Below, piece by piece: positions 1 to 64,000 of a stretch of DNA of 64,000 nucleotides. Numbering within the stretch: the stretch's first letter is position 1; every line of letters begins with the position of its first letter. The position numbers and the translations under genes are program-made. The notes under the pieces were generated by a model. That model saw only the letters and a list, made by a program, of their open reading frames with translations. It had not been told where the DNA came from and did not search any database. Origin of the DNA: Catellatospora methionotrophica (GTDB lineage Bacteria > Actinomycetota > Actinomycetes > Mycobacteriales > Micromonosporaceae); NCBI RefSeq assembly GCF_011297335.1, contig NZ_JAAOTJ010000006.1, positions 186,001 through 250,000 on the forward strand, read 5' to 3'.

Positions 1-293
1 AGCGCCTCGGGTTGTCGATCCTCAAGGTGCACCAGATGATCAAGGACGGCTCGCTGCTGGCCGTACGCCATGACGGCGTGCGGCAGGTGCCCGCTGAGCT
101 GGTGGCCAACGACATCGTGCTCAAGCACCTCCCCGGCGTGCTGACGTTGCTGCGCGACGCCGGGTTCAACGACGATGAGGCCGTGCGGTGGCTCTACACC
201 GCCGACGACACGCTTCCGGGCACTCCGGCGGCGGCGCTCGGCGGCGACAAGGCCCGCGAGGTGAAGCGCCGGGCCCAGGCCGTGGCCTTCTGA
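1..293 (+). CDS. Rv2175c-family DNA-binding protein, 5' truncated
   Basis: The reading frame is open from the first bases of the window, so the gene begins upstream. The visible ~96 residues hold the end of an N-terminal winged-helix segment (LSILKVHQMIKDG, then a basic VRHDGVRQVP wing) and a C-terminal helical domain with FNDDEAVRWLYTADDTLPG. The latter is typical of the small regulator named after M. tuberculosis Rv2175c, which in that species is a substrate of the kinase PknL (family knowledge). Its neighbours here, an MptA/B-type mannosyltransferase and an IdsA-type synthase, are also those expected for Rv2175c, which supports the call. The next gene starts 3 bases after the stop, so the lycopene cyclase pair may be co-transcribed with it. 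Confidence 0.75.
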   Translation, partial: RLGLSILKVHQMIKDGSLLAVRHDGVRQVPAELVANDIVLKHLPGVLTLLRDAGFNDDEAVRWLYTADDTLPGTPAAALGGDKAREVKRRAQAVAF

Positions 294-295
294 CG

Positions 296-613
296 GTGTA
301 CGCGTACCTGGCGGTGCTGCTCGGCTGCCTGGCCTGCGCGCTGTGGCTGGAACCGGTGCTGCGGGTCGGCGTGCTGCGCCAGTGGCGGCGGCTGCTGCTG
401 GTGGCCGTGCCCGTGGTGCTGGTGTTCGGCGCGTGGGACCTGCTCGCGATCGCGGCCGGGCACTGGTCCTTCGACCATGCCCAGGTGCTCGGCGTCTGGC
501 TGCCCGGTGGCATGCCGCTGGAGGAGCTGCTGTTCTTCCTGGTGGTGCCGCTGTGCGCGATCCTCGGCTTCGAGGCCGTACGCAAGGTGCTGGGCCGGGC
601 GGAGCGCCCGTGA
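296..613 (+). CDS. crtYc: lycopene cyclase domain protein, first subunit (CrtYc-like)
   Basis: A 105-residue hydrophobic protein with about three membrane spans and the motif PLEELLFF, the acidic P-x-E-E signature of the heterodimeric CrtYc/CrtYd (CarR-type) lycopene cyclases. These integral membrane enzymes close the ends of lycopene to form carotenoid rings. The GTG start at 296 is chosen because it lies 3 bases after the upstream stop and gives an N-terminus that enters a membrane helix at once. The stop overlaps the start of the second subunit by 4 bases, so equimolar translation is likely. A polyprenyl diphosphate synthase that could supply precursor lies nearby at 2808-3878. No phytoene synthase or desaturase is visible in the window. 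Confidence 0.8.
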   Translation: MYAYLAVLLGCLACALWLEPVLRVGVLRQWRRLLLVAVPVVLVFGAWDLLAIAAGHWSFDHAQVLGVWLPGGMPLEELLFFLVVPLCAILGFEAVRKVLGRAERP

Positions 614-918
614 CGTACACCACGGCCGCCGTGCTCGGCCTGGCCGGGGCGGTGGCCGTCGACCTGCTGGTGCTGCGTACCCGGGTGCTGCTGAGCCTGG
701 CCTTCTGGGCGACATACCCGATCGTGCTGGTGTTCCAGCTGCTCAGCAACGGGGTGCTGACCGGGCGCGGGGTGGTCCGCTACGCGCCCGACGCGGTGAC
801 GGGGCTGCGGATCGCGTACGCCCCGGTCGAGGATCTGGTCTTCGGTTTCGCGCTGGTGCTGTTCACGCTGTCGCTCTGGGTCTGGACCGGACGGCGGCGA
901 CGATCAGCGCGATCGTGA
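610..918 (+). CDS. crtYd: lycopene cyclase domain protein, second subunit (CrtYd-like)
   Basis: A 102-residue membrane protein beginning with GTG in a GTGA overlap with the preceding subunit. It carries the second acidic signature YAPVEDLVFGF (P-x-E-D) inside a predicted helix. Together the two small proteins provide the two half-sites that fungal and haloarchaeal cyclases hold in one chain (family knowledge). The C-terminus is short and very basic (GRRRRSARS). The last 56 bases overlap the 3' end of the opposite-strand mannosyltransferase, so the two genes converge tail to tail without a terminator between them. Whether the product makes beta- or epsilon-rings cannot be told from sequence alone. 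Confidence 0.8.
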   Translation: MTYTTAAVLGLAGAVAVDLLVLRTRVLLSLAFWATYPIVLVFQLLSNGVLTGRGVVRYAPDAVTGLRIAYAPVEDLVFGFALVLFTLSLWVWTGRRRRSARS

Positions 919-2350
919 CCGCGAACGCGCCCACCGCCTTGGTCAGCACCGGCACCCCCAGCCCGTTGGGCAGCGTCAGCAGCGCGCAGGCCACCGCTCC
1001 CACGGCCAGCCAGCGCCGCCTGCGCGGACCGGTCTCCGCGGCGGCCAGCACGGCCAGCGGCGCGAGCGCGTACCACGGATAGAACACCGGCCCGAGCAGC
1101 GCCGTGGCGATCATCACCCAGCCGCAGGCCCGCACCACCGCTCCGGTCTCGTCCCGGTGCCGCCACGCGTGCGCCAGCTCCCACACCCCGAACCCGGCCA
1201 GCGCCAGCAACCCCAGCGCCCGCCCCACGGCCACCGCCCCGTCGACCCAGCCACCCTGCCCGGCCAGCCGGAACACGTACCCCACGGCCATGCCGACCGC
1301 CGTCGGCGGAGAACTCCACTGCACCAGCTCGCCGGTGCCCCGCAGCGCGGCGACCCACCCGAGCCCCAGCCCGCTGGCGGCACTCACCCCCGCGAACGCG
1401 GCGACCCCCGCGACCGCACCCGCCCACCAGCGCCGCCCCAGCAGCACCAGCACGAACGGCACCGCCACGAGCGCCGTCACCTTGACCCCCACGGCCCCCG
1501 CCACAGCGGCCCCCGCTCCGGCCGCCGCCCACCACGCACCCGCCTGACCCGCGCGGCCCCGGGCGATCACGGCAAGGGTCAGGGCGGCGACGGCGAGGGC
1601 GGCGACGAGGGCGTCGTTGTGCAGCGCGGACAGGGCGTGGACGGCGGTGAGCGGGGTCAGCAGGGCCAGCCAGTAGGCGGCGGGCACGGCAACGCCGCAG
1701 GCGCGCGCCAGGGGCGGGAGCGTCAGCGCGAGCAGGGCGAGCGCGGCGAGGGTGAGCAGGCGCAGGCCGGCCAGCGCGCCGAGCAGGCCGCCGAGCCCGG
1801 TCACGGCCGAGGTCAGCAGCACCGCGACGGGACCGTAGGGGGTCGGCGTGTGCCACCAGATCTCCGGGACCGCCGTGGTCCAGGGACAACCGCCGTCGGC
1901 GACACCCAGCGTGTACGGGTCCAGGCCCGCTCGCCACAGCCAGCCCTGGCAGGCGTACGCGTACGCGTCCCGGCTGCCCAGCGGCGGCGCGACCAGCAGC
2001 GGCGCGGCCCACGCCGCCCCGATCGCCAGCAGCCGCCACGCCGAGCCGGTGCGGACCGACCCGCCGGTGATCATGTCTTCGGCCCGGCCCAGCCGCCACC
2101 ACGCGAGGGTCCACCCGGCCATGCCGAGCAGCCAGCACGCCAGCCCCAGCAGGAAGCTCGCCGACACCGCGCCGAACCCGCCCAGCCGCAGACCGGGGCC
2201 CGGATCGCCGCCGGGCAGCGCACCCGCGAGACATGCCGCGGCGGCCAGCAGCACGCCCGAGACACAGCCCAGGGCGACGGTCACACGGGCGGCGGCGTGG
2301 GGGAGCACCCGTTGATGATTCCACGGTCCTTGATCGCGACCACGCGACAC
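863..2350 (-). CDS. MptA/MptB-type alpha-1,6-mannosyltransferase
   Basis: A 495-residue polytopic membrane protein (roughly 12 hydrophobic segments) of the GT-C fold. The first large loop carries the acidic SRDAYAYACQGWLW region and the TPYGPVAVLL motif seen in actinobacterial polyprenol-phosphomannose-dependent mannosyltransferases. In mycobacteria MptA and MptB build the mannan core of lipomannan and lipoarabinomannan outside the membrane. Position between an Rv2175c-type gene and an IdsA-type gene matches mptA (Rv2174) in M. tuberculosis, but the MptB paralogue cannot be excluded. The GTG start at 2350 has a GGGAG ribosome site upstream. Its 3' end overlaps the converging crtYd by 56 bases. 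Confidence 0.75.
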   Translation of the reverse strand: MSRGRDQGPWNHQRVLPHAAARVTVALGCVSGVLLAAAACLAGALPGGDPGPGLRLGGFGAVSASFLLGLACWLLGMAGWTLAWWRLGRAEDMITGGSVRTGSAWRLLAIGAAWAAPLLVAPPLGSRDAYAYACQGWLWRAGLDPYTLGVADGGCPWTTAVPEIWWHTPTPYGPVAVLLTSAVTGLGGLLGALAGLRLLTLAALALLALTLPPLARACGVAVPAAYWLALLTPLTAVHALSALHNDALVAALAVAALTLAVIARGRAGQAGAWWAAAGAGAAVAGAVGVKVTALVAVPFVLVLLGRRWWAGAVAGVAAFAGVSAASGLGLGWVAALRGTGELVQWSSPPTAVGMAVGYVFRLAGQGGWVDGAVAVGRALGLLALAGFGVWELAHAWRHRDETGAVVRACGWVMIATALLGPVFYPWYALAPLAVLAAAETGPRRRRWLAVGAVACALLTLPNGLGVPVLTKAVGAFAVTIALIVAAVRSRPRATA

Positions 2351-2365
2351 CGCACACTCCCTGAT

Positions 2366-2806
2366 GTGGACAGGATCGGGACGCGGCGCGACATCGTGAT
2401 CACCGCCGTGGTGGCGGTGCTGGTCATCGCCCTCATGGCGCTGGTGGGGTACTGCGCGCGCACCGCCATGGCGCCCTCGGGCGACGGCGCACCCGTCCCG
2501 TCGGCGGCGGCCGGGACCCCGGTCTCCGGGCTGCCCACGGTGCCCCTGCGCGGCCTGCCCAAGGAGGCGGTCGCCACCGTCGCGCTGATCGACAAGAACG
2601 GGCCGTACCCCTACGACAAGGACGGCACCGTGTTCGGCAACCTGGAGGGTGTCCTGCCCAAGCAGCCGCGCGGCTACTACCGCGAGTTCACCGTGCCCAC
2701 GCCGGGCTCACGCGACCGCGGCGCGCGGCGGCTGGTCGCCGGGCGCGACGGCGACCTCTACTACACCGACGACCACTACGAGAGCTTCCGCCAGGTGCTG
2801 CGCTGA
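2366..2806 (+). CDS. membrane-anchored guanyl-specific ribonuclease (N1/T1/Sa family)
   Basis: The 146-residue product has a basic N-terminus, one membrane helix (about residues 9-29), a Pro/Ala linker, and a C-terminal ~75-residue domain that closely resembles Streptomyces RNase Sa. It shows DKNGPYPYDKDGTVFGN, then YYREFTV with catalytic base Glu107, GARRLV with Arg122, and DDHYESF with His137. The family cleaves single-stranded RNA 3' of G. Those catalytic residues are all present, so activity is expected on the outer face of the membrane, or released if the linker is cut. GTG 2366 is chosen over ATG 2315 because it does not overlap the divergent mannosyltransferase. No barstar-like inhibitor gene is adjacent. 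Confidence 0.82.
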   Translation: MDRIGTRRDIVITAVVAVLVIALMALVGYCARTAMAPSGDGAPVPSAAAGTPVSGLPTVPLRGLPKEAVATVALIDKNGPYPYDKDGTVFGNLEGVLPKQPRGYYREFTVPTPGSRDRGARRLVAGRDGDLYYTDDHYESFRQVLR

Positions 2807-2807
2807 C

Positions 2808-3878
2808 TCAGGTGGCGCGGTGCACCGAGGCGTCGGCCAGCTCACGCAGCATCTCAGCCGCCTCCGGCTCGACCGGCGCGACCTCCAGCGCGGCGAGCGC
2901 CGTCGAGGTCAGCTCGGCGATGTACGCCTCCGTGCGGGCCAGCGCACCCGACTCGGTGATGATCCGGCGCAGCTGGGCCACGCCCGCCTCGTCCAGGTCG
3001 GGGCTGCCCAGCGCGGCGGCGAGCGTGTCGCGGTCGGCGGGCGCGGCGTGCGCCAGGGCCATGACGATCAGGTAGGTGCGCTTGCCCTCGCGCAGGTCGT
3101 CCCCGGCCGGCTTGCCGGTCGCCACCGGGTCGCCGAACACGCCGAGCACGTCGTCGCGCAGCTGGAACGCCTCGCCCAGCGGCAGCCCGAACGCCGAGTA
3201 CGCCTCGCTCAGCGCGGCCGGGGCGTCGGCCAGCGCGGCCCCCAGCAGCAGCGGATGCTCGACGGTGTACTTCGCCGACTTGAACCGGGCCACCTGCGAC
3301 GCCCGCGCCACCGAGGTGTCGGCCGAGGCCTGGGTGAGCACGTCGAGATACTGCCCGATCATGACCTCGGTGCGCATCAGGTCGAAGACCGGCCGCGCCC
3401 GCGCCACGGTCGCCGGGTCGAGCCCGCTCGCGTGCAGCATCTCGTCGGACCAGACCAGGCACAGGTCGCCGAGCAGGATCGCCGCCGCCGCGCCGAACCC
3501 GGCCCCGCCGCCCTGCCAGCCCGCCCGGTCGTGAATCATCGCGAACCGCCGGTGCACCGCGGGCTCGCCGCGGCGGGTGTCGGAGGCGTCCATCAGGTCG
3601 TCGTGCATCAGCGCGCTGGCCTGCACCAGCTCCAGCGCGGCCAGAGTCGACACCACGTCGTCACGGTCCTCGCCGCCCGCGCCGCGATAACCCCAGTAGG
3701 CGAAGGCCGGGCGCAGGCGCTTGCCGCCGCCCAGCACGAACGATTCCACGGCGTCGGCCAGCGGGCCCAGGCCGTGGTCGATGCCCGCCATGTGCGTCCG
3801 GCGGTCGGCCAGGAAGACCGCGAGGGCCTTCTCGACCCGCGGACGCAGCGCGGCCCGGTCCACCGGGTGAATGGTCAT
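2808..3878 (-). CDS. idsA: polyprenyl (geranylgeranyl-type) diphosphate synthase
   Basis: A 356-residue all-helical prenyltransferase with both aspartate-rich motifs: the first within SALMHDDLMDASD and the second as LRDDVLGVFGD. GGGKRLRP lies near residue 55 and the KRTYLI segment follows the second motif. It condenses isopentenyl diphosphate onto allylic diphosphates to make C15-C20 prenyl diphosphates, which would feed carotenoids, menaquinone or lipid carriers. Chain length cannot be fixed by eye. It matches idsA2 (Rv2173) by position. The ATG start lies 7 bases after a TAAGTT -10 element, so the mRNA is probably leaderless. It converges on the RNase gene with one base between stops. Confidence 0.88.
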   Translation of the reverse strand: MTIHPVDRAALRPRVEKALAVFLADRRTHMAGIDHGLGPLADAVESFVLGGGKRLRPAFAYWGYRGAGGEDRDDVVSTLAALELVQASALMHDDLMDASDTRRGEPAVHRRFAMIHDRAGWQGGGAGFGAAAAILLGDLCLVWSDEMLHASGLDPATVARARPVFDLMRTEVMIGQYLDVLTQASADTSVARASQVARFKSAKYTVEHPLLLGAALADAPAALSEAYSAFGLPLGEAFQLRDDVLGVFGDPVATGKPAGDDLREGKRTYLIVMALAHAAPADRDTLAAALGSPDLDEAGVAQLRRIITESGALARTEAYIAELTSTALAALEVAPVEPEAAEMLRELADASVHRAT

Positions 3879-3884
3879 AGGACG

Positions 3885-3890
3885 AACTTA
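3885..3890 (-). promoter_or_regulatory. -10 element TAAGTT of idsA (leaderless)
   Basis: Read on the minus strand, TAAGTT is followed by 6 bases and then the idsA ATG. This TANNNT-to-start spacing is the usual layout of leaderless actinobacterial transcripts. The element includes the stop codon of the upstream minus-strand XRE gene, so the promoter sits in the tail of that gene. Confidence 0.55.
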
Positions 3891-5276
3891 GTTCACTCCC
3901 GGCCGTGTGGATGACCCCGGTAGGTATGACGTGAGCTGTGTGATCAGCTCACTCAAGTCACGTACCGCGCGGATCTGCGGCCGGGCCGCCAGTCGCACCG
4001 ACAGCTCACGGGTCTGCTCGGCCGCCCGCACCGACCCGGCCCGCACCGCCTCGACCGCCGCGTCCGCGCCGACCACGCAGGCCTGCTCCACCTCGCCGAC
4101 GCCGAGCAGGGCACGGGCCAGCCAGCCCGCATAGACCGCCCGGGTACGCGGCTGACCGCGCCTTCGCCGGCGCAGTCCCGGCTGCTCCAGCAGCCGCAGG
4201 GCGCGCACCGGCCGGTCCAGCGCGACCAGGCACCGCCCCGCCATCGCGGCCAGCTCGGCCGGGTCCAGCCAGTACAGCCAGTCCGGTTCGTGCTCCGGGC
4301 GCACCCGGTCGCCGAGCCGCCGGGCGACCAGCAGGCCGTCCTGCGCGGCACGGCCGTCCCCGGCCCGCGCCGCCGCCAGCGCCGCCCGGTGCGCGAGCAG
4401 CGCCCGCAGGCCCGCGCTGCCGTCCCGGCGGGCACCCGCCGCGGCGATCCGGGCGAGCCGCCACGCCGCCCCCGGATCCACCTCGCAGAGCAGGTGGCTG
4501 GCCCCGCCCAGCACATGCGCGCCCAGCGCCGGATCACCCGCCTCCATCGACAGCACCAGCCCCGCCCGGTACGCCCGCAGCGCCCCCGCCCGGTCCCCGG
4601 CGTCGGCGGCCGTCCACCCGGCGAGCTGCGCCAGCTCCGTCACGGGCCGTAACAGCCGCCGCCGGTCCGCGCCACGTGCACGGCGCAGCCGGTCGGCCCC
4701 CTGCTGCCAGCACCGGTGCGCGACGGGAGCCAGGTCGGTCCCGCCGACGAGGTCGTCCATCCACCGCAGCTCGGCGACGTGCCGGTCGAGCTGCGCGGCC
4801 TCCCCGTCGCCCGGTTGCGCGAAGAACCGCCCGTATCCGTGCTCCGATCCGTCCAGGAGCGCTGATCCGGCGGGGTGGCCTGGCCCGGCGGCGTGGCCGG
4901 GTTCCGCGAGCCGCGTCACGAACCCCAGGCCTGCCGGGCCCCGAGACTCGCCCGGGGCGGGATCGCTGTTCGCGACATGGCGCAGCCACTGCTCGGCGAG
5001 CTGGAGCAGCCGGGTCAGGCCGTCGGCGGGAGCCGGGCTGTCGACCGGACGCGCGGCGGCGGCCAGCCACGCGGGCGGCAGGTCGAGCACGAGCGCCAGC
5101 CAGGCCAGCCACTGCGCGCCGGGCAGCCGGTCACCGCGCTCCCAGCGGCTCACCTCGTGCCTGGTCACCGTGGTGACCCCGGCCGCCGCGCAGAGCAGCG
5201 CGGCGAGCCTGGTCTGGCTGTACCCCCGTCGTCGTCGGGTATCAGCGATCAGTCTGCCCAGCGTTGGACGGGACAC
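3888..5276 (-). CDS. XRE-family helix-turn-helix regulator with long helical C-terminus
   Basis: A 462-residue protein. Residues ~1-70 form a lambda-repressor-type HTH (LGRLIADTRRRRGYSQTRLAALL, then VTRHEVSRWERGDRLP). The remaining ~390 residues are Ala/Arg/Leu-rich and helical with a TPR-like look (repeated A-W-R-L-A / A-L-R-A-Y-R-A-G-L segments), as in the large family of actinobacterial HTH-TPR regulators that often sense peptides or small ligands. No ligand or target can be named. The gene is followed directly by idsA on the same strand, whose -10 box overlaps its stop codon. A 65-bp palindrome lies 117 bases upstream of its start, between it and the HEAT-repeat gene. Confidence 0.75.
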   Translation of the reverse strand: MSRPTLGRLIADTRRRRGYSQTRLAALLCAAAGVTTVTRHEVSRWERGDRLPGAQWLAWLALVLDLPPAWLAAAARPVDSPAPADGLTRLLQLAEQWLRHVANSDPAPGESRGPAGLGFVTRLAEPGHAAGPGHPAGSALLDGSEHGYGRFFAQPGDGEAAQLDRHVAELRWMDDLVGGTDLAPVAHRCWQQGADRLRRARGADRRRLLRPVTELAQLAGWTAADAGDRAGALRAYRAGLVLSMEAGDPALGAHVLGGASHLLCEVDPGAAWRLARIAAAGARRDGSAGLRALLAHRAALAAARAGDGRAAQDGLLVARRLGDRVRPEHEPDWLYWLDPAELAAMAGRCLVALDRPVRALRLLEQPGLRRRRRGQPRTRAVYAGWLARALLGVGEVEQACVVGADAAVEAVRAGSVRAAEQTRELSVRLAARPQIRAVRDLSELITQLTSYLPGSSTRPGVN

Positions 5277-5393
5277 GGCGGCCTCCAGGCTCGTCCCACG
5301 GCGTTACCGGACACAGCCGACCCCCGGCGCAGGCCCCCATGCGCCGACCCGATTTCTACCGTCCGCGTACGACACCGCCGCCGCACCACTTCC

Positions 5394-5458
5394 ATGATCG
5401 TCGTCTCCGGTCAGAAAGTGCGGTCCGGCCTCACTTTCCGACCCGAAACGACGATCAT
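5394..5458. repeat. 65-bp imperfect palindrome, family 1 copy A
   Basis: The element starts ATGATCGTCG and ends CGACGATCAT. The arms pair over about 27 bases with three mismatches around a CGGTCCGGCCT centre. The right edge contains the TGA stop codon of the minus-strand HEAT-repeat gene. The same 65-bp layout recurs at 10284, 14421, 16055, 38391 and 55679. Confidence 0.85.
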
Positions 5459-6729
5459 CGCGAGGCGAGCCGGGTCGCCGCGAGCCGCCGGACCTCCGGG
5501 GACTCGATCGGATCGTGGGCGAGGCCGCCCAGCACCCTCCTGGTGACGTGGTCGAGCTGGACATGGGCCACGGCGAACTCGCGCACCCCGCTCTCGCTGT
5601 CGAGCAGGCCCTGCCCCAGCGGAACCTCCGCGGCCAACGGGTCGACCGCCAGCAGCGCCCGCAGGCAGGCCGCCCGCTCGTACGAGTGCGGAGTCCACCG
5701 CCACATCGCCCGCAACCGCGGCACGGCATCGGCCGCCACGGCACCGAACCGGGCGAAGCCGTCCGCCAGACCGTCGAACCCGCACCAATCCTCGGACTCC
5801 CACTGCCTGTCCCAGGCCTCGACCAGCCGCGGGATGTCCTGCTCGGTCCCGTACGCGGCCAGCAGCGCCACCCCGAACCGGTGCATCCGCCCGTCCTGCG
5901 CCCACCCCCGGGCGTGGCCGACAGCGGCCGAGCCCAGCCGGGAGACCGCGCGATACAGCGACGGCGTCCCGTAGAGGTCCTCGGCGAGATCCAGCAGCCG
6001 CGGCTCCGGCGCGGAGCGGATCAGCTCCCGCAGCGCGGCCGCCCGCTCCCCGCGCGACGCCAGCGGGTCGCCCAACACCGCGACCAGCGCATCGCTGGAC
6101 CGTGGGACGGGCGTCGGCGGGCGCGCCGGGCGTTCGGCGGTGAGCCGGGTCAGGTCCGCGATCCGGGGATGCCGCCGCGCCCAGGTGGCCCACGGGTCCC
6201 GGAACCCGAGCAGATCGTCCTCGTCCTGCGGGGTCAGCCGGGAGAGCAACACGGTGTCGAGGTCGTCCCAGCTCTGCCGGGGCCACCGATCGGTGATCTC
6301 GTCGAGCACCGCCGTCCAGTGTTCCGCCTCGGCGACGGCCCGCCGCAGCGCGTCCACCGCCCGGCGGTCGCCGGTGTGGCCGAGCGTCTCCAGCACACCG
6401 AGCGTGACGTGGAAGGTCCCCTCGTCGTAAGAGGCTCCGTCGTGAAGGTCGAGGTCGCGGTCGGCGGTCCAGAAGAGATCGATTATCGGGGCGAGGTCCA
6501 GGTCGAGGTCGCGGATCAGGCGGGCGAGATAATCGCCGCAGTCGTCGACCTGGCGGTCCCAGCGGTGGTCGCGCGCGATGCAGCCGTACACGGCCTCGGC
6601 CACGCCGGGGTCCCGCCGATCGCGGCGTGCCCGGAGCACCCCGCGCCCGTGCCCGCGTTGCAGGGCTCCCAGCAGGGTCCGGGGATGGTCGTAGTACCAG
6701 TGGTGCCCGTCGTCATCCGGTTCGGTCAT
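5455..6729 (-). CDS. HEAT-repeat-like protein of unknown role
   Basis: A 424-residue acidic protein rich in Trp, Asp and Arg. Repeated ~30-residue helical pairs (GDPLASRGERAAALRELIRS, AVGHARGWAQDGRMHRFGVALLAAY segments, DSESGVREFAVAHVQLDHV, SPEVRRLAATRLA) indicate HEAT or HEAT-like repeats along most of its length, so a protein-binding scaffold is the best guess. There is no signal peptide or membrane segment. No catalytic motif is visible. The gene is flanked by regulators (XRE downstream, GntR divergent) in an accessory stretch inserted into an otherwise conserved neighbourhood. Its stop codon lies inside the edge of a 65-bp palindrome, so the last codon and the stop may have been shaped by that element. 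Confidence 0.55.
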   Translation of the reverse strand: MTEPDDDGHHWYYDHPRTLLGALQRGHGRGVLRARRDRRDPGVAEAVYGCIARDHRWDRQVDDCGDYLARLIRDLDLDLAPIIDLFWTADRDLDLHDGASYDEGTFHVTLGVLETLGHTGDRRAVDALRRAVAEAEHWTAVLDEITDRWPRQSWDDLDTVLLSRLTPQDEDDLLGFRDPWATWARRHPRIADLTRLTAERPARPPTPVPRSSDALVAVLGDPLASRGERAAALRELIRSAPEPRLLDLAEDLYGTPSLYRAVSRLGSAAVGHARGWAQDGRMHRFGVALLAAYGTEQDIPRLVEAWDRQWESEDWCGFDGLADGFARFGAVAADAVPRLRAMWRWTPHSYERAACLRALLAVDPLAAEVPLGQGLLDSESGVREFAVAHVQLDHVTRRVLGGLAHDPIESPEVRRLAATRLASR

Positions 6730-6857
6730 CGCGGATCAGGATGGCTGCCCGTGACCTGTGGGCCAACCGGAATACGAAGTGATCATCCGGTGCTCCGCCG
6801 GCATGACGGCCGTGCTTGGGGGAGATCACGACCCATGGTGGTGTCGTAGAGTGCGAC

Positions 6858-6868
6858 TGTTCCGAACA
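6858..6868. promoter_or_regulatory. GntR operator TGTTCCGAACA upstream of its own gene
   Basis: An 11-base odd palindrome 18 bases before the GntR ATG and just downstream of a TAGAGT -10 candidate (6847-6852), so bound repressor would cover the transcription start. The same sequence recurs twice, in mirrored orientation, right after the gene. This strongly suggests autoregulation. Confidence 0.75.
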
Positions 6869-6885
6869 ACGGAGGGTGGTCTGCG

Positions 6886-7629
6886 ATGGCGGGCGAGCAG
6901 CCAGCGTACCGGCGGGTCGCGGATCAGCTGCGCCGACTCATCCTCAGCGGTGAGTTGGCGGAGGGAACGCGATTGCCCTCCCTGCGGGAGATCGCCACGC
7001 AGTACGGAGTCGCCGTGAGTATCGCGACACGTGCGCTGGACGTGCTGCGAGCTGACGGACTGGTGATGGCGCGGCCCGGTGCGGGTACCTATGTGCGCCG
7101 TTTCGAGCGCATCGTGCGTAGCTCGCCCGGCCGGCTGGCTCGGGATCACTGGGGTGGAGGCGCGGCAATTCAGGACCATGACACGGGCCCGCGAGTGCGG
7201 GCCGTCGACATCGTCATCGGCGATGCGCCAGCTTCCGCTTTCGTAGCGGAGGCGCTGGGCATCGAGCCGGGGACGCCCGTGCTCACCAGGTCCCGACGGT
7301 TCGTGGTGGAGGGTAGGGCGGTGCAGTTGTCCACCTCTTACCTGCCAAGGGAGCTGACCCGCGGAACACGTATCGAGCACACCGACGCCGGTGAGGGTGG
7401 TACGTATGCCCGGCTAGCCGAGCAGGGACTCGCGCTCACCCACTTCACTGAACGGATCGTGGGACGCAGCCCACTGCCTGAGGAGGCTTCGGCGCTCGAT
7501 CTGCTCGCCGACGGAGCGCGCATCCTGGAGATCACGCGCCTGGCGTATGCGGAGGACCGCTGTGTCGAGGTGAACCGTATGGTCCTCGATTCCGACGCCT
7601 ACGAGCTGACCTACTCGTTCCCCTCCTGA
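6886..7629 (+). CDS. GntR-family regulator with UTRA ligand domain
   Basis: A 247-residue protein of the HutC/FarR type. Residues ~1-70 form the winged helix (YRRVADQLRRLILSGELAEG, LPSLREIATQYGVAVSIATRALDVLRADGLV, RPGAGTYVRR). Residues ~90-245 form a UTRA domain (PASAFVAEALGIEPGTPVLTRSRRF, STSYLPREL, ILEITRLAYAEDR). Such proteins usually leave their operator when a small ligand binds the UTRA domain. Three TGTTCCGAACA-type sites flank the gene, one before it and two after it, so it probably represses itself and the small gene at 7710. Base composition is visibly less GC-rich than the housekeeping genes, which fits acquisition by transfer. Confidence 0.87.
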   Translation: MAGEQPAYRRVADQLRRLILSGELAEGTRLPSLREIATQYGVAVSIATRALDVLRADGLVMARPGAGTYVRRFERIVRSSPGRLARDHWGGGAAIQDHDTGPRVRAVDIVIGDAPASAFVAEALGIEPGTPVLTRSRRFVVEGRAVQLSTSYLPRELTRGTRIEHTDAGEGGTYARLAEQGLALTHFTERIVGRSPLPEEASALDLLADGARILEITRLAYAEDRCVEVNRMVLDSDAYELTYSFPS

Positions 7630-7668
7630 CAACTGTTCCGAACAGATGTTGATTGTTCGGAACAGTTG
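7630..7668. promoter_or_regulatory. paired GntR operators forming a 15-bp inverted repeat
   Basis: Two operator sites (7634-7644 and 7654-7664) are arranged as a perfect 15-bp inverted repeat around a 9-base centre. Their centres are 20 bp apart, two helical turns. They begin one base after the GntR stop and lie 42 bases or more before the small gene at 7710. Cooperative repression of that gene is the simplest reading. Confidence 0.75.
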
Positions 7669-7709
7669 TGATTGACTCGTGTCACGCTCCACAAGGGAGG
7701 ACGTGTGGC

Positions 7710-7910
7710 ATGGGAACTCCCCTCGATGCGCGAACGCTCGGCGCTTACGCCAATGCACAGGCGGCGTACGCCCGCCATTTGTTGGGTCTGCACCTACGTG
7801 ACGGCACCGGCTGTTGCCGGAGCTGTGGCCGGACTCATCCATGCGCTGACCGGACACGTGCGGCGCAACTGATCGCACATTTCGCGGACTGGCCTATTGA
7901 CAGTCAATGA
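7710..7910 (+). CDS. small Cys-rich protein controlled by the GntR operators
   Basis: A 66-residue protein starting at ATG 7710 behind a GGGAGG ribosome site. An N-terminal helix (ARTLGAYANAQAAYARHLLGLHL) is followed by CCRSCGRTHPCADRTRAAQL, whose Cys/His spacing suggests a small zinc-binding knuckle. I recognise no function. Its position directly after the paired operators makes it the likely regulated target of the GntR protein. The 94-residue protein at 8166 has a related C-x2-C...C pattern, so the two may share an origin. Coding composition and the ribosome site support a real gene. Confidence 0.6.
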   Translation: MGTPLDARTLGAYANAQAAYARHLLGLHLRDGTGCCRSCGRTHPCADRTRAAQLIAHFADWPIDSQ

Positions 7911-8092
7911 GCTGGCGCGACAGTGCACATTCGGGCTTGAGGACTAGCGTTCGCCCTGATGGCAGGCCTGTAAGGACCAAAGGCCTCCAGGCCCCTACAC
8001 ATTTTTCTGCTGGCCCCTCCCAAGAGGGCTTCGGCCCGGTGTGATGAACGAGCTCGCGCTGGTGGACGGCACTCCCAACACCGTGTGAGCCG

Positions 8093-8133
8093 CCGGGGCG
8101 GCGCGTCATCTCCCATGGCCTGCGCCGCCCCGG
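8093..8133. other. GC-rich hairpin upstream of the 8166 gene
   Basis: A perfect 12-bp inverted repeat (CCGGGGCGGCGC and its complement) around a 17-base loop, in the 255-base stretch between the two small Cys-rich genes. No T-run follows, so it is not a canonical terminator. It ends 33 bases before the next start codon and could act as a leader structure. Nothing else is evident in this stretch. Confidence 0.5.
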
Positions 8134-8165
8134 TGCCCTTCGTTGCGTACACCCTGGAGGGTTTG

Positions 8166-8450
8166 ATGGATCTTCCTTCGATCGACTGGGAGAACCCGCC
8201 GCTGGAGCCGCCGGAGCAGGTGGCGCAGCCGCTGATGTGGCTGCTGGCGGCGCGGCTGCTGCACGACCACGTGCCGGGCGCGGGGTTCCGGCCGCCGGTG
8301 CACCGCTGCCGGGTGTGCGAGCTGCCGTGGCCCTGCCCGGCGCGGCGGTATGCCGAGCGCGGGCTGCTCGCCGCGTGCCGCCATCCGGCGGTGGGGCGCG
8401 GGTCGGCCTCGTTCGCGGACTGGTTCCTCGCCGGCGAGCAACCGCGGTGA
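8166..8450 (+). CDS. small hypothetical protein with Cys/Pro motif
   Basis: A 94-residue protein. The ATG at 8166 follows a CTGGAGGG ribosome site at good spacing; an in-frame ATG at 8085 is rejected because the intervening hairpin lies within it. An N-terminal acidic segment ([17 protein letters not shown]) is followed by a helix and then [16 protein letters not shown], a C-x2-C-x5-C pattern. The tail reads [12 protein letters not shown]. No known domain is recognised. The downstream metF has its own promoter, so this gene is probably expressed separately or with the 7710 gene. Confidence 0.6.
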
Positions 8451-8540
8451 GCGCGGGACGGGAGGGGCTGGTGAGCATGGTCACGTGGGCGGGGCGCACC
8501 ACGCACTGGGACGAAACCGCTCCTCAGACCGGTCGGCCGA

Positions 8541-8546
8541 TAGAGT
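8541..8546 (+). promoter_or_regulatory. -10 element TAGAGT of metF (leaderless)
   Basis: TAGAGT is followed by exactly 7 bases and then the GTG start of metF, the standard spacing for a leaderless transcript. It supports the GTG at 8554 over the ATG at 8578. Confidence 0.6.
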
Positions 8547-8553
8547 CGGCAGG

Positions 8554-9474
8554 GTGACGCTGCGTGCTCCTTCCACCATGCCGGGACCTCGGCCGACCGT
8601 GCGTGAGCTGCTGGTCTCGGGGGAGCCGACGTTCTCGTTCGAGTTCTTCCCGCCCAAGACCGCCGACGGCGAACGTCTGCTGTGGCAGTCGATCCGGGAG
8701 CTGGAATCGCTGCAGCCGTCGTTCGTCTCCATCACGTACGGCGCGGGCGGCAGCACCCGGGACACCACGGTGCAGCTCACCGAGCGCATCGCGACCGAGA
8801 CCACGCTGCTGCCGCTGGGGCATCTGACCGCGGTCAACCACTCGGTCGGCGAGCTGCGCAACGTCATCGGGCACTACTCGGACGCGGGCGTGCGCAACAT
8901 GCTCGCGCTGCGCGGCGACCCGCCGGGCAGCGACCCGCAGGCCGACTGGGTCGCCCACCCGCAGGGGCTGCACTACGCCGAGGAGCTGGTGCGGCTGCTC
9001 AAGGACAGCGGCGACTACTGCGTCGGGGTGGCCGCGTTCCCGGAGAAGCACCCGCGCTCGGCCGACTTCGAATCCGACGTGCACCACTTCATCCGCAAGT
9101 GCCGGGCCGGGGCCGACTACGCGATCACGCAGTTCTTCTTCGACTGGCAGGACTGGGCGCGGCTGCGCGACGCCACCGCTGCGGCGGGCTGCGACGTGCC
9201 GATCATTCCGGGTGTCATGCCGGTGACCAACGTCAGCCAGATCGAGCGGATGGCGCAGCTGTCGGGCGCGGCCTTCCCGCCGGACCTGGCGCAGCGGCTG
9301 CGCGCGGTCGCCGACGACCCCCAGGCGGTACGCGCCATCGGCGTCGAGGTGGCCACCGAGCTGAGCACGAAGCTGCTGGCCGAGGGCGCACCCGGCCTGC
9401 ACTTCATCACGTTGAACCGGTCGACGGCCACCCGTGAGGTGTGGCAGCGGCTGCGGGTGGGCGCCACGGTGTAG
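8554..9474 (+). CDS. metF: methylenetetrahydrofolate reductase
   Basis: A 306-residue TIM-barrel flavoenzyme that reduces 5,10-methylene-THF to 5-methyl-THF for methionine synthesis. Motifs read in order are [10 protein letters not shown] (catalytic Glu), [74 protein letters not shown] and LHFITLNRS near the C-terminus. Length is typical for the bacterial enzyme. The GTG start is set by the leaderless promoter just upstream. The CDP-alcohol transferase-like gene follows after 46 bases on the same strand. In M. tuberculosis the equivalent gene lies close to idsA2/mptA, consistent with this context. Confidence 0.95.
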
Positions 9475-9520
9475 CTCCCACCCGAGTGGCCTGCCGAGGC
9501 AGGCGGACCGGGAGTGGAGC

Positions 9521-10210
9521 ATGGCGGCGCCGACGACGGGCACGAGCTGGGACGGGTACGTCTCCGGCTGGTCGAACTCGCACGACGGGTATGACCCGCG
9601 CCACGCGGGTCCGCTGCTGCGCAAGTGGCTGCGTGCCGCGTTCACGGTCAGCGGAGTGCTGGCCAGGCTCGGCGCGCGGCCCGCGTACGCGATGACGGTC
9701 GCCGCGGCCTGCGCGGTGCTGGTGCCGGTCATCGCCGCCCGTGGTGGGTCGTGGCCCGCGCTGGCGGTTCCGGTGCTGACGCTGGGGCTGGCAGCGGACA
9801 CGGTCGGGCAGACGCTGGCGGTGCTGCTGGGGCGGACCTCCCGGATCGGTTCGTTCTACCGGACGATGCTCGACCGGATGAGCGAGGTGTGCTGGCTGGT
9901 CGCGCTCGGGGCGCTCGGCGCGCAGCAGACGCTGCTGCTGGCCTGTGGGGCGATGGTGTGGCTGCACGAGTACATCCGGGCCCGTGCGGGGGCGGTCGGG
10001 CTGCGTGCGGCGGGTTCGGCGACCATCGGCGACCGGCCCACCCGGGCCTGGCTGACGCTGCTGTCACTGCTGCTCGCGGCCGCCGCGACCGCGCAGGTCG
10101 GGCCTGATCTGGCCGCCGGGGTGGTGACGATGGTGCTGGTCCTGTGGTTCTCCCTGGCGGTGCTCGGCCTCGGCCAGCTCCTCACCGTGGTCCGCAAAGT
10201 CCTGACCTGA
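9521..10210 (+). CDS. CDP-alcohol phosphatidyltransferase-like membrane protein
   Basis: A 229-residue protein with about five membrane helices. The segment LAADTVGQTLAVLLGRTSRIGSF... followed by MLDRMSE lies where CDP-alcohol transferases carry D-x2-D-G-x2-A-R-x8-G-x3-D-x3-D, but several positions differ: the DG pair reads DT, and the last Asp is Glu. It may therefore be a divergent or inactive member of the family. The N-terminal cytosolic part (WDGYVSGWSNSHDGYDPR) is unusual in its Trp/Asp content. It follows metF with no promoter evident. Substrate unknown. Confidence 0.6.
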   Translation: MAAPTTGTSWDGYVSGWSNSHDGYDPRHAGPLLRKWLRAAFTVSGVLARLGARPAYAMTVAAACAVLVPVIAARGGSWPALAVPVLTLGLAADTVGQTLAVLLGRTSRIGSFYRTMLDRMSEVCWLVALGALGAQQTLLLACGAMVWLHEYIRARAGAVGLRAAGSATIGDRPTRAWLTLLSLLLAAAATAQVGPDLAAGVVTMVLVLWFSLAVLGLGQLLTVVRKVLT

Positions 10211-10232
10211 CCGGGCCCGCCTGCACCACAGG

Positions 10233-10260
10233 GCGTTGAGGAAGGTGCCCTTCCTAACGC
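10233..10260. repeat. short GGAAGG-type inverted repeat downstream of the CDP-transferase gene
   Basis: GCGTTGAGGAAGG and CCTTCCTAACGC pair over 12 bases with one bulged G around a TGC loop. The core (GCGTT...GGAAGGTGCCCTTCCT) recurs after leuS at 33857-33908. Placed between converging genes, it could serve as a transcription or processing end, but no T-run is present. Confidence 0.6.
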
Positions 10261-10283
10261 TCGCAGTCCGGGGGAGGCGGGCC

Positions 10284-10348
10284 ATGATCGCTGTTTGCGG
10301 TCAGAAAGTGCGGTCCCACCTTGGTTTCTGACCGTAAACAGCGATCAT
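10284..10348. repeat. 65-bp imperfect palindrome, family 1 copy B
   Basis: The element starts ATGATCGCTGTTTGCGGTCA and ends with the complementary TAAACAGCGATCAT. The outer ~24 bases of each arm pair almost fully; the centre is unpaired. It lies between the converging genes ending at 10210 and 10385. Compared with copy A, base pairs 8:58 and 9:57 are swapped in a compensating way (T-A/C-G in A, C-G/T-A here). Confidence 0.85.
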
Positions 10349-10384
10349 CGCCGCGGGCCGGGCCGGGCCGGGCGGTGGGGTGGG

Positions 10385-10927
10385 TCAGTGGGTCAGGGGG
10401 AGGGGGCGGCCGAGGACGGCGAAGGGGCGGGGGTCGCCGGGGAAGAGCAGGTGGCGGGCGACGTCGGTGAAGCCGGTGCGGCGGTACAGCCGCCAGGCGC
10501 GGGAGGCCTGCTCGTCGGCCTCGGGAGTGGACAGCAGCGTGGTCGCCGCGCCGGTCATCGCCAGCAGTGCCCGCAGCTGTGCCTCGCCCAGGCCGTGGCC
10601 CTGCGCGGCGGGGCGTACGTGCAGCTCGACGACCTCGAAGCAGTCGGTCAGCCAGCGCTGCCGCGCGTCGGGTTCGAGCACCGAACCGACCTGGTCGTGC
10701 CACCACTGGCCGGGTGCGGAGTGGTAGCCGTAGGCGAAGCCGAGCAGCTGGCCCTGGTCGCTCAGGCTCGCGATGGCCCGGAAGTGCGGCCGCTGCAGGT
10801 GCGTGGTGATGTAACCGCGGCGTACGGCCAGGGCCTGCGGGTGGTAGGACATGGCCTCGCCGAACACGGCCAGCACGTCGTCCATGCGCCGGCCGAGGTC
10901 GTCGGGGGTCCAGGGGACCAGCCTCAT
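10385..10927 (-). CDS. GNAT-family N-acetyltransferase
   Basis: A 180-residue single-domain acetyltransferase. The acetyl-CoA pyrophosphate loop reads VRPAAQGHGLGEAQLRALL (the R/Q-x2-G-x-G/A pattern), preceded by a beta strand FEVVELHV and followed by RAWRLYRRTGFTDV, the conserved C-terminal helix-strand. N-terminal LLGFAYGYHSAPG is the usual substrate-side strand. Substrate unknown. Its start overlaps the stop of the upstream YbaK-like gene by 4 bases, so the two are translated together. In M. tuberculosis a GNAT (Rv2170) sits in the equivalent place, near metF. Confidence 0.82.
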   Translation of the reverse strand: MRLVPWTPDDLGRRMDDVLAVFGEAMSYHPQALAVRRGYITTHLQRPHFRAIASLSDQGQLLGFAYGYHSAPGQWWHDQVGSVLEPDARQRWLTDCFEVVELHVRPAAQGHGLGEAQLRALLAMTGAATTLLSTPEADEQASRAWRLYRRTGFTDVARHLLFPGDPRPFAVLGRPLPLTH

Positions 10928-11415
10928 GCGACCTCCGCCGGGGTCGCCGAGGTGACCCGCAGCAGCTCCGGGTAGGTGATCGGGAAGACGGCCTGCGGCA
11001 CCCCGCCTGCGGCCCAGATCTCGCCGTAGGCGGCGAGCGCGGTGTCGATGAGGGTGCGCACCGGCTTGGGGTGGCCGAGCGGGGCGACGCCGCCGATGAC
11101 CTGGCCGGTGTGCTCGCGTACGAACTCGGGGGTGGCCCGGCGCAGTTTGGCCACGCCCAGGTCGGCGGCGACCTTGGCGGTGTCGACCCGGTGCCCGCCG
11201 GAGGTCAGCACCAGCAGCGGCTCGCCGTCGACCTCGAAGATCAGCGAGTTGGCGATCTGGGCGGGTGCGACGCCGAGGGCTGCCGCGGCCGCTGCGGCGG
11301 TGTGCACGCCGTCGTCCAGGACGATGACCCGGCAGCCGTCACCGGCGTGGTTGCGGGCGTCGGCGGCGTCGAGCGCGTGCTGTACGGCGATCACGTTCGG
11401 GTGCGTCAACATCAC
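10924..11415 (-). CDS. YbaK/EbsC-type aminoacyl-tRNA deacylase
   Basis: A 163-residue protein of the YbaK/ProX editing family, which hydrolyses mischarged aminoacyl-tRNA in trans. Recognisable segments are the N-terminal VQHALDAADARNH, the VHTAAAAAAALGV helix, IANSLIFEVDGEPLLVLTSGGHRVD, LRRATPEFVREHTGQVIGGVAPLGHPKP (the conserved G-x-V-x-P-x-G region) and LIDTALAAYGEIWAAGG. The Lys that anchors activity in YbaK is not obvious where IANSLIF usually reads (V)K(S/T)L(V/I)F; here Ala-Asn replaces it, so activity may differ. Overlaps the downstream GNAT by 4 bases. Confidence 0.82.
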   Translation of the reverse strand: MMLTHPNVIAVQHALDAADARNHAGDGCRVIVLDDGVHTAAAAAAALGVAPAQIANSLIFEVDGEPLLVLTSGGHRVDTAKVAADLGVAKLRRATPEFVREHTGQVIGGVAPLGHPKPVRTLIDTALAAYGEIWAAGGVPQAVFPITYPELLRVTSATPAEVA

Positions 11416-11438
11416 TCGATCCAGGTGTCCGGTGGGCG

Positions 11439-12434
11439 TCAGCGGGCGCCTAGCACCCGGTCGGGTGCGACGGCACGGGGTTCATTCTGCCTCAGCGGCA
11501 CCGGCTCGATCAGCGCCGCCACGGGCACCCGGGCGGTCTCGGCCAGCGCGACGCCGATCAGCAGCAGCGCGCCGCCGGCCAGCTGTGCCGGGTTGAGCAC
11601 CTCGCCCAGGGTGAGCCAGGCCACTGCGGCGGCCAGTACCGGTTCGATCATGCCGAGGATGCCGACGCTGGTCGCGGGCAGGTGCCGCAGCGCGCCGGCG
11701 ATCAGCAGGTACGGCACGATGGTGCCGAGGATCAGCAGGTAGGCGCAGAGCAGCCAGAGCGGCGTGCCGCCGCCGGTGTGCCCGGCCAGCGCGCTCCAGT
11801 CGGGGGCGGAGCCGGTCAGGGCCCGCAGGAGCAGGCCCGCCACGGCCGACACGCCGAACGCCCAGCCGGTCAGCGAGACGGTGTCGCGGCTGGCCACGCC
11901 CTTGGCGCCGAGGATGAAGTACGCGGCGAGCAGCACGGCGGCGCTGAGCCCGGCGAGCACGCCGACGCCGTCCAGGCTCAGGTCGCCCCAGATCTCGGCG
12001 ACGCAGGCGAGACCGAGCAGGCACAGGGCCAGCCCGGCCCACAGCCGGGGGCGCACCGGGTGGCGCTGGCCGAAGCGGGCCCACAGCGCCACGAACAGCG
12101 GAGCGGTGTACTCGAACAGCAGCGCGACGCCGACCGGCATGCGGGCGATGGCCACGAAGTAGAGCATCGGCACGGCCAGGAAACCCGTGATGCCGTACGC
12201 GATGAGCAGCGGGAGCTGCCGGGCGGTGATCCTGAATCGGCGCAGGCCGGGGCGTAGTGCCGCGCCCAGCGCGAGGAGCCCGGCGCAGGCCCCCAGGGCG
12301 CGCAGCGTGGTGAGGTCTGGTGCGCTGACCCCGGCCCGCAGGATCAGTTTGGACACGGTGCCGTTGACGGCGAACAGCAGGCTGGCCAGCGTGACCATGG
12401 CGATGCCCAGGGCGGGACGGGGTCGGAACGGCAC
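11439..12434 (-). CDS. EamA-family (DMT) transporter
   Basis: A 331-residue protein with ten predicted membrane helices arranged as two EamA repeats. The first repeat begins ALGIAMVTLASLLFAVNGTVSKLIL; the second begins VGVLAGLSAAVLLAAYFILGAKG. The conserved end of the second repeat, SVGILGMIEPVLAAAVAWLTLGEVL, is the family hallmark. These carriers export amino acids, nucleosides or other metabolites; the substrate is not predictable. The C-terminal tail is polar and cytosolic. The start is GTG at 12434. Two LexA-type boxes lie 103-142 bases upstream in the divergent region, but the clear -35/-10 pair there points away from this gene. Confidence 0.85.
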   Translation of the reverse strand: MPFRPRPALGIAMVTLASLLFAVNGTVSKLILRAGVSAPDLTTLRALGACAGLLALGAALRPGLRRFRITARQLPLLIAYGITGFLAVPMLYFVAIARMPVGVALLFEYTAPLFVALWARFGQRHPVRPRLWAGLALCLLGLACVAEIWGDLSLDGVGVLAGLSAAVLLAAYFILGAKGVASRDTVSLTGWAFGVSAVAGLLLRALTGSAPDWSALAGHTGGGTPLWLLCAYLLILGTIVPYLLIAGALRHLPATSVGILGMIEPVLAAAVAWLTLGEVLNPAQLAGGALLLIGVALAETARVPVAALIEPVPLRQNEPRAVAPDRVLGAR

Positions 12435-12519
12435 CGTTCGAGGCTACCTGGTGTCATGTGCGTACCTGCGTTCGGTCCTTACTTGAACGGTCCGGGTGGC
12501 GACACGGCGCGGGTCAGGG

Positions 12520-12576
12520 TTTACAACGCGATTTTTTCGAACTAACGTTCTACTCGTTGTTCGGACAAGTGTTCGA
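12520..12576 (+). promoter_or_regulatory. promoter with two LexA (SOS) boxes upstream of the mutasome genes
   Basis: The -35 TTTACA (12520-12525) and -10 TAACGT (12543-12548) are 17 bases apart, pointing right. SOS box 1, TCGAACTAACGTTCTA (12537-12552), covers the -10. Box 2, TCGGACAAGTGTTCGA (12561-12576), covers the start site. Each matches 11 of the 12 fixed positions of the actinobacterial consensus TCGAAC-N4-GTTCGA. The box centres are 24 bp apart. It should give damage-inducible transcription toward the HEPN and imuA' genes. Confidence 0.75.
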
Positions 12577-12682
12577 TCATGTCTCGGGTGCAGCGGCTCG
12601 CTACCGCGAATCCCGGACCGGTGTTCGCGGCACCGACCCAGGTCACCGGAGATTCGCGGCTCCGGCGGCCGACCAGGCGGGT

Positions 12683-12777
12683 GCCACCCGCTGCCCATCG
12701 ACCCCCGGGCAGTGGGTGGCCGCCCGACCGGCGAGCCGGTCCGGGCGTGGCGTGGGGAAGCTCCACGCCCGGCCGGC
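12683..12777 (+). other. structured leader between the SOS promoter and the HEPN gene
   Basis: Two tandem hairpins lie here. The first pairs 12683-12696 with 12707-12720 (14 bp, one G-T wobble, 10-base loop). The second pairs 12735-12750 with 12763-12777 (15 bp, one bulged T, 12-base loop). The 473-base stretch 12435-12907 has no convincing gene. It contains the SOS promoter, these hairpins and a second promoter near 12850. No T-run follows either hairpin. Confidence 0.5.
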
Positions 12778-12849
12778 AAGCGCTACACCACGTTCTTCCT
12801 CCGTGGCTCGGAAAGCGGGCGGTCGCCCGGCCGGAAAGATCCGGTTCGA

Positions 12850-12879
12850 GTGACAGTCCTGAGTTCGGCCGGGTATAGG
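12850..12879 (+). promoter_or_regulatory. possible second promoter of the HEPN gene
   Basis: GTGACA (12850-12855) and TATAGG (12874-12879) are separated by 18 bases and lie 28 bases before the HEPN ATG. This would give basal, non-SOS transcription of the HEPN-imuA' unit. Only the sequence match supports it. Confidence 0.4.
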
Positions 12880-12907
12880 CCGTTCGACGATGGAGGGAGC
12901 CGCCGAC

Positions 12908-13333
12908 ATGAATGCCACGACGAAGGTGCCGGCCCATCTGCTGCCGCACCGCACGCCGATCGAGCTGATCGTCCTCGCCCGCCGCGGGCTCGCCGAGGCC
13001 CGGGAGACCGAGAGCCACGCGCAGCGCTACGCCACCGCGCACCTCGCCGCCCTGCGCGCCGCGGCCGCCGTCATCGCCGCCCGGGCCCTGCCCGCGCCCG
13101 CCCGGCGACGCCAGATCACCAGCGTATGGGTGCTGCTGGCCATGGTCGCTCCCGAGATGAGCGCCTGGTCGTCCCTGTTCTCGTCCGGCGCGGCCAAGAG
13201 GTCCGCCGCCGAGGCGGGCATCGCCCGGGTCACCGCCATGGAGGCCGACACCCTGCTGATGCAGGCCGTTCACTTCACCGACGAGGTGCAGGAGGCGCTG
13301 GATCTCGCGATCCAGCCCGCCCTCGCGAGGTGA
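12908..13333 (+). CDS. SAV_6107-type HEPN-domain protein
   Basis: A 141-residue helical protein of the SAV_6107 HEPN family that commonly precedes imuA' in actinobacteria. It contains RYATAH (Arg40 to His45), matching the R-x4-H pattern of HEPN ribonucleases, although this occurs in an early helix and could be coincidental. ITSVWVLLAMVAPEMSAWSSLF is a hydrophobic helical core, not an obvious membrane span. The ATG at 12908 is chosen because GGAGGGA precedes it by about 9 bases; an in-frame ATG at 12890 lies upstream of that site. imuA' follows after 139 bases. The role in damage tolerance is unknown. Confidence 0.7.
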   Translation: MNATTKVPAHLLPHRTPIELIVLARRGLAEARETESHAQRYATAHLAALRAAAAVIAARALPAPARRRQITSVWVLLAMVAPEMSAWSSLFSSGAAKRSAAEAGIARVTAMEADTLLMQAVHFTDEVQEALDLAIQPALAR

Positions 13334-13472
13334 GTTCGGGGCCCGCGGGGGCGGGCCCACCGCGCCCGCCGGGCGCACTCCGGACAGCCCGTCCCCGGTG
13401 CCGCCCGCCCGCGGCCCGCCGGGGACGGGCCACCGGGGACCAGGACGACGGATATCCACGTACGACGGGGGG

Positions 13473-14300
13473 ATGAACGCCATGGCGGGGCTGAGCCAGG
13501 CCCGGTCTATGGAGTTGCAGCACACTGCGGTGCGGCGCGCCAGTGACCTCACCGACGAACAGGCGGGGCTGGGCACCGACCGGATGCTGCCGGTGCTGCC
13601 CGAGCTGCGCGAACTGCTGCCCGGCCGGGGGCTGCGCCGGGGCAGCACCATCGCGGTCGCCTCGACCGGCGCGCCCGGCTGCGGCGGGACCACCTCACTG
13701 CTGCTGGCCCTGCTGTCGGCCGCGTCGTCCGCCGGTTCCTGGTGCGCCGTCGTCGGGCTGCCGAGCCTGGGCATGGCCGCCGCCGCTGAGCTGGGCATCG
13801 CGCTGGACCGGCTCGCCCTCGTGCCGCATCCCGGCCCGCAGTGGACCACCGTCGTCGGAGCGCTGCTCGACGGGTTCGACGTGGTGGTGGCCGCCCCGAC
13901 GGGGCCGGTCGCCGCGTCCGTACGCCTGCAGCTCGCCGCCCGTGCCCGCCAGCGCGGCAGCGTGCTGGTGCCGTTCGGCGGCGAGTGGGAGGGTGCCGAC
14001 GTGGTGCTGTCCCCGGTCGAGGGCATGTGGATCGGGCTGGGCCAGGGGCACGGCAGGCTGCGCGCCCGCGAACTGACCGTCTCGGCCCGGGGCCGGGGAG
14101 CCGCGGGCCGCCCGCGCCGGGTCACCATGTGGCTGCCCTCGTCGTCCGGGCCGACCGTGCCCGTCGCCGAACCCGTGACCATGCCCGTCGCCGAAGTCGT
14201 GGCCGTGCCCGCCGCCGAAGCCGTGGCCGTCTCGCCGTCGCGCCCGCTGCCCCACGCCGAGGGCCAGAGCCGAGGCCACCTGCGCGTGGTGCAGGGATGA
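13473..14300 (+). CDS. imuA': ImuA'-type RecA-like mutasome protein
   Basis: A 275-residue RecA-fold accessory protein of the ImuA'-ImuB-DnaE2 translesion mutasome. Where RecA has its Walker A loop this protein reads GAPGCGGTTSLLLALL, with no Lys, so ATP binding is probably lost, as in other ImuA' proteins. The core reads CAVVGLPSLGMAAAAELGIALDRLALVP and DGFDVVVAAPTGPVAASVRLQLAARAR. The C-terminal ~50 residues are low complexity and encoded by three 24-bp tandem repeats (VPVAEPVT-like units), followed by a basic tail. In mycobacteria the ImuA' C-terminus bridges RecA and ImuB (family knowledge). ATG 13473 follows GGGGGG. Confidence 0.85.
   Translation: MNAMAGLSQARSMELQHTAVRRASDLTDEQAGLGTDRMLPVLPELRELLPGRGLRRGSTIAVASTGAPGCGGTTSLLLALLSAASSAGSWCAVVGLPSLGMAAAAELGIALDRLALVPHPGPQWTTVVGALLDGFDVVVAAPTGPVAASVRLQLAARARQRGSVLVPFGGEWEGADVVLSPVEGMWIGLGQGHGRLRARELTVSARGRGAAGRPRRVTMWLPSSSGPTVPVAEPVTMPVAEVVAVPAAEAVAVSPSRPLPHAEGQSRGHLRVVQG
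14157..14228 (+). repeat. three 24-bp tandem repeats in the imuA' tail
   Basis: Three units of 24 bases encode VPVAEPVT, MPVAEVVA and VPAAEAVA. The reading frame is kept, so unit number can change without a frameshift. The repeats lie in the linker before the extreme C-terminus. Confidence 0.75.
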
Positions 14301-14342
14301 CGGGGGTACCGCAACCTCCGGGAGTGGTGCCGACCTGGTGCG

Positions 14343-14396
14343 GGGGCATCCGGCCGATCATGGTGCCGGCTGGGCGCTGGGGCATCCGGCCGATCA
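14343..14396. repeat. direct repeat between imuA' and the palindrome
   Basis: The 18-base sequence GGGGCATCCGGCCGATCA occurs at 14343-14360 and again at 14379-14396, a period of 36. It lies in the 211-base gap between imuA' and imuB, just before the 65-bp palindrome. No coding role is apparent. Confidence 0.7.
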
Positions 14397-14420
14397 CGGG
14401 CCGGGTGTCGCCGCCCCGCC

Positions 14421-14485
14421 ATGATCGCTGTTTGAGGTCAGAAGACGTGGTCAGGCCGCACTTTCTGACCGTAAACAGCGATCAT
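14421..14485. repeat. 65-bp imperfect palindrome, family 1 copy C
   Basis: The ends are ATGATCGCTGTTTGAGGTCA and TGACCGTAAACAGCGATCAT, pairing over about 20 bases. The right half is nearly identical to copy B, while the centre differs. It separates imuA' from imuB and ends 26 bases before the imuB ATG, so it would lie in the polycistronic mRNA as a hairpin. Confidence 0.85.
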
Positions 14486-14511
14486 GGCGGGTCGCCGCCG
14501 GTGGGGCGTTG

Positions 14512-16041
14512 ATGGGCGACGCCGCCCAGCGCACGATGCTCGTCTGGTGTCCGGACTGGCCGGTCATCGCCGCCGACCTGCTCGACGGGGTGCCAGCGCA
14601 CCGGCCCGTCGCGGTGCTGCACGCGAATCGGGTCGTCGCCTCCTCTGCCGCCGCCCGTGCCGAAGGAGTGCGGCGTGGCCTGCGTAAACGTGAGGCGCAG
14701 AGCAGGTGCCCGCAGGTGATCACGATCGACTACGACCCGGTCCGCGACGTACGGGCCTTCGAGCCGGTGGTCGGCGCGGTCGAGGAGATCGCGGCCTCGG
14801 TGGCGGTGCTGCGGGCGGGCGTGTGCGCGTTCGCCGCGCGGGGTCCGGCGCGCTACTTCGGGGGCGAGGAGGCCGCCGCGGAGCGGATCGTCGAGCAGGT
14901 CGCGCAGCAGTGCGGGGTGGAGGCCCAGATCGGCGTCGCCGACGGGACGTTCGCCGCGCTGCTGGCCGCCCGCGCCGGGCGGATCATCGACCCCGGGCAG
15001 ACCGCCGCCTTCCTGGCCGCGATGCCGGTGACGACCCTGGACCGGCCCGCGCTGACCAGCCTGCTGCGGCGGCTCGGTGTGCATACCCTCGGGGCTTTCG
15101 CGGAGCTGCCGCCCAGTGACGTGCTGGCCCGGTTCGGGCTCGACGCCGCGCTCGCGCAGCGGCTGGCCGCCGGCCGTGACGACCGGCCGCTCGCGGTCCG
15201 CCAGGCCCCGGCGGAGTTGGAGGTCGAGGAGCGCTACGACGAACCCGTGGACCGGGTCGACAGCGCCGCGTTCGCCGCGCGGGCGCTGGCCGAGCGGCTG
15301 CACGAGCGGCTCGCCGGATACGGCATGGCGGCCACCCGGCTGGCCATCAGCGCGGTCACCGCCGACGGCCGCGAGCTGCACCGGGTATGGCGCCACGACG
15401 GCGTGCTGACCGCGCAGGCCATCGCCGACCGCACCCGCTGGCAGCTGGAGGGGTGGATCACCCAGCGCCGGCTGGCGGCCGGGATCGTCGCGCTGCGGCT
15501 CATCCCGGACGGCCTCGTACGGCAGGCCGGGCTGCAGGCCGGGCTGTGGGGCGACGTCGGGCAGGAACGCGACCGGGCCCACCGGGCGATGCACCGGGTG
15601 CAGGGCATCCTGGGCCCGGAGGCGGTGGTGACCGCGGTGCTCGGCGGCGGCCGTGACCCCGGCGCGCAGGCGACCCTGGTGCCCTGGGGCGACGAGCGGG
15701 CCCCGCAGCGCCCGGACGGCCCGTGGCCAGGGCGGCTGCCGCAGCCGTCCCCGGCCGTGGTGCTGCCCGAGCCGCAACCCGTGCAGCTGCTCGACGCCTC
15801 CGGCGAGGTGCTGCGGGTCAGCGCCCGCCTCGACCTCAGCGCCCCGCCCGCCCGCCTGGTCGTCGACGGCCGGACCGTCGAGGTGACCGGCTGGGCGGGC
15901 CCGTGGCCGGTGGAGGAGCAGTGGTGGGACGGCCGCCGCACCCACCGCTCCGCCCGCCTCCAGGTCCTCCTCGCCACCGGCCGCGCCCTCCTGCTCACCC
16001 TCAACGCCGGCCAGTGGTCCATAACCCTCCACTTCGACTGA
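14512..16041 (+). CDS. imuB: ImuB, catalytically inactive Y-family polymerase homologue
   Basis: A 509-residue Y-family fold that acts as the clamp-binding hub of the SOS mutasome. The N-terminal palm reads TMLVWCPDWPVIAAD, where active Y-family enzymes have a D-x-D motif; the SVDE-type acidic pair is also missing, as expected for ImuB. The helix-hairpin-helix region (LTSLLRRLGVHTLGAFAELPPSDVLARFG) and little-finger domain follow. Near residue 390, ATLVPWGDERAP resembles the QLPLWG-type beta-clamp motif. ATG 14512 lies in a gap that also holds a 65-bp palindrome; a second palindrome follows the stop. Confidence 0.9.
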   Translation: MGDAAQRTMLVWCPDWPVIAADLLDGVPAHRPVAVLHANRVVASSAAARAEGVRRGLRKREAQSRCPQVITIDYDPVRDVRAFEPVVGAVEEIAASVAVLRAGVCAFAARGPARYFGGEEAAAERIVEQVAQQCGVEAQIGVADGTFAALLAARAGRIIDPGQTAAFLAAMPVTTLDRPALTSLLRRLGVHTLGAFAELPPSDVLARFGLDAALAQRLAAGRDDRPLAVRQAPAELEVEERYDEPVDRVDSAAFAARALAERLHERLAGYGMAATRLAISAVTADGRELHRVWRHDGVLTAQAIADRTRWQLEGWITQRRLAAGIVALRLIPDGLVRQAGLQAGLWGDVGQERDRAHRAMHRVQGILGPEAVVTAVLGGGRDPGAQATLVPWGDERAPQRPDGPWPGRLPQPSPAVVLPEPQPVQLLDASGEVLRVSARLDLSAPPARLVVDGRTVEVTGWAGPWPVEEQWWDGRRTHRSARLQVLLATGRALLLTLNAGQWSITLHFD

Positions 16042-16054
16042 CCCGTGATCGACG

Positions 16055-16119
16055 GTGATCGCCGTTTCGTGTCAGAAGGTGGAGTCAGGGCGCAGGTCTG
16101 GACACGAAACGGCGATCAT
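16055..16119. repeat. 65-bp imperfect palindrome, family 1 copy D
   Basis: Begins GTGATCGCCGTTTCGTGTCA and ends CACGAAACGGCGATCAT. The terminal pairs 8:58 and 9:57 are both C-G, a third combination relative to copies A and B. It lies between imuB (stop 16041) and the dnaE2 SOS box (16152), so the two palindromes C and D bracket imuB. Confidence 0.85.
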
Positions 16120-16151
16120 GACAGCCTCGGGGAGCGGAGTGAGCTGGGGTT

Positions 16152-16167
16152 TAGTACAGTTGTTCGA
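16152..16167 (+). promoter_or_regulatory. SOS box and -10 of dnaE2
   Basis: TAGTACAGTTGTTCGA matches the LexA consensus at 10 of 12 fixed positions and ends on the base before the GTG start. A -10 element TACAGT (16155-16160) inside the box is followed by 7 bases and the GTG, so the mRNA is probably leaderless and LexA would block the polymerase directly. Confidence 0.7.
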
Positions 16168-19100
16168 GTGGGGTTCGATAGTCAGGGGCAGTTGCCGTGG
16201 GCGGAGCTGGAGCGGCGGATGCGGGGCGGCCAGGTGGTCGATCCGCTGGCCGCCGACGGGGGTGACGCGCCGGGGTTCTCGCGCAAGCGGGAGCCGTATC
16301 GGGCCGAGCCGGTCGAACGGCCGCGGACCACCGTGCCGTACGCGGAGCTGCACTGCCACACCAACTTCAGTTTCCTGGACGGGGCCAGCGACCCGGAGGA
16401 GCTGGTCGCCGAGGCGGTGCGGCTGGGTCTGGAGGCCCTTGCGATCACCGACCACGACGGGTTCTACGGGGTGGTGCGGTTCGCGGAGGCGGCCCGGGAG
16501 CACGGGCTGCCCACGGTGTTCGGGGCGGAGCTGAACCTGGCCGGGCTGCCGCGCGGCGGGGGAGCGCCCGACCCGGCGGGCACCCACCTGCTGGCGCTGG
16601 CCCGGGGACCGCAGGGCTACGCGAACCTGGCCCGCACCCTGTCCGAGGCGCACCTGCTGGGCGGCGAGAAAGGGCGGCCGTCCTACGAGCTGGGGAAGAT
16701 CGCCGAGACGCTGAACGGGCAGGCGGTGATCCTGACCGGGTGCCGCAAGGGCGCGGTGCCGCACGCGCTGCTCACCGAGGGTGTCGATGCGGCGGCGCGG
16801 GAGCTGGACCGGCTCGCCGACCTGTTCGGCGCGCAGAACGTGGTGGTGGAGCTGACCGACCACGCCGACCCGTCCGACGGCGACCGCAACGAGGTCCTGG
16901 CGTATCTGGCGCAGCGGCGCGGCCTGCCCGTCGTCGCCACGAACAACGTGCACTACCACGGTCCGGCACGGCGGCGGCTGGCCACGGTGACCGCGGCGGT
17001 GCGCGCCCGCACCAGCCTGGACTCCCTCGACGGCTACCTGCCCGCGGCGGCGACCGCGCACCTGCGCTCGGGCGCGGAGATGGCGGCCCGGTTCGCGGCG
17101 ATGCCGTATCCGGGTACGGACCGGGCGGTGGCGTACGCGGCGGAGCTCGGCAAGCAGCTCGCCTTCGACCTGCGGCTGGTCGCCCCGAAGCTGCCGCCGT
17201 TCACCGAGCCGGACGGCACGCGGGTCGACGAGGTGGCGTTCCTGCGCGAGCGCACCTACGAGGGGGCCGCGCAGCGGTACGGGCCCCGGCAGGCGTACCC
17301 GGAGGCCTACGAGCGGATCGACCACGAGCTGAAGATGATCGAGCAGCTGGAGTTTCCCGGCTACTTCCTGGTGGTGTGGGACATCGTGGAGTTCTGCCGT
17401 AGAAGCGACATCTACTGCCAGGGGCGGGGGTCGGCGGCGAACTCGGCGGTCTGCTACGCGCTGCGGATCACCAACGTGGACCCGGTCGGCGGGGAGGGCG
17501 GGCTGCTGTTCGAGCGCTTCCTGGCCCCGGAGCGCGACGGGCCGCCCGACATCGACGTCGACATCGAGTCCGACCGGCGCGAGGAGGTCATCCAGTACGT
17601 CTACCGGCGCTACGACCGGCAGCACACCGCGCAGGTCGCCAACGTCATCTCGTACCGGCCGCGCTCGGCGGTGCGCGACGTGGCCCGCGCGTTCGGCTTC
17701 TCGGCCGGGCAGCAGGACGCCTGGTCCAAGCAGATCGACCGCTGGCACGGGGTGTCGGCCAAGGACGTCGACGGCATCCCGGAGCACGTCATGGAGTACG
17801 CCAACGAGCTGCTCAACGCCCCCCGGCACCTGGGCATCCACTCCGGGGGCATGGTCATCTGCGACCGGCCGGTGATCGAGGTGTGCCCGGTGGAGTGGGC
17901 GCGCATGCCGGGCCGGACCGTGCTGCAGTGGGACAAGGACGACTGCGCGGCGGTCGACCTGGTCAAGTTCGACCTGCTGGGCCTGGGCATGCTGTCGGCG
18001 CTGCACTACGCGTTCGACTTCCTGGGCCAGGAGCTGGACCTCGGCGACCTGAAACCCGACGATCCCGAGGTGTACGAGATGCTGTGCCGCGCCGACACCG
18101 TCGGGGTGTTCCAGGTGGAGAGCCGGGCGCAGATGTCGACGCTGCCCCGGCTGCGCCCGGAGCGCTTCTACGACCTGGTGGTGGAGGTGGCGCTGATCCG
18201 GCCCGGCCCGATCCAGGGCGGTTCGGTGCACCCGTTCATCCGGCGCAAGAACGGGCTGGAGCCGGTCGACATCCCGCACCCGCGCATGCACAACGCGCTG
18301 GCCCGGACGCTGGGCGTGCCGCTGTTCCAGGAGCAGATGATGCAGCTCGCCATCGACGTCGCCGACTTCACCCCGGTGGAGGCCGACCAGCTGCGCCGGG
18401 CGATGGGCTCCAAGCGGTCCATGGACAAGATGGAACGGCTGCGCCGGCGGCTGTACGAGGGCATGGCGGGCAACGGGATCGGGCCGGAGCTGGCCGACGA
18501 CATCTTCGGCAAGCTCGCCGCGTTCGCCAACTACGGCTTCCCGGAGAGCCACGCGATCAGCTTCGCCTACCTGGTGTACGCCAGTGCCTGGCTCAAGCGC
18601 TTCCACCCGGCGGCGTTCTGCGCGGCGCTGCTCGGGGCGCAGCCGATGGGCTTCTACTCGCCGCAGTCGCTGGTCGACGACGCCCGGCGGCACGGCGTGC
18701 GGGTGCGCCGCCCGGACATCAACGCGAGCCTGGTCAAGGCCAACATCGAGTGGGCGCCGGGGGACCGGTCGGGCAGCCTGCCGGGGGAGCAGCCGTCGCA
18801 GTGGGGGCTGGGCGGCCCGGCCGTGCGCCTCGGCCTGGACAGCGTGCGCACGCTCGGGGAGGACGTGGCGAAGCGGATCGTCGAGGAGCGCGCGCACGGC
18901 CCGTACGCCGACATGACCGATCTGGCCCGGCGGGCCCGACTGCCCGCGGCCCAGCTGGAGGCGCTGGCCACCGCGGACGCCTTCGCCTGTTTCGGCCTGG
19001 ACCGCAGGGCGGCGCTGTGGGCGGCGGGCGCGGCCGCCACCGACACCCCGGACCGGCTGCCGGGCACGGTCGTCGGCGTGCACGCGCCGACGCTGCCGGG

Positions 19101-19515
19101 CATGGACGCGGTGGACAAGCTGGTCGCCGACGTGTGGGCGACCGGGCTGTCGCCGGACGACCACCCGATCCGGCTGGTACGCGAGCGGCTGGCCGCGCAG
19201 GGAGCGCTGCCGATCGCGCGGCTCACCGGGGTCGAGCACGGGTCCCGGGTGCTGGTCGGCGGCCTGGTCACGCACCGGCAGCGGCCGGCCACCGCGGGCG
19301 GGGTGACGTTCCTGAACCTGGAGGACGAGACGGGGATGCTCAACGTGGTCTGCTCGCCGGGCCTGTGGCTGCGCCACCGCACGGTGGCCCGGGGCAGCGC
19401 AGCGTTACTGGTCCGGGGGCGGCTGGAGTCGTCGTCGGGGGTGCGCAACCTGGTCGCGGACCAGCTCGCGCCGCTGACCGTGGCGACCCCGGTCGCCTCG
19501 CGGGACTTCCGTTAG
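16168..19515 (+). CDS. dnaE2: error-prone DNA polymerase DnaE2
   Basis: A 1115-residue C-family polymerase, the catalytic member of the ImuA'-ImuB-DnaE2 translesion system. The PHP domain begins YAELHCHTNFSFLDGAS and includes ITDHDGFYG. The palm carries CQGRGSAANSAVCYALRIT and the catalytic PPDIDVDIESDRREEV. FANYGFPESHAISFAYLVYASAWLKR and the C-terminal OB fold (VLVGGLVTHRQRPATAGGVTFLNLEDETG) are clear. The shorter length and absent tau-binding tail fit DnaE2 rather than replicative DnaE1. The GTG at 16168 is fixed by the leaderless SOS promoter; an open frame upstream to 16045 would run through the palindrome and is rejected. Confidence 0.95.
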   Translation: MGFDSQGQLPWAELERRMRGGQVVDPLAADGGDAPGFSRKREPYRAEPVERPRTTVPYAELHCHTNFSFLDGASDPEELVAEAVRLGLEALAITDHDGFYGVVRFAEAAREHGLPTVFGAELNLAGLPRGGGAPDPAGTHLLALARGPQGYANLARTLSEAHLLGGEKGRPSYELGKIAETLNGQAVILTGCRKGAVPHALLTEGVDAAARELDRLADLFGAQNVVVELTDHADPSDGDRNEVLAYLAQRRGLPVVATNNVHYHGPARRRLATVTAAVRARTSLDSLDGYLPAAATAHLRSGAEMAARFAAMPYPGTDRAVAYAAELGKQLAFDLRLVAPKLPPFTEPDGTRVDEVAFLRERTYEGAAQRYGPRQAYPEAYERIDHELKMIEQLEFPGYFLVVWDIVEFCRRSDIYCQGRGSAANSAVCYALRITNVDPVGGEGGLLFERFLAPERDGPPDIDVDIESDRREEVIQYVYRRYDRQHTAQVANVISYRPRSAVRDVARAFGFSAGQQDAWSKQIDRWHGVSAKDVDGIPEHVMEYANELLNAPRHLGIHSGGMVICDRPVIEVCPVEWARMPGRTVLQWDKDDCAAVDLVKFDLLGLGMLSALHYAFDFLGQELDLGDLKPDDPEVYEMLCRADTVGVFQVESRAQMSTLPRLRPERFYDLVVEVALIRPGPIQGGSVHPFIRRKNGLEPVDIPHPRMHNALARTLGVPLFQEQMMQLAIDVADFTPVEADQLRRAMGSKRSMDKMERLRRRLYEGMAGNGIGPELADDIFGKLAAFANYGFPESHAISFAYLVYASAWLKRFHPAAFCAALLGAQPMGFYSPQSLVDDARRHGVRVRRPDINASLVKANIEWAPGDRSGSLPGEQPSQWGLGGPAVRLGLDSVRTLGEDVAKRIVEERAHGPYADMTDLARRARLPAAQLEALATADAFACFGLDRRAALWAAGAAATDTPDRLPGTVVGVHAPTLPGMDAVDKLVADVWATGLSPDDHPIRLVRERLAAQGALPIARLTGVEHGSRVLVGGLVTHRQRPATAGGVTFLNLEDETGMLNVVCSPGLWLRHRTVARGSAALLVRGRLESSSGVRNLVADQLAPLTVATPVASRDFR

Positions 19516-19626
19516 TAGCGCGGCGATTACCGCCAGTCTATAAAGGACGACCGTACGTCTTGTGTGGACCTGAAACTGCCGATAACGTTCGCTCGACCCA
19601 TCACCCCTGGGACGAACGGACACCAG

Positions 19627-20928
19627 ATGCGGAAAACGTCGTCGATCGTGGCCGGCTGCGGCCTGATGCTCGCCACCCTGGTCACCTCCCTGCCCGCCCA
19701 GGCCGTGCCGGCGCTCACCGTGGACTGCCAGGTCGCCGCGCCCGCCACCGGGCTCACCGCGGGTCTGACCGCCGACCGCGCGCCCGCATACGGGCAGTGG
19801 CTCGACACCGAACCGGCCCGGCAGGCCAACCGCGCCGTGCAGACGGCCGCGCGGCAGGCGCTCGGCGTGACGGGGGCCAAGGAGCGCATCGCCGACCAGG
19901 TGCGCCGCGGATACATCGGCACCGCGATCGACCACAACACGCAGACGGTGACCATCGTGGTCACCCCGGAGCAGCGCACCCGCGCGGCCGGCCTCGACAG
20001 CAGCCTGGCCGGCGCGTCGCGGGCCGCCGACGGCGCCCTCGCCATGAAGACGGCCGTCAAGGTCGGCTGCTTCTCCGCCGAGCGCCTGGCCGCCGCCGAC
20101 GAGCTGCTGTCCGGCCGCGCCTGGCACCCCGACGCGGCGCGGGCGTCGTTCAGCTACAGCCTGCGCGCCGCGGACTCCCGCTTCCAGGTCACCTTCGACC
20201 CGCGCTTCCCGGCCGCCGCGCAGGCGCTGCGCGACCAGCTGGGCGAGGTCGCCGAGGTCATGCTCGACACCGCCCCGCGCACCGGCCGCCTCAACGACGG
20301 CGAGGCCCACTTCGGCGGCGCGGGCGTACGGGTCAACTCCGGCGCGACCAACACCTGCACCACCGGTTTCGTCGCCCGGCGCAAGTCGGTCACCGGCGAC
20401 ACCGCCGTCTACACCGGCGGCATCAGCGCCGCGCACTGCTTCGGCAACGGGCAGAAGATCTACTCGTCGACGCAGTACTGGGGCACCGCCTCCCGGGAGA
20501 GCGACTACCCGTCGTACGACATGCTGTTCGTCGGCGCGGCCACGGAGACCTACGACAACGTCATCCACACCGACCCGTGCTGCCCGACCCAGCGCAACAT
20601 CACCGCCAAGCGCGACCCGCTGATCGGTGACGTGGTCTGCCTCAGCGGCATGACCACCAAGGCCACCTGCGGCGTCACCGTGATCAGCCTGAACGCCATG
20701 ATCTGCGACGCGGAGGGCTGCACCGGCGGGCTCATGGAGGGCGGCCGGGGCGGCGACATCATCGTGCGGACCGGTGACTCCGGCGGCCCGGTCTACATCA
20801 GATCCGGCACCAGCAACGCCATCGCGCTCGGGATGATCATCGGCTGCACCAGCGGCTGCCGCGGGGTCGTCGCCGAGCAGCTGACCAACATCGAGTCCCA
20901 CCTCAACGCCACCATCCTCACCTCCTGA
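19627..20928 (+). CDS. secreted trypsin-fold serine protease
   Basis: A 433-residue secreted protein. Residues 1-26 are a signal peptide (MRKTSSIVAGCG...SLPAQA). A ~200-residue propeptide-like region follows, and then a chymotrypsin-fold protease. The triad is readable: His270 in SAAHCF, Asp298 in SYDMLFV and Ser385 in TGDSGGPV. Several Cys pairs (CTTGF, CCPTQ, CLSG...CGV, CDAEGC, CTSGC) suggest disulfides in the mature enzyme. Specificity is not predictable. A TATAAA -10 candidate at 19539-19544 lies in the gap after dnaE2, so it is probably transcribed separately. A PASTA lipoprotein gene follows 30 bases later and may be co-expressed. Confidence 0.85.
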   Translation: MRKTSSIVAGCGLMLATLVTSLPAQAVPALTVDCQVAAPATGLTAGLTADRAPAYGQWLDTEPARQANRAVQTAARQALGVTGAKERIADQVRRGYIGTAIDHNTQTVTIVVTPEQRTRAAGLDSSLAGASRAADGALAMKTAVKVGCFSAERLAAADELLSGRAWHPDAARASFSYSLRAADSRFQVTFDPRFPAAAQALRDQLGEVAEVMLDTAPRTGRLNDGEAHFGGAGVRVNSGATNTCTTGFVARRKSVTGDTAVYTGGISAAHCFGNGQKIYSSTQYWGTASRESDYPSYDMLFVGAATETYDNVIHTDPCCPTQRNITAKRDPLIGDVVCLSGMTTKATCGVTVISLNAMICDAEGCTGGLMEGGRGGDIIVRTGDSGGPVYIRSGTSNAIALGMIIGCTSGCRGVVAEQLTNIESHLNATILTS

Positions 20929-20958
20929 GGCGGGCGCGTCACGTACGAAAGGCTGGAC

Positions 20959-21684
20959 ATGAGCGGACAGCGGAGCTGGCCGGCGCGGATCGCCGTGCTC
21001 GCGCTCGCCGGTGCGGTCGCCGGATGCGCCGCGCGCAACCTGCCGCCCGCGGCCGTGCCGGAGCCCACCGCCGACGCGGTGACCGTCACGACCCGGGTGC
21101 CGCAGGTCGTGGACGGCGGCGTCAAGGTGCTGGACAAGGAGTTCAGCAAGGCCGGGCTGGTGCCCCTGGTCAAGTACGAGCCGGGGCTGCTGCTCGAACG
21201 CGGCGTCGTCGCGGTCACCGACCCGCCCGGCGGCACCAGCCTGCCCCGGGGCAGCGTCGTCCGGGTCGTGGTGGCGGGCGAGCCGGCCACCCTCGACGAG
21301 TACATCCGCGGGCACTGGGAGACGTTCGTCGGCACCGGCATCGACGCCAAGGGCACCGTGGTGCTCGGCGTACACGAGGGCAACGGGCTGCCGGGTGTCG
21401 TCGAGGGCGTCGAGAAGTACGTCAAAGGCAAGCCGTACCGGCTGGTTACCTGCCCGAACTCGCGCGTCGACCTGGAGAAGGTGGTCGTCGAGCTGAGCGA
21501 GCGCCGCTTCCTGCCCACCGCGTCGGCGCTGAAGTTCTCGCTGAGCATCGACGGCTACGCATGCGCCGTGCAGATGCGCGCCGACCTCAACGACGAGGAG
21601 ACAGCCCAGCTCATGGAGAAGTTCGGCGCGAAACTCGTGATCGAACGCGGGCCGGTCGAGGGCAGGTTGCGCGGCGATGGCTGA
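20959..21684 (+). CDS. PASTA-domain lipoprotein
   Basis: A 241-residue protein with a lipoprotein signal (RIAVLALAGAVAGC, Cys22 as the lipidation site). A PASTA-like domain follows, about residues 48-112: VPQVVDGGVKVLDKEFSKAGLVPLV through TDPPGGTSLPRGSVVRVVVA, with the typical P-G-x-S/T-x-V pattern. The C-terminal ~120 residues (VTCPNSRVDLEKVVVELSERRFLPT) are not recognised. PASTA domains bind peptidoglycan fragments or beta-lactams in kinases and PBPs; here the protein would sit on the outer face of the membrane. Start ATG 20959 has GAAAGG upstream. It lies between a secreted protease and a methyltransferase. Confidence 0.7.
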   Translation: MSGQRSWPARIAVLALAGAVAGCAARNLPPAAVPEPTADAVTVTTRVPQVVDGGVKVLDKEFSKAGLVPLVKYEPGLLLERGVVAVTDPPGGTSLPRGSVVRVVVAGEPATLDEYIRGHWETFVGTGIDAKGTVVLGVHEGNGLPGVVEGVEKYVKGKPYRLVTCPNSRVDLEKVVVELSERRFLPTASALKFSLSIDGYACAVQMRADLNDEETAQLMEKFGAKLVIERGPVEGRLRGDG

Positions 21685-21730
21685 CCACCGCCCGGACGGC
21701 GTGCCCCTACGGCCGCCCGTCGGCGGCCGC

Positions 21731-21736
21731 TAGGCT
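21731..21736 (+). promoter_or_regulatory. -10 element TAGGCT of the methyltransferase gene (leaderless)
   Basis: TAGGCT is followed by 7 bases and the GTG start at 21744, the same spacing as at metF and dinB. It selects this GTG as the start. Confidence 0.55.
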
Positions 21737-21743
21737 CGGGCGC

Positions 21744-22532
21744 GTGGAGCGAACTGTGGCACAAGCGCGCATTGCGGGACCCCGTACCGCCGTGATCTGG
21801 TCGGTGCTGCGCGGTGAGCTGGCCGGACAGGACGGCCGCCCGCTCAGCGTCGTCGACGTCGGCGGCGGCACGGGCGGCTTCGCCGTGCCGCTGGCCGAAG
21901 CCGGACACACGGTGACCGTCGTCGATCCGAGCCCGGACGCGCTGGCGTCGCTGCTGCGCCGGGCCACCGACGCGGGCGTCGCCGACCGGGTGCGCGCGCT
22001 GCAGGGCGACGCCGACTCGCTCGGCGACCTCGTCCCGCCCGCCGCCGCCGACCTGGTGCTCTGCCACGCCGTGTTCGAGTTCGTCGACGACCCCGACGCG
22101 GTCGCGCGGGCGCTGCACGACGCGCTGCGGCCGGGCGGCGCGGCCAGCATCCTGGTCGCCAACCGGGCCGCCGCGGTGCTGTCGCGCGCGGTCGCCGGGC
22201 AGTGGCAGGCCGCGGCCGCGCTGCTGGGCGCCGGTGGCGAGGCCACGGAGACCCGCACCGCGGGCGGGTCGCCGGGAACCGCCGGGGTCACCGGGCGGGA
22301 CACGGTGCGCCGCCGGTTCGACCTGCTGAGCGCGGAAGCACTGCTGGCCGAGGCCGGGCTGCACGTCGAGCAGGCGCACGGGGTGCGCGTGGTCGCCGAC
22401 CTGGTGTCCGGCGTGGTCGCCGACGCCGACCCGGCGGCCCTGCTGGCCTTCGAGCTGGCCGCCGCGGCCGTGCCGCCGTACCGGGACGTGGCGACCCAGC
22501 TGCACCTGCTGGCCCGCCGCCGCGGCCACTGA
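21744..22532 (+). CDS. class I SAM-dependent methyltransferase
   Basis: A 262-residue Rossmann-fold methyltransferase. Motif I reads VVDVGGGTGGFAVPLAEAG, followed by the acidic end of strand 2 (VTVVDPSPDAL), a GDADSL loop binding the adenine side, and motif IV as DLVLCHAVFEFVDDP. The C-terminal part (RRRFDLLSAEALLAEAGL, VVADLV) resembles CmoA/UbiE-type small-molecule or tRNA methyltransferases, but the substrate is unknown. The phosphodiesterase-like gene follows after 15 bases and dinB after that, an arrangement I believe is common in related actinobacteria, so the three may be expressed together. Confidence 0.85.
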   Translation: MERTVAQARIAGPRTAVIWSVLRGELAGQDGRPLSVVDVGGGTGGFAVPLAEAGHTVTVVDPSPDALASLLRRATDAGVADRVRALQGDADSLGDLVPPAAADLVLCHAVFEFVDDPDAVARALHDALRPGGAASILVANRAAAVLSRAVAGQWQAAAALLGAGGEATETRTAGGSPGTAGVTGRDTVRRRFDLLSAEALLAEAGLHVEQAHGVRVVADLVSGVVADADPAALLAFELAAAAVPPYRDVATQLHLLARRRGH

Positions 22533-22547
22533 CCCCTGGAGGCCGCC

Positions 22548-23693
22548 GTGTTCGTCGCGCCGAACTACGACCAGGGCACCCTGGCCGACGTGCTGCCCGG
22601 CGCGCTGGCCGCGCTCGGAGTGCCCGGCCTGCCCGACCGGCTGGGCCTGAGCGCCCGGCTCGACGGTGTACGCCGTCTCGCGGTGCTGCTCGTCGACGGG
22701 ATGGGCCACCACCAGCTGCCCGCGATGGCCCCGGTCGCCCCGGTGATCGCGGCGACCCTGCGCGGCGAGCTCGGCCTGGCGCTGTCCACCACCTGCGGCT
22801 TCCCGTCGACCACCCCGACCAGCCTGATCAGCCTCGCCACCGGCGCGCTGCCCGGCGCGCACGGCGTGCTGGCGTTCAACACCATCGTGCCGAGCACCGG
22901 CCGGGTGCTCAACCACACCGTCTGGGCCGACGACCCGCCGCCCCGGGAGTGGGTGCCGGTGCCGCCGCTGTACGCCGCCGCGGCCGCCGCCGGGATCGAC
23001 ACCACCGTGGTCAACCGCCCCGAGTACGCGGGCAGTGGCCTGACAACGGCGACCAGCGCGGGCGCGCGTTACCTGCCCGCCGTCGACGTCGACTCCCTCG
23101 CCACCGGCATGCTCACCGCGCTCAAGGAGGCCCCGGCCCGCGCCCTGGTCTACGGCTACCACCCGCAGCTGGACAAGGCCGGGCACGCGTTCGGCCTCAC
23201 CTCGGCGCAGTGGAGCGCGGCCGCGGCCGAGGTGGACGACCTGCTGTCCCGGCTGGTCGACGGCCTGCCCGAGGATGCCGCACTGCTGGTCACCTCCGAC
23301 CACGGCCAACTCGACGTGCCCGCCGACCGGCGCATCGACGCCCACGCCGACTCGGCGCTGTCGGCCGGGGTACGGGTCGTCACCGGCGAGCCCCGCGTCC
23401 GCTACCTGCACACCGAGCCCGGCGCGACCCCCGACGTGCTCGCCGCCTGGCGGGCGCTGGCCGGACACGCGGCCTGGATCGGCACCCGCGAGGAGGCCGT
23501 CGCCACCGGCTGGTACGGCCCCCTCGGCGAGCGCCACGCCGCCCGCCTCGGCGACGTGGTGGTGGTCTGCCGCGACGACTGGGCGATCCTGGCCACCGCC
23601 ACCGACCCGGCCTCGGTCTCCAGCCTGGTAGCCATGCACGGCTCCCTCACCGAACCCGAGATGCGCATCCCCCTGCTCGTCTACCGCCCCTGA
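22548..23693 (+). CDS. alkaline phosphatase-superfamily (phosphodiesterase-type) protein
   Basis: A 381-residue protein of the nucleotide pyrophosphatase/phosphodiesterase branch. The metal-binding residues appear in order: VLLVDGMGHHQL near residue 47, the nucleophile region CGFPSTTPTSLISLATG (Thr), YGYHPQLDKAGHAFG, and LVTSDHGQLDV (Asp-His pair). No signal peptide or membrane span is visible, so it is probably cytosolic, which is unusual for this superfamily. Substrate unknown. The GTG start has CTGGAGG upstream and lies 15 bases after the methyltransferase stop. Confidence 0.82.
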   Translation: MFVAPNYDQGTLADVLPGALAALGVPGLPDRLGLSARLDGVRRLAVLLVDGMGHHQLPAMAPVAPVIAATLRGELGLALSTTCGFPSTTPTSLISLATGALPGAHGVLAFNTIVPSTGRVLNHTVWADDPPPREWVPVPPLYAAAAAAGIDTTVVNRPEYAGSGLTTATSAGARYLPAVDVDSLATGMLTALKEAPARALVYGYHPQLDKAGHAFGLTSAQWSAAAAEVDDLLSRLVDGLPEDAALLVTSDHGQLDVPADRRIDAHADSALSAGVRVVTGEPRVRYLHTEPGATPDVLAAWRALAGHAAWIGTREEAVATGWYGPLGERHAARLGDVVVVCRDDWAILATATDPASVSSLVAMHGSLTEPEMRIPLLVYRP

Positions 23694-23732
23694 TCCCAGC
23701 GGCGTCTGCACGGGGATGTCTCACCTCGGCGG

Positions 23733-23738
23733 TAGCGT
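23733..23738 (+). promoter_or_regulatory. -10 element TAGCGT of dinB (leaderless)
   Basis: TAGCGT is 7 bases upstream of GTG 23746. No LexA-type box is visible near it, in contrast to dnaE2, so dinB is probably not directly SOS-controlled here. Confidence 0.5.
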
Positions 23739-23745
23739 CGTGGCT

Positions 23746-25053
23746 GTGGGACGTGCCAGCGGGGGTGGGGCGCCGAAGGGCTTCGGGCCGGACGGCGACG
23801 ATTCCGGCTGCCCGTTCCTGCACATCGACATGGACGCGTTCTTCGCCGCGGTGGAGGTGCGCCGCCGCCCGGAACTGCGCGGGCTGCCGGTGGTGGTCGG
23901 CGGGACCGGCGGGCGCGGAGTGGTGTCCTCGGCCAGCTACGAGGCCAGGGAGTACGGCATACGCAGCGCGATGCCCACCGCGATCGCGCGCAGCCGCTGC
24001 CCCCAGGCCATCTTCATCCAGCCCGACATGGCCGCGTACGCCGAGGCCTCCCACGCCGTGATGGCGCTGTTCCGCGACATCACGCCGATGGTCGAGCAGC
24101 TGTCGGTGGACGAGGCGTTCCTCGACGTGTCCGGCAGCCGCCGCCTGTTCGGCCCGCCCGCCGAGATCGCCCGGCTGATCCGCCGCCGCGTCGCCCAGGA
24201 GCAGCGGCTCACCTGCTCGATCGGCGTCGCGCCGAACAAGTTCCTGGCCAAGCTCGGCTCGACCCGGGCCAAGCCGGACGGGCTGCTGGTCATCCCCGCC
24301 GACAGGACGCTGAAGTTCCTGCGCCCGCTGCCGGTGTCGGTGCTGTGGGGGGTCGGCGAGCGCACCGAGGAGTCGCTGCACCGGCTGGGCCTGCGCACCG
24401 TAGCCGACGTCGCCGACGCGCCGCTGAGCCTGCTGCGGACCGCGGTCGGCCAGTCGCTGGCGGCGCACCTGCACGAGCTGGCCTGGGGCCGGGATTCCCG
24501 CCAGGTCAACACCGAGCACCAGGAGAAGTCGATCGGGGCCGAGGTTACCTTCGACACCGACCTGGGCGATCCGGAGGCGCTGCGCCGGGCGCTGCTCGCG
24601 CTGGCGCAGAAGGTGGCGGGCCGGGCCCGCGCCGCCGGGCAGGCCGGGCGCACCGTGTCGATCAAGGTGCGGTTCGCCGACTTCCGGACCATCTCCCGCT
24701 CGCGCACCCTGCCCGGCCCGACCGACGTGGCGCACGAGATGCTCGCGACCGCCTGGGAACTGTTCGAGGCGGTGCGTGCCCAGCAGCGGATCCGGCTGGT
24801 GGGGGTGCGGCTGGAGGGGCTGTCGGCGGCCGAGGGGGCGGTGCGGCAGCTGGCACTCGGCGAGGAGGAGGACGGCTGGCGGGAGGCTGAAGTGGCCAGC
24901 GACGCCGTCATCGCCCGGTTCGGCCGTGGGGCCGTCCGACCGGCCAGTCTTCTCGGTACGACCCGGCGTTCTACGGGTGCGGAGGGGCCGCGGTCGCAAA
25001 ATCCCGCTCCGGGCATGGTCGTCCCGCTTTCCGACCCGCCACCGCCCTCGTAG
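23746..25053 (+). CDS. dinB: DNA polymerase IV (DinB)
   Basis: A 435-residue active Y-family polymerase. The first catalytic motif is FLHIDMDAFFAAVE, with both acidic residues; the second is LSVDEAFLDVSG. SYEAREYGIRSAMPTAIARSRCP is the conserved finger segment, TCSIGVAPNKFLAKLGS the palm, and LWGVGERTEESLHRLGLRTVADVA the helix-hairpin-helix. Unlike ImuB it retains all catalytic residues. It bypasses minor-groove lesions at replication forks (family knowledge). The C-terminus lacks an obvious canonical QxxLxLF clamp motif, although VRQLALGEEEDGW may serve. Start chosen by the leaderless promoter; an ATG 30 bases upstream is the alternative. Confidence 0.92.
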   Translation: MGRASGGGAPKGFGPDGDDSGCPFLHIDMDAFFAAVEVRRRPELRGLPVVVGGTGGRGVVSSASYEAREYGIRSAMPTAIARSRCPQAIFIQPDMAAYAEASHAVMALFRDITPMVEQLSVDEAFLDVSGSRRLFGPPAEIARLIRRRVAQEQRLTCSIGVAPNKFLAKLGSTRAKPDGLLVIPADRTLKFLRPLPVSVLWGVGERTEESLHRLGLRTVADVADAPLSLLRTAVGQSLAAHLHELAWGRDSRQVNTEHQEKSIGAEVTFDTDLGDPEALRRALLALAQKVAGRARAAGQAGRTVSIKVRFADFRTISRSRTLPGPTDVAHEMLATAWELFEAVRAQQRIRLVGVRLEGLSAAEGAVRQLALGEEEDGWREAEVASDAVIARFGRGAVRPASLLGTTRRSTGAEGPRSQNPAPGMVVPLSDPPPPS

Positions 25054-25179
25054 ACTGACGGGTAGCAGTCGTCCGGCTGCAACACGTATTCACGGTTTGG
25101 CGATCTTCATCTGGGGAATCGGCGCTCTGTCGCACCCTGGAGAGGGGAACGCCGACCTGGCGGACCGGGGAGGAGAGCC

Positions 25180-25581
25180 GTGCCGCTATCCGAGCACGAG
25201 CAGAGGCTGTTCGAGCAGATCGAACGGTCGCTGTCCGAAGACCCGAAGTTCGCTTCGGCCGTCCGCCACAGCGACCCCAAATTCCACGCCCGCCGGCGGA
25301 TCATCATCTCCGCCGTGCTCATCCTCGCCGGACTGGGTCTGGTCGTCTACGGCGTCGCCGACAGCTCGAAGCTGTGGCTGGGCGTCGTCGGCTTCGTGCT
25401 GATGCTCGGCGCGGCGGCGTTCTGGATGCTCGCGCACAAGCGCAGCCAGACCACCGAACTGCGCACCGTGGGCGGCACCGCGACGCGCCGCACCCGTGGC
25501 GGCAACCGGCCCGGCCGCACCGGTGGCATCATCGATCGCCTGGAGAACCGCTGGCGCGAACGCGGTGACTTCGACCGCTGA
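25180..25581 (+). CDS. DUF3040 membrane protein
   Basis: A 133-residue protein. The conserved N-terminus PLSEHEQRLFEQIERSL defines DUF3040. Two adjacent membrane helices (about residues 45-62 and 66-85: IIISAVLILAGLGLVVYG and LWLGVVGFVLMLGAAAFWML) are followed by a basic, Gly/Arg-rich cytosolic tail. This actinobacteria-specific family usually lies near the mraZ/dcw region (Rv2169c-type, from memory). Here ~13 kb of inserted genes separates it from mraZ. Function unknown. GTG 25180 follows GGGGAGGAGAG. Confidence 0.85.
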   Translation: MPLSEHEQRLFEQIERSLSEDPKFASAVRHSDPKFHARRRIIISAVLILAGLGLVVYGVADSSKLWLGVVGFVLMLGAAAFWMLAHKRSQTTELRTVGGTATRRTRGGNRPGRTGGIIDRLENRWRERGDFDR

Positions 25582-25623
25582 TCCACCCCACCACCGGCGG
25601 GCCGCGCCGGTGCCCATACGACG

Positions 25624-25657
25624 GACGAGGGCCGCCCCGGCTGGGGCGGCCCTCGTC
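25624..25657. terminator. bidirectional hairpin between DUF3040 and transglutaminase genes
   Basis: A perfect 15-bp stem (GACGAGGGCCGCCCC with its complement) with a GGCT loop, between converging genes. It lacks a T-run, as is usual for terminators in high-GC actinobacteria. Confidence 0.7.
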
Positions 25658-25678
25658 ATGCGCGGCGGGATGCGCGGG

Positions 25679-28138
25679 TCAGCGCAGCAGCCGCCCTGGC
25701 CGTAGCGGCCGCAGCAGCCGCTTGCCGACCCCGCTGAGCCGGGCCAGCCGGTCGGACAGGGTGGTGAACCCGTTGAACGCGGCGTTGCGCCACCGCAGCA
25801 GCACCGACGGCGGCATCAGCATGGCCGTCAGGCGCACGCCCCGGTCGGCCTCGCCCGCGATGGCCCGGCGCACCGCGCGGACCGCCGGGGTGAGGCGGTC
25901 GGCCGCCAGCGGCACCGGCGCGTACCGGGCCCGCTCCTCGGCCATGCCGAGCAGGCGCGCCTGCTCCACCGCCGCCGACGCGGGCAGCGCGGTGCTGATC
26001 AGCCGCTCGACGGTGGCTCGCGGGGTCTCCGCCGGGTCGACGACGAGGCGGTGGTCGATCATCGTGTCGATGAGCTCGTCCCAGGCCGCGTGCGCCTGCC
26101 GCCGGGCGGCGTCGGTGTCGGTGACCACGGTCATGGTCAGGTCCGCCACCGAGACGCCGACGTCGGCGAAGTCGCCGCCGGAGGCCGCCACGGCGGCCCG
26201 CATGCCCCGCCGGCGGCGCAGCATCGAACGCCGCAGCGCCGGGGTGATCAGCAGCGCCAGCAGCAGCACCACGCCGCCGGTCGCCACCCATACCCAGGTG
26301 GGCAGCTCGTTGTCCAGGGTGATCGGGCCGGCCACGCCGCCGTCGGGGTCGATCGGGTCGCGGGTCGGCCCGCCCGGACCTGCCGAGCCGTCGGTCGCGC
26401 CGGGGCTCAGCGAGGGCCGCGCGCCGCCCGGGACCTCTTCGGGCGCGTCGACGTCCGGCGCCCACGCCGTGGGGGCCGAGCCCACCACGTACGTCGACGG
26501 GGTCGCGTCGAACGGCACCCAGCCGAAGCCGGAGAAGTAGACCTCGGTCCAGGCGTGCAGGTTGCGGTTGGTGAGCGTACGCACCCCGTTGTCCGACGAG
26601 CTGCCCAGCGTGAACCCGAACGCCACCCGGGCCGGGATGCCCGCGGTGCGCACCATCCAGGCCAGCGCGGCGGCGTACTGCTCGCAGAAGCCGCGCTTGT
26701 TGTTCAGGAAGTCCACGATCGCCGCGCCCGAGGTGCCCGCCGGGGCGGCCACGTCGTACCTGAAGTCGTTCTTGGCGGAGAAGTAGTCGTAGAGCGCGCG
26801 GACCCGGTCGTAGTTGTTCGTCTTGCCCTCGACCAGCTTGTCCACCAGCGTCCGTACCTCGGACACCTCGGGCACCCGGCTGAACTCGCGCTGGTTGCTG
26901 TCGGACGCGGCCATGATCGGCGCGGTGCGCAGCTGGTCCGGGGTGAAGTCCGCGCGCACGTAGTCGAACTCGTACGACTGCTCGGCGGAGTTGGCCCGCT
27001 GCGAGTAAAGGATCTGCAGCGACGGGTCGTACGACCAGGCGGCGTCCAGCCCGCGGACCGCCGTCGGGGCCGCGTAGACCGGCAGCAGCGGCATGGCGAA
27101 GTTCTCGGTGATCTCGACGCGGGCCGTGGCGGCCTGCGAGCGCACCGAGCCGAGGTCCAGCCCGGACGGGTCGGGCAGGTTGTCGCTGACCGGCTGCCCG
27201 GTGGGCTGGCGGCTGGCGAACCCGCCGCCGCTGATCTGGTCCGCGACGCCGAAGCGCATGTAGAACGGGTCCGGGTCGTTGGTGGTGACCTTGACCATGT
27301 CCTGCACCCCGGCCTGCTTGAGCCGCCCGGACAGCTCGGCGAACAGGTCCACCCGGCCGTTGCCGCGGGGGCCCTTGCCGGCCTGGCCGAGGCCGTCGCC
27401 GGAGCCGAAGTCGCCGAGGAAGCCCGCGCTCATCGCGGGTACGGCCAGCGGCAGCGCGACCGCCACCAGCACGCCGACCACGGCCAGCCGCCGCCCGGCC
27501 GACGCCAGCGGCGACGGCTCCCAGACGTCGACGCCGCGGCCCTCGCCGGTGAACCGGCGGCCGAAGCGGCGTACCCGGTCGACGTTGTCGCTGACCAGCA
27601 GCCACAGGAAACCGATCGCGCCGACGATGAACGGGATCGGCGACAGCGAGTCGACGTAGACCGCGACCGGCACCGAGTAGATGGCCAGCATCGGCAGGCC
27701 CGCCAACGCCGGGCGGCGCAGCCCGACGGCGCACACGTCCACCAGGATCGCCACCGAGCCCATGCCCAGGGCGCTGACGAACAGCAGCCCGTCCAGGTCG
27801 GGGACCGGCACGTAGCTCTTCTGGACCTCCTCGCCGGCCAGCGCGAACAGCCTGCCGAACTCGGCGAAGGTGTCCGGGGTCGGGATCAGCCCGAGGATGG
27901 CGGTGCCGTTGCCGAACAGCCAGGTCAGGCCGATCAGCAGCGCGCCCAGCATGGCCAGCAGCTGGGCCCAGAGCCGCCCGCGCAGCGAGCGCGCGCCCAG
28001 CGCGGCTCCGGTCACCATCGCGACGATGAGCCCGCCCTCGAACAGCCAGGTCCACCCGGCGAAGATGTCCGAGATCGGGGCCGAGGCCAGCACCGTGGCC
28101 GCGCCCGCGACCAGGCCCAGATGACGTCGTGAGTTCAT
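25679..28138 (-). CDS. TgpA-type membrane transglutaminase-like protein
   Basis: An 819-residue protein with an N-terminal membrane domain of about six helices (residues ~1-210), an extracytoplasmic region with a transglutaminase-core domain, a further membrane helix (TWVWVATGGVVLLLALLITPAL) and a cytosolic C-terminal domain. The cysteine-protease triad reads GFCEQYAAALAWMVR (Cys), NLHAWTEVYF (His) and VPFDATPS (Asp). Its start overlaps the DUF58 stop by 4 bases, completing the conserved MoxR-DUF58-transglutaminase operon. The function of such operons is largely unknown; cell-envelope protein maturation is a common suggestion. The start at 28138 is set by the overlap; the frame runs open upstream as an artefact of GC bias. 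Confidence 0.88.
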   Translation of the reverse strand: MNSRRHLGLVAGAATVLASAPISDIFAGWTWLFEGGLIVAMVTGAALGARSLRGRLWAQLLAMLGALLIGLTWLFGNGTAILGLIPTPDTFAEFGRLFALAGEEVQKSYVPVPDLDGLLFVSALGMGSVAILVDVCAVGLRRPALAGLPMLAIYSVPVAVYVDSLSPIPFIVGAIGFLWLLVSDNVDRVRRFGRRFTGEGRGVDVWEPSPLASAGRRLAVVGVLVAVALPLAVPAMSAGFLGDFGSGDGLGQAGKGPRGNGRVDLFAELSGRLKQAGVQDMVKVTTNDPDPFYMRFGVADQISGGGFASRQPTGQPVSDNLPDPSGLDLGSVRSQAATARVEITENFAMPLLPVYAAPTAVRGLDAAWSYDPSLQILYSQRANSAEQSYEFDYVRADFTPDQLRTAPIMAASDSNQREFSRVPEVSEVRTLVDKLVEGKTNNYDRVRALYDYFSAKNDFRYDVAAPAGTSGAAIVDFLNNKRGFCEQYAAALAWMVRTAGIPARVAFGFTLGSSSDNGVRTLTNRNLHAWTEVYFSGFGWVPFDATPSTYVVGSAPTAWAPDVDAPEEVPGGARPSLSPGATDGSAGPGGPTRDPIDPDGGVAGPITLDNELPTWVWVATGGVVLLLALLITPALRRSMLRRRRGMRAAVAASGGDFADVGVSVADLTMTVVTDTDAARRQAHAAWDELIDTMIDHRLVVDPAETPRATVERLISTALPASAAVEQARLLGMAEERARYAPVPLAADRLTPAVRAVRRAIAGEADRGVRLTAMLMPPSVLLRWRNAAFNGFTTLSDRLARLSGVGKRLLRPLRPGRLLR

Positions 28139-29436
28139 CGGCCGCCTCCCATGGTGACCGTCTCGGCCATCGCCGCGCGTACCGCGAAGCCCTGCTGGCC
28201 CCGGGCCGCCTGCGGCCACAGCGTGGGCAGCTGGTCGCCGTGCTTGACCCGGACGACCCGCCAGCCGCTCTGCATCAGCGACAGCGCCGCCGCCGCGTGC
28301 TCGTGCTCGGCCGCCTCGCGCGACGCCGCGGGCAGGTTGAGCCAGGTGCTGGCGTCCAGGAAGAACGCCACGCAGGTGGTGCCGCTGGTACGCAGCGCCG
28401 ACAGCAGCCGGGCCTCCTCGGCGCTGAGCAGGCCCAGCACCGCGATGATCAGTCCGCCGTCGGCGCGCCGCCGGGTGTGCTCGACCAGGCTGCCGACGTC
28501 GCCGCGCGGCGAGGCCTTCACCTCGGCCAGGTGGTCGAGCAGCATGCCGTCGCCGACGCCCTCGGTGGCGTCGATGTCGGCGCCGGTGTCGGTGACCAGG
28601 CGCAGCCGGTATCCGGCCTGGCGCAGGTGCACCGCGATGCTGGCCGAGGCCGACACCGCCCACTCGAAGCTGGCCGTCGGGCCCTCGCCCCGGTGCGCGC
28701 CCAGCCGCGTGTCGAGCAGGACCGTGGCCCGGCTCTCCCACGGCTGCTCCTCGCGGCGCACCATCAGCTCGCCGACCCGCGCCGTCGAGCGCCAGTGCAC
28801 CCGGCGCAGGTCGTCGCCGCGGCGGTACTCGCGCGTCGCGGCGTCGTCCTCGCCGTGTACGGCGACCGAGCGGGCGCGGCTGTCGCCGGTGCCGGAGTAC
28901 TCCCCGGCCAGGCGCACCAGCTGCAACGGGGACACGTTCGGGATGACGGTCAGCTTGTCCGCGCTGGGGAACGAGCGGGTCAGCTCGCACAGCCCGAACG
29001 GGTCCGTCATGCGCAGGGTCAGCGGGCCGACCTCGTAGCGCCCGCGCAGCTCGGCCCGCACCGTGTACGCCACGGAGCTGGCCTGCTGCGCGCCGAGGCG
29101 CTCCAGCACCAGCCGGGGCCGGCTGCCCAGCGCGTAGGGCAGCCGGTCCTCCAGCAGCAGGGTGCCGGTGGGCAGCCGCGACATGTTCTGCAGCCGCAGC
29201 AGCACCCGGGCGTTGCCGCCGGCCTGCACCCGGTACGGGTCGAGGCTGCGGGTGCAGGCGAGCTTGTAGCGCGCCCGGCCCACGTACATCGCCGCCATCA
29301 GCGGCAGCGCCACGAGCAGCACCGCCACCCGCATCAGGTCCTTCTCGCCGAGGGCGAGCGCGCACAGCAGCGCGGCCGCGCCCGCGGCGAGGAACGAGCG
29401 TCCGCGGGTGGTGAGCCCGCGCAGCGCCTCACGCAT
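28135..29436 (-). CDS. DUF58 domain-containing protein
   Basis: A 433-residue protein with two N-terminal membrane helices (LAAGAAALLCALALGEK and VAVLLVALPLMAAMYVG) followed by a vWA-like DUF58 domain. The diagnostic segment is EYRRGDDLRRVHWRSTARVGELMVRREEQP, ending in ATVLLDTRLG. Partner of MoxR ATPases in many bacteria, probably as the substrate-facing adaptor of the chaperone-like complex (family knowledge). It sits between moxR (gap 3 bases) and the transglutaminase gene (4-base overlap), so translational coupling is nearly certain. Confidence 0.9.
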   Translation of the reverse strand: MREALRGLTTRGRSFLAAGAAALLCALALGEKDLMRVAVLLVALPLMAAMYVGRARYKLACTRSLDPYRVQAGGNARVLLRLQNMSRLPTGTLLLEDRLPYALGSRPRLVLERLGAQQASSVAYTVRAELRGRYEVGPLTLRMTDPFGLCELTRSFPSADKLTVIPNVSPLQLVRLAGEYSGTGDSRARSVAVHGEDDAATREYRRGDDLRRVHWRSTARVGELMVRREEQPWESRATVLLDTRLGAHRGEGPTASFEWAVSASASIAVHLRQAGYRLRLVTDTGADIDATEGVGDGMLLDHLAEVKASPRGDVGSLVEHTRRRADGGLIIAVLGLLSAEEARLLSALRTSGTTCVAFFLDASTWLNLPAASREAAEHEHAAAALSLMQSGWRVVRVKHGDQLPTLWPQAARGQQGFAVRAAMAETVTMGGGR

Positions 29437-29439
29437 GGG

Positions 29440-30492
<1,053 letters not shown>

Positions 30493-30813
30493 ATGTCCTC
30501 CTGTAGTTCGCAACTGCGGGGCCTGGCCCCCGTGGGACGGGCGCTCGATGCGCTCACCCGGGCCTCCCACCATTCTGATCACTCGCGCTCCGACAGAACG
30601 CCGACCTCCGTCGGGGAGGTTGCTTCCTGTGCAAGCACCGGGCCGGACGGCCGACCCGGCGCGCCGGGCGCCCCGCAGCGGACTGCGAGCCTTGTCCGCA
30701 GTGTTCCGTAGTTGCGGCGCATGCGGCAATGGCGGGCCGCCGTCGGCGGGTGTGACGCGCCGGATCGGCCGGTGTGCGAGGTATGCGAGATGCAGGGCCG
30801 GTGCGTCCGGGGG
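30493..30813. other. intergenic region between moxR and the leuS leader
   Basis: A 321-base divergent gap. It must contain the moxR promoter, but I could not pick a convincing -35/-10 pair. No RNA gene, repeat family member or credible reading frame is seen before the leuS leader at 30814. Confidence 0.4.
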
Positions 30814-30825
30814 TATCATGCGGTC
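30814..30825 (+). promoter_or_regulatory. -10 element of the leuS leader transcript
   Basis: TATCAT (30814-30819) is followed by 6 bases and the ATG of a 12-codon leader peptide. The transcript would start on or next to that ATG, giving a leaderless leader peptide. Confidence 0.55.
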
Positions 30826-30864
30826 ATGGCTTGGGCCCTGGCGCTCCTTAGTGAGCCGTGCTGA
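30826..30864 (+). CDS. leuS leader peptide, leucine-rich
   Basis: A 12-codon reading frame encoding MAWALALLSEPC and a TGA stop. Leu codons CTG, CTC and CTT occur at positions 5, 7 and 8. It is followed by one hairpin (30855-30862 pairing with 30883-30890, so overlapping the last codons) and then a terminator. This is the classic layout of ribosome-mediated attenuation. With leucyl-tRNA scarce, ribosomes would stall on the Leu codons and change the fold, allowing read-through into leuS. The codon content and geometry are seen directly; regulation is inferred. Confidence 0.65.
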   Translation: MAWALALLSEPC

Positions 30865-30892
30865 CGCGACAGAGCGCGTGTGAGCACGGCGA

Positions 30893-30917
30893 CCCCTCCT
30901 GCGTGAGGGGCTTTTTT
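30893..30917 (+). terminator. intrinsic terminator (attenuator) upstream of leuS
   Basis: CCCCTC and GAGGGG form a 6-bp stem around CTGCGT, followed by C and six T. It lies 29 bases after the leader-peptide stop and 120 bases before the leuS ATG. Confidence 0.75.
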
Positions 30918-31037
30918 GTGCCCGCTCGCGGGTGCGCGGGACAAGCCCCGCTCGCCTGGGGCACGCCGCCGACGCGCTGACGCGTCCGCCTACCGCCCGA
31001 TGACTTTGATCTTGATCTGACTCGTGAGGACCTGGAC

Positions 31038-33848
31038 ATGAGCGAGCACGCCGAGACCCCGGCCGACATTCCCCCCTACCGCTACACCGCCGCGTCCGCG
31101 AACGCCATCGAGGCGCAGTGGCAGGACTACTGGCAGGAGCACGGGACCTTCCACACGCCGAACCCGGCGGGTCCGCTGGCCGACCCGTCGCACCCGCGCT
31201 CGGGCGCGCCGAAGCAGTTCGTGCTGGACATGTTCCCGTACCCGTCCGGCGCGGGCCTGCACGTGGGACACCCGCTGGGCTTCATCGGCACCGACGTGTT
31301 CGCCCGCTTCCAGCGCATGGCGGGCTTCAACGTGCTGCACACGATGGGCTTCGACTCGTTCGGCCTGCCCGCCGAGCAGTACGCGGTGCAGACCGGCACC
31401 CACCCGCGCATCACCACCGAGCGCAACGTCGAGCGCTACCGCGCCCAGCTGCGCATGCTGGGCCTGGGCCACGACGACCGGCGCTCGGTGGCCACCACCG
31501 ACGTCGCGTTCTACCGCTGGACCCAGTGGATCTTCCTGCAGGTCTTCAACTCCTGGTACGACGCCGAGCAGGGCAAGGCCCGGCCGATCTCGGAGCTGGT
31601 CGAGAAGTTCGCCGCCGAGGACCCGTCCTGGGCCGCGAAGTCCGTCGCCGAGCAGCGCGCGATCATCAACGAGCACCGCCTGGCGTACGTCTCCGAGGCC
31701 CCAGTGAACTGGTGCCCCGGCCTGGGCACGGTGCTGGCCAACGAGGAGGTCACCTCCGACGGGCGCAGCGAGCGCGGCAACTTCCCGGTCTTCAAGCGCA
31801 GCCTGAAGCAGTGGATGATGCGCATCACCGCGTACGGCGACCGCCTGATCGACGACCTGGACACGCTGGACTGGCCCGAGCCGATCAAGGCGATGCAGCG
31901 GAACTGGATCGGCCGCTCCACCGGCGCGCACATCGCGTTCCCCGTGGCGGGCGCGGACCCGATCCGGGTGTTCACCACCCGCCCCGACACCGTGTACGGC
32001 GCGACCTACATGGTCGTCGCGCCCGAGCACGAGCTGGTCGACGGCATCGTCCCGGCGGCGTGGCCCGAGGGCACCCACGAGGTGTGGACCGGCGGGCACG
32101 ACACCCCGGCCGCGGCGGTCGCCGCGTACCGCGCCGAGGCCGCGGCCAAGACCGAGCTGGAGCGCCAGGCCGACGCCAAGGTCAAGACCGGCGTCTTCAC
32201 CGGGGCGTACGCCACCAACCCCGTCAACGGCGCGCGCGTGCCGGTGTTCATCGCCGACTACGTGCTGGCCGGCTACGGCACCGGCGCGATCATGGCCGTG
32301 CCCGGCCAGGACGAGCGCGACTGGGAGTTCGCCGAGGTCTTCGAGCTGCCGATCATCCGCACCGTGCAGCCGAGCGCGGGCTTCGACGGCAAGGCGTTCA
32401 CCGGCGAGGGCCCGGCGATCAACTCCGGCATGCTGGACGGCCTGGGCATCGCCGAGGCCAAGGAGAAGATCATCGCCTGGCTGGAGGCCGAGGGGCACGG
32501 CCAGGGCGCGACCACGTACCGGCTGCGCGACTGGCTGTTCAGCCGCCAGCGCTACTGGGGCGAGCCGTTCCCCATCGTGTACGGCGCCGACGGCAACGCC
32601 ATCGCGCTGCCCGAGTCGATGCTGCCGCTGGAACTGCCCGAGGTCGCCGACTTCTCGCCGAAGACCTTCGAGCCCGACGACGCCACCTCCTCGCCGGAGA
32701 CGCCGCTGTCGCGCAACAAGGAGTGGACCGAGGTCGAACTGGACCTGGGTGACGGCCCGCAGACCTACATCCGCGAGACCAACACCATGCCCCAGTGGGC
32801 GGGCTCCTGCTGGTACCAGCTGCGCTACCTGGACCCCACCAACGAGCTGGCCTTCGTCGACCCGGCCAACGAGGCCTACTGGGTCGGGCCGCAGCACGCG
32901 GGCGACTCCGGCGGCGTCGACCTGTACGTCGGCGGCGTCGAGCACGCCGTCCTGCACCTGCTGTACGCCCGGTTCTGGCACAAGGTCCTGTTCGACCTGG
33001 GCCGGGTCAGCAGCTTCGAGCCATACCATCGGCTGTTCAACCAGGGCTACATCCAGGCGTACGCCTACACCGACGACCGGGGCGCCTACGTCCCGGCCGA
33101 GGAGGTCGCCGAGGAGCAGCAGACCGTCTACACCTGGAACGGCGAGAAGGTCAACCGCGAGTACGGCAAGATGGGCAAGTCGCTGAAGAACGTCGTGACG
33201 CCCGACGAGATGGTCGAGCGGTACGGCGCCGACACCTTCCGCGTCTACGAGATGTCCATGGGCCCGCTGGAGGTGTCCCGCCCCTGGGAGACCCGGGCCG
33301 TCATCGGCTCGTACCGCTTCCTGCAGCGGGTCTGGCGCACCGTGATCGACGAGGAGACCGGCGCGGTCACCGTGGTCGACGCCCCAGCCTCCGACGACCT
33401 GCGCCGCCTGCTGCACCGCACCATCGCCGGGGTCCGCGAGGACATGGCCGCGCTGCGCTTCAACACCGCGATCGCGAAGCTGATCGAGCTGACCAACGCG
33501 GTGACCAAGGCCGGCGCGACCCCGCGTGAGATCGCCGAGCCGCTGGTGCTGATGCTGGCCCCCATCGCCCCGCACATCGCCGAGGAGCTGTGGTCCAAGC
33601 TGGGCCACGAGGGCTCGCTGACCTTCGCCGACTTCCCGGTCGCCGACCCGGCGCTGCTGACCGCCGACCTGGTCACCTACCCGGTCCAGGTCAACGGCAA
33701 GGTCCGCGGCCGGATCGAGGTGGCCGCCGACGCGGCCGAAGACGAGGTCCGCGCCGCAGCCCTGGCCGCGGTCACCGACTCCCTGGCCGGCAAGGACCCG
33801 AAGAAGGTCATCGTCGTCCCCGGCCGCCTGGTCAGCATCGTCGCCTGA
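31038..33848 (+). CDS. leuS: leucyl-tRNA synthetase
   Basis: A 936-residue class I synthetase that charges tRNA-Leu. The HIGH-type motif is [16 protein letters not shown] and the KMSKS-type motif is [10 protein letters not shown], about residue 713. The CP1 editing domain includes [20 protein letters not shown] and [21 protein letters not shown], the latter with the editing Asp. The C-terminal [13 protein letters not shown] is the tRNA-binding domain signature. Length is normal. Expression is probably set by the leader peptide and terminator upstream. The gene converges on the DUF559 gene, with a long hairpin and a 66-bp palindrome between them. Confidence 0.97.
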
Positions 33849-33856
33849 CCCTTTTT

Positions 33857-33908
33857 GAAGGAAGGGCACCTTCTTAACGCTCCGCGTTATGGAAGGTGCC
33901 CTTCCTTC
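33857..33908. terminator. 17-bp perfect hairpin after leuS (GGAAGG-type repeat)
   Basis: The arms at 33857-33873 and 33892-33908 pair over 17 bases without mismatch, and the loop contains a further 5-bp stem (AACGC with GCGTT). It starts 8 bases after the leuS stop. The core resembles the element at 10233. There is no T-run after it on either strand, but its position fits a transcript end. Confidence 0.65.
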
Positions 33909-33921
33909 TGCTTACGGTTCG

Positions 33922-33987
33922 ATGATCTGTTTTTGTGGACGCCTACGGCCCCTATAGGGGCATCCAGCGTCCGCAAAAACGGATCAT
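33922..33987. repeat. 66-bp palindrome, family 2 copy G
   Basis: Begins ATGATCTGTTTTTGTGGACG and ends CGTCCGCAAAAACGGATCAT, around a CCCCTATAGGGG centre that is itself palindromic. The TGA stop codon of the minus-strand DUF559 gene lies in the right edge (33984-33986). A second copy lies just upstream of that gene, in the same orientation. Confidence 0.85.
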
Positions 33988-34937
33988 CGTCCGGGCCAGC
34001 CTGCCGCGCGGAGGGCGGCGCGGACTGTTGCGAGGACCTCGTCCGGCTGGTTGCGGACGGCCCAGGCGGGGAAGCGCAGTACGCGGTCGCCCTTGACCCA
34101 CAGCGCGTTCTGCCGCCGCATGTCGGCCCAGTACGCCCGCACGTCGAGATGCTGCGCGCCGTCGATCTCGGCGTGCACGCCGTAGGGCTCGAACAGCGCG
34201 TCCAGGTAGCGCTGCCGGCCGTCGCCGTCGCAACGGCTGACCTGCAACCGTGGACGGGGCAGGCCACCTCGCCGGCACAACGCCAGGAACTGTGCCTCCG
34301 GGAGCGACCCGGCCCCGCCGGCCGCATCGTTCACCGCGAGCGTGATCACCGGACGACGTCTCACGGAACTCAGCCGGGCCAGCACGGTGCGCAGGTCGGC
34401 GGCGTTGACCAGCCGCTGCTGGACGGCCGCCGCCACGAGGGCGCGGGCCTCGTCGTCGGAGCGTGCCCACTGTGCGGCGTCCACCACCGCACGAGCGGGC
34501 ATCGTGCAGGGCGGGCTGCCGAGATCGTGCACCTCAGTGGCGTCCAGCAGCCTGGTGCGGTGGACGATCACGTCAGACGGCGTGTCCCGATCCCGTGCGG
34601 CGGACGGCATGAGCAGGTGAATCGCGTGGACGTGGAAGCCCCGCAGCCCGAACTGGGCGAGCGCCGTGCGGCCCGCGGTCACCGTGCCCTCCGGTCCGGC
34701 CAGCACGGCGATCCACCGGCGCTGGTCATCGTCACCGGGGGCGGACCGCAGCACGTACACGCCGCGCCGGGGACGCTGCCACCGTCCCGTGGCCAGCCGA
34801 TGCCGGACGGCCTTCTCGGTGAAGTGAGCCAGGGCCTGCGTCCGGCTGAGCACGTCGTGCTGCCGGAAAAGCAGAAAGTCCAGATCGGACGAGTCGTCGT
34901 TCGGCACCGTGCGCACGTCCGAAGAGCCTACGACCAT
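33984..34937 (-). CDS. AbiEi-type winged helix fused to a DUF559 nuclease-like domain
   Basis: A 317-residue protein. Residues ~20-60 (FRQHDVLSRTQALAHFTE, VRHRLATGRWQRPRRGVYVL) match the winged-helix AbiEi antitoxin-type domain. Residues ~215-310 match DUF559: YLDALFEPYGVHAEIDGAQH, then LWVKGDRVLRFPAWAV. This has the Asp and Glu-x-Asp spacing of the PD-(D/E)xK/Vsr nuclease fold. No partner toxin gene is adjacent. The ATG at 34937 is preferred; open frame upstream enters the palindrome. Both ends of the gene abut 66-bp palindromes, so gene plus repeats forms a ~1.09-kb unit that looks like an insertion between leuS and the TVP38 gene. Confidence 0.72.
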   Translation of the reverse strand: MVVGSSDVRTVPNDDSSDLDFLLFRQHDVLSRTQALAHFTEKAVRHRLATGRWQRPRRGVYVLRSAPGDDDQRRWIAVLAGPEGTVTAGRTALAQFGLRGFHVHAIHLLMPSAARDRDTPSDVIVHRTRLLDATEVHDLGSPPCTMPARAVVDAAQWARSDDEARALVAAAVQQRLVNAADLRTVLARLSSVRRRPVITLAVNDAAGGAGSLPEAQFLALCRRGGLPRPRLQVSRCDGDGRQRYLDALFEPYGVHAEIDGAQHLDVRAYWADMRRQNALWVKGDRVLRFPAWAVRNQPDEVLATVRAALRAAGWPGR

Positions 34938-34942
34938 TGAGC

Positions 34943-35008
34943 AAGATCTGTTCTTGTGGACGACCGTAGCCCCTATGGGGGCCGTCAGCGACCACAAAAA
35001 CAGATCTT
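34943..35008. repeat. 66-bp palindrome, family 2 copy H
   Basis: Begins AAGATCTGTTCTTGTGGACG and ends ACCACAAAAACAGATCTT around a CCCCTATGGGGG centre. It lies 5 bases upstream of the DUF559 start codon and 17 bases downstream of the TVP38 gene. The terminal CAAGATC/GATCTTG pairing differs from copy G by matched changes. Confidence 0.85.
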
Positions 35009-35025
35009 GTTACGGGGTGCCGCAG

Positions 35026-35895
35026 TCAGGCGGTGGCGGGGCGGGTGGTGTGGCGGGTTTGGCGGCGCCAGTGCAGGGCGGCGGCGGCGCTGATGGCGAT
35101 GCCGGTCGCGGCCGGGATGAAGGTCAGCCAGCTCAGCGAGTCCGGCGCGATGGCGGCCGCACCGATGGTGGCGTAGCTGAAGGATGACGGCAGCCCGCCC
35201 AGCGCGGTGCCCAGCAGGTAGTGCCGGAACCGCACCGACGTGGTGCCGTATGCGTACCCGACCAGCCCGAACGGGGCGATCGGCTGCAGCCGCACCACGA
35301 TCACGGCGAGCAGGCCGCGCCGGGCCAGCCACCGGTCGAGCCGGGCCAGCCGGTCACCGGCGTGCGCGGCGACGAGGTCGCGCCCGGCCCAGTGCCCGGC
35401 GGCATAGGTGATCGTGGCCGCCAGCAGCGCCGCCGTCAGCGACCAGGCGGCCCCTCCGACCGCGCCGAACAGCGCCCCACAACCCAAGGAGATCGCGGTA
35501 CGCGGCACCAGCGCGCACAGCAGCACCGTGCAGACCAGCACCGCGACCGCGGGCGCGGCCGGGCCGAGCTGGTCCACCCAGGCGGGCAGCTTCTCCAGCG
35601 GCAGCTTCCACGCGGCGAAGCCCGCCAGCCCCACGAACGCGGCCAGCGCGACCAGCCGCGGCCAGTGCCTGCCGCCCGCGCCCCCGTCCGTGGCGGAGCC
35701 GGTCCGAGCCGAGTTCGCTGCGCCGGTCTGTGAGCCGGTCCGAGCCGAGTCCGCTGCGCCGGTCTGAAGGACGGCCGGGGACGAACCGTGGCTGGCCGGT
35801 GCGGTGCCGCGCGGGACCGTGGCTGCGCCGGTCGCCGAGCTGTCGTCGGCTGAGTCCTTCCCCGTTGAGGCCGTGACCTCGGGTGGGGCGGTCAC
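35026..35895 (-). CDS. TVP38/TMEM64 (SNARE-associated/DedA-like) membrane protein
   Basis: A 289-residue protein. The first ~85 residues are a low-complexity Ser/Thr/Ala/Gly tail facing the cytosol, including two near-identical 12-residue units (QTGAADSARTGS type) encoded by a 36-bp DNA repeat. The rest is a TVP38-type domain with about five membrane segments and the signature VVRLQPIAPFGLVGYAYGTTSVRFRHYLLGTALGGLPS. These proteins are thought to move lipids across membranes. The GTG start overlaps the gatD stop by 4 bases, which places it as the last gene of the murT-gatD operon and hints at a link with lipid II or carrier-lipid handling (inference). Confidence 0.78.
   Translation of the reverse strand: MTAPPEVTASTGKDSADDSSATGAATVPRGTAPASHGSSPAVLQTGAADSARTGSQTGAANSARTGSATDGGAGGRHWPRLVALAAFVGLAGFAAWKLPLEKLPAWVDQLGPAAPAVAVLVCTVLLCALVPRTAISLGCGALFGAVGGAAWSLTAALLAATITYAAGHWAGRDLVAAHAGDRLARLDRWLARRGLLAVIVVRLQPIAPFGLVGYAYGTTSVRFRHYLLGTALGGLPSSFSYATIGAAAIAPDSLSWLTFIPAATGIAISAAAALHWRRQTRHTTRPATA
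35696..35766 (-). repeat. 36-bp tandem duplication in the TVP38 N-terminal tail
   Basis: Two 36-base units differ at one internal base and keep the reading frame, duplicating a 12-residue segment. It looks like a recent slippage event in a non-essential tail. Confidence 0.75.
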
Positions 35896-36599
35896 ACGAG
35901 TCCCGCGGCGCCGAGGCGCTCGCCGCGGAGCCGGGTGGGCCAGGTGTCGTCGGGTGCGGCCAGCGACTCCTCGCCCGTGGCCCAGCGCAGCAGCAGGTCG
36001 GCCAGGGCCGGGTTGCGCGACAGGGCGGGGCCGTGGGAGTACGTGCCGATGACGGTGCCGGACCATACGCCCTCGGTCGCGCCGTCGTTGCCGATGCCGG
36101 CGCGCACCTTGGCCAGCGGCTTCACGCCGGGGCCGAGGTGGGTGCGGCCGCCGTGGTTCTCGAATCCGGTGAGCATGGGCAGGCCCAGCGCCGGGTCGAT
36201 GTCGCCGGCCAGTTCGCCGACGGCGCGGGTGGGGCCGCGGTCGGAGTGCAGGTCGACCAGGCCCAGCCCGTCGCACTTGGCACCCTTGGCGAAGAAGCTG
36301 GTGCCGAGCAGTTGGTATCCGGCACAGACGGCGAACACGACCGCGCGCCGGTCCACGGCCCGGTGCAGGCCGCGGTCGGCCGCCAGCCGCTGGGCGGCCA
36401 GCGCCTGCGGGCCGTCCTCGCCGCCGCCGATGAGGTAGATGTCGCCGTAGGGCAGGGCCTGGTCGGAACGCACCTCGACGGTGTCCACGGGGATGCCGCG
36501 CATCCTGGCCCGGTGCGCCAGGATCAGCATGTTGCCGCGGTCGCCGTAGGTGGACAGCAGGTCGGGGTAGACCCAGACGATCTGGAGTGCGCTAGACAA
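35892..36599 (-). CDS. gatD: lipid II isoglutaminyl synthase, glutaminase subunit GatD
   Basis: A 235-residue class I glutamine amidotransferase (CobQ-like). The nucleophile is Cys92 in VVFAVCAGYQLLG; the oxyanion loop is DIYLIGGGEDGPQ; the His is in IGTYSHGPALSRNP; and GFENHGGRTHLG is the conserved substrate loop of GatD. It supplies ammonia to MurT for amidation of the D-Glu in lipid II. The start overlaps the murT stop by 8 bases, typical for the pair. In S. aureus and mycobacteria the complex is essential or nearly so (family knowledge). Confidence 0.93.
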   Translation of the reverse strand: MSSALQIVWVYPDLLSTYGDRGNMLILAHRARMRGIPVDTVEVRSDQALPYGDIYLIGGGEDGPQALAAQRLAADRGLHRAVDRRAVVFAVCAGYQLLGTSFFAKGAKCDGLGLVDLHSDRGPTRAVGELAGDIDPALGLPMLTGFENHGGRTHLGPGVKPLAKVRAGIGNDGATEGVWSGTVIGTYSHGPALSRNPALADLLLRWATGEESLAAPDDTWPTRLRGERLGAAGLV

Positions 36600-37851
36600 C
36601 TCGATCCAACTCCGCTCGGATGTCCTGGAAGGCGGTGTAGTTCGCGATCACTTCCAGGCGGCCGGGCGGCACCGCCGCGACAGCCTCGTCGAATGACTTC
36701 ACGTGGGTGAAGGGGACGTCGTTGACCTCCAGCCGTACGGCGAGGTCGTAGGCGCGGTCGCCGGTGATCAGGACCTGGCGGCCGCGCAGCGGGGCGAAGT
36801 CGACGTCGAACAGCCAGCTGGTGTCGAAGCCGTCGGGGTCCCGCGCGTTGATCGACAGCAGGGTCGGCTGCTCCTCGGCCATGTCGAAGGCCTCCAGCCA
36901 GCTGGCCGGGTTCTTGGCCAGCAGCAGGCGGATGTTGCGCCCGTCCCGGTCGACCTGGGCGTAGCGCCCGGCCACGCTGGCGACCTCGGCCAACCGGGGC
37001 GCGGCGTCGGCGGGGGAGACCCCGAAGCGGTGCGCGACGGCCAGCGCGGTGGCCGCGTTACCGACGTTGACCTTGCCGGGGAGCTGGAGCTTGACCTCGT
37101 GGCGTACGCCGTCGGGGTCGATCACGCCGGACTCGTCGACGGTCCACTGGGGTTCCGGGCGGACCAGGTCGCCGGTGGCGCAGCGCCACGCGTCCTCGTC
37201 GGCCTCGTCGCGCTCGATGTGCGCGCCGCAGGCCGGGCAGACGTGGGCGTCCTCGCGCCAGCGCTGACCGGCGGAGAACCAGGTGACCCGGCCCGCACCG
37301 GCGGCGGCGTGCGCGGCGGCGGCGTAGACGACCATCGGGTCGTCGGCGTTGGCGACCACGTGCACGTCGGGGTGGTCGGCGAGCGCGACGCGCCACAGCT
37401 GCGCCATCATCGCCACCTCCTTGGCCCGGTCGAGCTGGTCGCGGGACAGGTTCAGCAGTGCCACGACCAGCGGCGTGGTCGCCCGCAGCACCTGCGCGAG
37501 GTAGTGCTCGTCGACCTCCAGCACCGCGTACGGCGTGGCGCCGGCGCGGGCGAGGGCGGAGGTGTGGCCGGTGGGCATGTTCGCGCCGAACGAGTTCGTG
37601 GCGACCTCTCCGAGCACGCCGACCGCCGCGGCGGTGAACCGCGTGGTGGTGGTCTTGCCGTTGGTGCCGGAGACCAGCGCTATGCGCCGCCCGGCCGCCA
37701 GGTGGGCCAGCAGGTCGGGGTCGATCATCATGCCCAGTCGCCCGCCGATGACCGATCCGTCGCCCCGGCCGGTGGCGCGCGAGAGCGCGGCGGCGGTGCG
37801 CGAGACCGATGCCGCGAGCGAGGCCCGCAGCGGCAGCTTGTTCTCCGTCAC
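36592..37851 (-). CDS. murT: lipid II isoglutaminyl synthase, Mur-ligase-like subunit MurT
   Basis: A 419-residue Mur-ligase-fold protein with the ATP loop IALVSGTNGKTTTTRF, the central-domain LNLSRDQLDRAKEV, and a Cys-rich insertion VCPACGAHIERDEADEDAWRC that binds zinc in this family. The C-terminal DUF1727-type region includes LLLAKNPASWLEAFDM and ANYTAFQDIRAELDRV. With GatD it converts D-Glu to D-isoGln in the stem peptide, needed for efficient 3-3/4-3 cross-linking. First gene of a minus-strand operon (murT-gatD-TVP38), about 1 kb from the divergently oriented dcw cluster. Confidence 0.94.
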   Translation of the reverse strand: MTENKLPLRASLAASVSRTAAALSRATGRGDGSVIGGRLGMMIDPDLLAHLAAGRRIALVSGTNGKTTTTRFTAAAVGVLGEVATNSFGANMPTGHTSALARAGATPYAVLEVDEHYLAQVLRATTPLVVALLNLSRDQLDRAKEVAMMAQLWRVALADHPDVHVVANADDPMVVYAAAAHAAAGAGRVTWFSAGQRWREDAHVCPACGAHIERDEADEDAWRCATGDLVRPEPQWTVDESGVIDPDGVRHEVKLQLPGKVNVGNAATALAVAHRFGVSPADAAPRLAEVASVAGRYAQVDRDGRNIRLLLAKNPASWLEAFDMAEEQPTLLSINARDPDGFDTSWLFDVDFAPLRGRQVLITGDRAYDLAVRLEVNDVPFTHVKSFDEAVAAVPPGRLEVIANYTAFQDIRAELDRVV

Positions 37852-38050
37852 GCCGGAGAGGCTACCTGACTCCCGGACGGCGTCAGGCCTGTGGCGTGAA
37901 CCACTGCCCCGCTTCCTGTTTTCCCTGCGTATTGCGCGAATCGGGTCTCAAAGGGTAAAACGATACAGCGGCTGTGCGCGACCGCGCACCACGTGCCGGG
38001 TGGCGAGCACTTGGCACAGTGGTGGGCCGCACCCCTGGAAGGACATCGCT

Positions 38051-38323
38051 GTGCTCGAACTCCCCGAGCGGCGTCCGGCTCGTCTGCTGCTGGGCCTGGG
38101 CGCCGGTATCGCCGCGGTCAGCCTGCTCGGCGCACCGACCGCCAAACCCGCCCCCACCACCGCCAAGACCTCGGCGAGCGCGACCGCCCAGCCCGACGGG
38201 CAGTCCCGCCGCGACCAGCGCCGACCCGCCGGCCAGGACGCCACGGTCGGCGACGAGGCCGCCGAGGTCCCCGCCGAACGCGCCGAGGATCGCGCCGACG
38301 ACGACGAAGCCACCGAGGACTGA
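38051..38323 (+). CDS. small secreted or anchored hypothetical protein
   Basis: A 90-residue product. The N-terminus has basic residues and a hydrophobic stretch (RRPARLLLGLGAGIAAVSLLGAPTA) that looks like a signal peptide, followed by a Thr/Ala-rich linker and an acidic, disordered tail (DEAAEVPAERAEDRADDDEATED). GTG 38051 has GGAAGGAC upstream. A 16-base palindrome, GTGCGCGACCGCGCAC (37974-37989), lies in the promoter region. No family is recognised. Support is moderate: coding composition, signal-like start and ribosome site; there is no homology I can name. Confidence 0.45.
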   Translation: MLELPERRPARLLLGLGAGIAAVSLLGAPTAKPAPTTAKTSASATAQPDGQSRRDQRRPAGQDATVGDEAAEVPAERAEDRADDDEATED

Positions 38324-38390
38324 CCGCGCTCGCGGCGGTCTGCCCGCAAGAATCGCCGGTTCGCGGCGAGAGCGCACCGGTTCGCGCGGC

Positions 38391-38455
38391 AAGATCGCGG
38401 TTTGGCGTCGACATCTGCGGTCTGACTCCACTTTTGGACACGAAACGCCGATCAT
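38391..38455. repeat. 65-bp imperfect palindrome, family 1 copy F (degenerate)
   Basis: Begins AAGATCGCGGTTTGGCGTCG and ends GACACGAAACGCCGATCAT. Length is exactly 65, but arm pairing is poorer than in other copies (mismatches at 2:64, 8:58 and 9:57), so this is probably an older or decaying copy. It lies 68 bases after the small gene ending at 38323. Confidence 0.7.
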
Positions 38456-38540
38456 CACCTCGGAACAACACAGAGCGGACCCCGTAACCGACGGGGGATC
38501 GACGGTCATATAACTAAGTGGTACCCAGAGATAGCTGCCA

Positions 38541-38602
38541 AGCACCCTCTGTCACCGCATTTTCACCTCCGGGTGACTCTGCGGAGACGGAGGGTGCTTT
38601 TT
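38541..38602 (+). terminator. intrinsic terminator with internal hairpin upstream of mraZ
   Basis: AGCACCCTC (38541-38549) pairs with GAGGGTGCT (38590-38598), followed by a five-T run. The loop contains a nested GTCACC/GGTGAC stem. A TATAAC -10 candidate at 38509-38514 could start a short (~80 nt) transcript ending here. So this is either the end of a small RNA or the terminator of the upstream small gene. It isolates the mraZ promoter. Confidence 0.65.
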
Positions 38603-38728
38603 CCTGGGGTCACTCCGGGTGTCAAAAAGATGACCTTGGTAACGCGCCGCGCCGCCCTCCACTGGTCGTTTGCGGCCATGAGCTGCGCCTATGTGGAGCG
38701 AAACCCCACCCGGAAGGCTGAATCCGCA

Positions 38729-38760
38729 TTGACCGTGGAGGGAAGTGGAGTAAAGTGGGG
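38729..38760 (+). promoter_or_regulatory. mraZ promoter with three MraZ-binding boxes
   Basis: TTGACC (38729-38734) and TAAAGT (38751-38756) are 16 bases apart. Overlapping them are three direct repeats at 10-bp period: GTGGAG (38735), GTGGAG (38745) and GTGGGG (38755). This is the known layout of the MraZ operator (GTGGRG direct repeats one helical turn apart), so MraZ should autoregulate the dcw cluster. Confidence 0.85.
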
Positions 38761-38864
38761 CGCAATGGCGGGCCGGATGGTCCGCCGGCCCCGGAGGCAA
38801 CGCACGGCGACTCGTCCGCGAAACGAGACGGCGGCGGTGTCGGCGCTGGAGGGGGTGGGGGCCG

Positions 38865-39296
38865 TTGTTCCTGGGCACCCATACTCCCCGGCTCGACGAC
38901 AAGGGCCGGCTGATCCTGCCCGCTCGGTTCCGTGACGAGCTGGCAGGAGGTGTCGTGATCACCAAAGGGCAGGAGCGCTGTCTCTACGTCTTTCCGACGC
39001 CGGAGTTCCAGCGCATCGCGGGCCAGTTGGCCGAGGCTCCGATGACGCACAAGGCGGCCCGTGCCTACAGCCGGGTCTTCTTCGCGAGCGCGCACGACGA
39101 GATCCCCGACAAGCAGGGCCGGGTAACCATCCCGGGCCACCTGCGGGAGTACGCGGGACTGGATCGGGATCTCGTGGTCATCGGCGCCAGCACCCGCGTC
39201 GAGGTCTGGGACAAGCAGGCGTGGGACGACTACCTCGCGGCGAACGAGGACGAGTTCGCCGACATCGAGGAGGGGGTGCTGCCCGGCGGTCTGTGA
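38865..39296 (+). CDS. mraZ: transcriptional regulator MraZ
   Basis: A 143-residue protein with two AbrB-like MraZ half-domains: [25 protein letters not shown] (DDKGR motif) and [22 protein letters not shown] (DKQGR motif). It forms ring-shaped oligomers that bind the direct repeats in its own promoter and regulate the cell-division and wall cluster. The start is TTG at 38865, because the universally conserved MFLGT begins there and GGAGGGGGTGGGG precedes it. First gene of the dcw cluster. Confidence 0.95.
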
Positions 39297-39368
39297 GGAC
39301 GGGGGTCCGGCACACGTTCGACGGCCGGGCTCGGAAGTCGTACCGCGAGATCTCCACCCGCTCCGGCA

Positions 39369-39440
39369 CCTGGCGTCACTTCCCCGACGCCAGGCGCATC
39401 GCTCTCATCCTCGGCCGCGACGAGGGTGGGAACGGGGAAG
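39369..39440 (+). ncRNA. candidate mraW-motif leader RNA with pseudoknot
   Basis: A perfect 9-bp stem, CCTGGCGTC (39369-39377) with GACGCCAGG (39386-39394), closes the 8-base loop ACTTCCCC. As I recall, the published mraW RNA motif of actinobacteria has a conserved CUUCCCC loop in the same place, upstream of mraW. The loop CTTCCCC is fully complementary to GGGGAAG at 39434-39440, allowing a 7-bp pseudoknot. It lies in the 196-base gap between mraZ and rsmH. Confidence 0.6.
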
Positions 39441-39492
39441 CGGTTGGGGATCTGGCGGTACGACGAGGCACAGCGAAAACAGGGGGGTCGAG

Positions 39493-40554
39493 ATGGTGGA
39501 GCCGCGTGGCGTACACGTGCCGGTTCTGCTTGATCGATGCCTGGAGTTGCTGGCCCCCGCCCTGGACCGGCCGGGTCACGCACCCGGCGGGCGCACCGTC
39601 TACGTCGACGGCACCACCGGGCTCGGCGGCCACGCCGAGGCCGTGCTGCTGGCGCACCCGAACACGATCCTGGTCGGGCTCGACCGCGACACCGAGGCGC
39701 TGGCCCACTCGCAGCGCCGGCTGGAGCGGTTCGGCGACCGGGTGCACCTGGTGCACGCGGTCTACGACGAGTTGCCGCTGGTGCTGAGCAAGCTCGGCCT
39801 GGAGAAGGTCGACGGGGTGCTGTTCGACCTCGGGGTGTCGTCGCTGCAACTGGACGAGGCCGACCGCGGGTTCGCCTACGCCCAGGACGCGCCGCTCGAC
39901 ATGCGCATGGACCAGACCAGGGGCGTCACCGCCCAGGAGATCGTCAACAGCTACTCCCACCCGGACCTGACCCGCGTGCTGCGGGTGTACGGGGAGGAGA
40001 AGTTCGCGTCCAGGATCGCGGCGGCGATCCTGCGCGAGCGCGACAAGGCGCCGATCACGTCATCGGCCCTGCTGGCCGAGCTGGTGCGGGACTCGATCCC
40101 GGCACCGGCCCGGCGTACCGGGGGACATCCGGCCAAGCGGACGTTCCAAGCGCTGCGCATCGAGGTCAACGGCGAGCTGTCCACGTGGGAGCGTGCCCTG
40201 CCCGCCGCGATCGACGTGCTGGAGCCCGGGGGTCGGGTGGTGGTGCTGTCGTACCACTCACTCGAGGACCGGATCACCAAGCAGGCCTTCGCGGCCCGCG
40301 CCCGCAGCACCGGACCGGTGGATCTGCCGGTCGAGCTGCCGGGCACCGGGCCGACGCTGCGCCTGCTGACCAAGGGCGGGGCCGAGATGGCCTCCGAGGC
40401 CGAGGTGGCCCGCAATCCGCGGGCGGCGTCGGTGCGGATGCGGGCCGTGCAGTTGATCGAGGACGAAGGTGCCCGCCGGAACGGGGCCGAGGTCGGGCGA
40501 CCGGCCAAGAAGGCCGCGAAGCGGGCTCCGCGTGACACAGACCAGGGTCCCTGA
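39493..40554 (+). CDS. rsmH: 16S rRNA (cytosine-1402-N4)-methyltransferase RsmH
   Basis: A 353-residue SAM-dependent methyltransferase (MraW). The N-terminal [16 protein letters not shown] is the family signature, followed by [16 protein letters not shown] (motif I), [42 protein letters not shown] (catalytic region), [13 protein letters not shown] and [14 protein letters not shown]. The C-terminal ~25 residues form a Lys/Arg/Ala-rich tail typical of high-GC actinobacteria. It methylates C1402 of 16S rRNA. ATG 39493 follows GGGGGG. The candidate leader RNA lies directly upstream. Confidence 0.96.
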
Positions 40555-40591
40555 CCGGGGGACCGGCAAGCTGCGAGCAAAGGGGGTAGGG

Positions 40592-41143
40592 ATGAACGTG
40601 ACACCGCTGCGGGCATCGCGCCGCAGCACAACGCCAGCGCAGGGGGCGTCGCGACCGGGGGGTCGGGCCGCGAACCTCGATGCGAGGGCGATGGAGGAAG
40701 GCCGTTCCGGGGATCGCTACCGGACGGTGGGCAGTGCCGCGCTGGCGGTGCAGCCGGAGGCCGTGTCGTCGCCGGAAGCGCGGCGGCCGCGGCTGCGGCT
40801 GGCTCCGCCGGTGCCGGTGGCGGCGCCGCGAACGCCGTTCGTGTTGCTCATCGTGCTGGTCGTGGTCGCCGGGGTGCTCGGCATCCTGGTGCTCAACACC
40901 AAGATCGCCGAGGGCGGCATCCAGCTGACCGATCTGAAGAAGCAGCAGGCGCAACTCGACCTGCGCGAGCAGCAGATCACGCAGGAGATCACGGAAGCGG
41001 AGTCGCCGGGTCGCCTGGAGGCGGCGGCCAAGCGGCTGGGCCTGGTCCCGGCGGGTTCGCCCGCCTTCATCCGGCTGCCCGACGGCAAGATCATCGGGGT
41101 ACCGCAGCCGGCCACCGGCAAGCCGAGCATCACCAGCCAGTGA
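40592..41143 (+). CDS. FtsL-like divisome membrane protein
   Basis: A 183-residue bitopic protein. A ~85-residue basic cytosolic N-terminus is followed by one membrane helix (TPFVLLIVLVVVAGVLGILVL) and a periplasmic coiled coil (LTDLKKQQAQLDLREQQITQEITEAESPGRLEAAAKRLGLVPAG). Size, topology and position between rsmH and pbpB match FtsL/Rv2164c-type proteins, which join the FtsQ-FtsB-FtsL subcomplex at the septum. Sequence similarity in this family is low, so the call rests on topology and context. The ATG at 40592 has AGGGGGTAGGG upstream. Confidence 0.8.
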   Translation: MNVTPLRASRRSTTPAQGASRPGGRAANLDARAMEEGRSGDRYRTVGSAALAVQPEAVSSPEARRPRLRLAPPVPVAAPRTPFVLLIVLVVVAGVLGILVLNTKIAEGGIQLTDLKKQQAQLDLREQQITQEITEAESPGRLEAAAKRLGLVPAGSPAFIRLPDGKIIGVPQPATGKPSITSQ

Positions 41144-41149
41144 GCGTAG

Positions 41150-41188
41150 GGCTCCGGCATGGCCCCCACGCGGGGCCGTGCCGGAGCC
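41150..41188 (+). other. strong hairpin between the FtsL-like gene and pbpB
   Basis: GGCTCCGGCA and GGCCCC in the left arm pair with GGGGCC and TGCCGGAGCC in the right arm. The result is a 17-bp stem with one T-G wobble and a 5-base CACGC loop. It begins 7 bases after the stop codon. No T-run follows. It could reduce read-through or define an mRNA end ahead of pbpB. Confidence 0.6.
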
Positions 41189-41219
41189 TGTCCGCAGGTA
41201 GGGCGTAGAAGGGGCGACG

Positions 41220-43457
41220 ATGGCGCGACGCGACACCGACGAGCCGGAGGACCGCGGCCGCAACCGCCGCAGCGGCATCGGCGACGCGCGGGCCTTCACG
41301 CCGCGCGGCCGGACCACCCGCGACGGCGGCACCGGCGACGGCGCGGACGCCGCGGCGGACCCGCAGGCCGATGCCGAACTGCAGCGCCGCCGGGCCGAGC
41401 TGCGCATGGTGCGCGGCGGCCGGGCCGAGGAGGGCCGCCCGCCGCAGCGCCTGGGCCGCGTCACCGGCGCCCCCGCGAACCGCCGCCCGCGCCGCGCGCA
41501 GGAAGATCCGGACCTCGGTGACGGCGACTTCGACGTCGAGCCGCCGCCCCGCCGCCGGACCGCACCCGCGGGCCGCGGCCGTCCCGACCGCGAATTCATC
41601 GGGCGTACGCAGGCCGCCCGCGCCCGGGAGCCGCGCCGCGCGGACCGGCCGGCCGCCGGACGCAGCCGTCCCCAGGACCGCCGCCAGCGCCCCGCCGCCC
41701 CGCCGCCCGACCCGCCGAAGATGGGCGAGCCGCGCCGCCGGCTGCGCCTGGCCACCGCCCTGGCGCTGCTGCTGTTCGCGGCGATCGGCGTGCGGCTGGT
41801 GCAGTTCCAGCTCGCCGACGCGCCCGCGTTCGCCGCGCAGGGGCTGGAGGACCGGCTCGACAAGATCACGTTGCCCGCGCCGCGTGGCTCGATCTTCGAC
41901 AGCACCGGCGCGGTGCTGGCCAAGAGCGTGGAGGCGCGCTTCGTCGCGGTCGACCCCGAGCTGGTCGAGGAGCCCAAGGCGACGGCCGGGCTGCTCGCGC
42001 CGCTGCTGGGCAAGGCGCCCTCGGAGATCGAGCCGCTGCTGCAGAAGGGCAAGCAGGAGGTCAGCGGTAAACCCGTCCGCTTCCGCTGGCTGCTACGCGG
42101 GCTGAACGTGGACGACGCGAACATGGTGCGCGCGCTCAAACTCAAGGGCATCATCGTCGACCGCGACGAGCGGCGCGACCTGCCGGGGCACGACCTGGCA
42201 GCCAACCTCATCGGGTTCACCGGCACCGACCTCAACGGCCTGGCCGGGGTCGAGGCACGCTACGACCAGGTGCTGCGCGGCCGCAACGGGCAGCTGCGGT
42301 ACGAGACCGGCAACGGCGACCTGAACAAGCCCATCCCCGGCGGGTTCCGCCAGGAGATCAAGGCGCAGCCGGGCAGCTCGCTGATGCTGACCATCGACCG
42401 CGACGTGCAGTTCCAGGCGCAGCACATCCTGTTCGAGGGGATGAAGAAGGTCAAGGCGGTCTGGGGCGCGGCGGTGGTGCTCGACACGAGCACCGGCGAG
42501 GTCGTCGCGCAGGCCAGCTACCCGACGTTCGACGCGGCCAACCACAGCGCCGCCAAACCCGAGGAGCTGGCCGACAACGCCACCTCGGTGGTGGTCGACC
42601 CGGGTTCGGTGCACAAGGCGATCGTGCTGTCGGCGGCGCTGCAGGAGGGTGTGATCGAGCCCGACTCGACGGTGAAGATCGGCCCGTCGATCAAGAAGGG
42701 CAACCAGGTCTACTGGGACACCCACCAGTTCGCCGAGGGCACCAAGATCACGCTGCCGGGCCTGATGGCGTTCTCGTCGAACGTGGCCACCATCAAGGTC
42801 GCCGAGAAACTGGGCGCGGAGAAGCTGTACGAGTACCAGAAGCTGTTCGGGCTCGGCCAGCCCACCGGTATCGGGGTGCCCGGCGAGTCGTCGGGCCAGT
42901 TGCAGCCCCCCGAGAACTGGAGCGGCACCTCGTACGGTTCGATCCCGATCGGCCACGAGATGGCGGTGACGCCGCTGCAGATGGCGGCGGCGTACGCGGC
43001 GATCGCCAACGACGGCGTCTGGGTGCAGCCGCACCTGATCAAGAAGACCATCGCGCCCGACGGCAAGGTGACGCTGCCCGCGCCGGTCAAGTCGCACCGG
43101 GTGATCAGCGCCGAGAACGCCGCCGCGCTGCGCGAGATCATGGAGGCGGTGACCACCGTCGACCAGGCCACCGGCCGCTCGGCGGCGCTGCCCGGCTACC
43201 GCATCTCCGGCAAGACCGGCACCGGTTCGCAGGTGCTCAACGGCAAGTACGTCAAGGGCGAGGTGGGCTCGTTCATCGGCATGGCCCCGGCGGAGAACCC
43301 GCGCTACGTGGTGGCCGTGTTCGTCAAGACGCCGGGCGTCGGGGCGGGCGGCAAGGTCGCCGGGCCGGCCTTCCGCGACATCATGGCGTTCACGCTGCGG
43401 CACTTCAAGGTGCTGCCGAGCACCATCGCCTCGCCCAAGTTCGTCACGACTTACTGA
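41220..43457 (+). CDS. pbpB: septal class B penicillin-binding protein (FtsI/PbpB)
   Basis: A 745-residue class B PBP. A ~175-residue Arg-rich disordered cytosolic tail precedes a single membrane helix (LRLATALALLLFAAIGVRLVQ). The pedestal domain begins PRGSIFDSTGAVLA. The transpeptidase motifs are Ser463-Val-His-Lys466 in DPGSVHKAIV, SSN in MAFSSNVATIK, and KTGT in ISGKTGTGSQV. It cross-links septal peptidoglycan with FtsW. The long basic N-terminus is typical of Micromonosporaceae and mycobacterial PbpB, where it contacts Wag31 (family knowledge). ATG 41220 follows AGGGGCGACG. Confidence 0.95.
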   Translation: MARRDTDEPEDRGRNRRSGIGDARAFTPRGRTTRDGGTGDGADAAADPQADAELQRRRAELRMVRGGRAEEGRPPQRLGRVTGAPANRRPRRAQEDPDLGDGDFDVEPPPRRRTAPAGRGRPDREFIGRTQAARAREPRRADRPAAGRSRPQDRRQRPAAPPPDPPKMGEPRRRLRLATALALLLFAAIGVRLVQFQLADAPAFAAQGLEDRLDKITLPAPRGSIFDSTGAVLAKSVEARFVAVDPELVEEPKATAGLLAPLLGKAPSEIEPLLQKGKQEVSGKPVRFRWLLRGLNVDDANMVRALKLKGIIVDRDERRDLPGHDLAANLIGFTGTDLNGLAGVEARYDQVLRGRNGQLRYETGNGDLNKPIPGGFRQEIKAQPGSSLMLTIDRDVQFQAQHILFEGMKKVKAVWGAAVVLDTSTGEVVAQASYPTFDAANHSAAKPEELADNATSVVVDPGSVHKAIVLSAALQEGVIEPDSTVKIGPSIKKGNQVYWDTHQFAEGTKITLPGLMAFSSNVATIKVAEKLGAEKLYEYQKLFGLGQPTGIGVPGESSGQLQPPENWSGTSYGSIPIGHEMAVTPLQMAAAYAAIANDGVWVQPHLIKKTIAPDGKVTLPAPVKSHRVISAENAAALREIMEAVTTVDQATGRSAALPGYRISGKTGTGSQVLNGKYVKGEVGSFIGMAPAENPRYVVAVFVKTPGVGAGGKVAGPAFRDIMAFTLRHFKVLPSTIASPKFVTTY

Positions 43458-43519
43458 TTCATGTCATTAGAAGTCAGACACAGCGGGCACAGGTGTGCGG
43501 TGGGTCATGAGCCAGCGGG

Positions 43520-43525
43520 TAAGGT
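43520..43525 (+). promoter_or_regulatory. -10 element TAAGGT of murE
   Basis: TAAGGT lies 8 bases before GTG 43534, close to leaderless spacing. It suggests an internal promoter within the dcw cluster and picks the GTG over the two upstream in-frame ATGs. Confidence 0.45.
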
Positions 43526-43533
43526 CTGACGCC

Positions 43534-45156
43534 GTGCCCGGGAAACTCAGCTCCACCGCCGCCCCGCTGCGGCCCGCCCGCGTGGCGCCGGTCGGCCTCG
43601 CCACGCTCGCGAGCCTGTCCGAGGCCGTCTGCGCGGCCCCGCCCGAGGCGCTGGCGGCCGAGGTCACCGGCATCACCCACGCCGGTGACCAGGTGCGGCC
43701 CGGTGACCTGTACGCGGCGCTGCCCGGCTCGCGCCGCCACGGCGCGGAGTTCATCGGCCAGGCGCTGGCCGCCGGAGCGGTCGCCGTGCTGACCGACGCC
43801 GCCGGAGCCGCCCATCCGGGGGCCGCCCCCGCGCTCGCGGCCGGGGTGCCCGTGCTCGTCGTCGCGGACGCCCGGGAGGCGCTGGGACCGGTCGCCGACG
43901 CCGTCTACGGCTCGCCCACCGCCGCGCTGACCGTCATCGGCCTGACCGGCACCGCCGGCAAGACCTCCACCGCGTACCTCGTCGAGTCCGGGCTGCGCGC
44001 CGCCGGGCACGTCACCGGCCTGATCGGCACCGTGGAGACCCGGCTCGGCGAGCTGACCGTGACCAGCGTGCGCACCACCCCCGAGGCGACCGACCTGCAC
44101 GCGCTGTTCGCGCTGGCGCGGGACAACGGCGTCACCGCCGTGGTGATGGAGGTGTCCAGCCACGCGCTGAAGCTGGGCCGGGTCGGCGGGGTGCGCTTCG
44201 CCGTCGGCGGATACACCAACTTCGGCTCCGACCACTTGGACTTCCACCCCGACAGCGAGGACTACTTCCGGGCCAAGGCGCGGCTGTTCGACGGCCGCTG
44301 CCGGGTCGAGGTGCTCAACTTCGACGACCCGGCCCTGCTGCCACTGCGCCGCCCCGCCACCGTCACCTACTCGGCGCTCGGCGACCCCGCTGCCACCTGG
44401 CGCGCCGCCGACGTCGCCGAGCAGGACTTCGGCCAGCGCTTCACCGCGCTCGGCCCGTCCGGCCCGGTGCCCGCCGGAGTACGCCTGCCCGGCCTGCACA
44501 ACGTCGCCAACGCGCTGCTGGCGCTGGCCTGCCTCACCGCGGTCGGGGTCGACCCGCGCACCGCCGCCGACGGCATCGCCGCCTGTCCGGGGGTGCCCGG
44601 TCGGCTGGAGCAGGTCGACGCGCCCGGCCCGGTGGTCGGCGTCGTCGACTACGCGCACAAGGTCGGCGCGATCGAGGCCGCACTGCTGGCGCTGCGCTCG
44701 CTGGCCGACGCCCGCGGCGGCCGCCTGATCTGCGTGCTCGGCGCGGGCGGCGACCGCGACACCGGCAAGCGCCCGCTGATGGGGCAGGCCGGGGCACGCG
44801 GCTCCGACCTGCTCATCGTCACCGACGACAACCCGCGCACCGAGGACCCGGCGGTGGTCCGCCGGGGCGTCCTCGCGGGCACGGCGGGGTTCGCGGCCGA
44901 GGTCGTGGAGATCGCCGGTCGCCGGGCCGCCATCGCCGAGGCCGTGGAGCGGGCCAAGGACGGCGACGTCGTCGCGCTGCTCGGCAAGGGCCACGAGACC
45001 GGCCAGGAGGTCGGCGCCGAGGTGCTGCCCTTCGACGACCGGATCGAACTGGCCGCCGCGCTGACCGCCCGCTTCGGCGCGGGCACCGGGCCGCGGGGCG
45101 CGGCCGACCAACAGCACCCGGCCGACGCGGCCGCCGAGCAGGAGGAGGGCCGATGA
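43534..45156 (+). CDS. murE: UDP-MurNAc-tripeptide synthetase MurE
   Basis: A 540-residue Mur ligase that adds the third residue to the stem peptide. The ATP loop is VIGLTGTAGKTSTAYLVESGL. YTNFGSDHLDFHPDSEDYFRAKARLF holds the carbamylated-Lys region. The amino-acid-specificity motif is DNPR at about residue 432, diagnostic for meso-diaminopimelate rather than lysine. The C-terminal LLGKGHETGQEV is conserved. Micromonosporaceae use meso- or 3-hydroxy-DAP, consistent with this motif. The stop overlaps the murF ATG by 4 bases. Confidence 0.95.
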   Translation: MPGKLSSTAAPLRPARVAPVGLATLASLSEAVCAAPPEALAAEVTGITHAGDQVRPGDLYAALPGSRRHGAEFIGQALAAGAVAVLTDAAGAAHPGAAPALAAGVPVLVVADAREALGPVADAVYGSPTAALTVIGLTGTAGKTSTAYLVESGLRAAGHVTGLIGTVETRLGELTVTSVRTTPEATDLHALFALARDNGVTAVVMEVSSHALKLGRVGGVRFAVGGYTNFGSDHLDFHPDSEDYFRAKARLFDGRCRVEVLNFDDPALLPLRRPATVTYSALGDPAATWRAADVAEQDFGQRFTALGPSGPVPAGVRLPGLHNVANALLALACLTAVGVDPRTAADGIAACPGVPGRLEQVDAPGPVVGVVDYAHKVGAIEAALLALRSLADARGGRLICVLGAGGDRDTGKRPLMGQAGARGSDLLIVTDDNPRTEDPAVVRRGVLAGTAGFAAEVVEIAGRRAAIAEAVERAKDGDVVALLGKGHETGQEVGAEVLPFDDRIELAAALTARFGAGTGPRGAADQQHPADAAAEQEEGR

Positions 45157-46577
45157 TCCCGCTGACCCTGGCCGAGATCGCCGCCGCCGTCGACGGCACG
45201 CTGCACGGCGGCGACCCGCAGGCGCGGGTGACCGGCACCGTGGAGTTCGACTCCCGCAAACTCGCGCCCGGCGGCCTGTTCGTCGCGTTCGCGGGAGAGA
45301 AGGCCGACGGGCACGACTTCGCCCCGGCCGCCGCCACCGCCGGTGCGGCCGCGCTGCTCGGCACGCGCCCGGTCGCGGAGCTGCCGTCGATCGTGGTCGC
45401 CGACCCGCTGGCCGCGATGGCCCGGCTGGCCCGCGCCGTGCTGGACCGCCTCGACACGACGGTCGTGGCGATCACCGGCTCGTCGGGCAAGACGACCACC
45501 AAGGACCTGATCGGCGGGCTGCTGAGCGGGCTCGGCCCGACCGTGGCCCCGCCGGGCACGTTCAACAACGAGCTGGGGCTGCCGTACACGGCGCTGAAAG
45601 CCGACACGGACACCAGGTTCCTGGTGCTGGAGATGGGCGCGCGCGGCATCGGGCACATCAAGGACCTCTGCGAGATCGCCCCGCCGCACATCGGCGTGGT
45701 GGTCAACGTCGGGGTGGCGCACATCGGCGAGTTCGGCTCGGTCGAGGGCATCGCCCTGGCCAAGTCCGAGATCGTGCAGGCCCTGCCCGCAGCCGGCCTG
45801 GCCGTGCTCAACGGCGACGACCCGCGGGTGGCGGCGATGGCGGGCGTCACCGCCGCGCCGTCGGTGCTGGTGGGTCAGGCTGACAACGCGGACCTGCGGG
45901 CCGTGGACGTGGAACTGGACGGGCGCGGGCGTCCCTCGTACACCGTGGTGCGAGGAAGCGAGTCCGCGCGCGTGGAGCTGGGTCTGACCGGCGCCCACCA
46001 GGTCGGCAACACGCTGCTGGCCGCGGCGGTCGCGCTGCGCTGTGGCATGCCGTGGGCCGAACTGCCCGCGGCGCTGGCCCGGTTGCGCGCCGTGTCGACC
46101 CGAAGGATGGATGTTTTCGACCGTGCCGACGGTGTCACGGTCATCGACGACTCGTACAACGCGAATCCGGCCTCGACCGCGGCGGCGCTGCGCGCGCTGC
46201 GCACCCTCGGCGGCGCAGGTCAGGACGAACGGCGCACCGTGGCGGTGCTCGGCTACCACGCCGAGCTCGGTCCCGCGGAGCGCGACGGCCACGCGGAGGT
46301 GGGAGCGCTGGCGGCTACGCTCGGCGTCGGCCTGCTCATCGTGGTGGGCGAGTCAGCCGCGCCGATCCTCGACGGCGCGGCCTCCGTGCGGCATTGGGAA
46401 GGTGAGTCGGTGCTGGTCAGCGATCAGGCCGCGGCGATCGGCGTGCTGCGGGAGCGGCTGCGGTCCGCAGACGTCGTGCTGGTGAAGGGTTCGCGATACC
46501 GAACCTGGGATGTGGTGGACGCACTGCGCGAGACGCGCGCCCTCGCGGGCGCGAGTGACGGAGACGGCCACCGATGA
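45153..46577 (+). CDS. murF: UDP-MurNAc-tripeptide-D-Ala-D-Ala ligase MurF
   Basis: A 474-residue Mur ligase that adds the D-Ala-D-Ala dipeptide. The N-terminal [17 protein letters not shown] and [25 protein letters not shown] are typical of MurF. The ATP loop is [21 protein letters not shown], and [12 protein letters not shown] follows. [23 protein letters not shown] is the C-terminal domain signature. Starts in an ATGA overlap with murE and ends in one with mraY, so all three are translationally coupled. Confidence 0.95.
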
Positions 46578-47683
46578 GATCGATCATCGTCGCGATCCTG
46601 GTGGCGTTCGCGGTATCCCTCTTCGGCACCCCCCTAGCCATCAAAGCGTTCACCCGGCTCAAGGCCGGGCAGCCCATCCGCACGGACGGGCCGCAGTCCC
46701 ACCTGTCCAAGAAGGGCACGCCCACGATGGGCGGCGTGGTGTTCATCTTCGGCACGGTCATCGCGTACGTGGTGGCCCACCTGAGCCTGACCACCCTGCC
46801 CGAGAAGCAGATCGCCCAGATCACGCCGACCATCACCGCGCTGGTACTGCTGGGCCTGTTCGTGTTCTCCGGCGCGGTCGGCTTCATCGACGACTTCCTC
46901 AAGGTGCGCCGACGTAACAGCGGCGGCCTGAACAAGCGCGGCAAGCTGCTCGGTCAGCTGCTGGTCGGCGCGGTGTTCGGCGTCATCGCGCTGAGCGACC
47001 CCGGCTCGAACACCGAGACCGTCGGCTCGACCAAGCTCTCGTTCATTCGCGACATCGACTGGCTGGACATCGGCAAGGTCGGCGCGATCATCCTGTTCGT
47101 GGCGGTGGTGCTCGGCGCCACCAACGGCGTGAACCTGACCGACGGCCTGGACGGCCTGGCCACCGGCACCTCGGTGATGGTGCTGGGGGCGTACAGCTTC
47201 ATCGCGGCCTGGCAGTACCAGCACTGGTGCGCCGACACGTCCGGCTACGCGTCCAACGCGAGCAACTACTGCTACGCGGTCCGCGACCCGCTGGAGGTGG
47301 CGATGATCGCCGCCGCGGCGGCCGGGGCGCTGGTCGGCTTCCTGTGGTGGAACACCTCGCCCGCCCGCATCTTCATGGGCGACACCGGCTCGATGGCGCT
47401 CGGCGGCCTCATCGCGGGCCTGGCCATGTCGACGCGCACGCTGCTGCTGCTGCTCATCATCGGCGGCCTGTTCGTCATCATCACGATGTCGGTGGTGATC
47501 CAGGTGATCTCGTTCCGGACGACCGGAAAACGTGTCTTCCGCATGTCGCCGCTGCAACACCACTTCGAGTTGGCAGGCTGGAGCGAGGTCAACATCGTCG
47601 TCCGGTTCTGGATCGTGGGCGGCATCGGCGTGGCGATCGGCCTGGGCATCTTCTACAGCGACTTCCTGCGTGTGATGGGGTGA
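46574..47683 (+). CDS. mraY: phospho-MurNAc-pentapeptide transferase MraY
   Basis: A 369-residue polytopic enzyme with about ten membrane helices that makes lipid I from UDP-MurNAc-pentapeptide and undecaprenyl phosphate. The conserved acidic loops are [34 protein letters not shown] and [13 protein letters not shown], and the His-rich loop reads [15 protein letters not shown]. The N-terminal segment has [14 protein letters not shown] 46574 overlaps the murF stop. murD follows 5 bases later. Confidence 0.97.
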
Positions 47684-47688
47684 CATCG

Positions 47689-49089
47689 ATGTACGAGGGC
47701 CGTTCGGTGCTGGTGGCCGGGGCGCGGGTGGCCGGAGCCGCCTGCGCCACCGCCCTGGCGGGCCTCGGCGCCAAGGTGACGCTGGTCGACCGGGCCGCCT
47801 CGGCGGAGACCGAGCGGCTCGCCGAGGCCGGCTTCACCGTGGTCATCGGCGAGCCCGACCCCGGGCAGCTGCTGTCCGGGATCGACGACCTCGTCGTGTC
47901 CCCGGGATTCCCGCCGCACCACCCGCTGGCGCGGGCGGCCGCGGCCGCCGGGATCGACGTGTACAGCGAGCCGGAGCTGGCCTGGCGGCTGCGCAAGCCG
48001 GACGGGCCGCGCTGGCTGGCGGTCACCGGCACCAACGGCAAGACCACCACGGTCACCATGCTGGCCTCGATCCTCGGCGCGGCCGGGCTGCGCACCGCGG
48101 CGCTGGGCAACATCGGCGTGCCGCTGGTCGACGCCCAGGCCGGCGGCCCCGGCGGCTACGAGGTGCTGGCCGTCGAACTGTCCAGCTTCCAGCTGCACTG
48201 GTCGTCGACGCTGGCCCCGCACGGCGGCGCGCTGCTCAACCTCGCCGACGACCACCTGGACTGGCACGGCGGCTTTGACCACTACGCGGCGGCCAAGACG
48301 ACCGTATGGCGCTCGGCGGCCACCGGCGGCACCGCGGTCGGCAACCTCGACGACCCGCGCGTCAGGGCGCTGCTGGAGGGCCTGCACGCGACCGGCGTGC
48401 CCGGCCGCGTCATCGGGTTCACCCTCGACGTGCCGCCGCGCGGCTGCGTGGGCGTGGTCGAGGACGTGCTCGTGGACCGCACCGGCGACGGCGACGCCCA
48501 CGAGCTGGCCACCCTGGCAGACATCCGCCCGGTCGGCGCGCACAACGTGGCCAACGCCCTGGCCGCCGCCGCGCTGGCGCTGTCGGTCGGCGTCCCGCAC
48601 GAGGCGATCCAGCGCGGCCTGGCCGGGTACGTGCCCGAGCCGCACCGCAACGCGAAGGTCGCGACGGTCGGCGGCGTGACCTGGGTCGACGACAGCAAGG
48701 CGACCAACCCGCACGCCGCCCAGGCGTCGCTGACGTCGTACGAGCGGATCGTGTGGGTGGCCGGGGGACAGCTCAAGGGCGTCGACATCGACGAGCTCAC
48801 GGCGCGGATCGCGCCCCGGCTGGCCGGTGCGGTGCTGCTGGGCGTGGACCGGGCCGAGATCGCCGCGGCACTCGCGCGACACGCGCCGCACCTGCCCGTG
48901 GTGGACGTCGCCCGCACGGATGATGGGGCGATGGCGGAGGTCGTGCACGCGGCCGCCCGGCTGGCGCAGCCGGGCGACACGGTCCTGCTCGCGCCCGCCG
49001 CCGCCTCCCTGGACATGTACCCGAGCTACGCCCGCCGCGGCGACGCGTTCGCCGAAGCGGTCCACGCCCTACCGACCCCAGCGAGCTGA
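47689..49089 (+). CDS. murD: UDP-MurNAc-L-Ala-D-Glu ligase MurD
   Basis: A 466-residue Mur ligase. The N-terminal Rossmann domain reads SVLVAGARVAGAACATALAGLGAKVTLVD. The ATP loop is WLAVTGTNGKTTTVTMLASIL, followed by GNIGVPLVDA, VELSSFQLHWS and LNLADDHLDWHG. The C-terminal domain has WVDDSKATNPHAAQASL and LLAPAAASLDMYPSYARRGDAF. It adds D-Glu to UDP-MurNAc-L-Ala. ATG 47689 lies 5 bases after mraY. A perfect 24-bp hairpin follows the stop, separating it from ftsW in a cluster otherwise packed tightly. Confidence 0.95.
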   Translation: MYEGRSVLVAGARVAGAACATALAGLGAKVTLVDRAASAETERLAEAGFTVVIGEPDPGQLLSGIDDLVVSPGFPPHHPLARAAAAAGIDVYSEPELAWRLRKPDGPRWLAVTGTNGKTTTVTMLASILGAAGLRTAALGNIGVPLVDAQAGGPGGYEVLAVELSSFQLHWSSTLAPHGGALLNLADDHLDWHGGFDHYAAAKTTVWRSAATGGTAVGNLDDPRVRALLEGLHATGVPGRVIGFTLDVPPRGCVGVVEDVLVDRTGDGDAHELATLADIRPVGAHNVANALAAAALALSVGVPHEAIQRGLAGYVPEPHRNAKVATVGGVTWVDDSKATNPHAAQASLTSYERIVWVAGGQLKGVDIDELTARIAPRLAGAVLLGVDRAEIAAALARHAPHLPVVDVARTDDGAMAEVVHAAARLAQPGDTVLLAPAAASLDMYPSYARRGDAFAEAVHALPTPAS

Positions 49090-49099
49090 CCCGTTTTGT

Positions 49100-49164
49100 A
49101 TCGACGCTGGCCTATCACATCGAAATAAACGAGATCAAACTCGATGTGATAGGCCAGCGTCGAT
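49100..49164. repeat. perfect 24-bp-stem palindrome between murD and ftsW
   Basis: The arms 49100-49123 and 49141-49164 are exact inverted copies (left arm begins ATCGACGCTGGCC), around a 17-base AT-rich loop. Total length is 65 bp, as in family 1, but the sequence is different. Stem and loop are clearly less GC-rich than the flanking genes, suggesting an inserted element. It begins 10 bases after the murD stop. Confidence 0.85.
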
Positions 49165-49263
49165 CCCAAGCGGGGTCGGGCGCGCCAGCCGACTCGGCCG
49201 AAGCACCCCACCGCACAACAGAACAGCACCCCGTCCGCAGCGGCCGAGATCGGAGTCCTCTCG

Positions 49264-50784
49264 ATGACCGGTGACGCCCGTACGGCCGCCCCGCCCGAAT
49301 CGGCGGGCCCGCCGGCTGCCCGCGTGCTGCGGGTGGACCTGTTCACCTGGCTGGCCGCCCTGCGCGGGCTGCTGTCGCGGCCGCTGGCCTCGTACTACCT
49401 GCTGCTGGCCAGCGCGGGCCTGCTGCTGATGATCGGCCTGGCGATGGTCTACTCGGCCACCAGCGTCGCGGCGTACAGCGCCAGCGGCAACGCGTTCGCG
49501 GTCATCGCGCAGCAGGTCATCGCCGCCGTGGTGGGCCTGGCCGCGTTCTGGGTCTGCCAGCGGCTGCCGCGGCGCACCTTCCGGGCGATGGCGCCGGTGG
49601 CGCTGACCGTGTCGATCGTGCTGCTGGTGCTGATGGACGGCATCGCGCTGCTGCACGCGTCCAAGGCGCTGCCCGAGCCGCGCATCGGTTTCATCCACTC
49701 CGAGACGCTGTGGCTCTACATCGGCCCGATCCAGTTGCAACCCTCCGAACTGGCCAAGTTCGCGCTGGTGCTGTGGGGCGCGGACGTGCTGACCCGCAAG
49801 GGCAACTCGATCGTACGGCTGAAAGAGCTCTTCACCCCGCTGTTCCCGCTGGTGGGCCTGCTGTTCGTGCTCGTCGGCTACACCGACCTGGGCACCATGC
49901 TGTGCCTGCTGATCCTGTTCATCGGCCTGCTCTGGGCGGCGGGCACGCCGATGCGCTACTTCGGCATGCTGATCGGCACCGGCCTGGCCGGCATCGCGCT
50001 GCTCATCGTCGCGCCGGGCCTGGGCGGTTACCGCTCGGACCGGTTCGGCGCGTTCTTCCAGACCGACGCCGAGATCATCACCTGTACCGCCAACGACGAC
50101 ACGTGCTACCAGTCCAAGCAGGGTCTGCTGGCGATCTCCGACGGCGGCTGGTTCGGGGTCGGGCTGGGCAAGTCCAGCCTGAAGTGGAACTGGCTGCCCA
50201 GCGCGCACAACGACTTCATCTTCGCGGTCATCGCCGAGGAACTGGGCGTGGTGGGCTGCATGGTGGTGCTGTCGCTGTTCGCCGTGCTGACCTTCACCGG
50301 GCTGCGCATCGCCCGCCGGGTCAACGACCCGTTCCGGCGTATGGCGGCCTGCGCGGTCACGCTGTGGCTGGTCGCGCAGGCCGTCATCAACATCGGCGGC
50401 GTGGTCAAGCTGCTGCCGATCACCGGGCTGCCGCTGCCGTTCATCTCCGACGGCGGCACGGCCCTGGTGGTGACCCTGGCGGCGGTCGGCATGCTGGCGT
50501 CGTTCGCCCGCGCGGAGCCGGATGCGGCCCGAGCCCTGCATGCCCGTCCGGCCCCGAAGTGGGCCCAGCTAGTGTGGGCCCCGTTGCCACCCCTGCCGTC
50601 CCCGGCGCGACCCGCCGACGCGGCGGCGTCGCCGACCGCGGCGACGGGGGTGGCCAAGGCGCGCGAGCCGCAGGCGAAGGAGCCGGTCTCGCGCACCGCG
50701 GGACAGTCCCCGGGGGACCGCCGTTCGGGCGGTGCGCCGGGACGGTCCGGCAAGACGAGTGGCCCGGGTGAGAGGAGACGGTGA
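49264..50784 (+). CDS. ftsW: septal peptidoglycan polymerase FtsW (SEDS)
   Basis: A 506-residue SEDS glycosyltransferase with about ten membrane helices. YYLLLASAGLLLMIGLAMVYSATS is the first helix. The conserved loop IGPIQLQPSELAKFALVLWGAD is followed by DLGTMLCLLILFIGLLWAAG and the large extracytoplasmic loop with SKQGLLAISDGGWFGVGLGKSSLKWNWLPSAHNDFIFAVIAEELG, and PITGLPLPFISDGGTALV ends the core. The C-terminal ~100 residues form a Pro/Ala/Arg-rich cytosolic tail. Polymerises lipid II with PbpB. It is preceded by a 174-base gap holding the 24-bp-stem palindrome. Confidence 0.95.
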   Translation: MTGDARTAAPPESAGPPAARVLRVDLFTWLAALRGLLSRPLASYYLLLASAGLLLMIGLAMVYSATSVAAYSASGNAFAVIAQQVIAAVVGLAAFWVCQRLPRRTFRAMAPVALTVSIVLLVLMDGIALLHASKALPEPRIGFIHSETLWLYIGPIQLQPSELAKFALVLWGADVLTRKGNSIVRLKELFTPLFPLVGLLFVLVGYTDLGTMLCLLILFIGLLWAAGTPMRYFGMLIGTGLAGIALLIVAPGLGGYRSDRFGAFFQTDAEIITCTANDDTCYQSKQGLLAISDGGWFGVGLGKSSLKWNWLPSAHNDFIFAVIAEELGVVGCMVVLSLFAVLTFTGLRIARRVNDPFRRMAACAVTLWLVAQAVINIGGVVKLLPITGLPLPFISDGGTALVVTLAAVGMLASFARAEPDAARALHARPAPKWAQLVWAPLPPLPSPARPADAAASPTAATGVAKAREPQAKEPVSRTAGQSPGDRRSGGAPGRSGKTSGPGERRR

Positions 50785-51914
50785 TGGTGTCAGGTGACGG
50801 CCGGTTGCGGTCGGTGGTGCTGGCCGGTGGTGGCACCGGCGGGCACATCTACCCGCTGCTGGCGTTCGCGGACTGTCTGCGCCGCCACGACCCGGACGTG
50901 CGCATCACGTGCCTGGGCACGCCGCGCGGCATGGAGACGGAGCTGATCCCGGCGGCCGGCTACGACCTGCGGCACATTCCGGCGTACCAGCTGCCCCGCT
51001 CGGTGAACATGAACCTGCTGCGCACCCCGGACCGGATGTTCCGGTCCACCAAGGCGGCGCGCGCGGTCCTGGACGAGGTCGAGGCGGACGCGGTCGTGGG
51101 CTTCGGCGGCTACGTCTCCGTCCCGGCCTACCTGGCCGCCTGGCGGCGGCACACGCCGATCGTGATCCACGAGGTGAACGTGCCCGCCGGTGTCGCGAAC
51201 AAGATGGGCATGCGCTTCACCGACCACCTGGCGGTCGGCTTCCCGCACCAGCCGCGCCAGGACGAGTCGCTGCGCGGCGCGACCGTGGTCGGTGTGCCGC
51301 TGCGGCAGTCCATCACCACGCTGGACCGGGTCGCGCTGCGCGAGCGGGCCCGTGCCCACTTCGGGCTGGACCCGCACCGCCCGACGCTGTTCGTGTTCGG
51401 CGCGTCGCAGGGCGCCCGCTCGATCAACCTGGCGGTGGCCGCCTCGGCGAAGGCGCTGACCTCGGCGGGCGTGCAGGTGCTGCACGTGATCGGCGCCCGC
51501 AACGAGGACTTCGACGTGCCGAGCGACCTGGCCGCGCCGTACGTGCGGGTCAAGTTCATCAACGAGATGGAACTGGGCTACGCCGCCGCCGACCTGGCGC
51601 TGTGCCGTGGTGGCGCGATGACCTGCGCGGAGACGGCCGCGCTGGGGGTGCCCGCGATCTACGTTCCGCTGCCGTACGGCAACGGCGAGCAGCGGCGCAA
51701 CGCGCTCCCGGTCGTTGAGGCTGGTGGTGGACTTATCGTCGACGACGCCGAGCTGACCCCGCAGTGGATCGAGCAGAACGTGCTGCCGCTGGTGACGGAC
51801 CAGGCCAGGCTGGCCACGATGGGCTACGCGGCGGCGGCGTACGGGCGGCGGGACGGCGACGAGCAGTTGCGCTCGTTCCTGCTGAACGCGCTGGCGACGG
51901 CGAAGCGAAACTAG
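50784..51914 (+). CDS. murG: UDP-GlcNAc transferase MurG
   Basis: A 376-residue GT28 glycosyltransferase that turns lipid I into lipid II on the inner membrane face. The N-terminal glycine loop is SVVLAGGGTGGHIYPLLAFADCL. GFGGYVSVPAYLAAW and VIHEVNVPAGVANKM line the acceptor site. FVFGASQGARSINLAV and CRGGAMTCAETAALGVPAIYVPLPYGNGEQRRNA form the UDP-GlcNAc site. ATG 50784 is preferred because GAGGAGA precedes it by about 6 bases; GTG 50781 is possible. Overlaps the ftsW stop. Confidence 0.95.
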   Translation: MVSGDGRLRSVVLAGGGTGGHIYPLLAFADCLRRHDPDVRITCLGTPRGMETELIPAAGYDLRHIPAYQLPRSVNMNLLRTPDRMFRSTKAARAVLDEVEADAVVGFGGYVSVPAYLAAWRRHTPIVIHEVNVPAGVANKMGMRFTDHLAVGFPHQPRQDESLRGATVVGVPLRQSITTLDRVALRERARAHFGLDPHRPTLFVFGASQGARSINLAVAASAKALTSAGVQVLHVIGARNEDFDVPSDLAAPYVRVKFINEMELGYAAADLALCRGGAMTCAETAALGVPAIYVPLPYGNGEQRRNALPVVEAGGGLIVDDAELTPQWIEQNVLPLVTDQARLATMGYAAAAYGRRDGDEQLRSFLLNALATAKRN

Positions 51915-51925
51915 GGAGGCGTGCA

Positions 51926-53410
51926 GTGGAGACGGCGGAGATGATCCCGGCGGGTGTGCTCACCGCGGAGGACCTGGGCCGGGTGCACATGATCGGCGTC
52001 GGTGGCGTCGGCATGAGCGGACTGGCCCGGCTGCTGCTGACCCGCGGCGTGCCGGTGTCCGGTTCGGAACTGCGCGAGTGGCCCGCGCTGGCGGCGCTGC
52101 GGGCGCTGGGCGGCACGATCTACATGAGCCACGACGTGTCGAACCTGGACGGCGTGGACACGGTCATCTACTCGACCGCGATCCCGGCCGACCACGTGGA
52201 GCTGGCCGAGGCGCGCAGGCGCGGGCTGCGCGTGCTGCACCGCTCCGAGGCGCTGGCCGCCTCGATGACCGGGCGGCGCACCATCGCGGTGGCGGGCACG
52301 CACGGCAAGACCACCACCACCTCCATGATCACCCTGATCATGCAGCAGGCGGGGCTCGCCCCGTCGTTCGTGATCGGCGGGGAGATCTCCGAGGTGGGCT
52401 CGAACGCCCACCACGGCACCGGGGAGTTCTTCGTCGCCGAGGCCGACGAGAGCGACCGGTCGTTCCTGCTGTACCGGCCGCACGTGTCGATCATCACGAA
52501 CGTGGAGGAGGACCACCTCAACACGTACGGCACGCTGGCCAACCTGGAGGACGCGTTCGTCGAGTTCGGCACCCTGGTCGAGCCGGACGGCTTCGTGGTC
52601 ACCTGTGCCGACGACCCGGGCGCGACGAGGGTCGCCGCGCGGCTGCGCGAGCTGGGGCGCACCGTGTTCACGTACGGCGAGTCGCCCGAGGCCGACCTGC
52701 GGCTGACCGACATCACCACGACCGCCGCGGGCGTGCGCTACCTGGCCTCGCTCAACGGGCAGGCGCTGGGCGAGTTCTCGATGCCGGTGCCCGGCCGCCA
52801 CCTGGGCCTCAACAGCGCCTCGGCCGTGCTGACCGCGCTCAAGCTGGGCGTGGACCCCGAGGTGATCGCGGCGGGCCTGGCCGCGCACCCCGGCGTCCGC
52901 CGCCGCTTCGAGCTCAAGGGCATCGTCAACGGCGTACGCGTCTACGACGAGTACGCCTACCACCCGACCTCGATGACCGCCGCCCTGCACACGCTGCGCG
53001 AGGTGGCCGGGGACGGCCGCCTGGTGGTGGTCTTCCAGCCGTACCGGATGTACCGCACCCGGGACCTGCAGGAGGAGATGGCCACCGCGCTCGGGCTCGC
53101 CGACGAGGCCGTGATCATGGAGGTCTTCGGCCCCGGCGAGGTGCGCGAGCCGGGCGAGGGCGGGGTGGCGCTGACCGCGGCCGTCCCGCTGCCGCCCGAG
53201 CAGAAGATCTTCGTGCCGTCCTGGGAGGACGTGCCGGGCGAGGTGGTCCACCGGGTCCGCGAGGGCGACGTCGTGGTGACCATGGGCGCGCCGCCGATCT
53301 CGCTGATGGGCGACGAGCTGATGGCGGCCCTGGCCGAGCGCGGCGACCCCATCTCCCCGAACGGGTACGTCGCCCGCCACGCCTCACCGGACGCGCGAGA
53401 GCTGGGCTGA
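51926..53410 (+). CDS. murC: UDP-MurNAc-L-alanine ligase MurC
   Basis: A 494-residue Mur ligase that starts the stem peptide. The N-terminal HMIGVGGVGMSGLARLLL binds UDP. The ATP loop is IAVAGTHGKTTTTSMITLIM, followed by FFVAEADESDRSFLLYRP and NVEEDHLNTYG. HPGVRRRFELKG and YDEYAYHPTSMTAALHTLRE mark the C-terminal domain. GTG 51926 is chosen because GGGAGG lies 6 bases upstream. The ATGs further in would remove part of the N-terminal strand. The stop overlaps the ftsQ ATG. Confidence 0.95.
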   Translation: METAEMIPAGVLTAEDLGRVHMIGVGGVGMSGLARLLLTRGVPVSGSELREWPALAALRALGGTIYMSHDVSNLDGVDTVIYSTAIPADHVELAEARRRGLRVLHRSEALAASMTGRRTIAVAGTHGKTTTTSMITLIMQQAGLAPSFVIGGEISEVGSNAHHGTGEFFVAEADESDRSFLLYRPHVSIITNVEEDHLNTYGTLANLEDAFVEFGTLVEPDGFVVTCADDPGATRVAARLRELGRTVFTYGESPEADLRLTDITTTAAGVRYLASLNGQALGEFSMPVPGRHLGLNSASAVLTALKLGVDPEVIAAGLAAHPGVRRRFELKGIVNGVRVYDEYAYHPTSMTAALHTLREVAGDGRLVVVFQPYRMYRTRDLQEEMATALGLADEAVIMEVFGPGEVREPGEGGVALTAAVPLPPEQKIFVPSWEDVPGEVVHRVREGDVVVTMGAPPISLMGDELMAALAERGDPISPNGYVARHASPDARELG

Positions 53411-54225
53411 TGCCGGAGGGGTCGGACGCGGGCGACGGATCGCGGCGGCGCTGGCGGCTCGTACGGGCCGGCACCGACGCCGTTCCGCCGTGGGTTCGGC
53501 AGTTCATGCGGCGTACCCGGATCCCGCTGTCGCGGGCCGGCCGGGTGCGCCGCAACCGGCAGATCGTGGCCCGGCTCGGCCTGGCCGCCGGCGCGCTCAC
53601 CGTGGTCGGCCTGCTGGGCTGGCTCGTGTTCGCCTCCCCGGTGCTCGGGGTGCGCGAGGTCTGGGTGGAGGGCGTGCTGATCCTGGAGCCCGACCAGGTG
53701 CGCGCCGCCGCCGCGGTGCCCGGCGGCACGCCGCTGGCCCGCGTGGACACCGAGGCGGTGCGCGCCCGGGTGGCCGCGCTGGCCCCGGCCCGGGAGGTCA
53801 CCGTGTCCCGCAGTTGGCCGTCCACTCTGGTCATCGAGGTGGTCGAGCGGACGCCGGTCGGCGCGGTGCCGCACGGAAACAAGTATGATCTATTCGATGA
53901 TCATGGTGTGATCTACCGTACGGTCTCCAGCGTCCCGTCCGGAGTCGTGCGGGTGCAGTTGGCGACGCCGGGCCCGCAGGACGTCTCGACCCGGTCCGCG
54001 CTGGAGGTGCTGCGGTCGCTGACCAAGCGGCTGCGCTCCCAACTGGTCACCCTGGTCGTCGAGGGACCGGCCCGGATCCGGCTGGAACTGTCCGGGGACA
54101 AGGTCGTGACCTGGGGCGACGCGGAGAACAGCGACTGGAAGGCGAAGGCGGCGGACTCCCTGCTGGCCAAGCCGGACAAGCGCATCGACGTCAGCGGCGC
54201 ACCGGAGGTCGTGACCCTCGGCTGA
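53410..54225 (+). CDS. ftsQ: cell-division protein FtsQ
   Basis: A 271-residue bitopic protein. A basic cytosolic tail of ~65 residues precedes one membrane helix (LGLAAGALTVVGLLGWLVF), a POTRA domain (VLGVREVWVEGVLILEPDQVRAAAAV, then VTVSRSWPSTLVIEVVERTPVG) and the FtsQ beta domain (YDLFDDHGVIYRTVSS). It is the scaffold of the FtsQ-L-B complex at the septum. It starts in a 1-base overlap with murC. The small region around 53880 (AACAAGTATGATCTATTC) is markedly AT-rich compared with the rest of the gene. Confidence 0.92.
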   Translation: MPEGSDAGDGSRRRWRLVRAGTDAVPPWVRQFMRRTRIPLSRAGRVRRNRQIVARLGLAAGALTVVGLLGWLVFASPVLGVREVWVEGVLILEPDQVRAAAAVPGGTPLARVDTEAVRARVAALAPAREVTVSRSWPSTLVIEVVERTPVGAVPHGNKYDLFDDHGVIYRTVSSVPSGVVRVQLATPGPQDVSTRSALEVLRSLTKRLRSQLVTLVVEGPARIRLELSGDKVVTWGDAENSDWKAKAADSLLAKPDKRIDVSGAPEVVTLG

Positions 54226-54347
54226 CCGGTTCCGCGGCGCTCGGCCGCGGTGGCGTGCGCGAGGTCTCCATAGTGGAAGGCGAGACACGCCGCAGTGGTC
54301 CTTGGATCACAGCGTGCCGACGCTTACGTTTCCGTACAAGACAATGA

Positions 54348-54376
54348 TTGACATAACCGTAAGGCTCTAGTAGAGG
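54348..54376 (+). promoter_or_regulatory. ftsZ promoter
   Basis: TTGACA (54348-54353) and TAGAGG (54371-54376) are 17 bases apart, giving a start near 54383 and a leader of about 127 bases before ftsZ. The 284-base ftsQ-ftsZ gap is otherwise without genes. This promoter would let ftsZ be expressed independently of the upstream cluster. Confidence 0.75.
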
Positions 54377-54509
54377 TTTAGGGTTCCCACCCCGCACCGC
54401 TGCCGGAGTGGCAATGACCGGAGTTCCGCCTCCGCCATTGCGGCAAGCAAGGCCGGGTGGGGGCGCAGCCCTCGCCCTTGTGGCACCAGAGCCTCGAAGG
54501 AAGGGTCCG

Positions 54510-55619
54510 ATGACACCTCCGCACAATTACCTCGCGGTCATCAAGGTCGTCGGCATCGGCGGCGGTGGCGTCAATGCCGTCAACCGCATGATCGAGGTCG
54601 GCCTCAAGGGCGTGGAGTTCATCGCCATCAACACCGACGCGCAGGCGCTGCTGATGAGCGACGCCGACGTCAAGCTCGACGTGGGCCGGGAACTGACCCG
54701 CGGCCTGGGCGCCGGGGCCAATCCCGACGTGGGCAAGAACGCCGCCGAGGACCACCGCGACGAGATCGAGGAGGTGCTCAAGGGCGCCGACATGGTCTTC
54801 GTCACCTGTGGCGAGGGCGGCGGCACCGGCACCGGCGGCGCGCCCGTGGTGGCCAACATCGCCCGCAAGCTGGGCGCGCTGACCATCGGCGTGGTCACCC
54901 GGCCGTTCTCCTTCGAGGGCAAGCGCCGCCAGGTCCAGGCCGAGTCCGGGATCGAGGAGCTGCGCAACCAGTGCGACACGCTCATCGTGATCCCCAACGA
55001 CCGGCTGCTGGCCCTCGGCGACCGCGGCATCACCATGATGGACGCGTTCCGCCAGGCCGACCAGGTGCTGCTGTCCGGTGTCCAGGGCATCACCGACCTG
55101 ATCACCACGCCGGGTCTGATCAACCTCGACTTCGCCGACGTGAAGAGCGTCATGAGCGGCGCGGGCAGCGCCCTGATGGGCATCGGCAGCGCCCGCGGCG
55201 ACAACCGCGCGGTGGAGGCGGCCGAGCGCGCCATCTCCAGCCCGCTGCTGGAGCAGAGCATGGACGGCGCGCGCGGCGTGCTGCTGTCCATCGCGGGCGG
55301 CTCCGACCTCGGCCTGTTCGAGATCAACGACGCGGCGCAGCTGGTCACCGACGCGGCCCACCCGGACGCGAACATCATCTTCGGTGCGGTCATCGACGAC
55401 GCGCTGGGCGACGAGGTGCGGGTCACCGTGATCGCGGCCGGTTTCGACGGCGGCTCGCCGTCCTACAAGCCGGTCGAGATCCCGCGCAAGGTCACCCCGC
55501 CGGTCGAGGCGCCGACCCTGCGCCACCCGACCCCCACCAGCACGCCCCCTGCCCAGTCCCAGCGCAAGGTCCTCTTCGACGACGTAGACGTGCCGGACTT
55601 CCTGAAGAACGGTTCGTAG
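54510..55619 (+). CDS. ftsZ: cell-division GTPase FtsZ
   Basis: A 369-residue tubulin homologue that forms the Z-ring. The N-terminal [18 protein letters not shown] binds GTP; the tubulin signature is [19 protein letters not shown]; the T7 loop [11 protein letters not shown] supplies catalytic Asp. After the core come a ~45-residue linker and the conserved C-terminal peptide [12 protein letters not shown], which in actinobacteria binds SepF. Own promoter upstream. The last 19 bases of the gene recur 42 bases later outside the coding region. The ATG has AAGGAAGGG upstream. Confidence 0.97.
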
Positions 55620-55661
55620 TTCTTCAGGAGCAGTCGGCTCGGCCTGAAGAACGGTTCGTAG
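55601..55661. repeat. duplicated ftsZ tail and hairpin
   Basis: CCTGAAGAACGGTTCGTAG, the last codons and stop of ftsZ, is repeated exactly at 55643-55661 (period 42). TTCTTCAGG (55620-55628) is the complement of the start of the second copy, so a 9-bp hairpin with a 14-base loop can form right after the stop. It may act as a transcript end. Confidence 0.75.
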
Positions 55662-55678
55662 GCAGCCGGTTTCGGCCG

Positions 55679-55743
55679 AAGATCGCTGTTTCGGGTCAGA
55701 AGGTGCGGTCAGGCCGCAGATTTTGCCACGAAATGGCGATCTT
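55679..55743. repeat. 65-bp imperfect palindrome, family 1 copy E
   Basis: Begins AAGATCGCTGTTTCGGGTCA and ends CCACGAAATGGCGATCTT. The terminal pair 2:64 is A-T here versus T-A in copies A-C, a matched change. Pairs 9:57 and 10:56 are T-G wobbles. It occupies the ftsZ-yggS gap where many actinobacteria carry pgeF/yfiH. Confidence 0.85.
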
Positions 55744-55832
55744 GACGGTCGAGGGGCGGTCGTGAGCGAGGCTCCGGTCATGCGGTAAGAACAGCATGGC
55801 CGGAGCTTTCTTCGTACCTGGAGTGGATCTTG

Positions 55833-56570
55833 ATGGACGAGCAGCGGCGCGGGCAGATCGCGGCGAACCTGGCGGCGGTACGCGAGCGCATCGCCGCCGC
55901 GGCCGCGAAGGCCGGGCGCGATCCGGCCGAGATCACTCTGGTCGCGGTCACCAAGACCTACCCCGCCGCCGACGTGCTGCACCTGGCCGCGCTCGGGGTG
56001 GCCGACGTGGGGGAGAACCGCGACCAGGAGGCCGCCCCCAAGGCAGCCGAGACGGCCGCCGCAGGGGTGGACCTGCGCTGGCACTTCATCGGGCAGCTAC
56101 AGCGCAACAAGGCCCGCTCCGTGGCCTCGTACGCCGCGATGGTGCACTCGGTCGACTCGGTGCGGCTGGCGGACGCCCTGGGGGCCGCGGCGGCGCGGGC
56201 GGCGCAGGAGGGCCGGCCGGGACCGCTCGACGCGCTGGTCCAGCTCAGTGTGGACGGTGATCCGGACCGGGGCGGCGCGCTGCCCGCCGGTGACGATCCG
56301 GATCGGGCGATGCTGCGGGTGGCGCGGGCGATCGCCGGCTCGCCCGCGTTGCGGCTGCGCGGCGTGATGGCGGTGGCCCCGCTGGACTGGGCGCCCGATC
56401 GGGCCTTCGCCGAGGTGGCCCGGTGCGCCGCGCTGGTGCGGGCGGAGTTTCCTGATGCGACGGTCGTATCCGCGGGTATGAGCGACGATCTCGACGAGGC
56501 CGTGGCGTGCGGCGCGACACATGTGCGCATCGGCAGCGCATTGCTCGGAATGCGACCACCCCTGCGGTAG
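55833..56570 (+). CDS. yggS: YggS/PLPBP-family pyridoxal-phosphate-binding protein
   Basis: A 245-residue PLP-binding TIM-barrel protein. The PLP lysine lies in ITLVAVTKTYPAADVLHLAALGVADVGENRDQE; LRWHFIGQLQRNKARSV and VHSVDSVRLAD are conserved family segments; ATVVSAGMSDDLDEAVACGATHVRIGSALLG binds the phosphate. Members buffer PLP and affect amino-acid balance but lack racemase activity (family knowledge). Usually located between ftsZ and sepF in Gram-positive bacteria, as here. ATG 55833 is preferred to the adjoining TTG. Confidence 0.92.
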   Translation: MDEQRRGQIAANLAAVRERIAAAAAKAGRDPAEITLVAVTKTYPAADVLHLAALGVADVGENRDQEAAPKAAETAAAGVDLRWHFIGQLQRNKARSVASYAAMVHSVDSVRLADALGAAAARAAQEGRPGPLDALVQLSVDGDPDRGGALPAGDDPDRAMLRVARAIAGSPALRLRGVMAVAPLDWAPDRAFAEVARCAALVRAEFPDATVVSAGMSDDLDEAVACGATHVRIGSALLGMRPPLR

Positions 56571-56737
56571 CCTGGCGGCTGGCACCGAAATTACACGAGT
56601 GTGGTTAACCCACGTGACTGATGATGACGTGCAGCAGGCACTGGCTTGGTGGCGGGCTTTGATAGAGAGCTGGTGTCTGCGCGAGAGCGGCACAGGCACG
56701 GGGGTTTGTGCCGCACGGCGGACGGAGGGGCGCGGCA

Positions 56738-57514
56738 ATGGGCGCACTGCGTAAGGCGGGTGTGTGGCTCGGGCTGGTCGAGGACGATGACGAGCACGAG
56801 TACGACGAGCCTGCCTACGACAAGGGGTATTCCTCCGGTTACCGCGACCGCGGAGGTCGCCGCGGCGACCGGGCGGAGGATCGGTACTCGCGTGACGGGG
56901 GCCGGTACAACGACGACTTCGAGGACGATGACGACCTCGACGAGGCGCCGTCGGTCCCGCGTACCCGGATGGCGGCGGACCGCAGCGGTTCGGCACGCCT
57001 GGAGGCGGCGCGCGAGTCGGCGCGGGCGGAGGCCACCCGGCTGAACGTGGAGGCACGCCTGGAGGCGGCGCGGGCCGAGCGGGCCACGGTCCGCCCGATC
57101 ACCCGTCCGCTGACCGCGGCGCCGTCCACGGGGTCGGCGATGAGCGGGGGCACGACGGCGACCCGGGACAACCTGGCGCTCGCGCCGCAGGCACAGCCGC
57201 AGCAGCGGGTGGCGGCCACGGCGGACGACGACCGGCGGCCGCAGATCACCACGCTGCACCCCACCACGTACAACGAGGCGCGGCAGATCGGGGAGCGGTT
57301 CCGGGACGGCACACCGGTGATCATGAACCTGACGGAGATGGACGAGGCGGACGCCAAGCGTCTGGTTGACTTCGCGGCGGGACTCGCATTCGGGTTGCGG
57401 GGTACGATCGAGCGCGTCACCAACCGGGTGTTTCTGCTCTCACCGGCCAACGTCCAGGTAACCGCCGAGGACAAGGCCAAGATCGCCGAGGGCGGGTACC
57501 TCAACCAGAGTTAG
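56738..57514 (+). CDS. sepF: SepF, Z-ring membrane anchor
   Basis: A 258-residue protein. The N-terminal amphipathic helix [19 protein letters not shown] is the membrane-binding segment. A long Asp/Arg/Ala-rich linker follows. The C-terminal ~90 residues form the SepF core: [53 protein letters not shown], then [13 protein letters not shown]. It tethers FtsZ to the membrane and is the main FtsZ anchor in actinobacteria, which lack FtsA and ZipA (family knowledge). ATG 56738 follows GGAGGGG; an upstream in-frame ATG would spoil the amphipathic start. Confidence 0.94.
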
Positions 57515-57538
57515 TCCTAGCGAGGGACTCCGACTGTC

Positions 57539-57829
57539 GTGTTTTCGCCTGTGCTGCAGGTCGCGTACCTCGCGATCTACATCTTCTACCTGGTGCTCCT
57601 GGCCAGGTTCGTGCTGGGTTACGTGCTCTCGTTCAGCCGGCGCTGGCAGCCTGTGCGGGGGTCCGCTGCCGCGCTCGAGGTCGTGTGGAGCGTCACTGAT
57701 CCGCCTCTCAAAGCGTTGAGGCGTGTGATCCCACCGTTGCGCATTGGTACCGTGAGCATCGACCTGAGTTCCATCGTCCTGTTGATTATCCTTTTAGTGC
57801 TGATGAACATCGTCGAGAAACTGATCTAG
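57539..57829 (+). CDS. yggT: YggT-family membrane protein
   Basis: A 96-residue protein with two membrane helices: LQVAYLAIYIFYLVLLARFVLGYVLSF and the C-terminal IDLSSIVLLIILLVLMNIVEKL. The intervening loop reads VVWSVTDPPLKALRRVIPPLRIG, the YggT signature (V-T-D-P-x-L-x2-x-R-R-x-I-P). Commonly found between sepF and divIVA in Gram-positives and thought to take part in envelope organisation. GTG 57539 is the only sensible start. Lower GC toward the 3' end than its neighbours. Confidence 0.9.
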   Translation: MFSPVLQVAYLAIYIFYLVLLARFVLGYVLSFSRRWQPVRGSAAALEVVWSVTDPPLKALRRVIPPLRIGTVSIDLSSIVLLIILLVLMNIVEKLI

Positions 57830-57889
57830 GGTGACCCCCACCCGAGGATCGGGTTCTCAACGCGGCCGCGACTGACCCGAGGAGTTTCG

Positions 57890-58675
57890 ATGCCGCTCAC
57901 CCCGGCCGACGTGCACAACGTCGCCTTTAAAAAGCCTCCGATCGGCAAGCGGGGGTACGACGAGGAGGAGGTCGACGCCTTCCTCGATGAGGTCGAGCGC
58001 GAACTCGCCCGTTTGATCGAAGAGAACAGCGAACTGCGCATGCAGGTCGAGCGCGGCGGCGGTGGCCGCCAGCCGGTCGGCCCCGGCGGCCCCGACCCGC
58101 GTCTGGCGGCGGAGCTGAACGAGATGAAGGCTCAGCTCGACCGCATGCAGCGCGACAAGTCCGCGGCCGAGCAGGCTGCCCGCGCCATGCAGAACGAGCT
58201 GGAGCAGCTGCGCGGCGGCGGCATGGCGGCCGCGGCGGCGATGTCCGGCCCCGAGGGCGAGCAGCAGGCGCTGCGCGTGCTCATGATGGCCCAGCGCACC
58301 GCCGACGACCACGTGTCCGACGCGCGCCGCGAGGCCGACAAGGTGCTGTCCGAGGCCCGTTCCAAGGCCGAGGAGGTCACCCGGGACGCCCGGGCGAAGG
58401 CCGACGCGCTGGAGCGCGACGCCCGCCAGCGCCACCAGGAGGCGATCAGTGGCCTGGACGCCAAGCGCACCGCGCTGCAGCAGCACATCGACACGCTCAA
58501 GCAGTTCGAGCGGGAGTACCGTACGCGCCTGAAGGCGTACCTGGAGAGCCAGCTGCGCGACCTCGAAGGCCGCGGTCAGAGCCTGGAGGCCGAGATCGGC
58601 CGCGGCGAGGACCGGCCGGCCGGCGGTGGCCTGGCCGCCGCGGGCTCGGGTTCCGGATCCTTCAACGGTCGCTGA
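57890..58675 (+). CDS. wag31: DivIVA/Wag31 polar growth protein
   Basis: A 261-residue coiled-coil protein. The N-terminal DivIVA domain reads [50 protein letters not shown] Gly/Pro linker follows, then a long coiled coil (about residues 60-235) rich in Ala, Glu and Arg, and a Gly/Ser-rich tail. It marks the cell pole or septum and directs peptidoglycan synthesis in actinobacteria. ATG 57890 has GAGGAG upstream. It ends the dcw-linked block. Confidence 0.95.
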
Positions 58676-59012
58676 CCGACCCCGGCCACGTCCCATGGCG
58701 GTCCGCGTCGGCGGGCCGCCGGGGACGCGCCGAGTGACGGCGGTCCGACCGCCGGAGTTTCACCCCTCACGCACAGCCAGAGTCACCGCGGCAGCCTCAC
58801 CCCTCGAACGCTGCCGTTCGCACGGAGATAGAAAACGAGCCTGGGTGCCTCCGAGCCGTGAAACGGCGCGGCGCCCCGGGTTCGCCGGTGCGGGACCCTC
58901 CCGCCCCGGTAGCGATACGGCCGGTTCGTGAGCGCTTCCCCCCGGGTGTTGCCCAGGAGCGTGTCCCGGACCGGACCGAACCTGGATCTAGCCGACGCGG
59001 CGGGGGTGAGCT
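58676..59012. other. 337-base intergenic region after wag31
   Basis: No reading frame, RNA gene or palindrome-family member is convincing here. The stretch is GC-rich with several short inverted repeats of the kind expected by chance. A promoter for the 59013 gene must lie in it, but I could not choose one. Confidence 0.4.
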
Positions 59013-59672
59013 GTGATAGTCGCAAGTCTGCTGCTCATCCTCGTTGCCGTTGTGCTGCTCGTGCTGGGCCTCACGGACGGATCGAGCGGTCTGCTCGTCG
59101 GTTCGATCGGCACCAGCCTGCTGGCCGCGGTCGCCCTCGTGGTGGGCGCGCGCCAGGCTGCTGCCGCGCGAGCCGCGGCCGGTCTCCTCGACGAAGACGA
59201 GGACGAGCAGTTCGACGGTGACGAGGATGACGAACCGGCCGGCCGGCGTGCCGGCGGCCGGGCTGTGGTGCCGCCCCGCGTTCCCGAGCGGGACGACTGG
59301 GACGACGAGCCGGTGCGCCAGCCGGTGCTCGGCCGCACCGACACCGAACCCGTGTCCGGATACCAGCAGACCGAGGTCGTGCTGCCGGCGCAGGGTGCGG
59401 GCGGGCGGGCCGACGATTTCGACGACGAGGATCCGCCGGACGAGCCGGTGGCGCAGCGGATCTCCCCGGCGGACGCGGCGCGGATCGCGCGGATGTCGGC
59501 GGACGTGCTGGTGATCGACGGGCGGCCGCGCTACCACGTGGCCGGGTGCGTGCACCTGCTGGGACGGCCGTGCGAGCCGCTTCCGGTGTCCGAGGCCGTG
59601 GACCTCGGGTTCAGCCCCTGCGGCCTCTGCGAGCCGGACAGCGCCCTGCTGGCCGACGCCCGCCGGGTCTGA
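59013..59672 (+). CDS. membrane protein with Ada-like Cys cluster at the C-terminus
   Basis: A 219-residue protein. Two N-terminal membrane helices (IVASLLLILVAVVLLVLGL and LLVGSIGTSLLAAVALVVGA) are followed by an acidic disordered region (DEDEDEQFDGDEDDEPA). The C-terminal ~60 residues read ARIARMSADVLVIDGRPRYHVAGCVHLLG with FSPCGLC near the end. This is the x-Y-H-x3-C ... P-C-x2-C layout of the Ada metal-binding fold. It recalls Rv2144c by position after wag31. No function known; zinc binding at the inner membrane face is plausible. GTG 59013 follows GGGGGTGAG. Confidence 0.65.
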   Translation: MIVASLLLILVAVVLLVLGLTDGSSGLLVGSIGTSLLAAVALVVGARQAAAARAAAGLLDEDEDEQFDGDEDDEPAGRRAGGRAVVPPRVPERDDWDDEPVRQPVLGRTDTEPVSGYQQTEVVLPAQGAGGRADDFDDEDPPDEPVAQRISPADAARIARMSADVLVIDGRPRYHVAGCVHLLGRPCEPLPVSEAVDLGFSPCGLCEPDSALLADARRV

Positions 59673-59683
59673 CCGTCACGAAA

Positions 59684-59720
59684 GCCCGGCGCGCCGTCCT
59701 CACGGGTGGCGCGCCGGGGC
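59684..59720 (+). terminator. hairpin after the 59013 gene
   Basis: GCCCGGCGCGCC pairs with GGCGCGCCGGGGC (one bulged G) around a 12-base loop, 11 bases after the stop. There is no T-run, but position and stability fit a transcript end. Confidence 0.6.
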
Positions 59721-59772
59721 CGTACAGCGAGGTCCGCCACGATGCCGGAAGGGGCTTCCGGCACAATGGGTC

Positions 59773-60093
59773 ATGGCACGTGATCGGTCCCCGGCGGTGA
59801 CGGAACCCGCGGTCGTCGCGGTCCGGGTCAAACCGGGCGCCGGCCGGACCCGGGTCGGCGGGGCGTATCCCGGCCCGCACGGCACCGCCCTGATCGTCGC
59901 GGTGCAGGCTCCCGCGGTCGACGGCCGGGCCACCGAAGCCGCCCGGCGCGCGCTGGCCGAGGCGCTCGCACTGCCCACCGCCACCGTGTCGCTGCGTACG
60001 GGCCTGGCCAGCCGGGACAAGCTCTTCCTGATCGAGACCCCGCCCGCCGATCTGGCGGCGCGGCTGAGCGCGCTGCACGAGGCGGGCCGGTGA
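59773..60093 (+). CDS. DUF167 (YggU-family) protein
   Basis: A 106-residue protein of the DUF167/YggU fold: VVAVRVKPGAGRTRVGGAYPGPHGTALIVAVQAPAVDGRATEAARRALAEAL, then VSLRTGLASRDKLFLIE. Small alpha/beta proteins of unknown function that often accompany yggT and yggS. Its stop overlaps the antiporter GTG by 4 bases, so the two are coupled. The ATG at 59773 fits the family start. Confidence 0.9.
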   Translation: MARDRSPAVTEPAVVAVRVKPGAGRTRVGGAYPGPHGTALIVAVQAPAVDGRATEAARRALAEALALPTATVSLRTGLASRDKLFLIETPPADLAARLSALHEAGR

Positions 60094-61586
60094 TCGCGCA
60101 CCTCGACATGGCCCTGCTCATCGGGGCCGCTGTGCTGCTCGTCGCGGTGGCCGCCGTGCGCTGGTCGACCCGCCTGGGCGTGCCTAGTCTGCTGGTCTAC
60201 CTCGCCCTGGGCGTGCTGCTGGGGTCCGTGTTCGGCCTGCGGTTCGACGACGCGGAGCTGGTCCGCCTGCTGGGCACCTGCGCCCTGGTGCTGATCATCG
60301 CCGAGGGCGGCCTCACCGCCCGCTGGACCACGCTGCGCCCGGTGCTGGCGCTGGCGTCCACCCTGGCCACGCTGGGCGTCGTGGTGAGCGTGGTGGTGGT
60401 CACCGTGGTCTGCCACTTCCTGCTGGGCTGGGACTGGCGCACCGCGGCACTGATCGGCGCGGTGCTGTCGTCGACCGACGCGGCCGCGGTCTTCTCGACC
60501 CTGCGGCGGCTGCGGCTGCGCCCCCGGCTGGTCGCCACGCTGGAGGCGGAGTCGGGCATCAACGACGCCCCGGTGGTGCTGCTGGTGATCCTGCTGTCGA
60601 GCCCGGAGGGCATCGGGCCGTGGTGGCAGGAGACCCTGCTCATCGCGTACGAGCTGGCGGCTGGTGCGGTGATCGGACTGCTGGTCGGGCTGGTGGGCCG
60701 TGAGCTGCTGCGCCGGGCCGCCCTGCCCGCCGCGGGCCTCTACCCGCTGGCCGCGGTCGGCCTGACCGTGCTGGCGTACGCGGGCGGCGCGGTGGTGCAC
60801 GCCTCGGGCTTCCTGGCCGTGTACGCCGCGGGCGTGGTGCTGGGCAATTCACGCCTGCCGCACCGGCAGGCGATCCTGGGGTTCGCCGACGGCCTGGCCT
60901 GGCTGTCCCAGATCGGCCTGTTCGTCCTGCTCGGCCTGCTGGTCTCGCCGCCCGGCCTGGTGGAGATGCTGGTGCCCGCGGTGCTGGTGGGAGTGGTGCT
61001 GACCTTCCTGGCCCGGCCGATGTCGGTGCTGGTCAGCGCCACCGGGTTCGGGGTGGGGTGGCGGGAGCAGGTGTTCCTGTCCTGGGCGGGGCTGCGGGGC
61101 GCAGTGCCCATCGTGCTGGCGACGATCCCGCTCGCGCAGGGCGTGCCGGGGGCGGAGGCGCTGTTCAACATCGTGTTCGTGCTGGTGGTGGTGTTCACCA
61201 TGGTGCAGGCGGGCACGCTGCCCGCGCTGGCGGTCCGGCTCGGGGTGACCGCGCCGGGGGAGGCCACCGAGCTGCGGGTGGAGACCGCCCCGCTGGACCG
61301 GATGCACGCCGAACTGCTGCAGATCGAGGTGCCGCCGTCGTCCGGCCTGGCCGGGGTGCACCTCGACGAGCTGCGGCTGCCGGTGGGGGCGTCGGTCACG
61401 CTGGTGCTGCGAGACGGTGCCGGATTCGTGCCCGATCGCGACACACGGTTGCGAACGGGTGACAGTCTGCTTATTGTCGCCACCGAGGCGGTACGCGACG
61501 ACGCCGAGCGGCGGCTGCGTGCCGTGAGTCGGCGTGGCCGGTTGGCCCACTGGTTCGGAGAGGACGGCCGAGAACGCGGAGACTAG
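60090..61586 (+). CDS. CPA1-type cation/proton antiporter with RCK-C domain
   Basis: A 498-residue antiporter. Twelve or so membrane helices include VLSSTDAAAVFSTLRRL, LEAESGINDAPVVLLVI (the acidic transport motif with N-D) and WAGLRGAVPIVLATIPL. The C-terminal ~95 residues (MHAELLQIEVPPSSGLAGVHLDELRLPVGASVTLVLRDGAGFV) form an RCK-C/TrkA-C ligand domain, as in NhaP2/CvrA-type potassium/proton antiporters. The ion is likely K+ or Na+. The GTG start overlaps DUF167. Confidence 0.88.
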   Translation: MIAHLDMALLIGAAVLLVAVAAVRWSTRLGVPSLLVYLALGVLLGSVFGLRFDDAELVRLLGTCALVLIIAEGGLTARWTTLRPVLALASTLATLGVVVSVVVVTVVCHFLLGWDWRTAALIGAVLSSTDAAAVFSTLRRLRLRPRLVATLEAESGINDAPVVLLVILLSSPEGIGPWWQETLLIAYELAAGAVIGLLVGLVGRELLRRAALPAAGLYPLAAVGLTVLAYAGGAVVHASGFLAVYAAGVVLGNSRLPHRQAILGFADGLAWLSQIGLFVLLGLLVSPPGLVEMLVPAVLVGVVLTFLARPMSVLVSATGFGVGWREQVFLSWAGLRGAVPIVLATIPLAQGVPGAEALFNIVFVLVVVFTMVQAGTLPALAVRLGVTAPGEATELRVETAPLDRMHAELLQIEVPPSSGLAGVHLDELRLPVGASVTLVLRDGAGFVPDRDTRLRTGDSLLIVATEAVRDDAERRLRAVSRRGRLAHWFGEDGRERGD

Positions 61587-61593
61587 GTGATAT

Positions 61594-61626
61594 CGTCCCT
61601 TTTGCCAAATTCATCAGAAAGGGACG
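61594..61626 (+). terminator. hairpin after the antiporter gene
   Basis: CGTCCCTTT pairs with AAAGGGACG around a 15-base loop, starting 7 bases after the stop. It is less GC-rich than other hairpins here. Confidence 0.6.
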
Positions 61627-61735
61627 GTCGGCGCGGCAATGCCCGCCACGGCCGCGATGAACCGCGCCTTTTCTGTGGATACTCCGGGTCGCTCCGGGGT
61701 ACTTCCAGGAATTCGGCAGGCAGTGCGTGGCATGT

Positions 61736-61764
61736 TTGTGGACCGTCGATACGTTCCGTATTCT
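61736..61764 (+). promoter_or_regulatory. promoter of the DksA/TraR-type gene
   Basis: TTGTGG (61736-61741) and TATTCT (61759-61764) are 17 bases apart, giving a start near 61771 and a leader of about 54 bases before ATG 61825. Confidence 0.55.
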
Positions 61765-61824
61765 TGCCAGCCTATTGGAGTGCGCGCCGTGAGCCGCGCG
61801 CCCGTTTTGCATCTGGGGGACGCC

Positions 61825-62607
61825 ATGGCCGAGAGGGCAGGCGGGAGTAAGACCGGAGCGGCGGCGAAGAAGGCCGTCGCGAAGACCACCGCGGCGCCCA
61901 AGCGCTCCGTGAAGACAGTGGCCGCGGGGGCGGCCACGGCTAAGGGGGAGACGGTGACGGCTACCTCAGACAGCACCACCGCCAAGCGCGCCGCCAAGAC
62001 GGCCGCGCCCGTGCGGAAGGCGGCGGCCAAGCCCGCCGCGGCGGCCGCTGACGCCAAGAAGTCGGCGCGCGCCACCACCACGGCCACCCGGCGGCCCGCC
62101 GCCGGGACGGAAGAGAATCCCCCCGCCCAGGCAACGCCGAGCGCCGCCACGACCGCGGCCGAGGGAGCGACCATGGTCAAACCTGCCGAGTCCAAGACCG
62201 CCAGCCGTACGGGCGCCAAGGCGACCGCGGCGAAGAAGGGTGATCGCAGCGCCGCGGAGACCGAGAAGATCCGGGTAGCACTCACCGCGCGCCGTGACGA
62301 GCTGCAGGAGGAGTACGACCACACGCTCGTGGAGATCGCCGAACTGCAGCGCGACCGGCTCACCGACTCGGCCGGCGACGACCAGGCCGACACCGGCACC
62401 AAGACGTTCGAGCGCGAGCAGGAGATCACCCTCGCGAACAACATCCTCGAGCGGATCACCCAGGTCGAGCGCGCCCTGGAGCGCCTCGACGAGGGCAGCT
62501 ACGGGTGGTGCGAGAAGTGCGGCAACCCGATCCCGGTGGAGCGGCTGGCCGCGTTCCCGTCGGCCACCCTGTGCGTGACGTGCAAGCAGCTGGAAGAGCG
62601 CCGCTGA
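61825..62607 (+). CDS. TraR/DksA-type zinc-finger protein with Lys/Ala-rich tail
   Basis: A 260-residue protein. The first ~140 residues are a histone-H1-like Lys/Ala/Thr tail (repeats such as AAKKAVAKTTAAPKR). Residues ~150-255 form a coiled coil (KIRVALTARRDELQEEYDHTLVEIAELQRDRL, EQEITLANNILERITQVERALERLDEG) ending in a C4 finger: YGWCEKCGNPIP ... CVTCKQLEERR. DksA-type proteins bind the RNA polymerase secondary channel; the basic tail could also bind nucleic acid. ATG 61825 follows GGGGGA. It is next to lspA, as in other actinobacteria. Confidence 0.87.
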   Translation: MAERAGGSKTGAAAKKAVAKTTAAPKRSVKTVAAGAATAKGETVTATSDSTTAKRAAKTAAPVRKAAAKPAAAAADAKKSARATTTATRRPAAGTEENPPAQATPSAATTAAEGATMVKPAESKTASRTGAKATAAKKGDRSAAETEKIRVALTARRDELQEEYDHTLVEIAELQRDRLTDSAGDDQADTGTKTFEREQEITLANNILERITQVERALERLDEGSYGWCEKCGNPIPVERLAAFPSATLCVTCKQLEERR

Positions 62608-62691
62608 GGGCCGGTTCCCGGCCGGGACAGCCGACCCGGCATGATCGTACGAAGGGGCGCGTCCGCGCCCGGTGACTTGGGGAGTGTGTCG

Positions 62692-63303
62692 GTGCAGCAG
62701 GACAACCAGCGGGAACCGGAGCACTCCCCACCTCGGATCGGGCGTGGCAAGGCCCTGACGGTCTTCGCGGGGATGGCCGTGTTCGCGCTGGCGCTGGACA
62801 TCGCCACCAAGGAGTGGGCGACCAAGCTCGACCCGCAGGAGCCGATCAAGGTGCTCGGCGGGGCGGTCTACATGTCGCTGACCCGTAACAGCGGGGCGGC
62901 GTTCAGCCTGTTCGCCGACCACACCTACATCTTCCCGATCATCGCCCTGGGCGTGCTCACCTGGATCGGCTTCATGGCCCGCCACCTGCGCTCGCTGCCG
63001 TGGGCGCTCGCGCTGGGCATGGTGCTCGGCGGCGTGGTGGGCAACCTGGCCGACCGCATCTTCCGGGCCCCGGCCCCGTTCCACGGGCACGTGGTCGACT
63101 TCATCAGCGTGCTCCACCCGCACGGCCAGGCCTTCCCGATCTTCAACGTCGCGGACATGGCGCTGGTCGGCGGCGTGAGCCTGGCCATCCTGCTGGAGCT
63201 GCTGGGCCGCCAGCGCGACGGCACCCGCATCACCTCGGACAAGAAGACCGGCGACGAGCCCGCCCAGGCCGTCCCCGCCGACCGTGGCGCCCCGACGTGG
63301 TGA
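62692..63303 (+). CDS. lspA: lipoprotein signal peptidase LspA
   Basis: A 203-residue aspartic peptidase with four membrane helices. The catalytic Asp motifs are [11 protein letters not shown] (first Asp) and [14 protein letters not shown] (second Asp), with the conserved [13 protein letters not shown] and DIATKEWA upstream. It removes signal peptides from lipid-modified proproteins, such as the PASTA lipoprotein at 20959. GTG 62692 is favoured because GGGGAG lies 7 bases upstream; GTG 62686 and ATG 62641 are alternatives. The stop overlaps the rluD-type start by 4 bases. Confidence 0.93.
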
Positions 63304-64000
63304 CCGGCGAGACCCGGTCCCTGCCGGTGCCCGACGGGCTGGACGGGATGCGGCTGGACCAGGCGGTGTCCCGGCTGTTCGGGCTGTCGCGCACCGCGGC
63401 GGCCACCCTCGTCGAGGCCGGTGACGCCACCGTCGACGGCGTCGCCCGCGGCAAGTCCGACAAGGTCACCGGCGGCAGCTGGCTGGAGGTGACCCTGCCC
63501 GCCCCGCCCACGGCCCCCGTCGTGGTCGCCCAGCGGGTGGACGGCCTGCGGATCGTGCACAGCGACGACGACATCGTCGTGGTGGACAAGCCCGTCGGCG
63601 TGGCCGCCCACCCCAGCCCCGGCTGGACCGGCCCGACCGTGATCGGCGGCCTGGCCGCGATGGGACAGACCGTCGCCACCAGCGGCGCGGCCGAGCGGCA
63701 GGGTGTCGTGCACCGCCTCGACGTCGGCACCACCGGGCTCATGGTCGTCGCCAAGAGCGAGACCGCGTACAGCGCGCTCAAGTGGGCCTTCAAGCACCGG
63801 GAGGTGGAGAAGCGCTACCACGCGGTGGTGCAGGGCCACCTCGACCCGCTGCGGGGCACGGTCGACGCCCCCATCGACCGGCACCCCACGCACGACTGGA
63901 AGTTCGCGGTGATGTCCGGCGGCAAGCCCAGCATCACTCATTACGACACGCTGGAGGCCTTCCCCTCCGCCAGCCTCGTCGACGTCAGACTGGAGACCGG
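63300..64000 (+). CDS. rluD: RluA/RluD-family pseudouridine synthase, 3' truncated
   Basis: The gene continues beyond the window; 233 residues are visible. An S4 RNA-binding domain ([32 protein letters not shown]) is followed by the synthase core: [16 protein letters not shown], then the catalytic motif [20 protein letters not shown] with Asp, and [11 protein letters not shown]. This family makes pseudouridines in 23S rRNA helix 69 (RluD) or related sites. The start is GTG in a GTGA overlap with lspA, so the two are co-translated. This lspA-rluD pair is widely conserved. Confidence 0.92.

Follow-up and report, generated by a model that had tools for sequence, protein, structure and literature searches.

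A nearly genus-confined family of 65-bp palindromes with two inverted half-sites at fixed spacing in Catellatospora

Palindromic elements of 65 bp, here termed F1, are dispersed through the genomes of Catellatospora methionotrophica (the host) and its congeners. Their general invariant is a pair of inverted half-sites, (W)GATCGnnGTTTnnnGTC, lying 27 nt apart, and pairing of the arms through the middle is a feature of the host. Nearly fixed ends and length combined with a changing middle suggest that the two ends are recognised as a pair by a putative factor. F1 is tentatively interpreted as a short inverted-repeat element that is non-autonomous and forms a population within the genome, REPIN-like and copied by way of a putative recognition protein (probability about 0.4). 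Most likely, a putative trans-acting protein would read the two half-sites as one unit of fixed geometry, and the same protein would have copied the 65-bp unit around the chromosome in RAYT/REPIN style, as a different enzyme. Copies may then be tolerated or retained where promoters are left unbroken, at positions behind genes and most of all where two genes converge. In the host, with arms paired through the middle, transcripts of either strand would fold into a long hairpin.

The window, the whole 64,000-nucleotide stretch of host DNA that was analysed (NZ_JAAOTJ010000006.1, positions 186,001 to 250,000), contains six F1 copies, all of which had been located in a preliminary description and were confirmed (Table 1). 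Between 42 and 54 of the 65 positions are self-complementary in each copy. Five copies have predicted folding energies of -37.8 to -43.8 kcal/mol (z -7.0 to -10.6), and copy 38391 folds at -17.9 kcal/mol (z -0.9; 38 of 200 shuffles equally good). A half-element pattern matched four of the six copies on the plus strand, with 38391 matched on the minus strand too, and had no match in any of 100 dinucleotide shuffles. Scanning the window with R1, a covariance model built from the six copies (65-82 bits), revealed no additional strong copy; palindromes at 33922, 34943 and 49100 came next with 20-29 bits and are members of other families. No Rfam match was found in the window. Pair 2:64 of copy 38391, given as A-T in the preliminary description, is an unpaired A.A, and the A-T state is in copy 55679.

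Table 1. Palindromic elements of the window and their gene settings (genes were called with a codon-usage finder, and family searches covered the genes near the copies)
Feature	Coordinates	Strand	Setting or sequence
F1 element	5394..5458	.	between NsdA-family gene (3888-5168, -) and predicted gene 5455-6603 (-)
F1 element	10284..10348	.	convergent gap: 9521-10210 (+) / GNAT-like 10385-10927 (-)
F1 element	14421..14485	.	between imuA'-like (13473-14300, +) and imuB-like (14512-16041, +)
F1 element	16055..16119	.	between imuB-like and DNA polymerase III alpha (dnaE2-like, 16219-19515, +)
Palindrome with F8 half-sites	33857..33908	.	GGAAGGGCACCTTC
F2 element, 66 bp	33922..33987	.	related ends ATGATCYGTTTTTGTGGACG
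F2 element no. 2, 66 bp	34943..35008	.	
F1 element	38391..38455	.	upstream of mraZ (38955-39296, +); weakest-folding of the six copies
F3 element, 65 bp	49100..49164	.	half-sites GACGYTGGCCTAT
F1 element	55679..55743	.	downstream of ftsZ (54510-55619, +); followed by a short T-tailed hairpin

Counted by the half-site pattern, F1 occurs 246 times in the host and 32-220 times in each of ten congeners (G001 220, G007 210, G008 175, G006 150, G009 68 and G004 32), extending well beyond the six copies of the window. The proposal of a dispersed REP/MITE-like family is supported, with genus-wide copies and sequence-specific arms. Length was said never to vary, which proved nearly right: 1339 of 1383 copies over the 11 genomes measure 65 bp, and 18 measure 66 bp and 26 measure 64 bp (in G008 175, 1 and 0, respectively). 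One of eight earlier 66-bp matches is the F2 element at 33922 and others may also be F2; therefore, genome-wide pattern counts at spacings of 64, 65 and 66 bp serve as the length statistic, other spacings having been examined in fetched sequence only. At E 1e-6, R1 had matches listed in one of 26 same-family genomes outside the genus (G019, two weak rows) and in none of 24 same-order genomes, and one F1 copy searched against plasmids and phages gave no match. The family is therefore almost confined to one genus.

For closer analysis, 57 F1 copies were sampled from 1.24 Mb of the 8.39-Mb host genome; this sample excludes one weak 64-nt match (L144 11062), and its alignment (A3) comprises 56 copies, one copy spanning two loci. 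A 30-nt half-site scan of the same 1.24 Mb found a single match outside whole elements, scoring below every member. The sample contains no near-identical pair, the best agreeing at 59 of 65 positions. On the G007 chromosome, 4 of the best-scoring 62 of 210 copies lie within 5.06-7.39 Mb (16.8 expected), a stretch picked after inspection, and a whole-chromosome test was not significant (p 0.21).

The arms of the host copies begin mostly with AWGATCG. Covariation in the host exceeds chance, as had been anticipated: cells with changes on both sides number 138, whereas shuffles give 76.1 +/- 8.5. Roughly one pair in five (387/1824) is mismatched. Relatives present a different picture. In G008, pairing across the central 27 nt is 0.41, compared with 0.39 when halves are swapped (25 copies listed of 113 matches at 2 mismatches), and interior pairing in the listed copies of G001 and G007 does not rise above the swapped-halves level either. 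The suggestion that the folded form is selected or copied agrees with host covariation, but not with these three genomes, where 65 bp is kept although the interiors of the listed copies pair no more than expected by chance. Bases 14-16 are CGT in 97/100 arms of G001 (50 copies listed of 220) and 99/106 arms of G007 (53 listed of 210), and vary in the host (CGT in 14/114 arms); in the 25 listed G008 copies, G is invariant at base 16 and C predominates at base 15. Listed rows were sorted by mismatches at pattern positions, and bases 8, 9, 14-16 and the interior are non-pattern positions; a first count used 25 of the 50 G001 rows, 25 of the 53 G007 rows and 9 G002 rows, and the recount covered all listed G001 and G007 rows. 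This clade specificity is compatible with a recognition factor that changed its specificity between clades.

Copies occupying the same gap in different species provide information on constraint. In eight close orthologs, 14/192 half-site bases had changed, compared with 0.15 at third codon positions (p 0.0009); the half-sites thus look constrained in place, a hint of a host function, but measured against F1's own interior the difference is not significant (p 0.17). Bases 8, 9 and 14-16 had changed at 27/80 positions, against the same yardstick of 0.15. A first constraint test (15/360 vs 126/360) used positions picked by viewing paralogs, and the fairer, weaker split is the one relied on here. 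Intergenic divergence (6.9% in equal-length element-free gaps) over-represents conserved gaps and therefore did not serve as the neutral yardstick. Same-gap copies showed 28 compensated changes, where the null gave 8.9 +/- 2.6; the eight close orthologs alone showed 8, where the null gave 3.35 +/- 1.55 and 8 of 2000 simulations reached the observed count.

The position of F1 relative to genes is strongly skewed. Among the 57 host copies, 22 are in convergent, 31 in tandem and 4 in divergent gaps (6.9, 29.7 and 20.3 expected), and none of 20000 random draws was as extreme. Among gaps of 50 bp or more, palindromes of any family occupy 76/114 convergent, 89/386 tandem and 10/179 divergent ones; seven other hairpin families fill such gaps and swap with F1. 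Of 44 gaps in relatives that correspond to F1 gaps of the host, 16 hold an intact F1, 26 lack it and 2 are intermediate, and host copies are shared in 9/19 gaps with G002, 4/19 with G010 and 4/8 with G006. Orthologs were obtained for 205 of 228 host gaps in G002, 208 in G010, 87 in G006 and fewer elsewhere, gaps with non-alignable neighbours being left out. Gaps lacking F1 contain a different palindrome in 6/9 cases in G002 and 8/14 in G010; for hairpins in tandem gaps, both the host and G002 have one in 29, only the host in 8, only G002 in 13 and neither in 75.

No clean 65-bp empty site emerged at orthologous gaps: an automatic rule gave three candidates in 373 comparisons, and none of them proved precise when read. 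Against relatives without a family element, the host gap was 88-194 bp longer in 15/22 cases and 52-87 bp longer in 0/22, so that it was never longer by 65. Seven further gap alignments (five F1, two F3) also showed imprecise differences, with another hairpin in several relatives. Sequence in common among the flanks of the 57 copies is limited to F8-type repeats, seen in 8 flanks that belong to 7 copies, and complementarity of the flanks beyond the 65 bp was not found for F1. Together with the near absence of half-sites outside whole elements, this sets the unit at exactly 65 bp. The flanks of 81 matches, a few of them possibly F2, showed no excess of direct repeats (z >2.5) indicating a target duplication of 2-10 bp, and no autonomous parent with F1 ends was found in the 1.24 Mb.

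Movement by a Y1/RAYT-type transposase had been proposed. PF01797 (Y1) turned up in six of the 11 genomes and not in G001, G004, G006, G008 or G009, although draft assemblies can miss contigs; with five F1-bearing genomes in which no Y1 gene was found, carriage of F1 by RAYTs is not supported. The genus has nine Y1 loci, and F1 is absent from all of them, each locus being taken as the match with up to 1.5 kb on either side. No transposase family appeared among 20 distinct frames scanned near the window copies, several of which matched no family at all; the earlier statement that the window lacks a carrier transposase stands for these frames. Predicted gene 5455-6603 beside copy 5394 has no family match. 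No copying enzyme for F1 was found in this analysis.

Other readings of F1 differ in what they would have the half-sites or the hairpin do. F1 could be a site for a host DNA-binding protein, architectural or regulatory, that would contact both inverted half-sites at their fixed spacing, with old copies kept by selection and doing least harm behind genes. This is rather unlikely, although it would fit the spacing held without interior pairing in G008, the clade-specific bases 14-16, the slow change of the half-sites relative to third codon positions, the small number of decayed relics (2/44 gaps) and a base conservation that is alike in the three classes of gene context, at 26.75-27.0 of 28. 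However, some 250 two-part sites are improbable by point mutation, so that copying would also be needed; moreover, species with about 92.5% identity in the flanking genes fail to share many of their copies, and no candidate protein was found in the analysis. The paired changes, on the other hand, might be produced by mutation alone, through quasi-palindrome template switching that copies one arm onto the other and yields covariation without selection or recognition of a fold. The rapid change of bases 8, 9 and 14-16 in close orthologs agrees with this idea, but the mismatched fifth of the pairs implies inefficient arm correction, and the fixed half-sites, spacing and dispersal are left unexplained; as a full account it is very improbable, but it may contribute alongside any of the other mechanisms.

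F1 might also act as RNA, as a 3'-end hairpin that would end or protect transcripts, on both strands in convergent gaps, with interchangeable families. The concentration of palindromes of any family in convergent gaps, the conservation of hairpin presence by gap with substitutes where F1 is missing, and the compensated changes argue for such a role, as do the rarity of ordinary terminators in gaps with other families (1/60) and the pairing at 18 variable pairs, which is 13.3 in convergent, 11.8 in tandem and 9.25 in divergent gaps (convergent vs rest p 0.015). Nevertheless, the role is unlikely to be the main explanation, since it leaves the fixed stem bases, the length and the unpaired interiors of G001, G007 and G008 unexplained, and the pairing trend by gene context is not significant without F1 (p 0.39). 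With regard to intrinsic termination, a stable hairpin lies behind genes in 5/6 window copies but the U-run after the stem is lacking, TTT occurring in 0/57 right flanks and AAA in 2/57 left flanks (12 nt each). Ordinary terminator-like hairpins are found in 6/53 F1 gaps, compared with 29/387 gaps without family elements, and the short hairpin with a T-rich tail behind ftsZ is present in all four species shown, of which two have an intact F1, one a damaged F1 and one none. G.U on the sense strand is not clearly favoured over A.C across all families (146 vs 111 in tandem and 116 vs 78 in convergent gaps), and a 3'-end bias is a common property of REPs and stem-loops in bacteria at large (PMC3733652, PMC1590033).

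The REPIN-like reading remains the preferred one. In its favour are the copy numbers almost confined to one genus, the exact unit, the spacing kept around drifted interiors, the clade-specific bases 14-16 and the placement; against it stand the failure to find a copying enzyme, a target duplication, a clean empty site or (in 1.24 Mb) a parent, the lack of near-identical pairs in the sample, the gap-length differences, the uneven spread of the listed G007 copies and the apparent constraint on half-site bases. A bolder reading, in which a single factor recognises the paired inverted half-sites by their rigid 27-nt separation whatever lies between, changes specificity by clade with hundreds of sites in concert, and belongs to a set of at least eight hairpin families replacing one another behind the same genes, is doubtful, and no such genome-wide recognition system was found in the open-access literature. 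Many dispersed bacterial palindromes are linked to RAYTs or known insertion sequences, and for others we know of no mover. ERIC-, RUP- and NEMIS-type palindromes and MITEs are lineage-limited intergenic inverted repeats of nearly fixed size. F1 shares these properties, as well as the terminal inverted repeats of MITEs, but no target duplication or parental insertion sequence was seen (parent sought in 1.24 Mb). REPINs and GTAG-tagged REPs of Pseudomonas and other bacteria are dispersed short palindromes, often combining two inverted modules per unit and lying mainly behind genes as well as between convergent or unidirectional ones (PMC3733652, PMC8049555, PMC3116915). To that extent F1 is similar in its dispersal, paired half-sites and placement; it differs in having no single modules (1.24 Mb), a length that hardly varies, ends that carry neither a GTAG nor a CGTC tag in the 57 host copies, and no Y1 gene found in 5/11 genomes. 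CGTC-tagged REPs, which "apparently lack a dedicated transposase", are likewise palindromic, but REPs are described as 20-40 bp long (PMC3733652). Inverted DNA-uptake-sequence hairpins of naturally transformable bacteria are conserved in sequence, intergenic and proposed to be terminators (PMC1590033, PMC2267715); F1 is similarly a sequence-conserved intergenic hairpin, but in the sample its half-sites are not found alone, its spacing is fixed and it has no T-run.

With hundreds of copies, a spacing rule and clade-specific arm bases, F1 offers a handle on the putative recognition protein, whose DNA-reading face could be matched against the clade split (CGT in G001/G007, mostly nCG in G008, free in the host). 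Because unrelated hairpin families exchange places behind the same genes, a 3'-end hairpin role also becomes testable in a high-GC actinomycete group. Among the window copies, the gap of copy 5394 also holds F1 in G002, G006 and G003 and a damaged one in G010, copy 10284 is missing in G002, G010, G006 and G005, where the genes are separated by 3-13 bp, and the gap of copy 16055 is occupied by other hairpin families in most relatives.

The six palindromes of the preliminary description could be confirmed in the window sequence at 65 bp each (table), and a covariance model built from them (R1) returned these six as the only strong matches in the window. Pair 2:64 had been misassigned: copy 38391 carries A.A there, and the A-T state belongs to copy 55679. 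In a wider host sample, the consensus half of this family (F1) is close to AWGATCGCYGTTTCGGGTCAGAAnCTGnGGTC. By counting the half-site pair GATCGnnGTTTnnnGTC at a 27-nt spacing with <=3 mismatches, 246 copies were found in the host genome and 220, 91, 56, 32, 37, 150, 210, 175, 68 and 54 in the ten other genomes of the genus (G001 to G010, in that order), and a reversed control pattern gave 0 matches. Spacings of 28 and 26 nt yielded 18 and 26 matches over all 11 genomes. The earlier statement that the length never varies is thus accurate for 1339 of 1383 elements, which are exactly 65 bp, and not for the 44 others. Among lengths of 40-90 bp in the fetched sequence only, elements were 65 or 66 bp, apart from a single 75-bp match in which copy 16055 was joined to a half-site occurring by chance immediately upstream. 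At E 1e-6, R1 detected the family in 11/11 genus genomes, in 1/26 other genomes of the same family (two weak rows) and in 0/24 genomes of the same order; in addition, Catellatospora vulcania has one named locus with F1.

Coordinates of F1 copies and of other features and regions
Feature	Sequence	Position	Remark
F1 copy	window	5394	
F1 copy	window	10284	
F1 copy	window	14421	
F1 copy	window	16055	imuB-dnaE2 gap
F1 copy	window	38391	
F1 copy	window	55679	
imuA'-imuB-dnaE2-like mutagenesis cassette	window	13473-19515	one F1 in each of two gaps
Stretch bounded by two F2 elements	window	33922-35008	
Predicted gene between these F2 elements	window	33984-34916 (-)	
Short hairpin, T-rich tail	window	38540-38599	beside F1
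Short hairpin, T-rich tail	window	about 55769-55808	beside F1
Y1 transposase gene, 150 aa	host C1	658086	no F1 nearby
Y1 transposase gene, 150 aa	host C1	1168910	no F1 nearby
Y1 transposase gene, 150 aa	host C10	148898	no F1 nearby
F1-poor piece	host C1	1-400000	1.0 F1 per 100 kb vs 3.7-8.2 in other sampled pieces; convergent-gap frequency about equal
Gap with further hairpin in G002/G010	host C53	296312	
Gap with further hairpin in G002/G010	host C53	333943	
Region with few F1 copies	G007	5.06-7.39 Mb	4/62 copies listed vs 16.8 expected; region picked after looking

Paired arm changes beyond chance, as previously proposed, were borne out. Across 56 host copies, standard pairs make up 84.4% of pair cells, both-sided changes occur at 21 of the 32 pairs, and 138 cells are changed on both sides (76.1 +/- 8.5 in shuffles, 33-48 in slid controls). 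Between F1 copies occupying the same gap in different species, 28 compensated double changes were observed (18 comparisons, 12 gaps), compared with 8.9 +/- 2.6 if changes are assumed independent. Flanks were alignable in 14 of the 16 comparisons with the host; the eight close ones contained 8 compensated changes versus 3.35 +/- 1.55 (reached in 8/2000 simulations) and the six distant ones 15 versus 6.85 +/- 2.12 (0/2000), one-sided changes being more numerous in both sets (50 and 46, respectively).

Interior pairing in the host is modestly above a null with swapped halves (0.672 vs 0.619, sd 0.012), whereas among the copies listed it is no better than this null in G001 (0.517 vs 0.539, 50 copies) and G007 (0.549 vs 0.553, 53 copies), and stands at 0.41 vs 0.39 in G008 (25 copies), whose 27-nt interior holds little information. 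Covarying pairing across the middle is thus particular to the host among the genomes examined, and the general feature is the half-site pair and its spacing; in G008, 175 elements measure 65 bp, 1 measures 66 and 0 measure 64. Bases 14-16 of the arms are CGT in only 14/114 host arms, compared with 97/100 in G001 and 99/106 in G007, and in G008 base 16 is always G and base 15 mostly C (copies listed). Given a mean interior information of 0.83 bits in G001, 0.86 in G007 and 0.98 in the host, recent amplification of a single master copy does not account for the fixed triplet. We infer that a changed requirement of a trans-acting factor explains it.

Eight orthologs are close, with 5-12 differences and an alignable flank; among them, 14/192 positions of the half-site signature and 24/208 of the interior have changed. 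The signature is slower than third codon positions, which differ by 0.15 (p 0.0009), but its lower rate relative to the interior is not significant (p 0.17). For six more distant same-gap copies, the values were 15/144 (p 0.07 vs 0.15) and 56/156. In the host and near relatives, bases 8, 9 and 14-16 of the close orthologs changed at 27/80, about twice the third-codon rate. Of 44 orthologs of F1-bearing host gaps, 16 contain an intact F1, 26 none and 2 an intermediate. Same-gap copies resembled each other more than they did the nearest host paralog in only 3/16 cases, so F1 may be replaced in place or change very fast.

A role at RNA 3' ends is a real rival explanation. Among 57 copies in 1.243 Mb of host genome, 22 lie in convergent, 31 in tandem and 4 in divergent gaps (6.9, 29.7 and 20.3 expected from uniform placing in gaps >=65 bp long), and the upstream stop codon is the nearer one for 24 of the 31 tandem copies. 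Pairing at the 18 variable positions averages 13.3 in convergent, 11.8 in tandem and 9.25 in divergent gaps (convergent vs rest, p 0.015); base conservation is the same across classes, and no significant trend by gap class was found in the other hairpin families. The same positional bias is described for REPs and for stem-loops generally (PMC3733652 and PMC1590033), and placement alone thus identifies nothing. The short T-tailed hairpins beside F1 are ordinary terminator candidates, and they also occur in relatives without F1 at those places.

In broad terms, F1 is one of the dispersed intergenic palindromes. Copying was favoured by species-specific copy numbers, by units that end at 65 bp between flanks otherwise unrelated, and by incomplete sharing between species; against it counted the lack of target duplication and of a precise empty site, and, in the host sample, of a near-identical pair and an isolated half-site. 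A binding site of the host is likewise a real rival. Carriage by a Y1/RAYT transposase, a candidate in the preliminary description, was not supported: no Y1 transposase was found in 5/11 genus genomes, all carrying F1, and none of the nine Y1 loci of the genus contains an F1. F1 fails those defining tests for RAYT-borne REPs that were made here; what it adds is a recognition signature, clade-specific and rigid in spacing. The favoured mechanism is copying and recognition by a putative protein, which would read both half-sites together. The three host Y1 genes have very similar scores. Over the whole G007 chromosome, the spread of the F1 copies listed did not deviate significantly (KS test, p 0.21).

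Seven further hairpin families occupy such gaps, with sizes in fetched sequence of 66 bp (F2, 17/18), 65 bp (F3, 32/32), 59-60 bp (F4, 11/12), 79 bp (F5, 6/8), 60 bp (F6, 14/16), 59 bp (F7, 18/21) and 46 bp (F8, 22/27). A near-WGATC start is common to F1, F2, F4 and F5. Genomes of the genus contain 2 to 132 copies of F3, and the 30 other genomes examined contain none; for F8 the range in the genus is 53 to 219, and one genome from a different genus has 63. The presence of some hairpin is conserved by gap, and families swap in orthologous gaps, most relatives having F4, F2, F3 or F6 at the gap of copy 16055. The G002 and G007 counterpart of the F2-bounded stretch is a different one of ~717 bp, whose printed ends carry no F2. 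In G002/G010, gaps orthologous to the two C53 sites contain a hairpin of yet another kind, its arms resembling CGATCTTGCGCG, outside the F1-F8 count.
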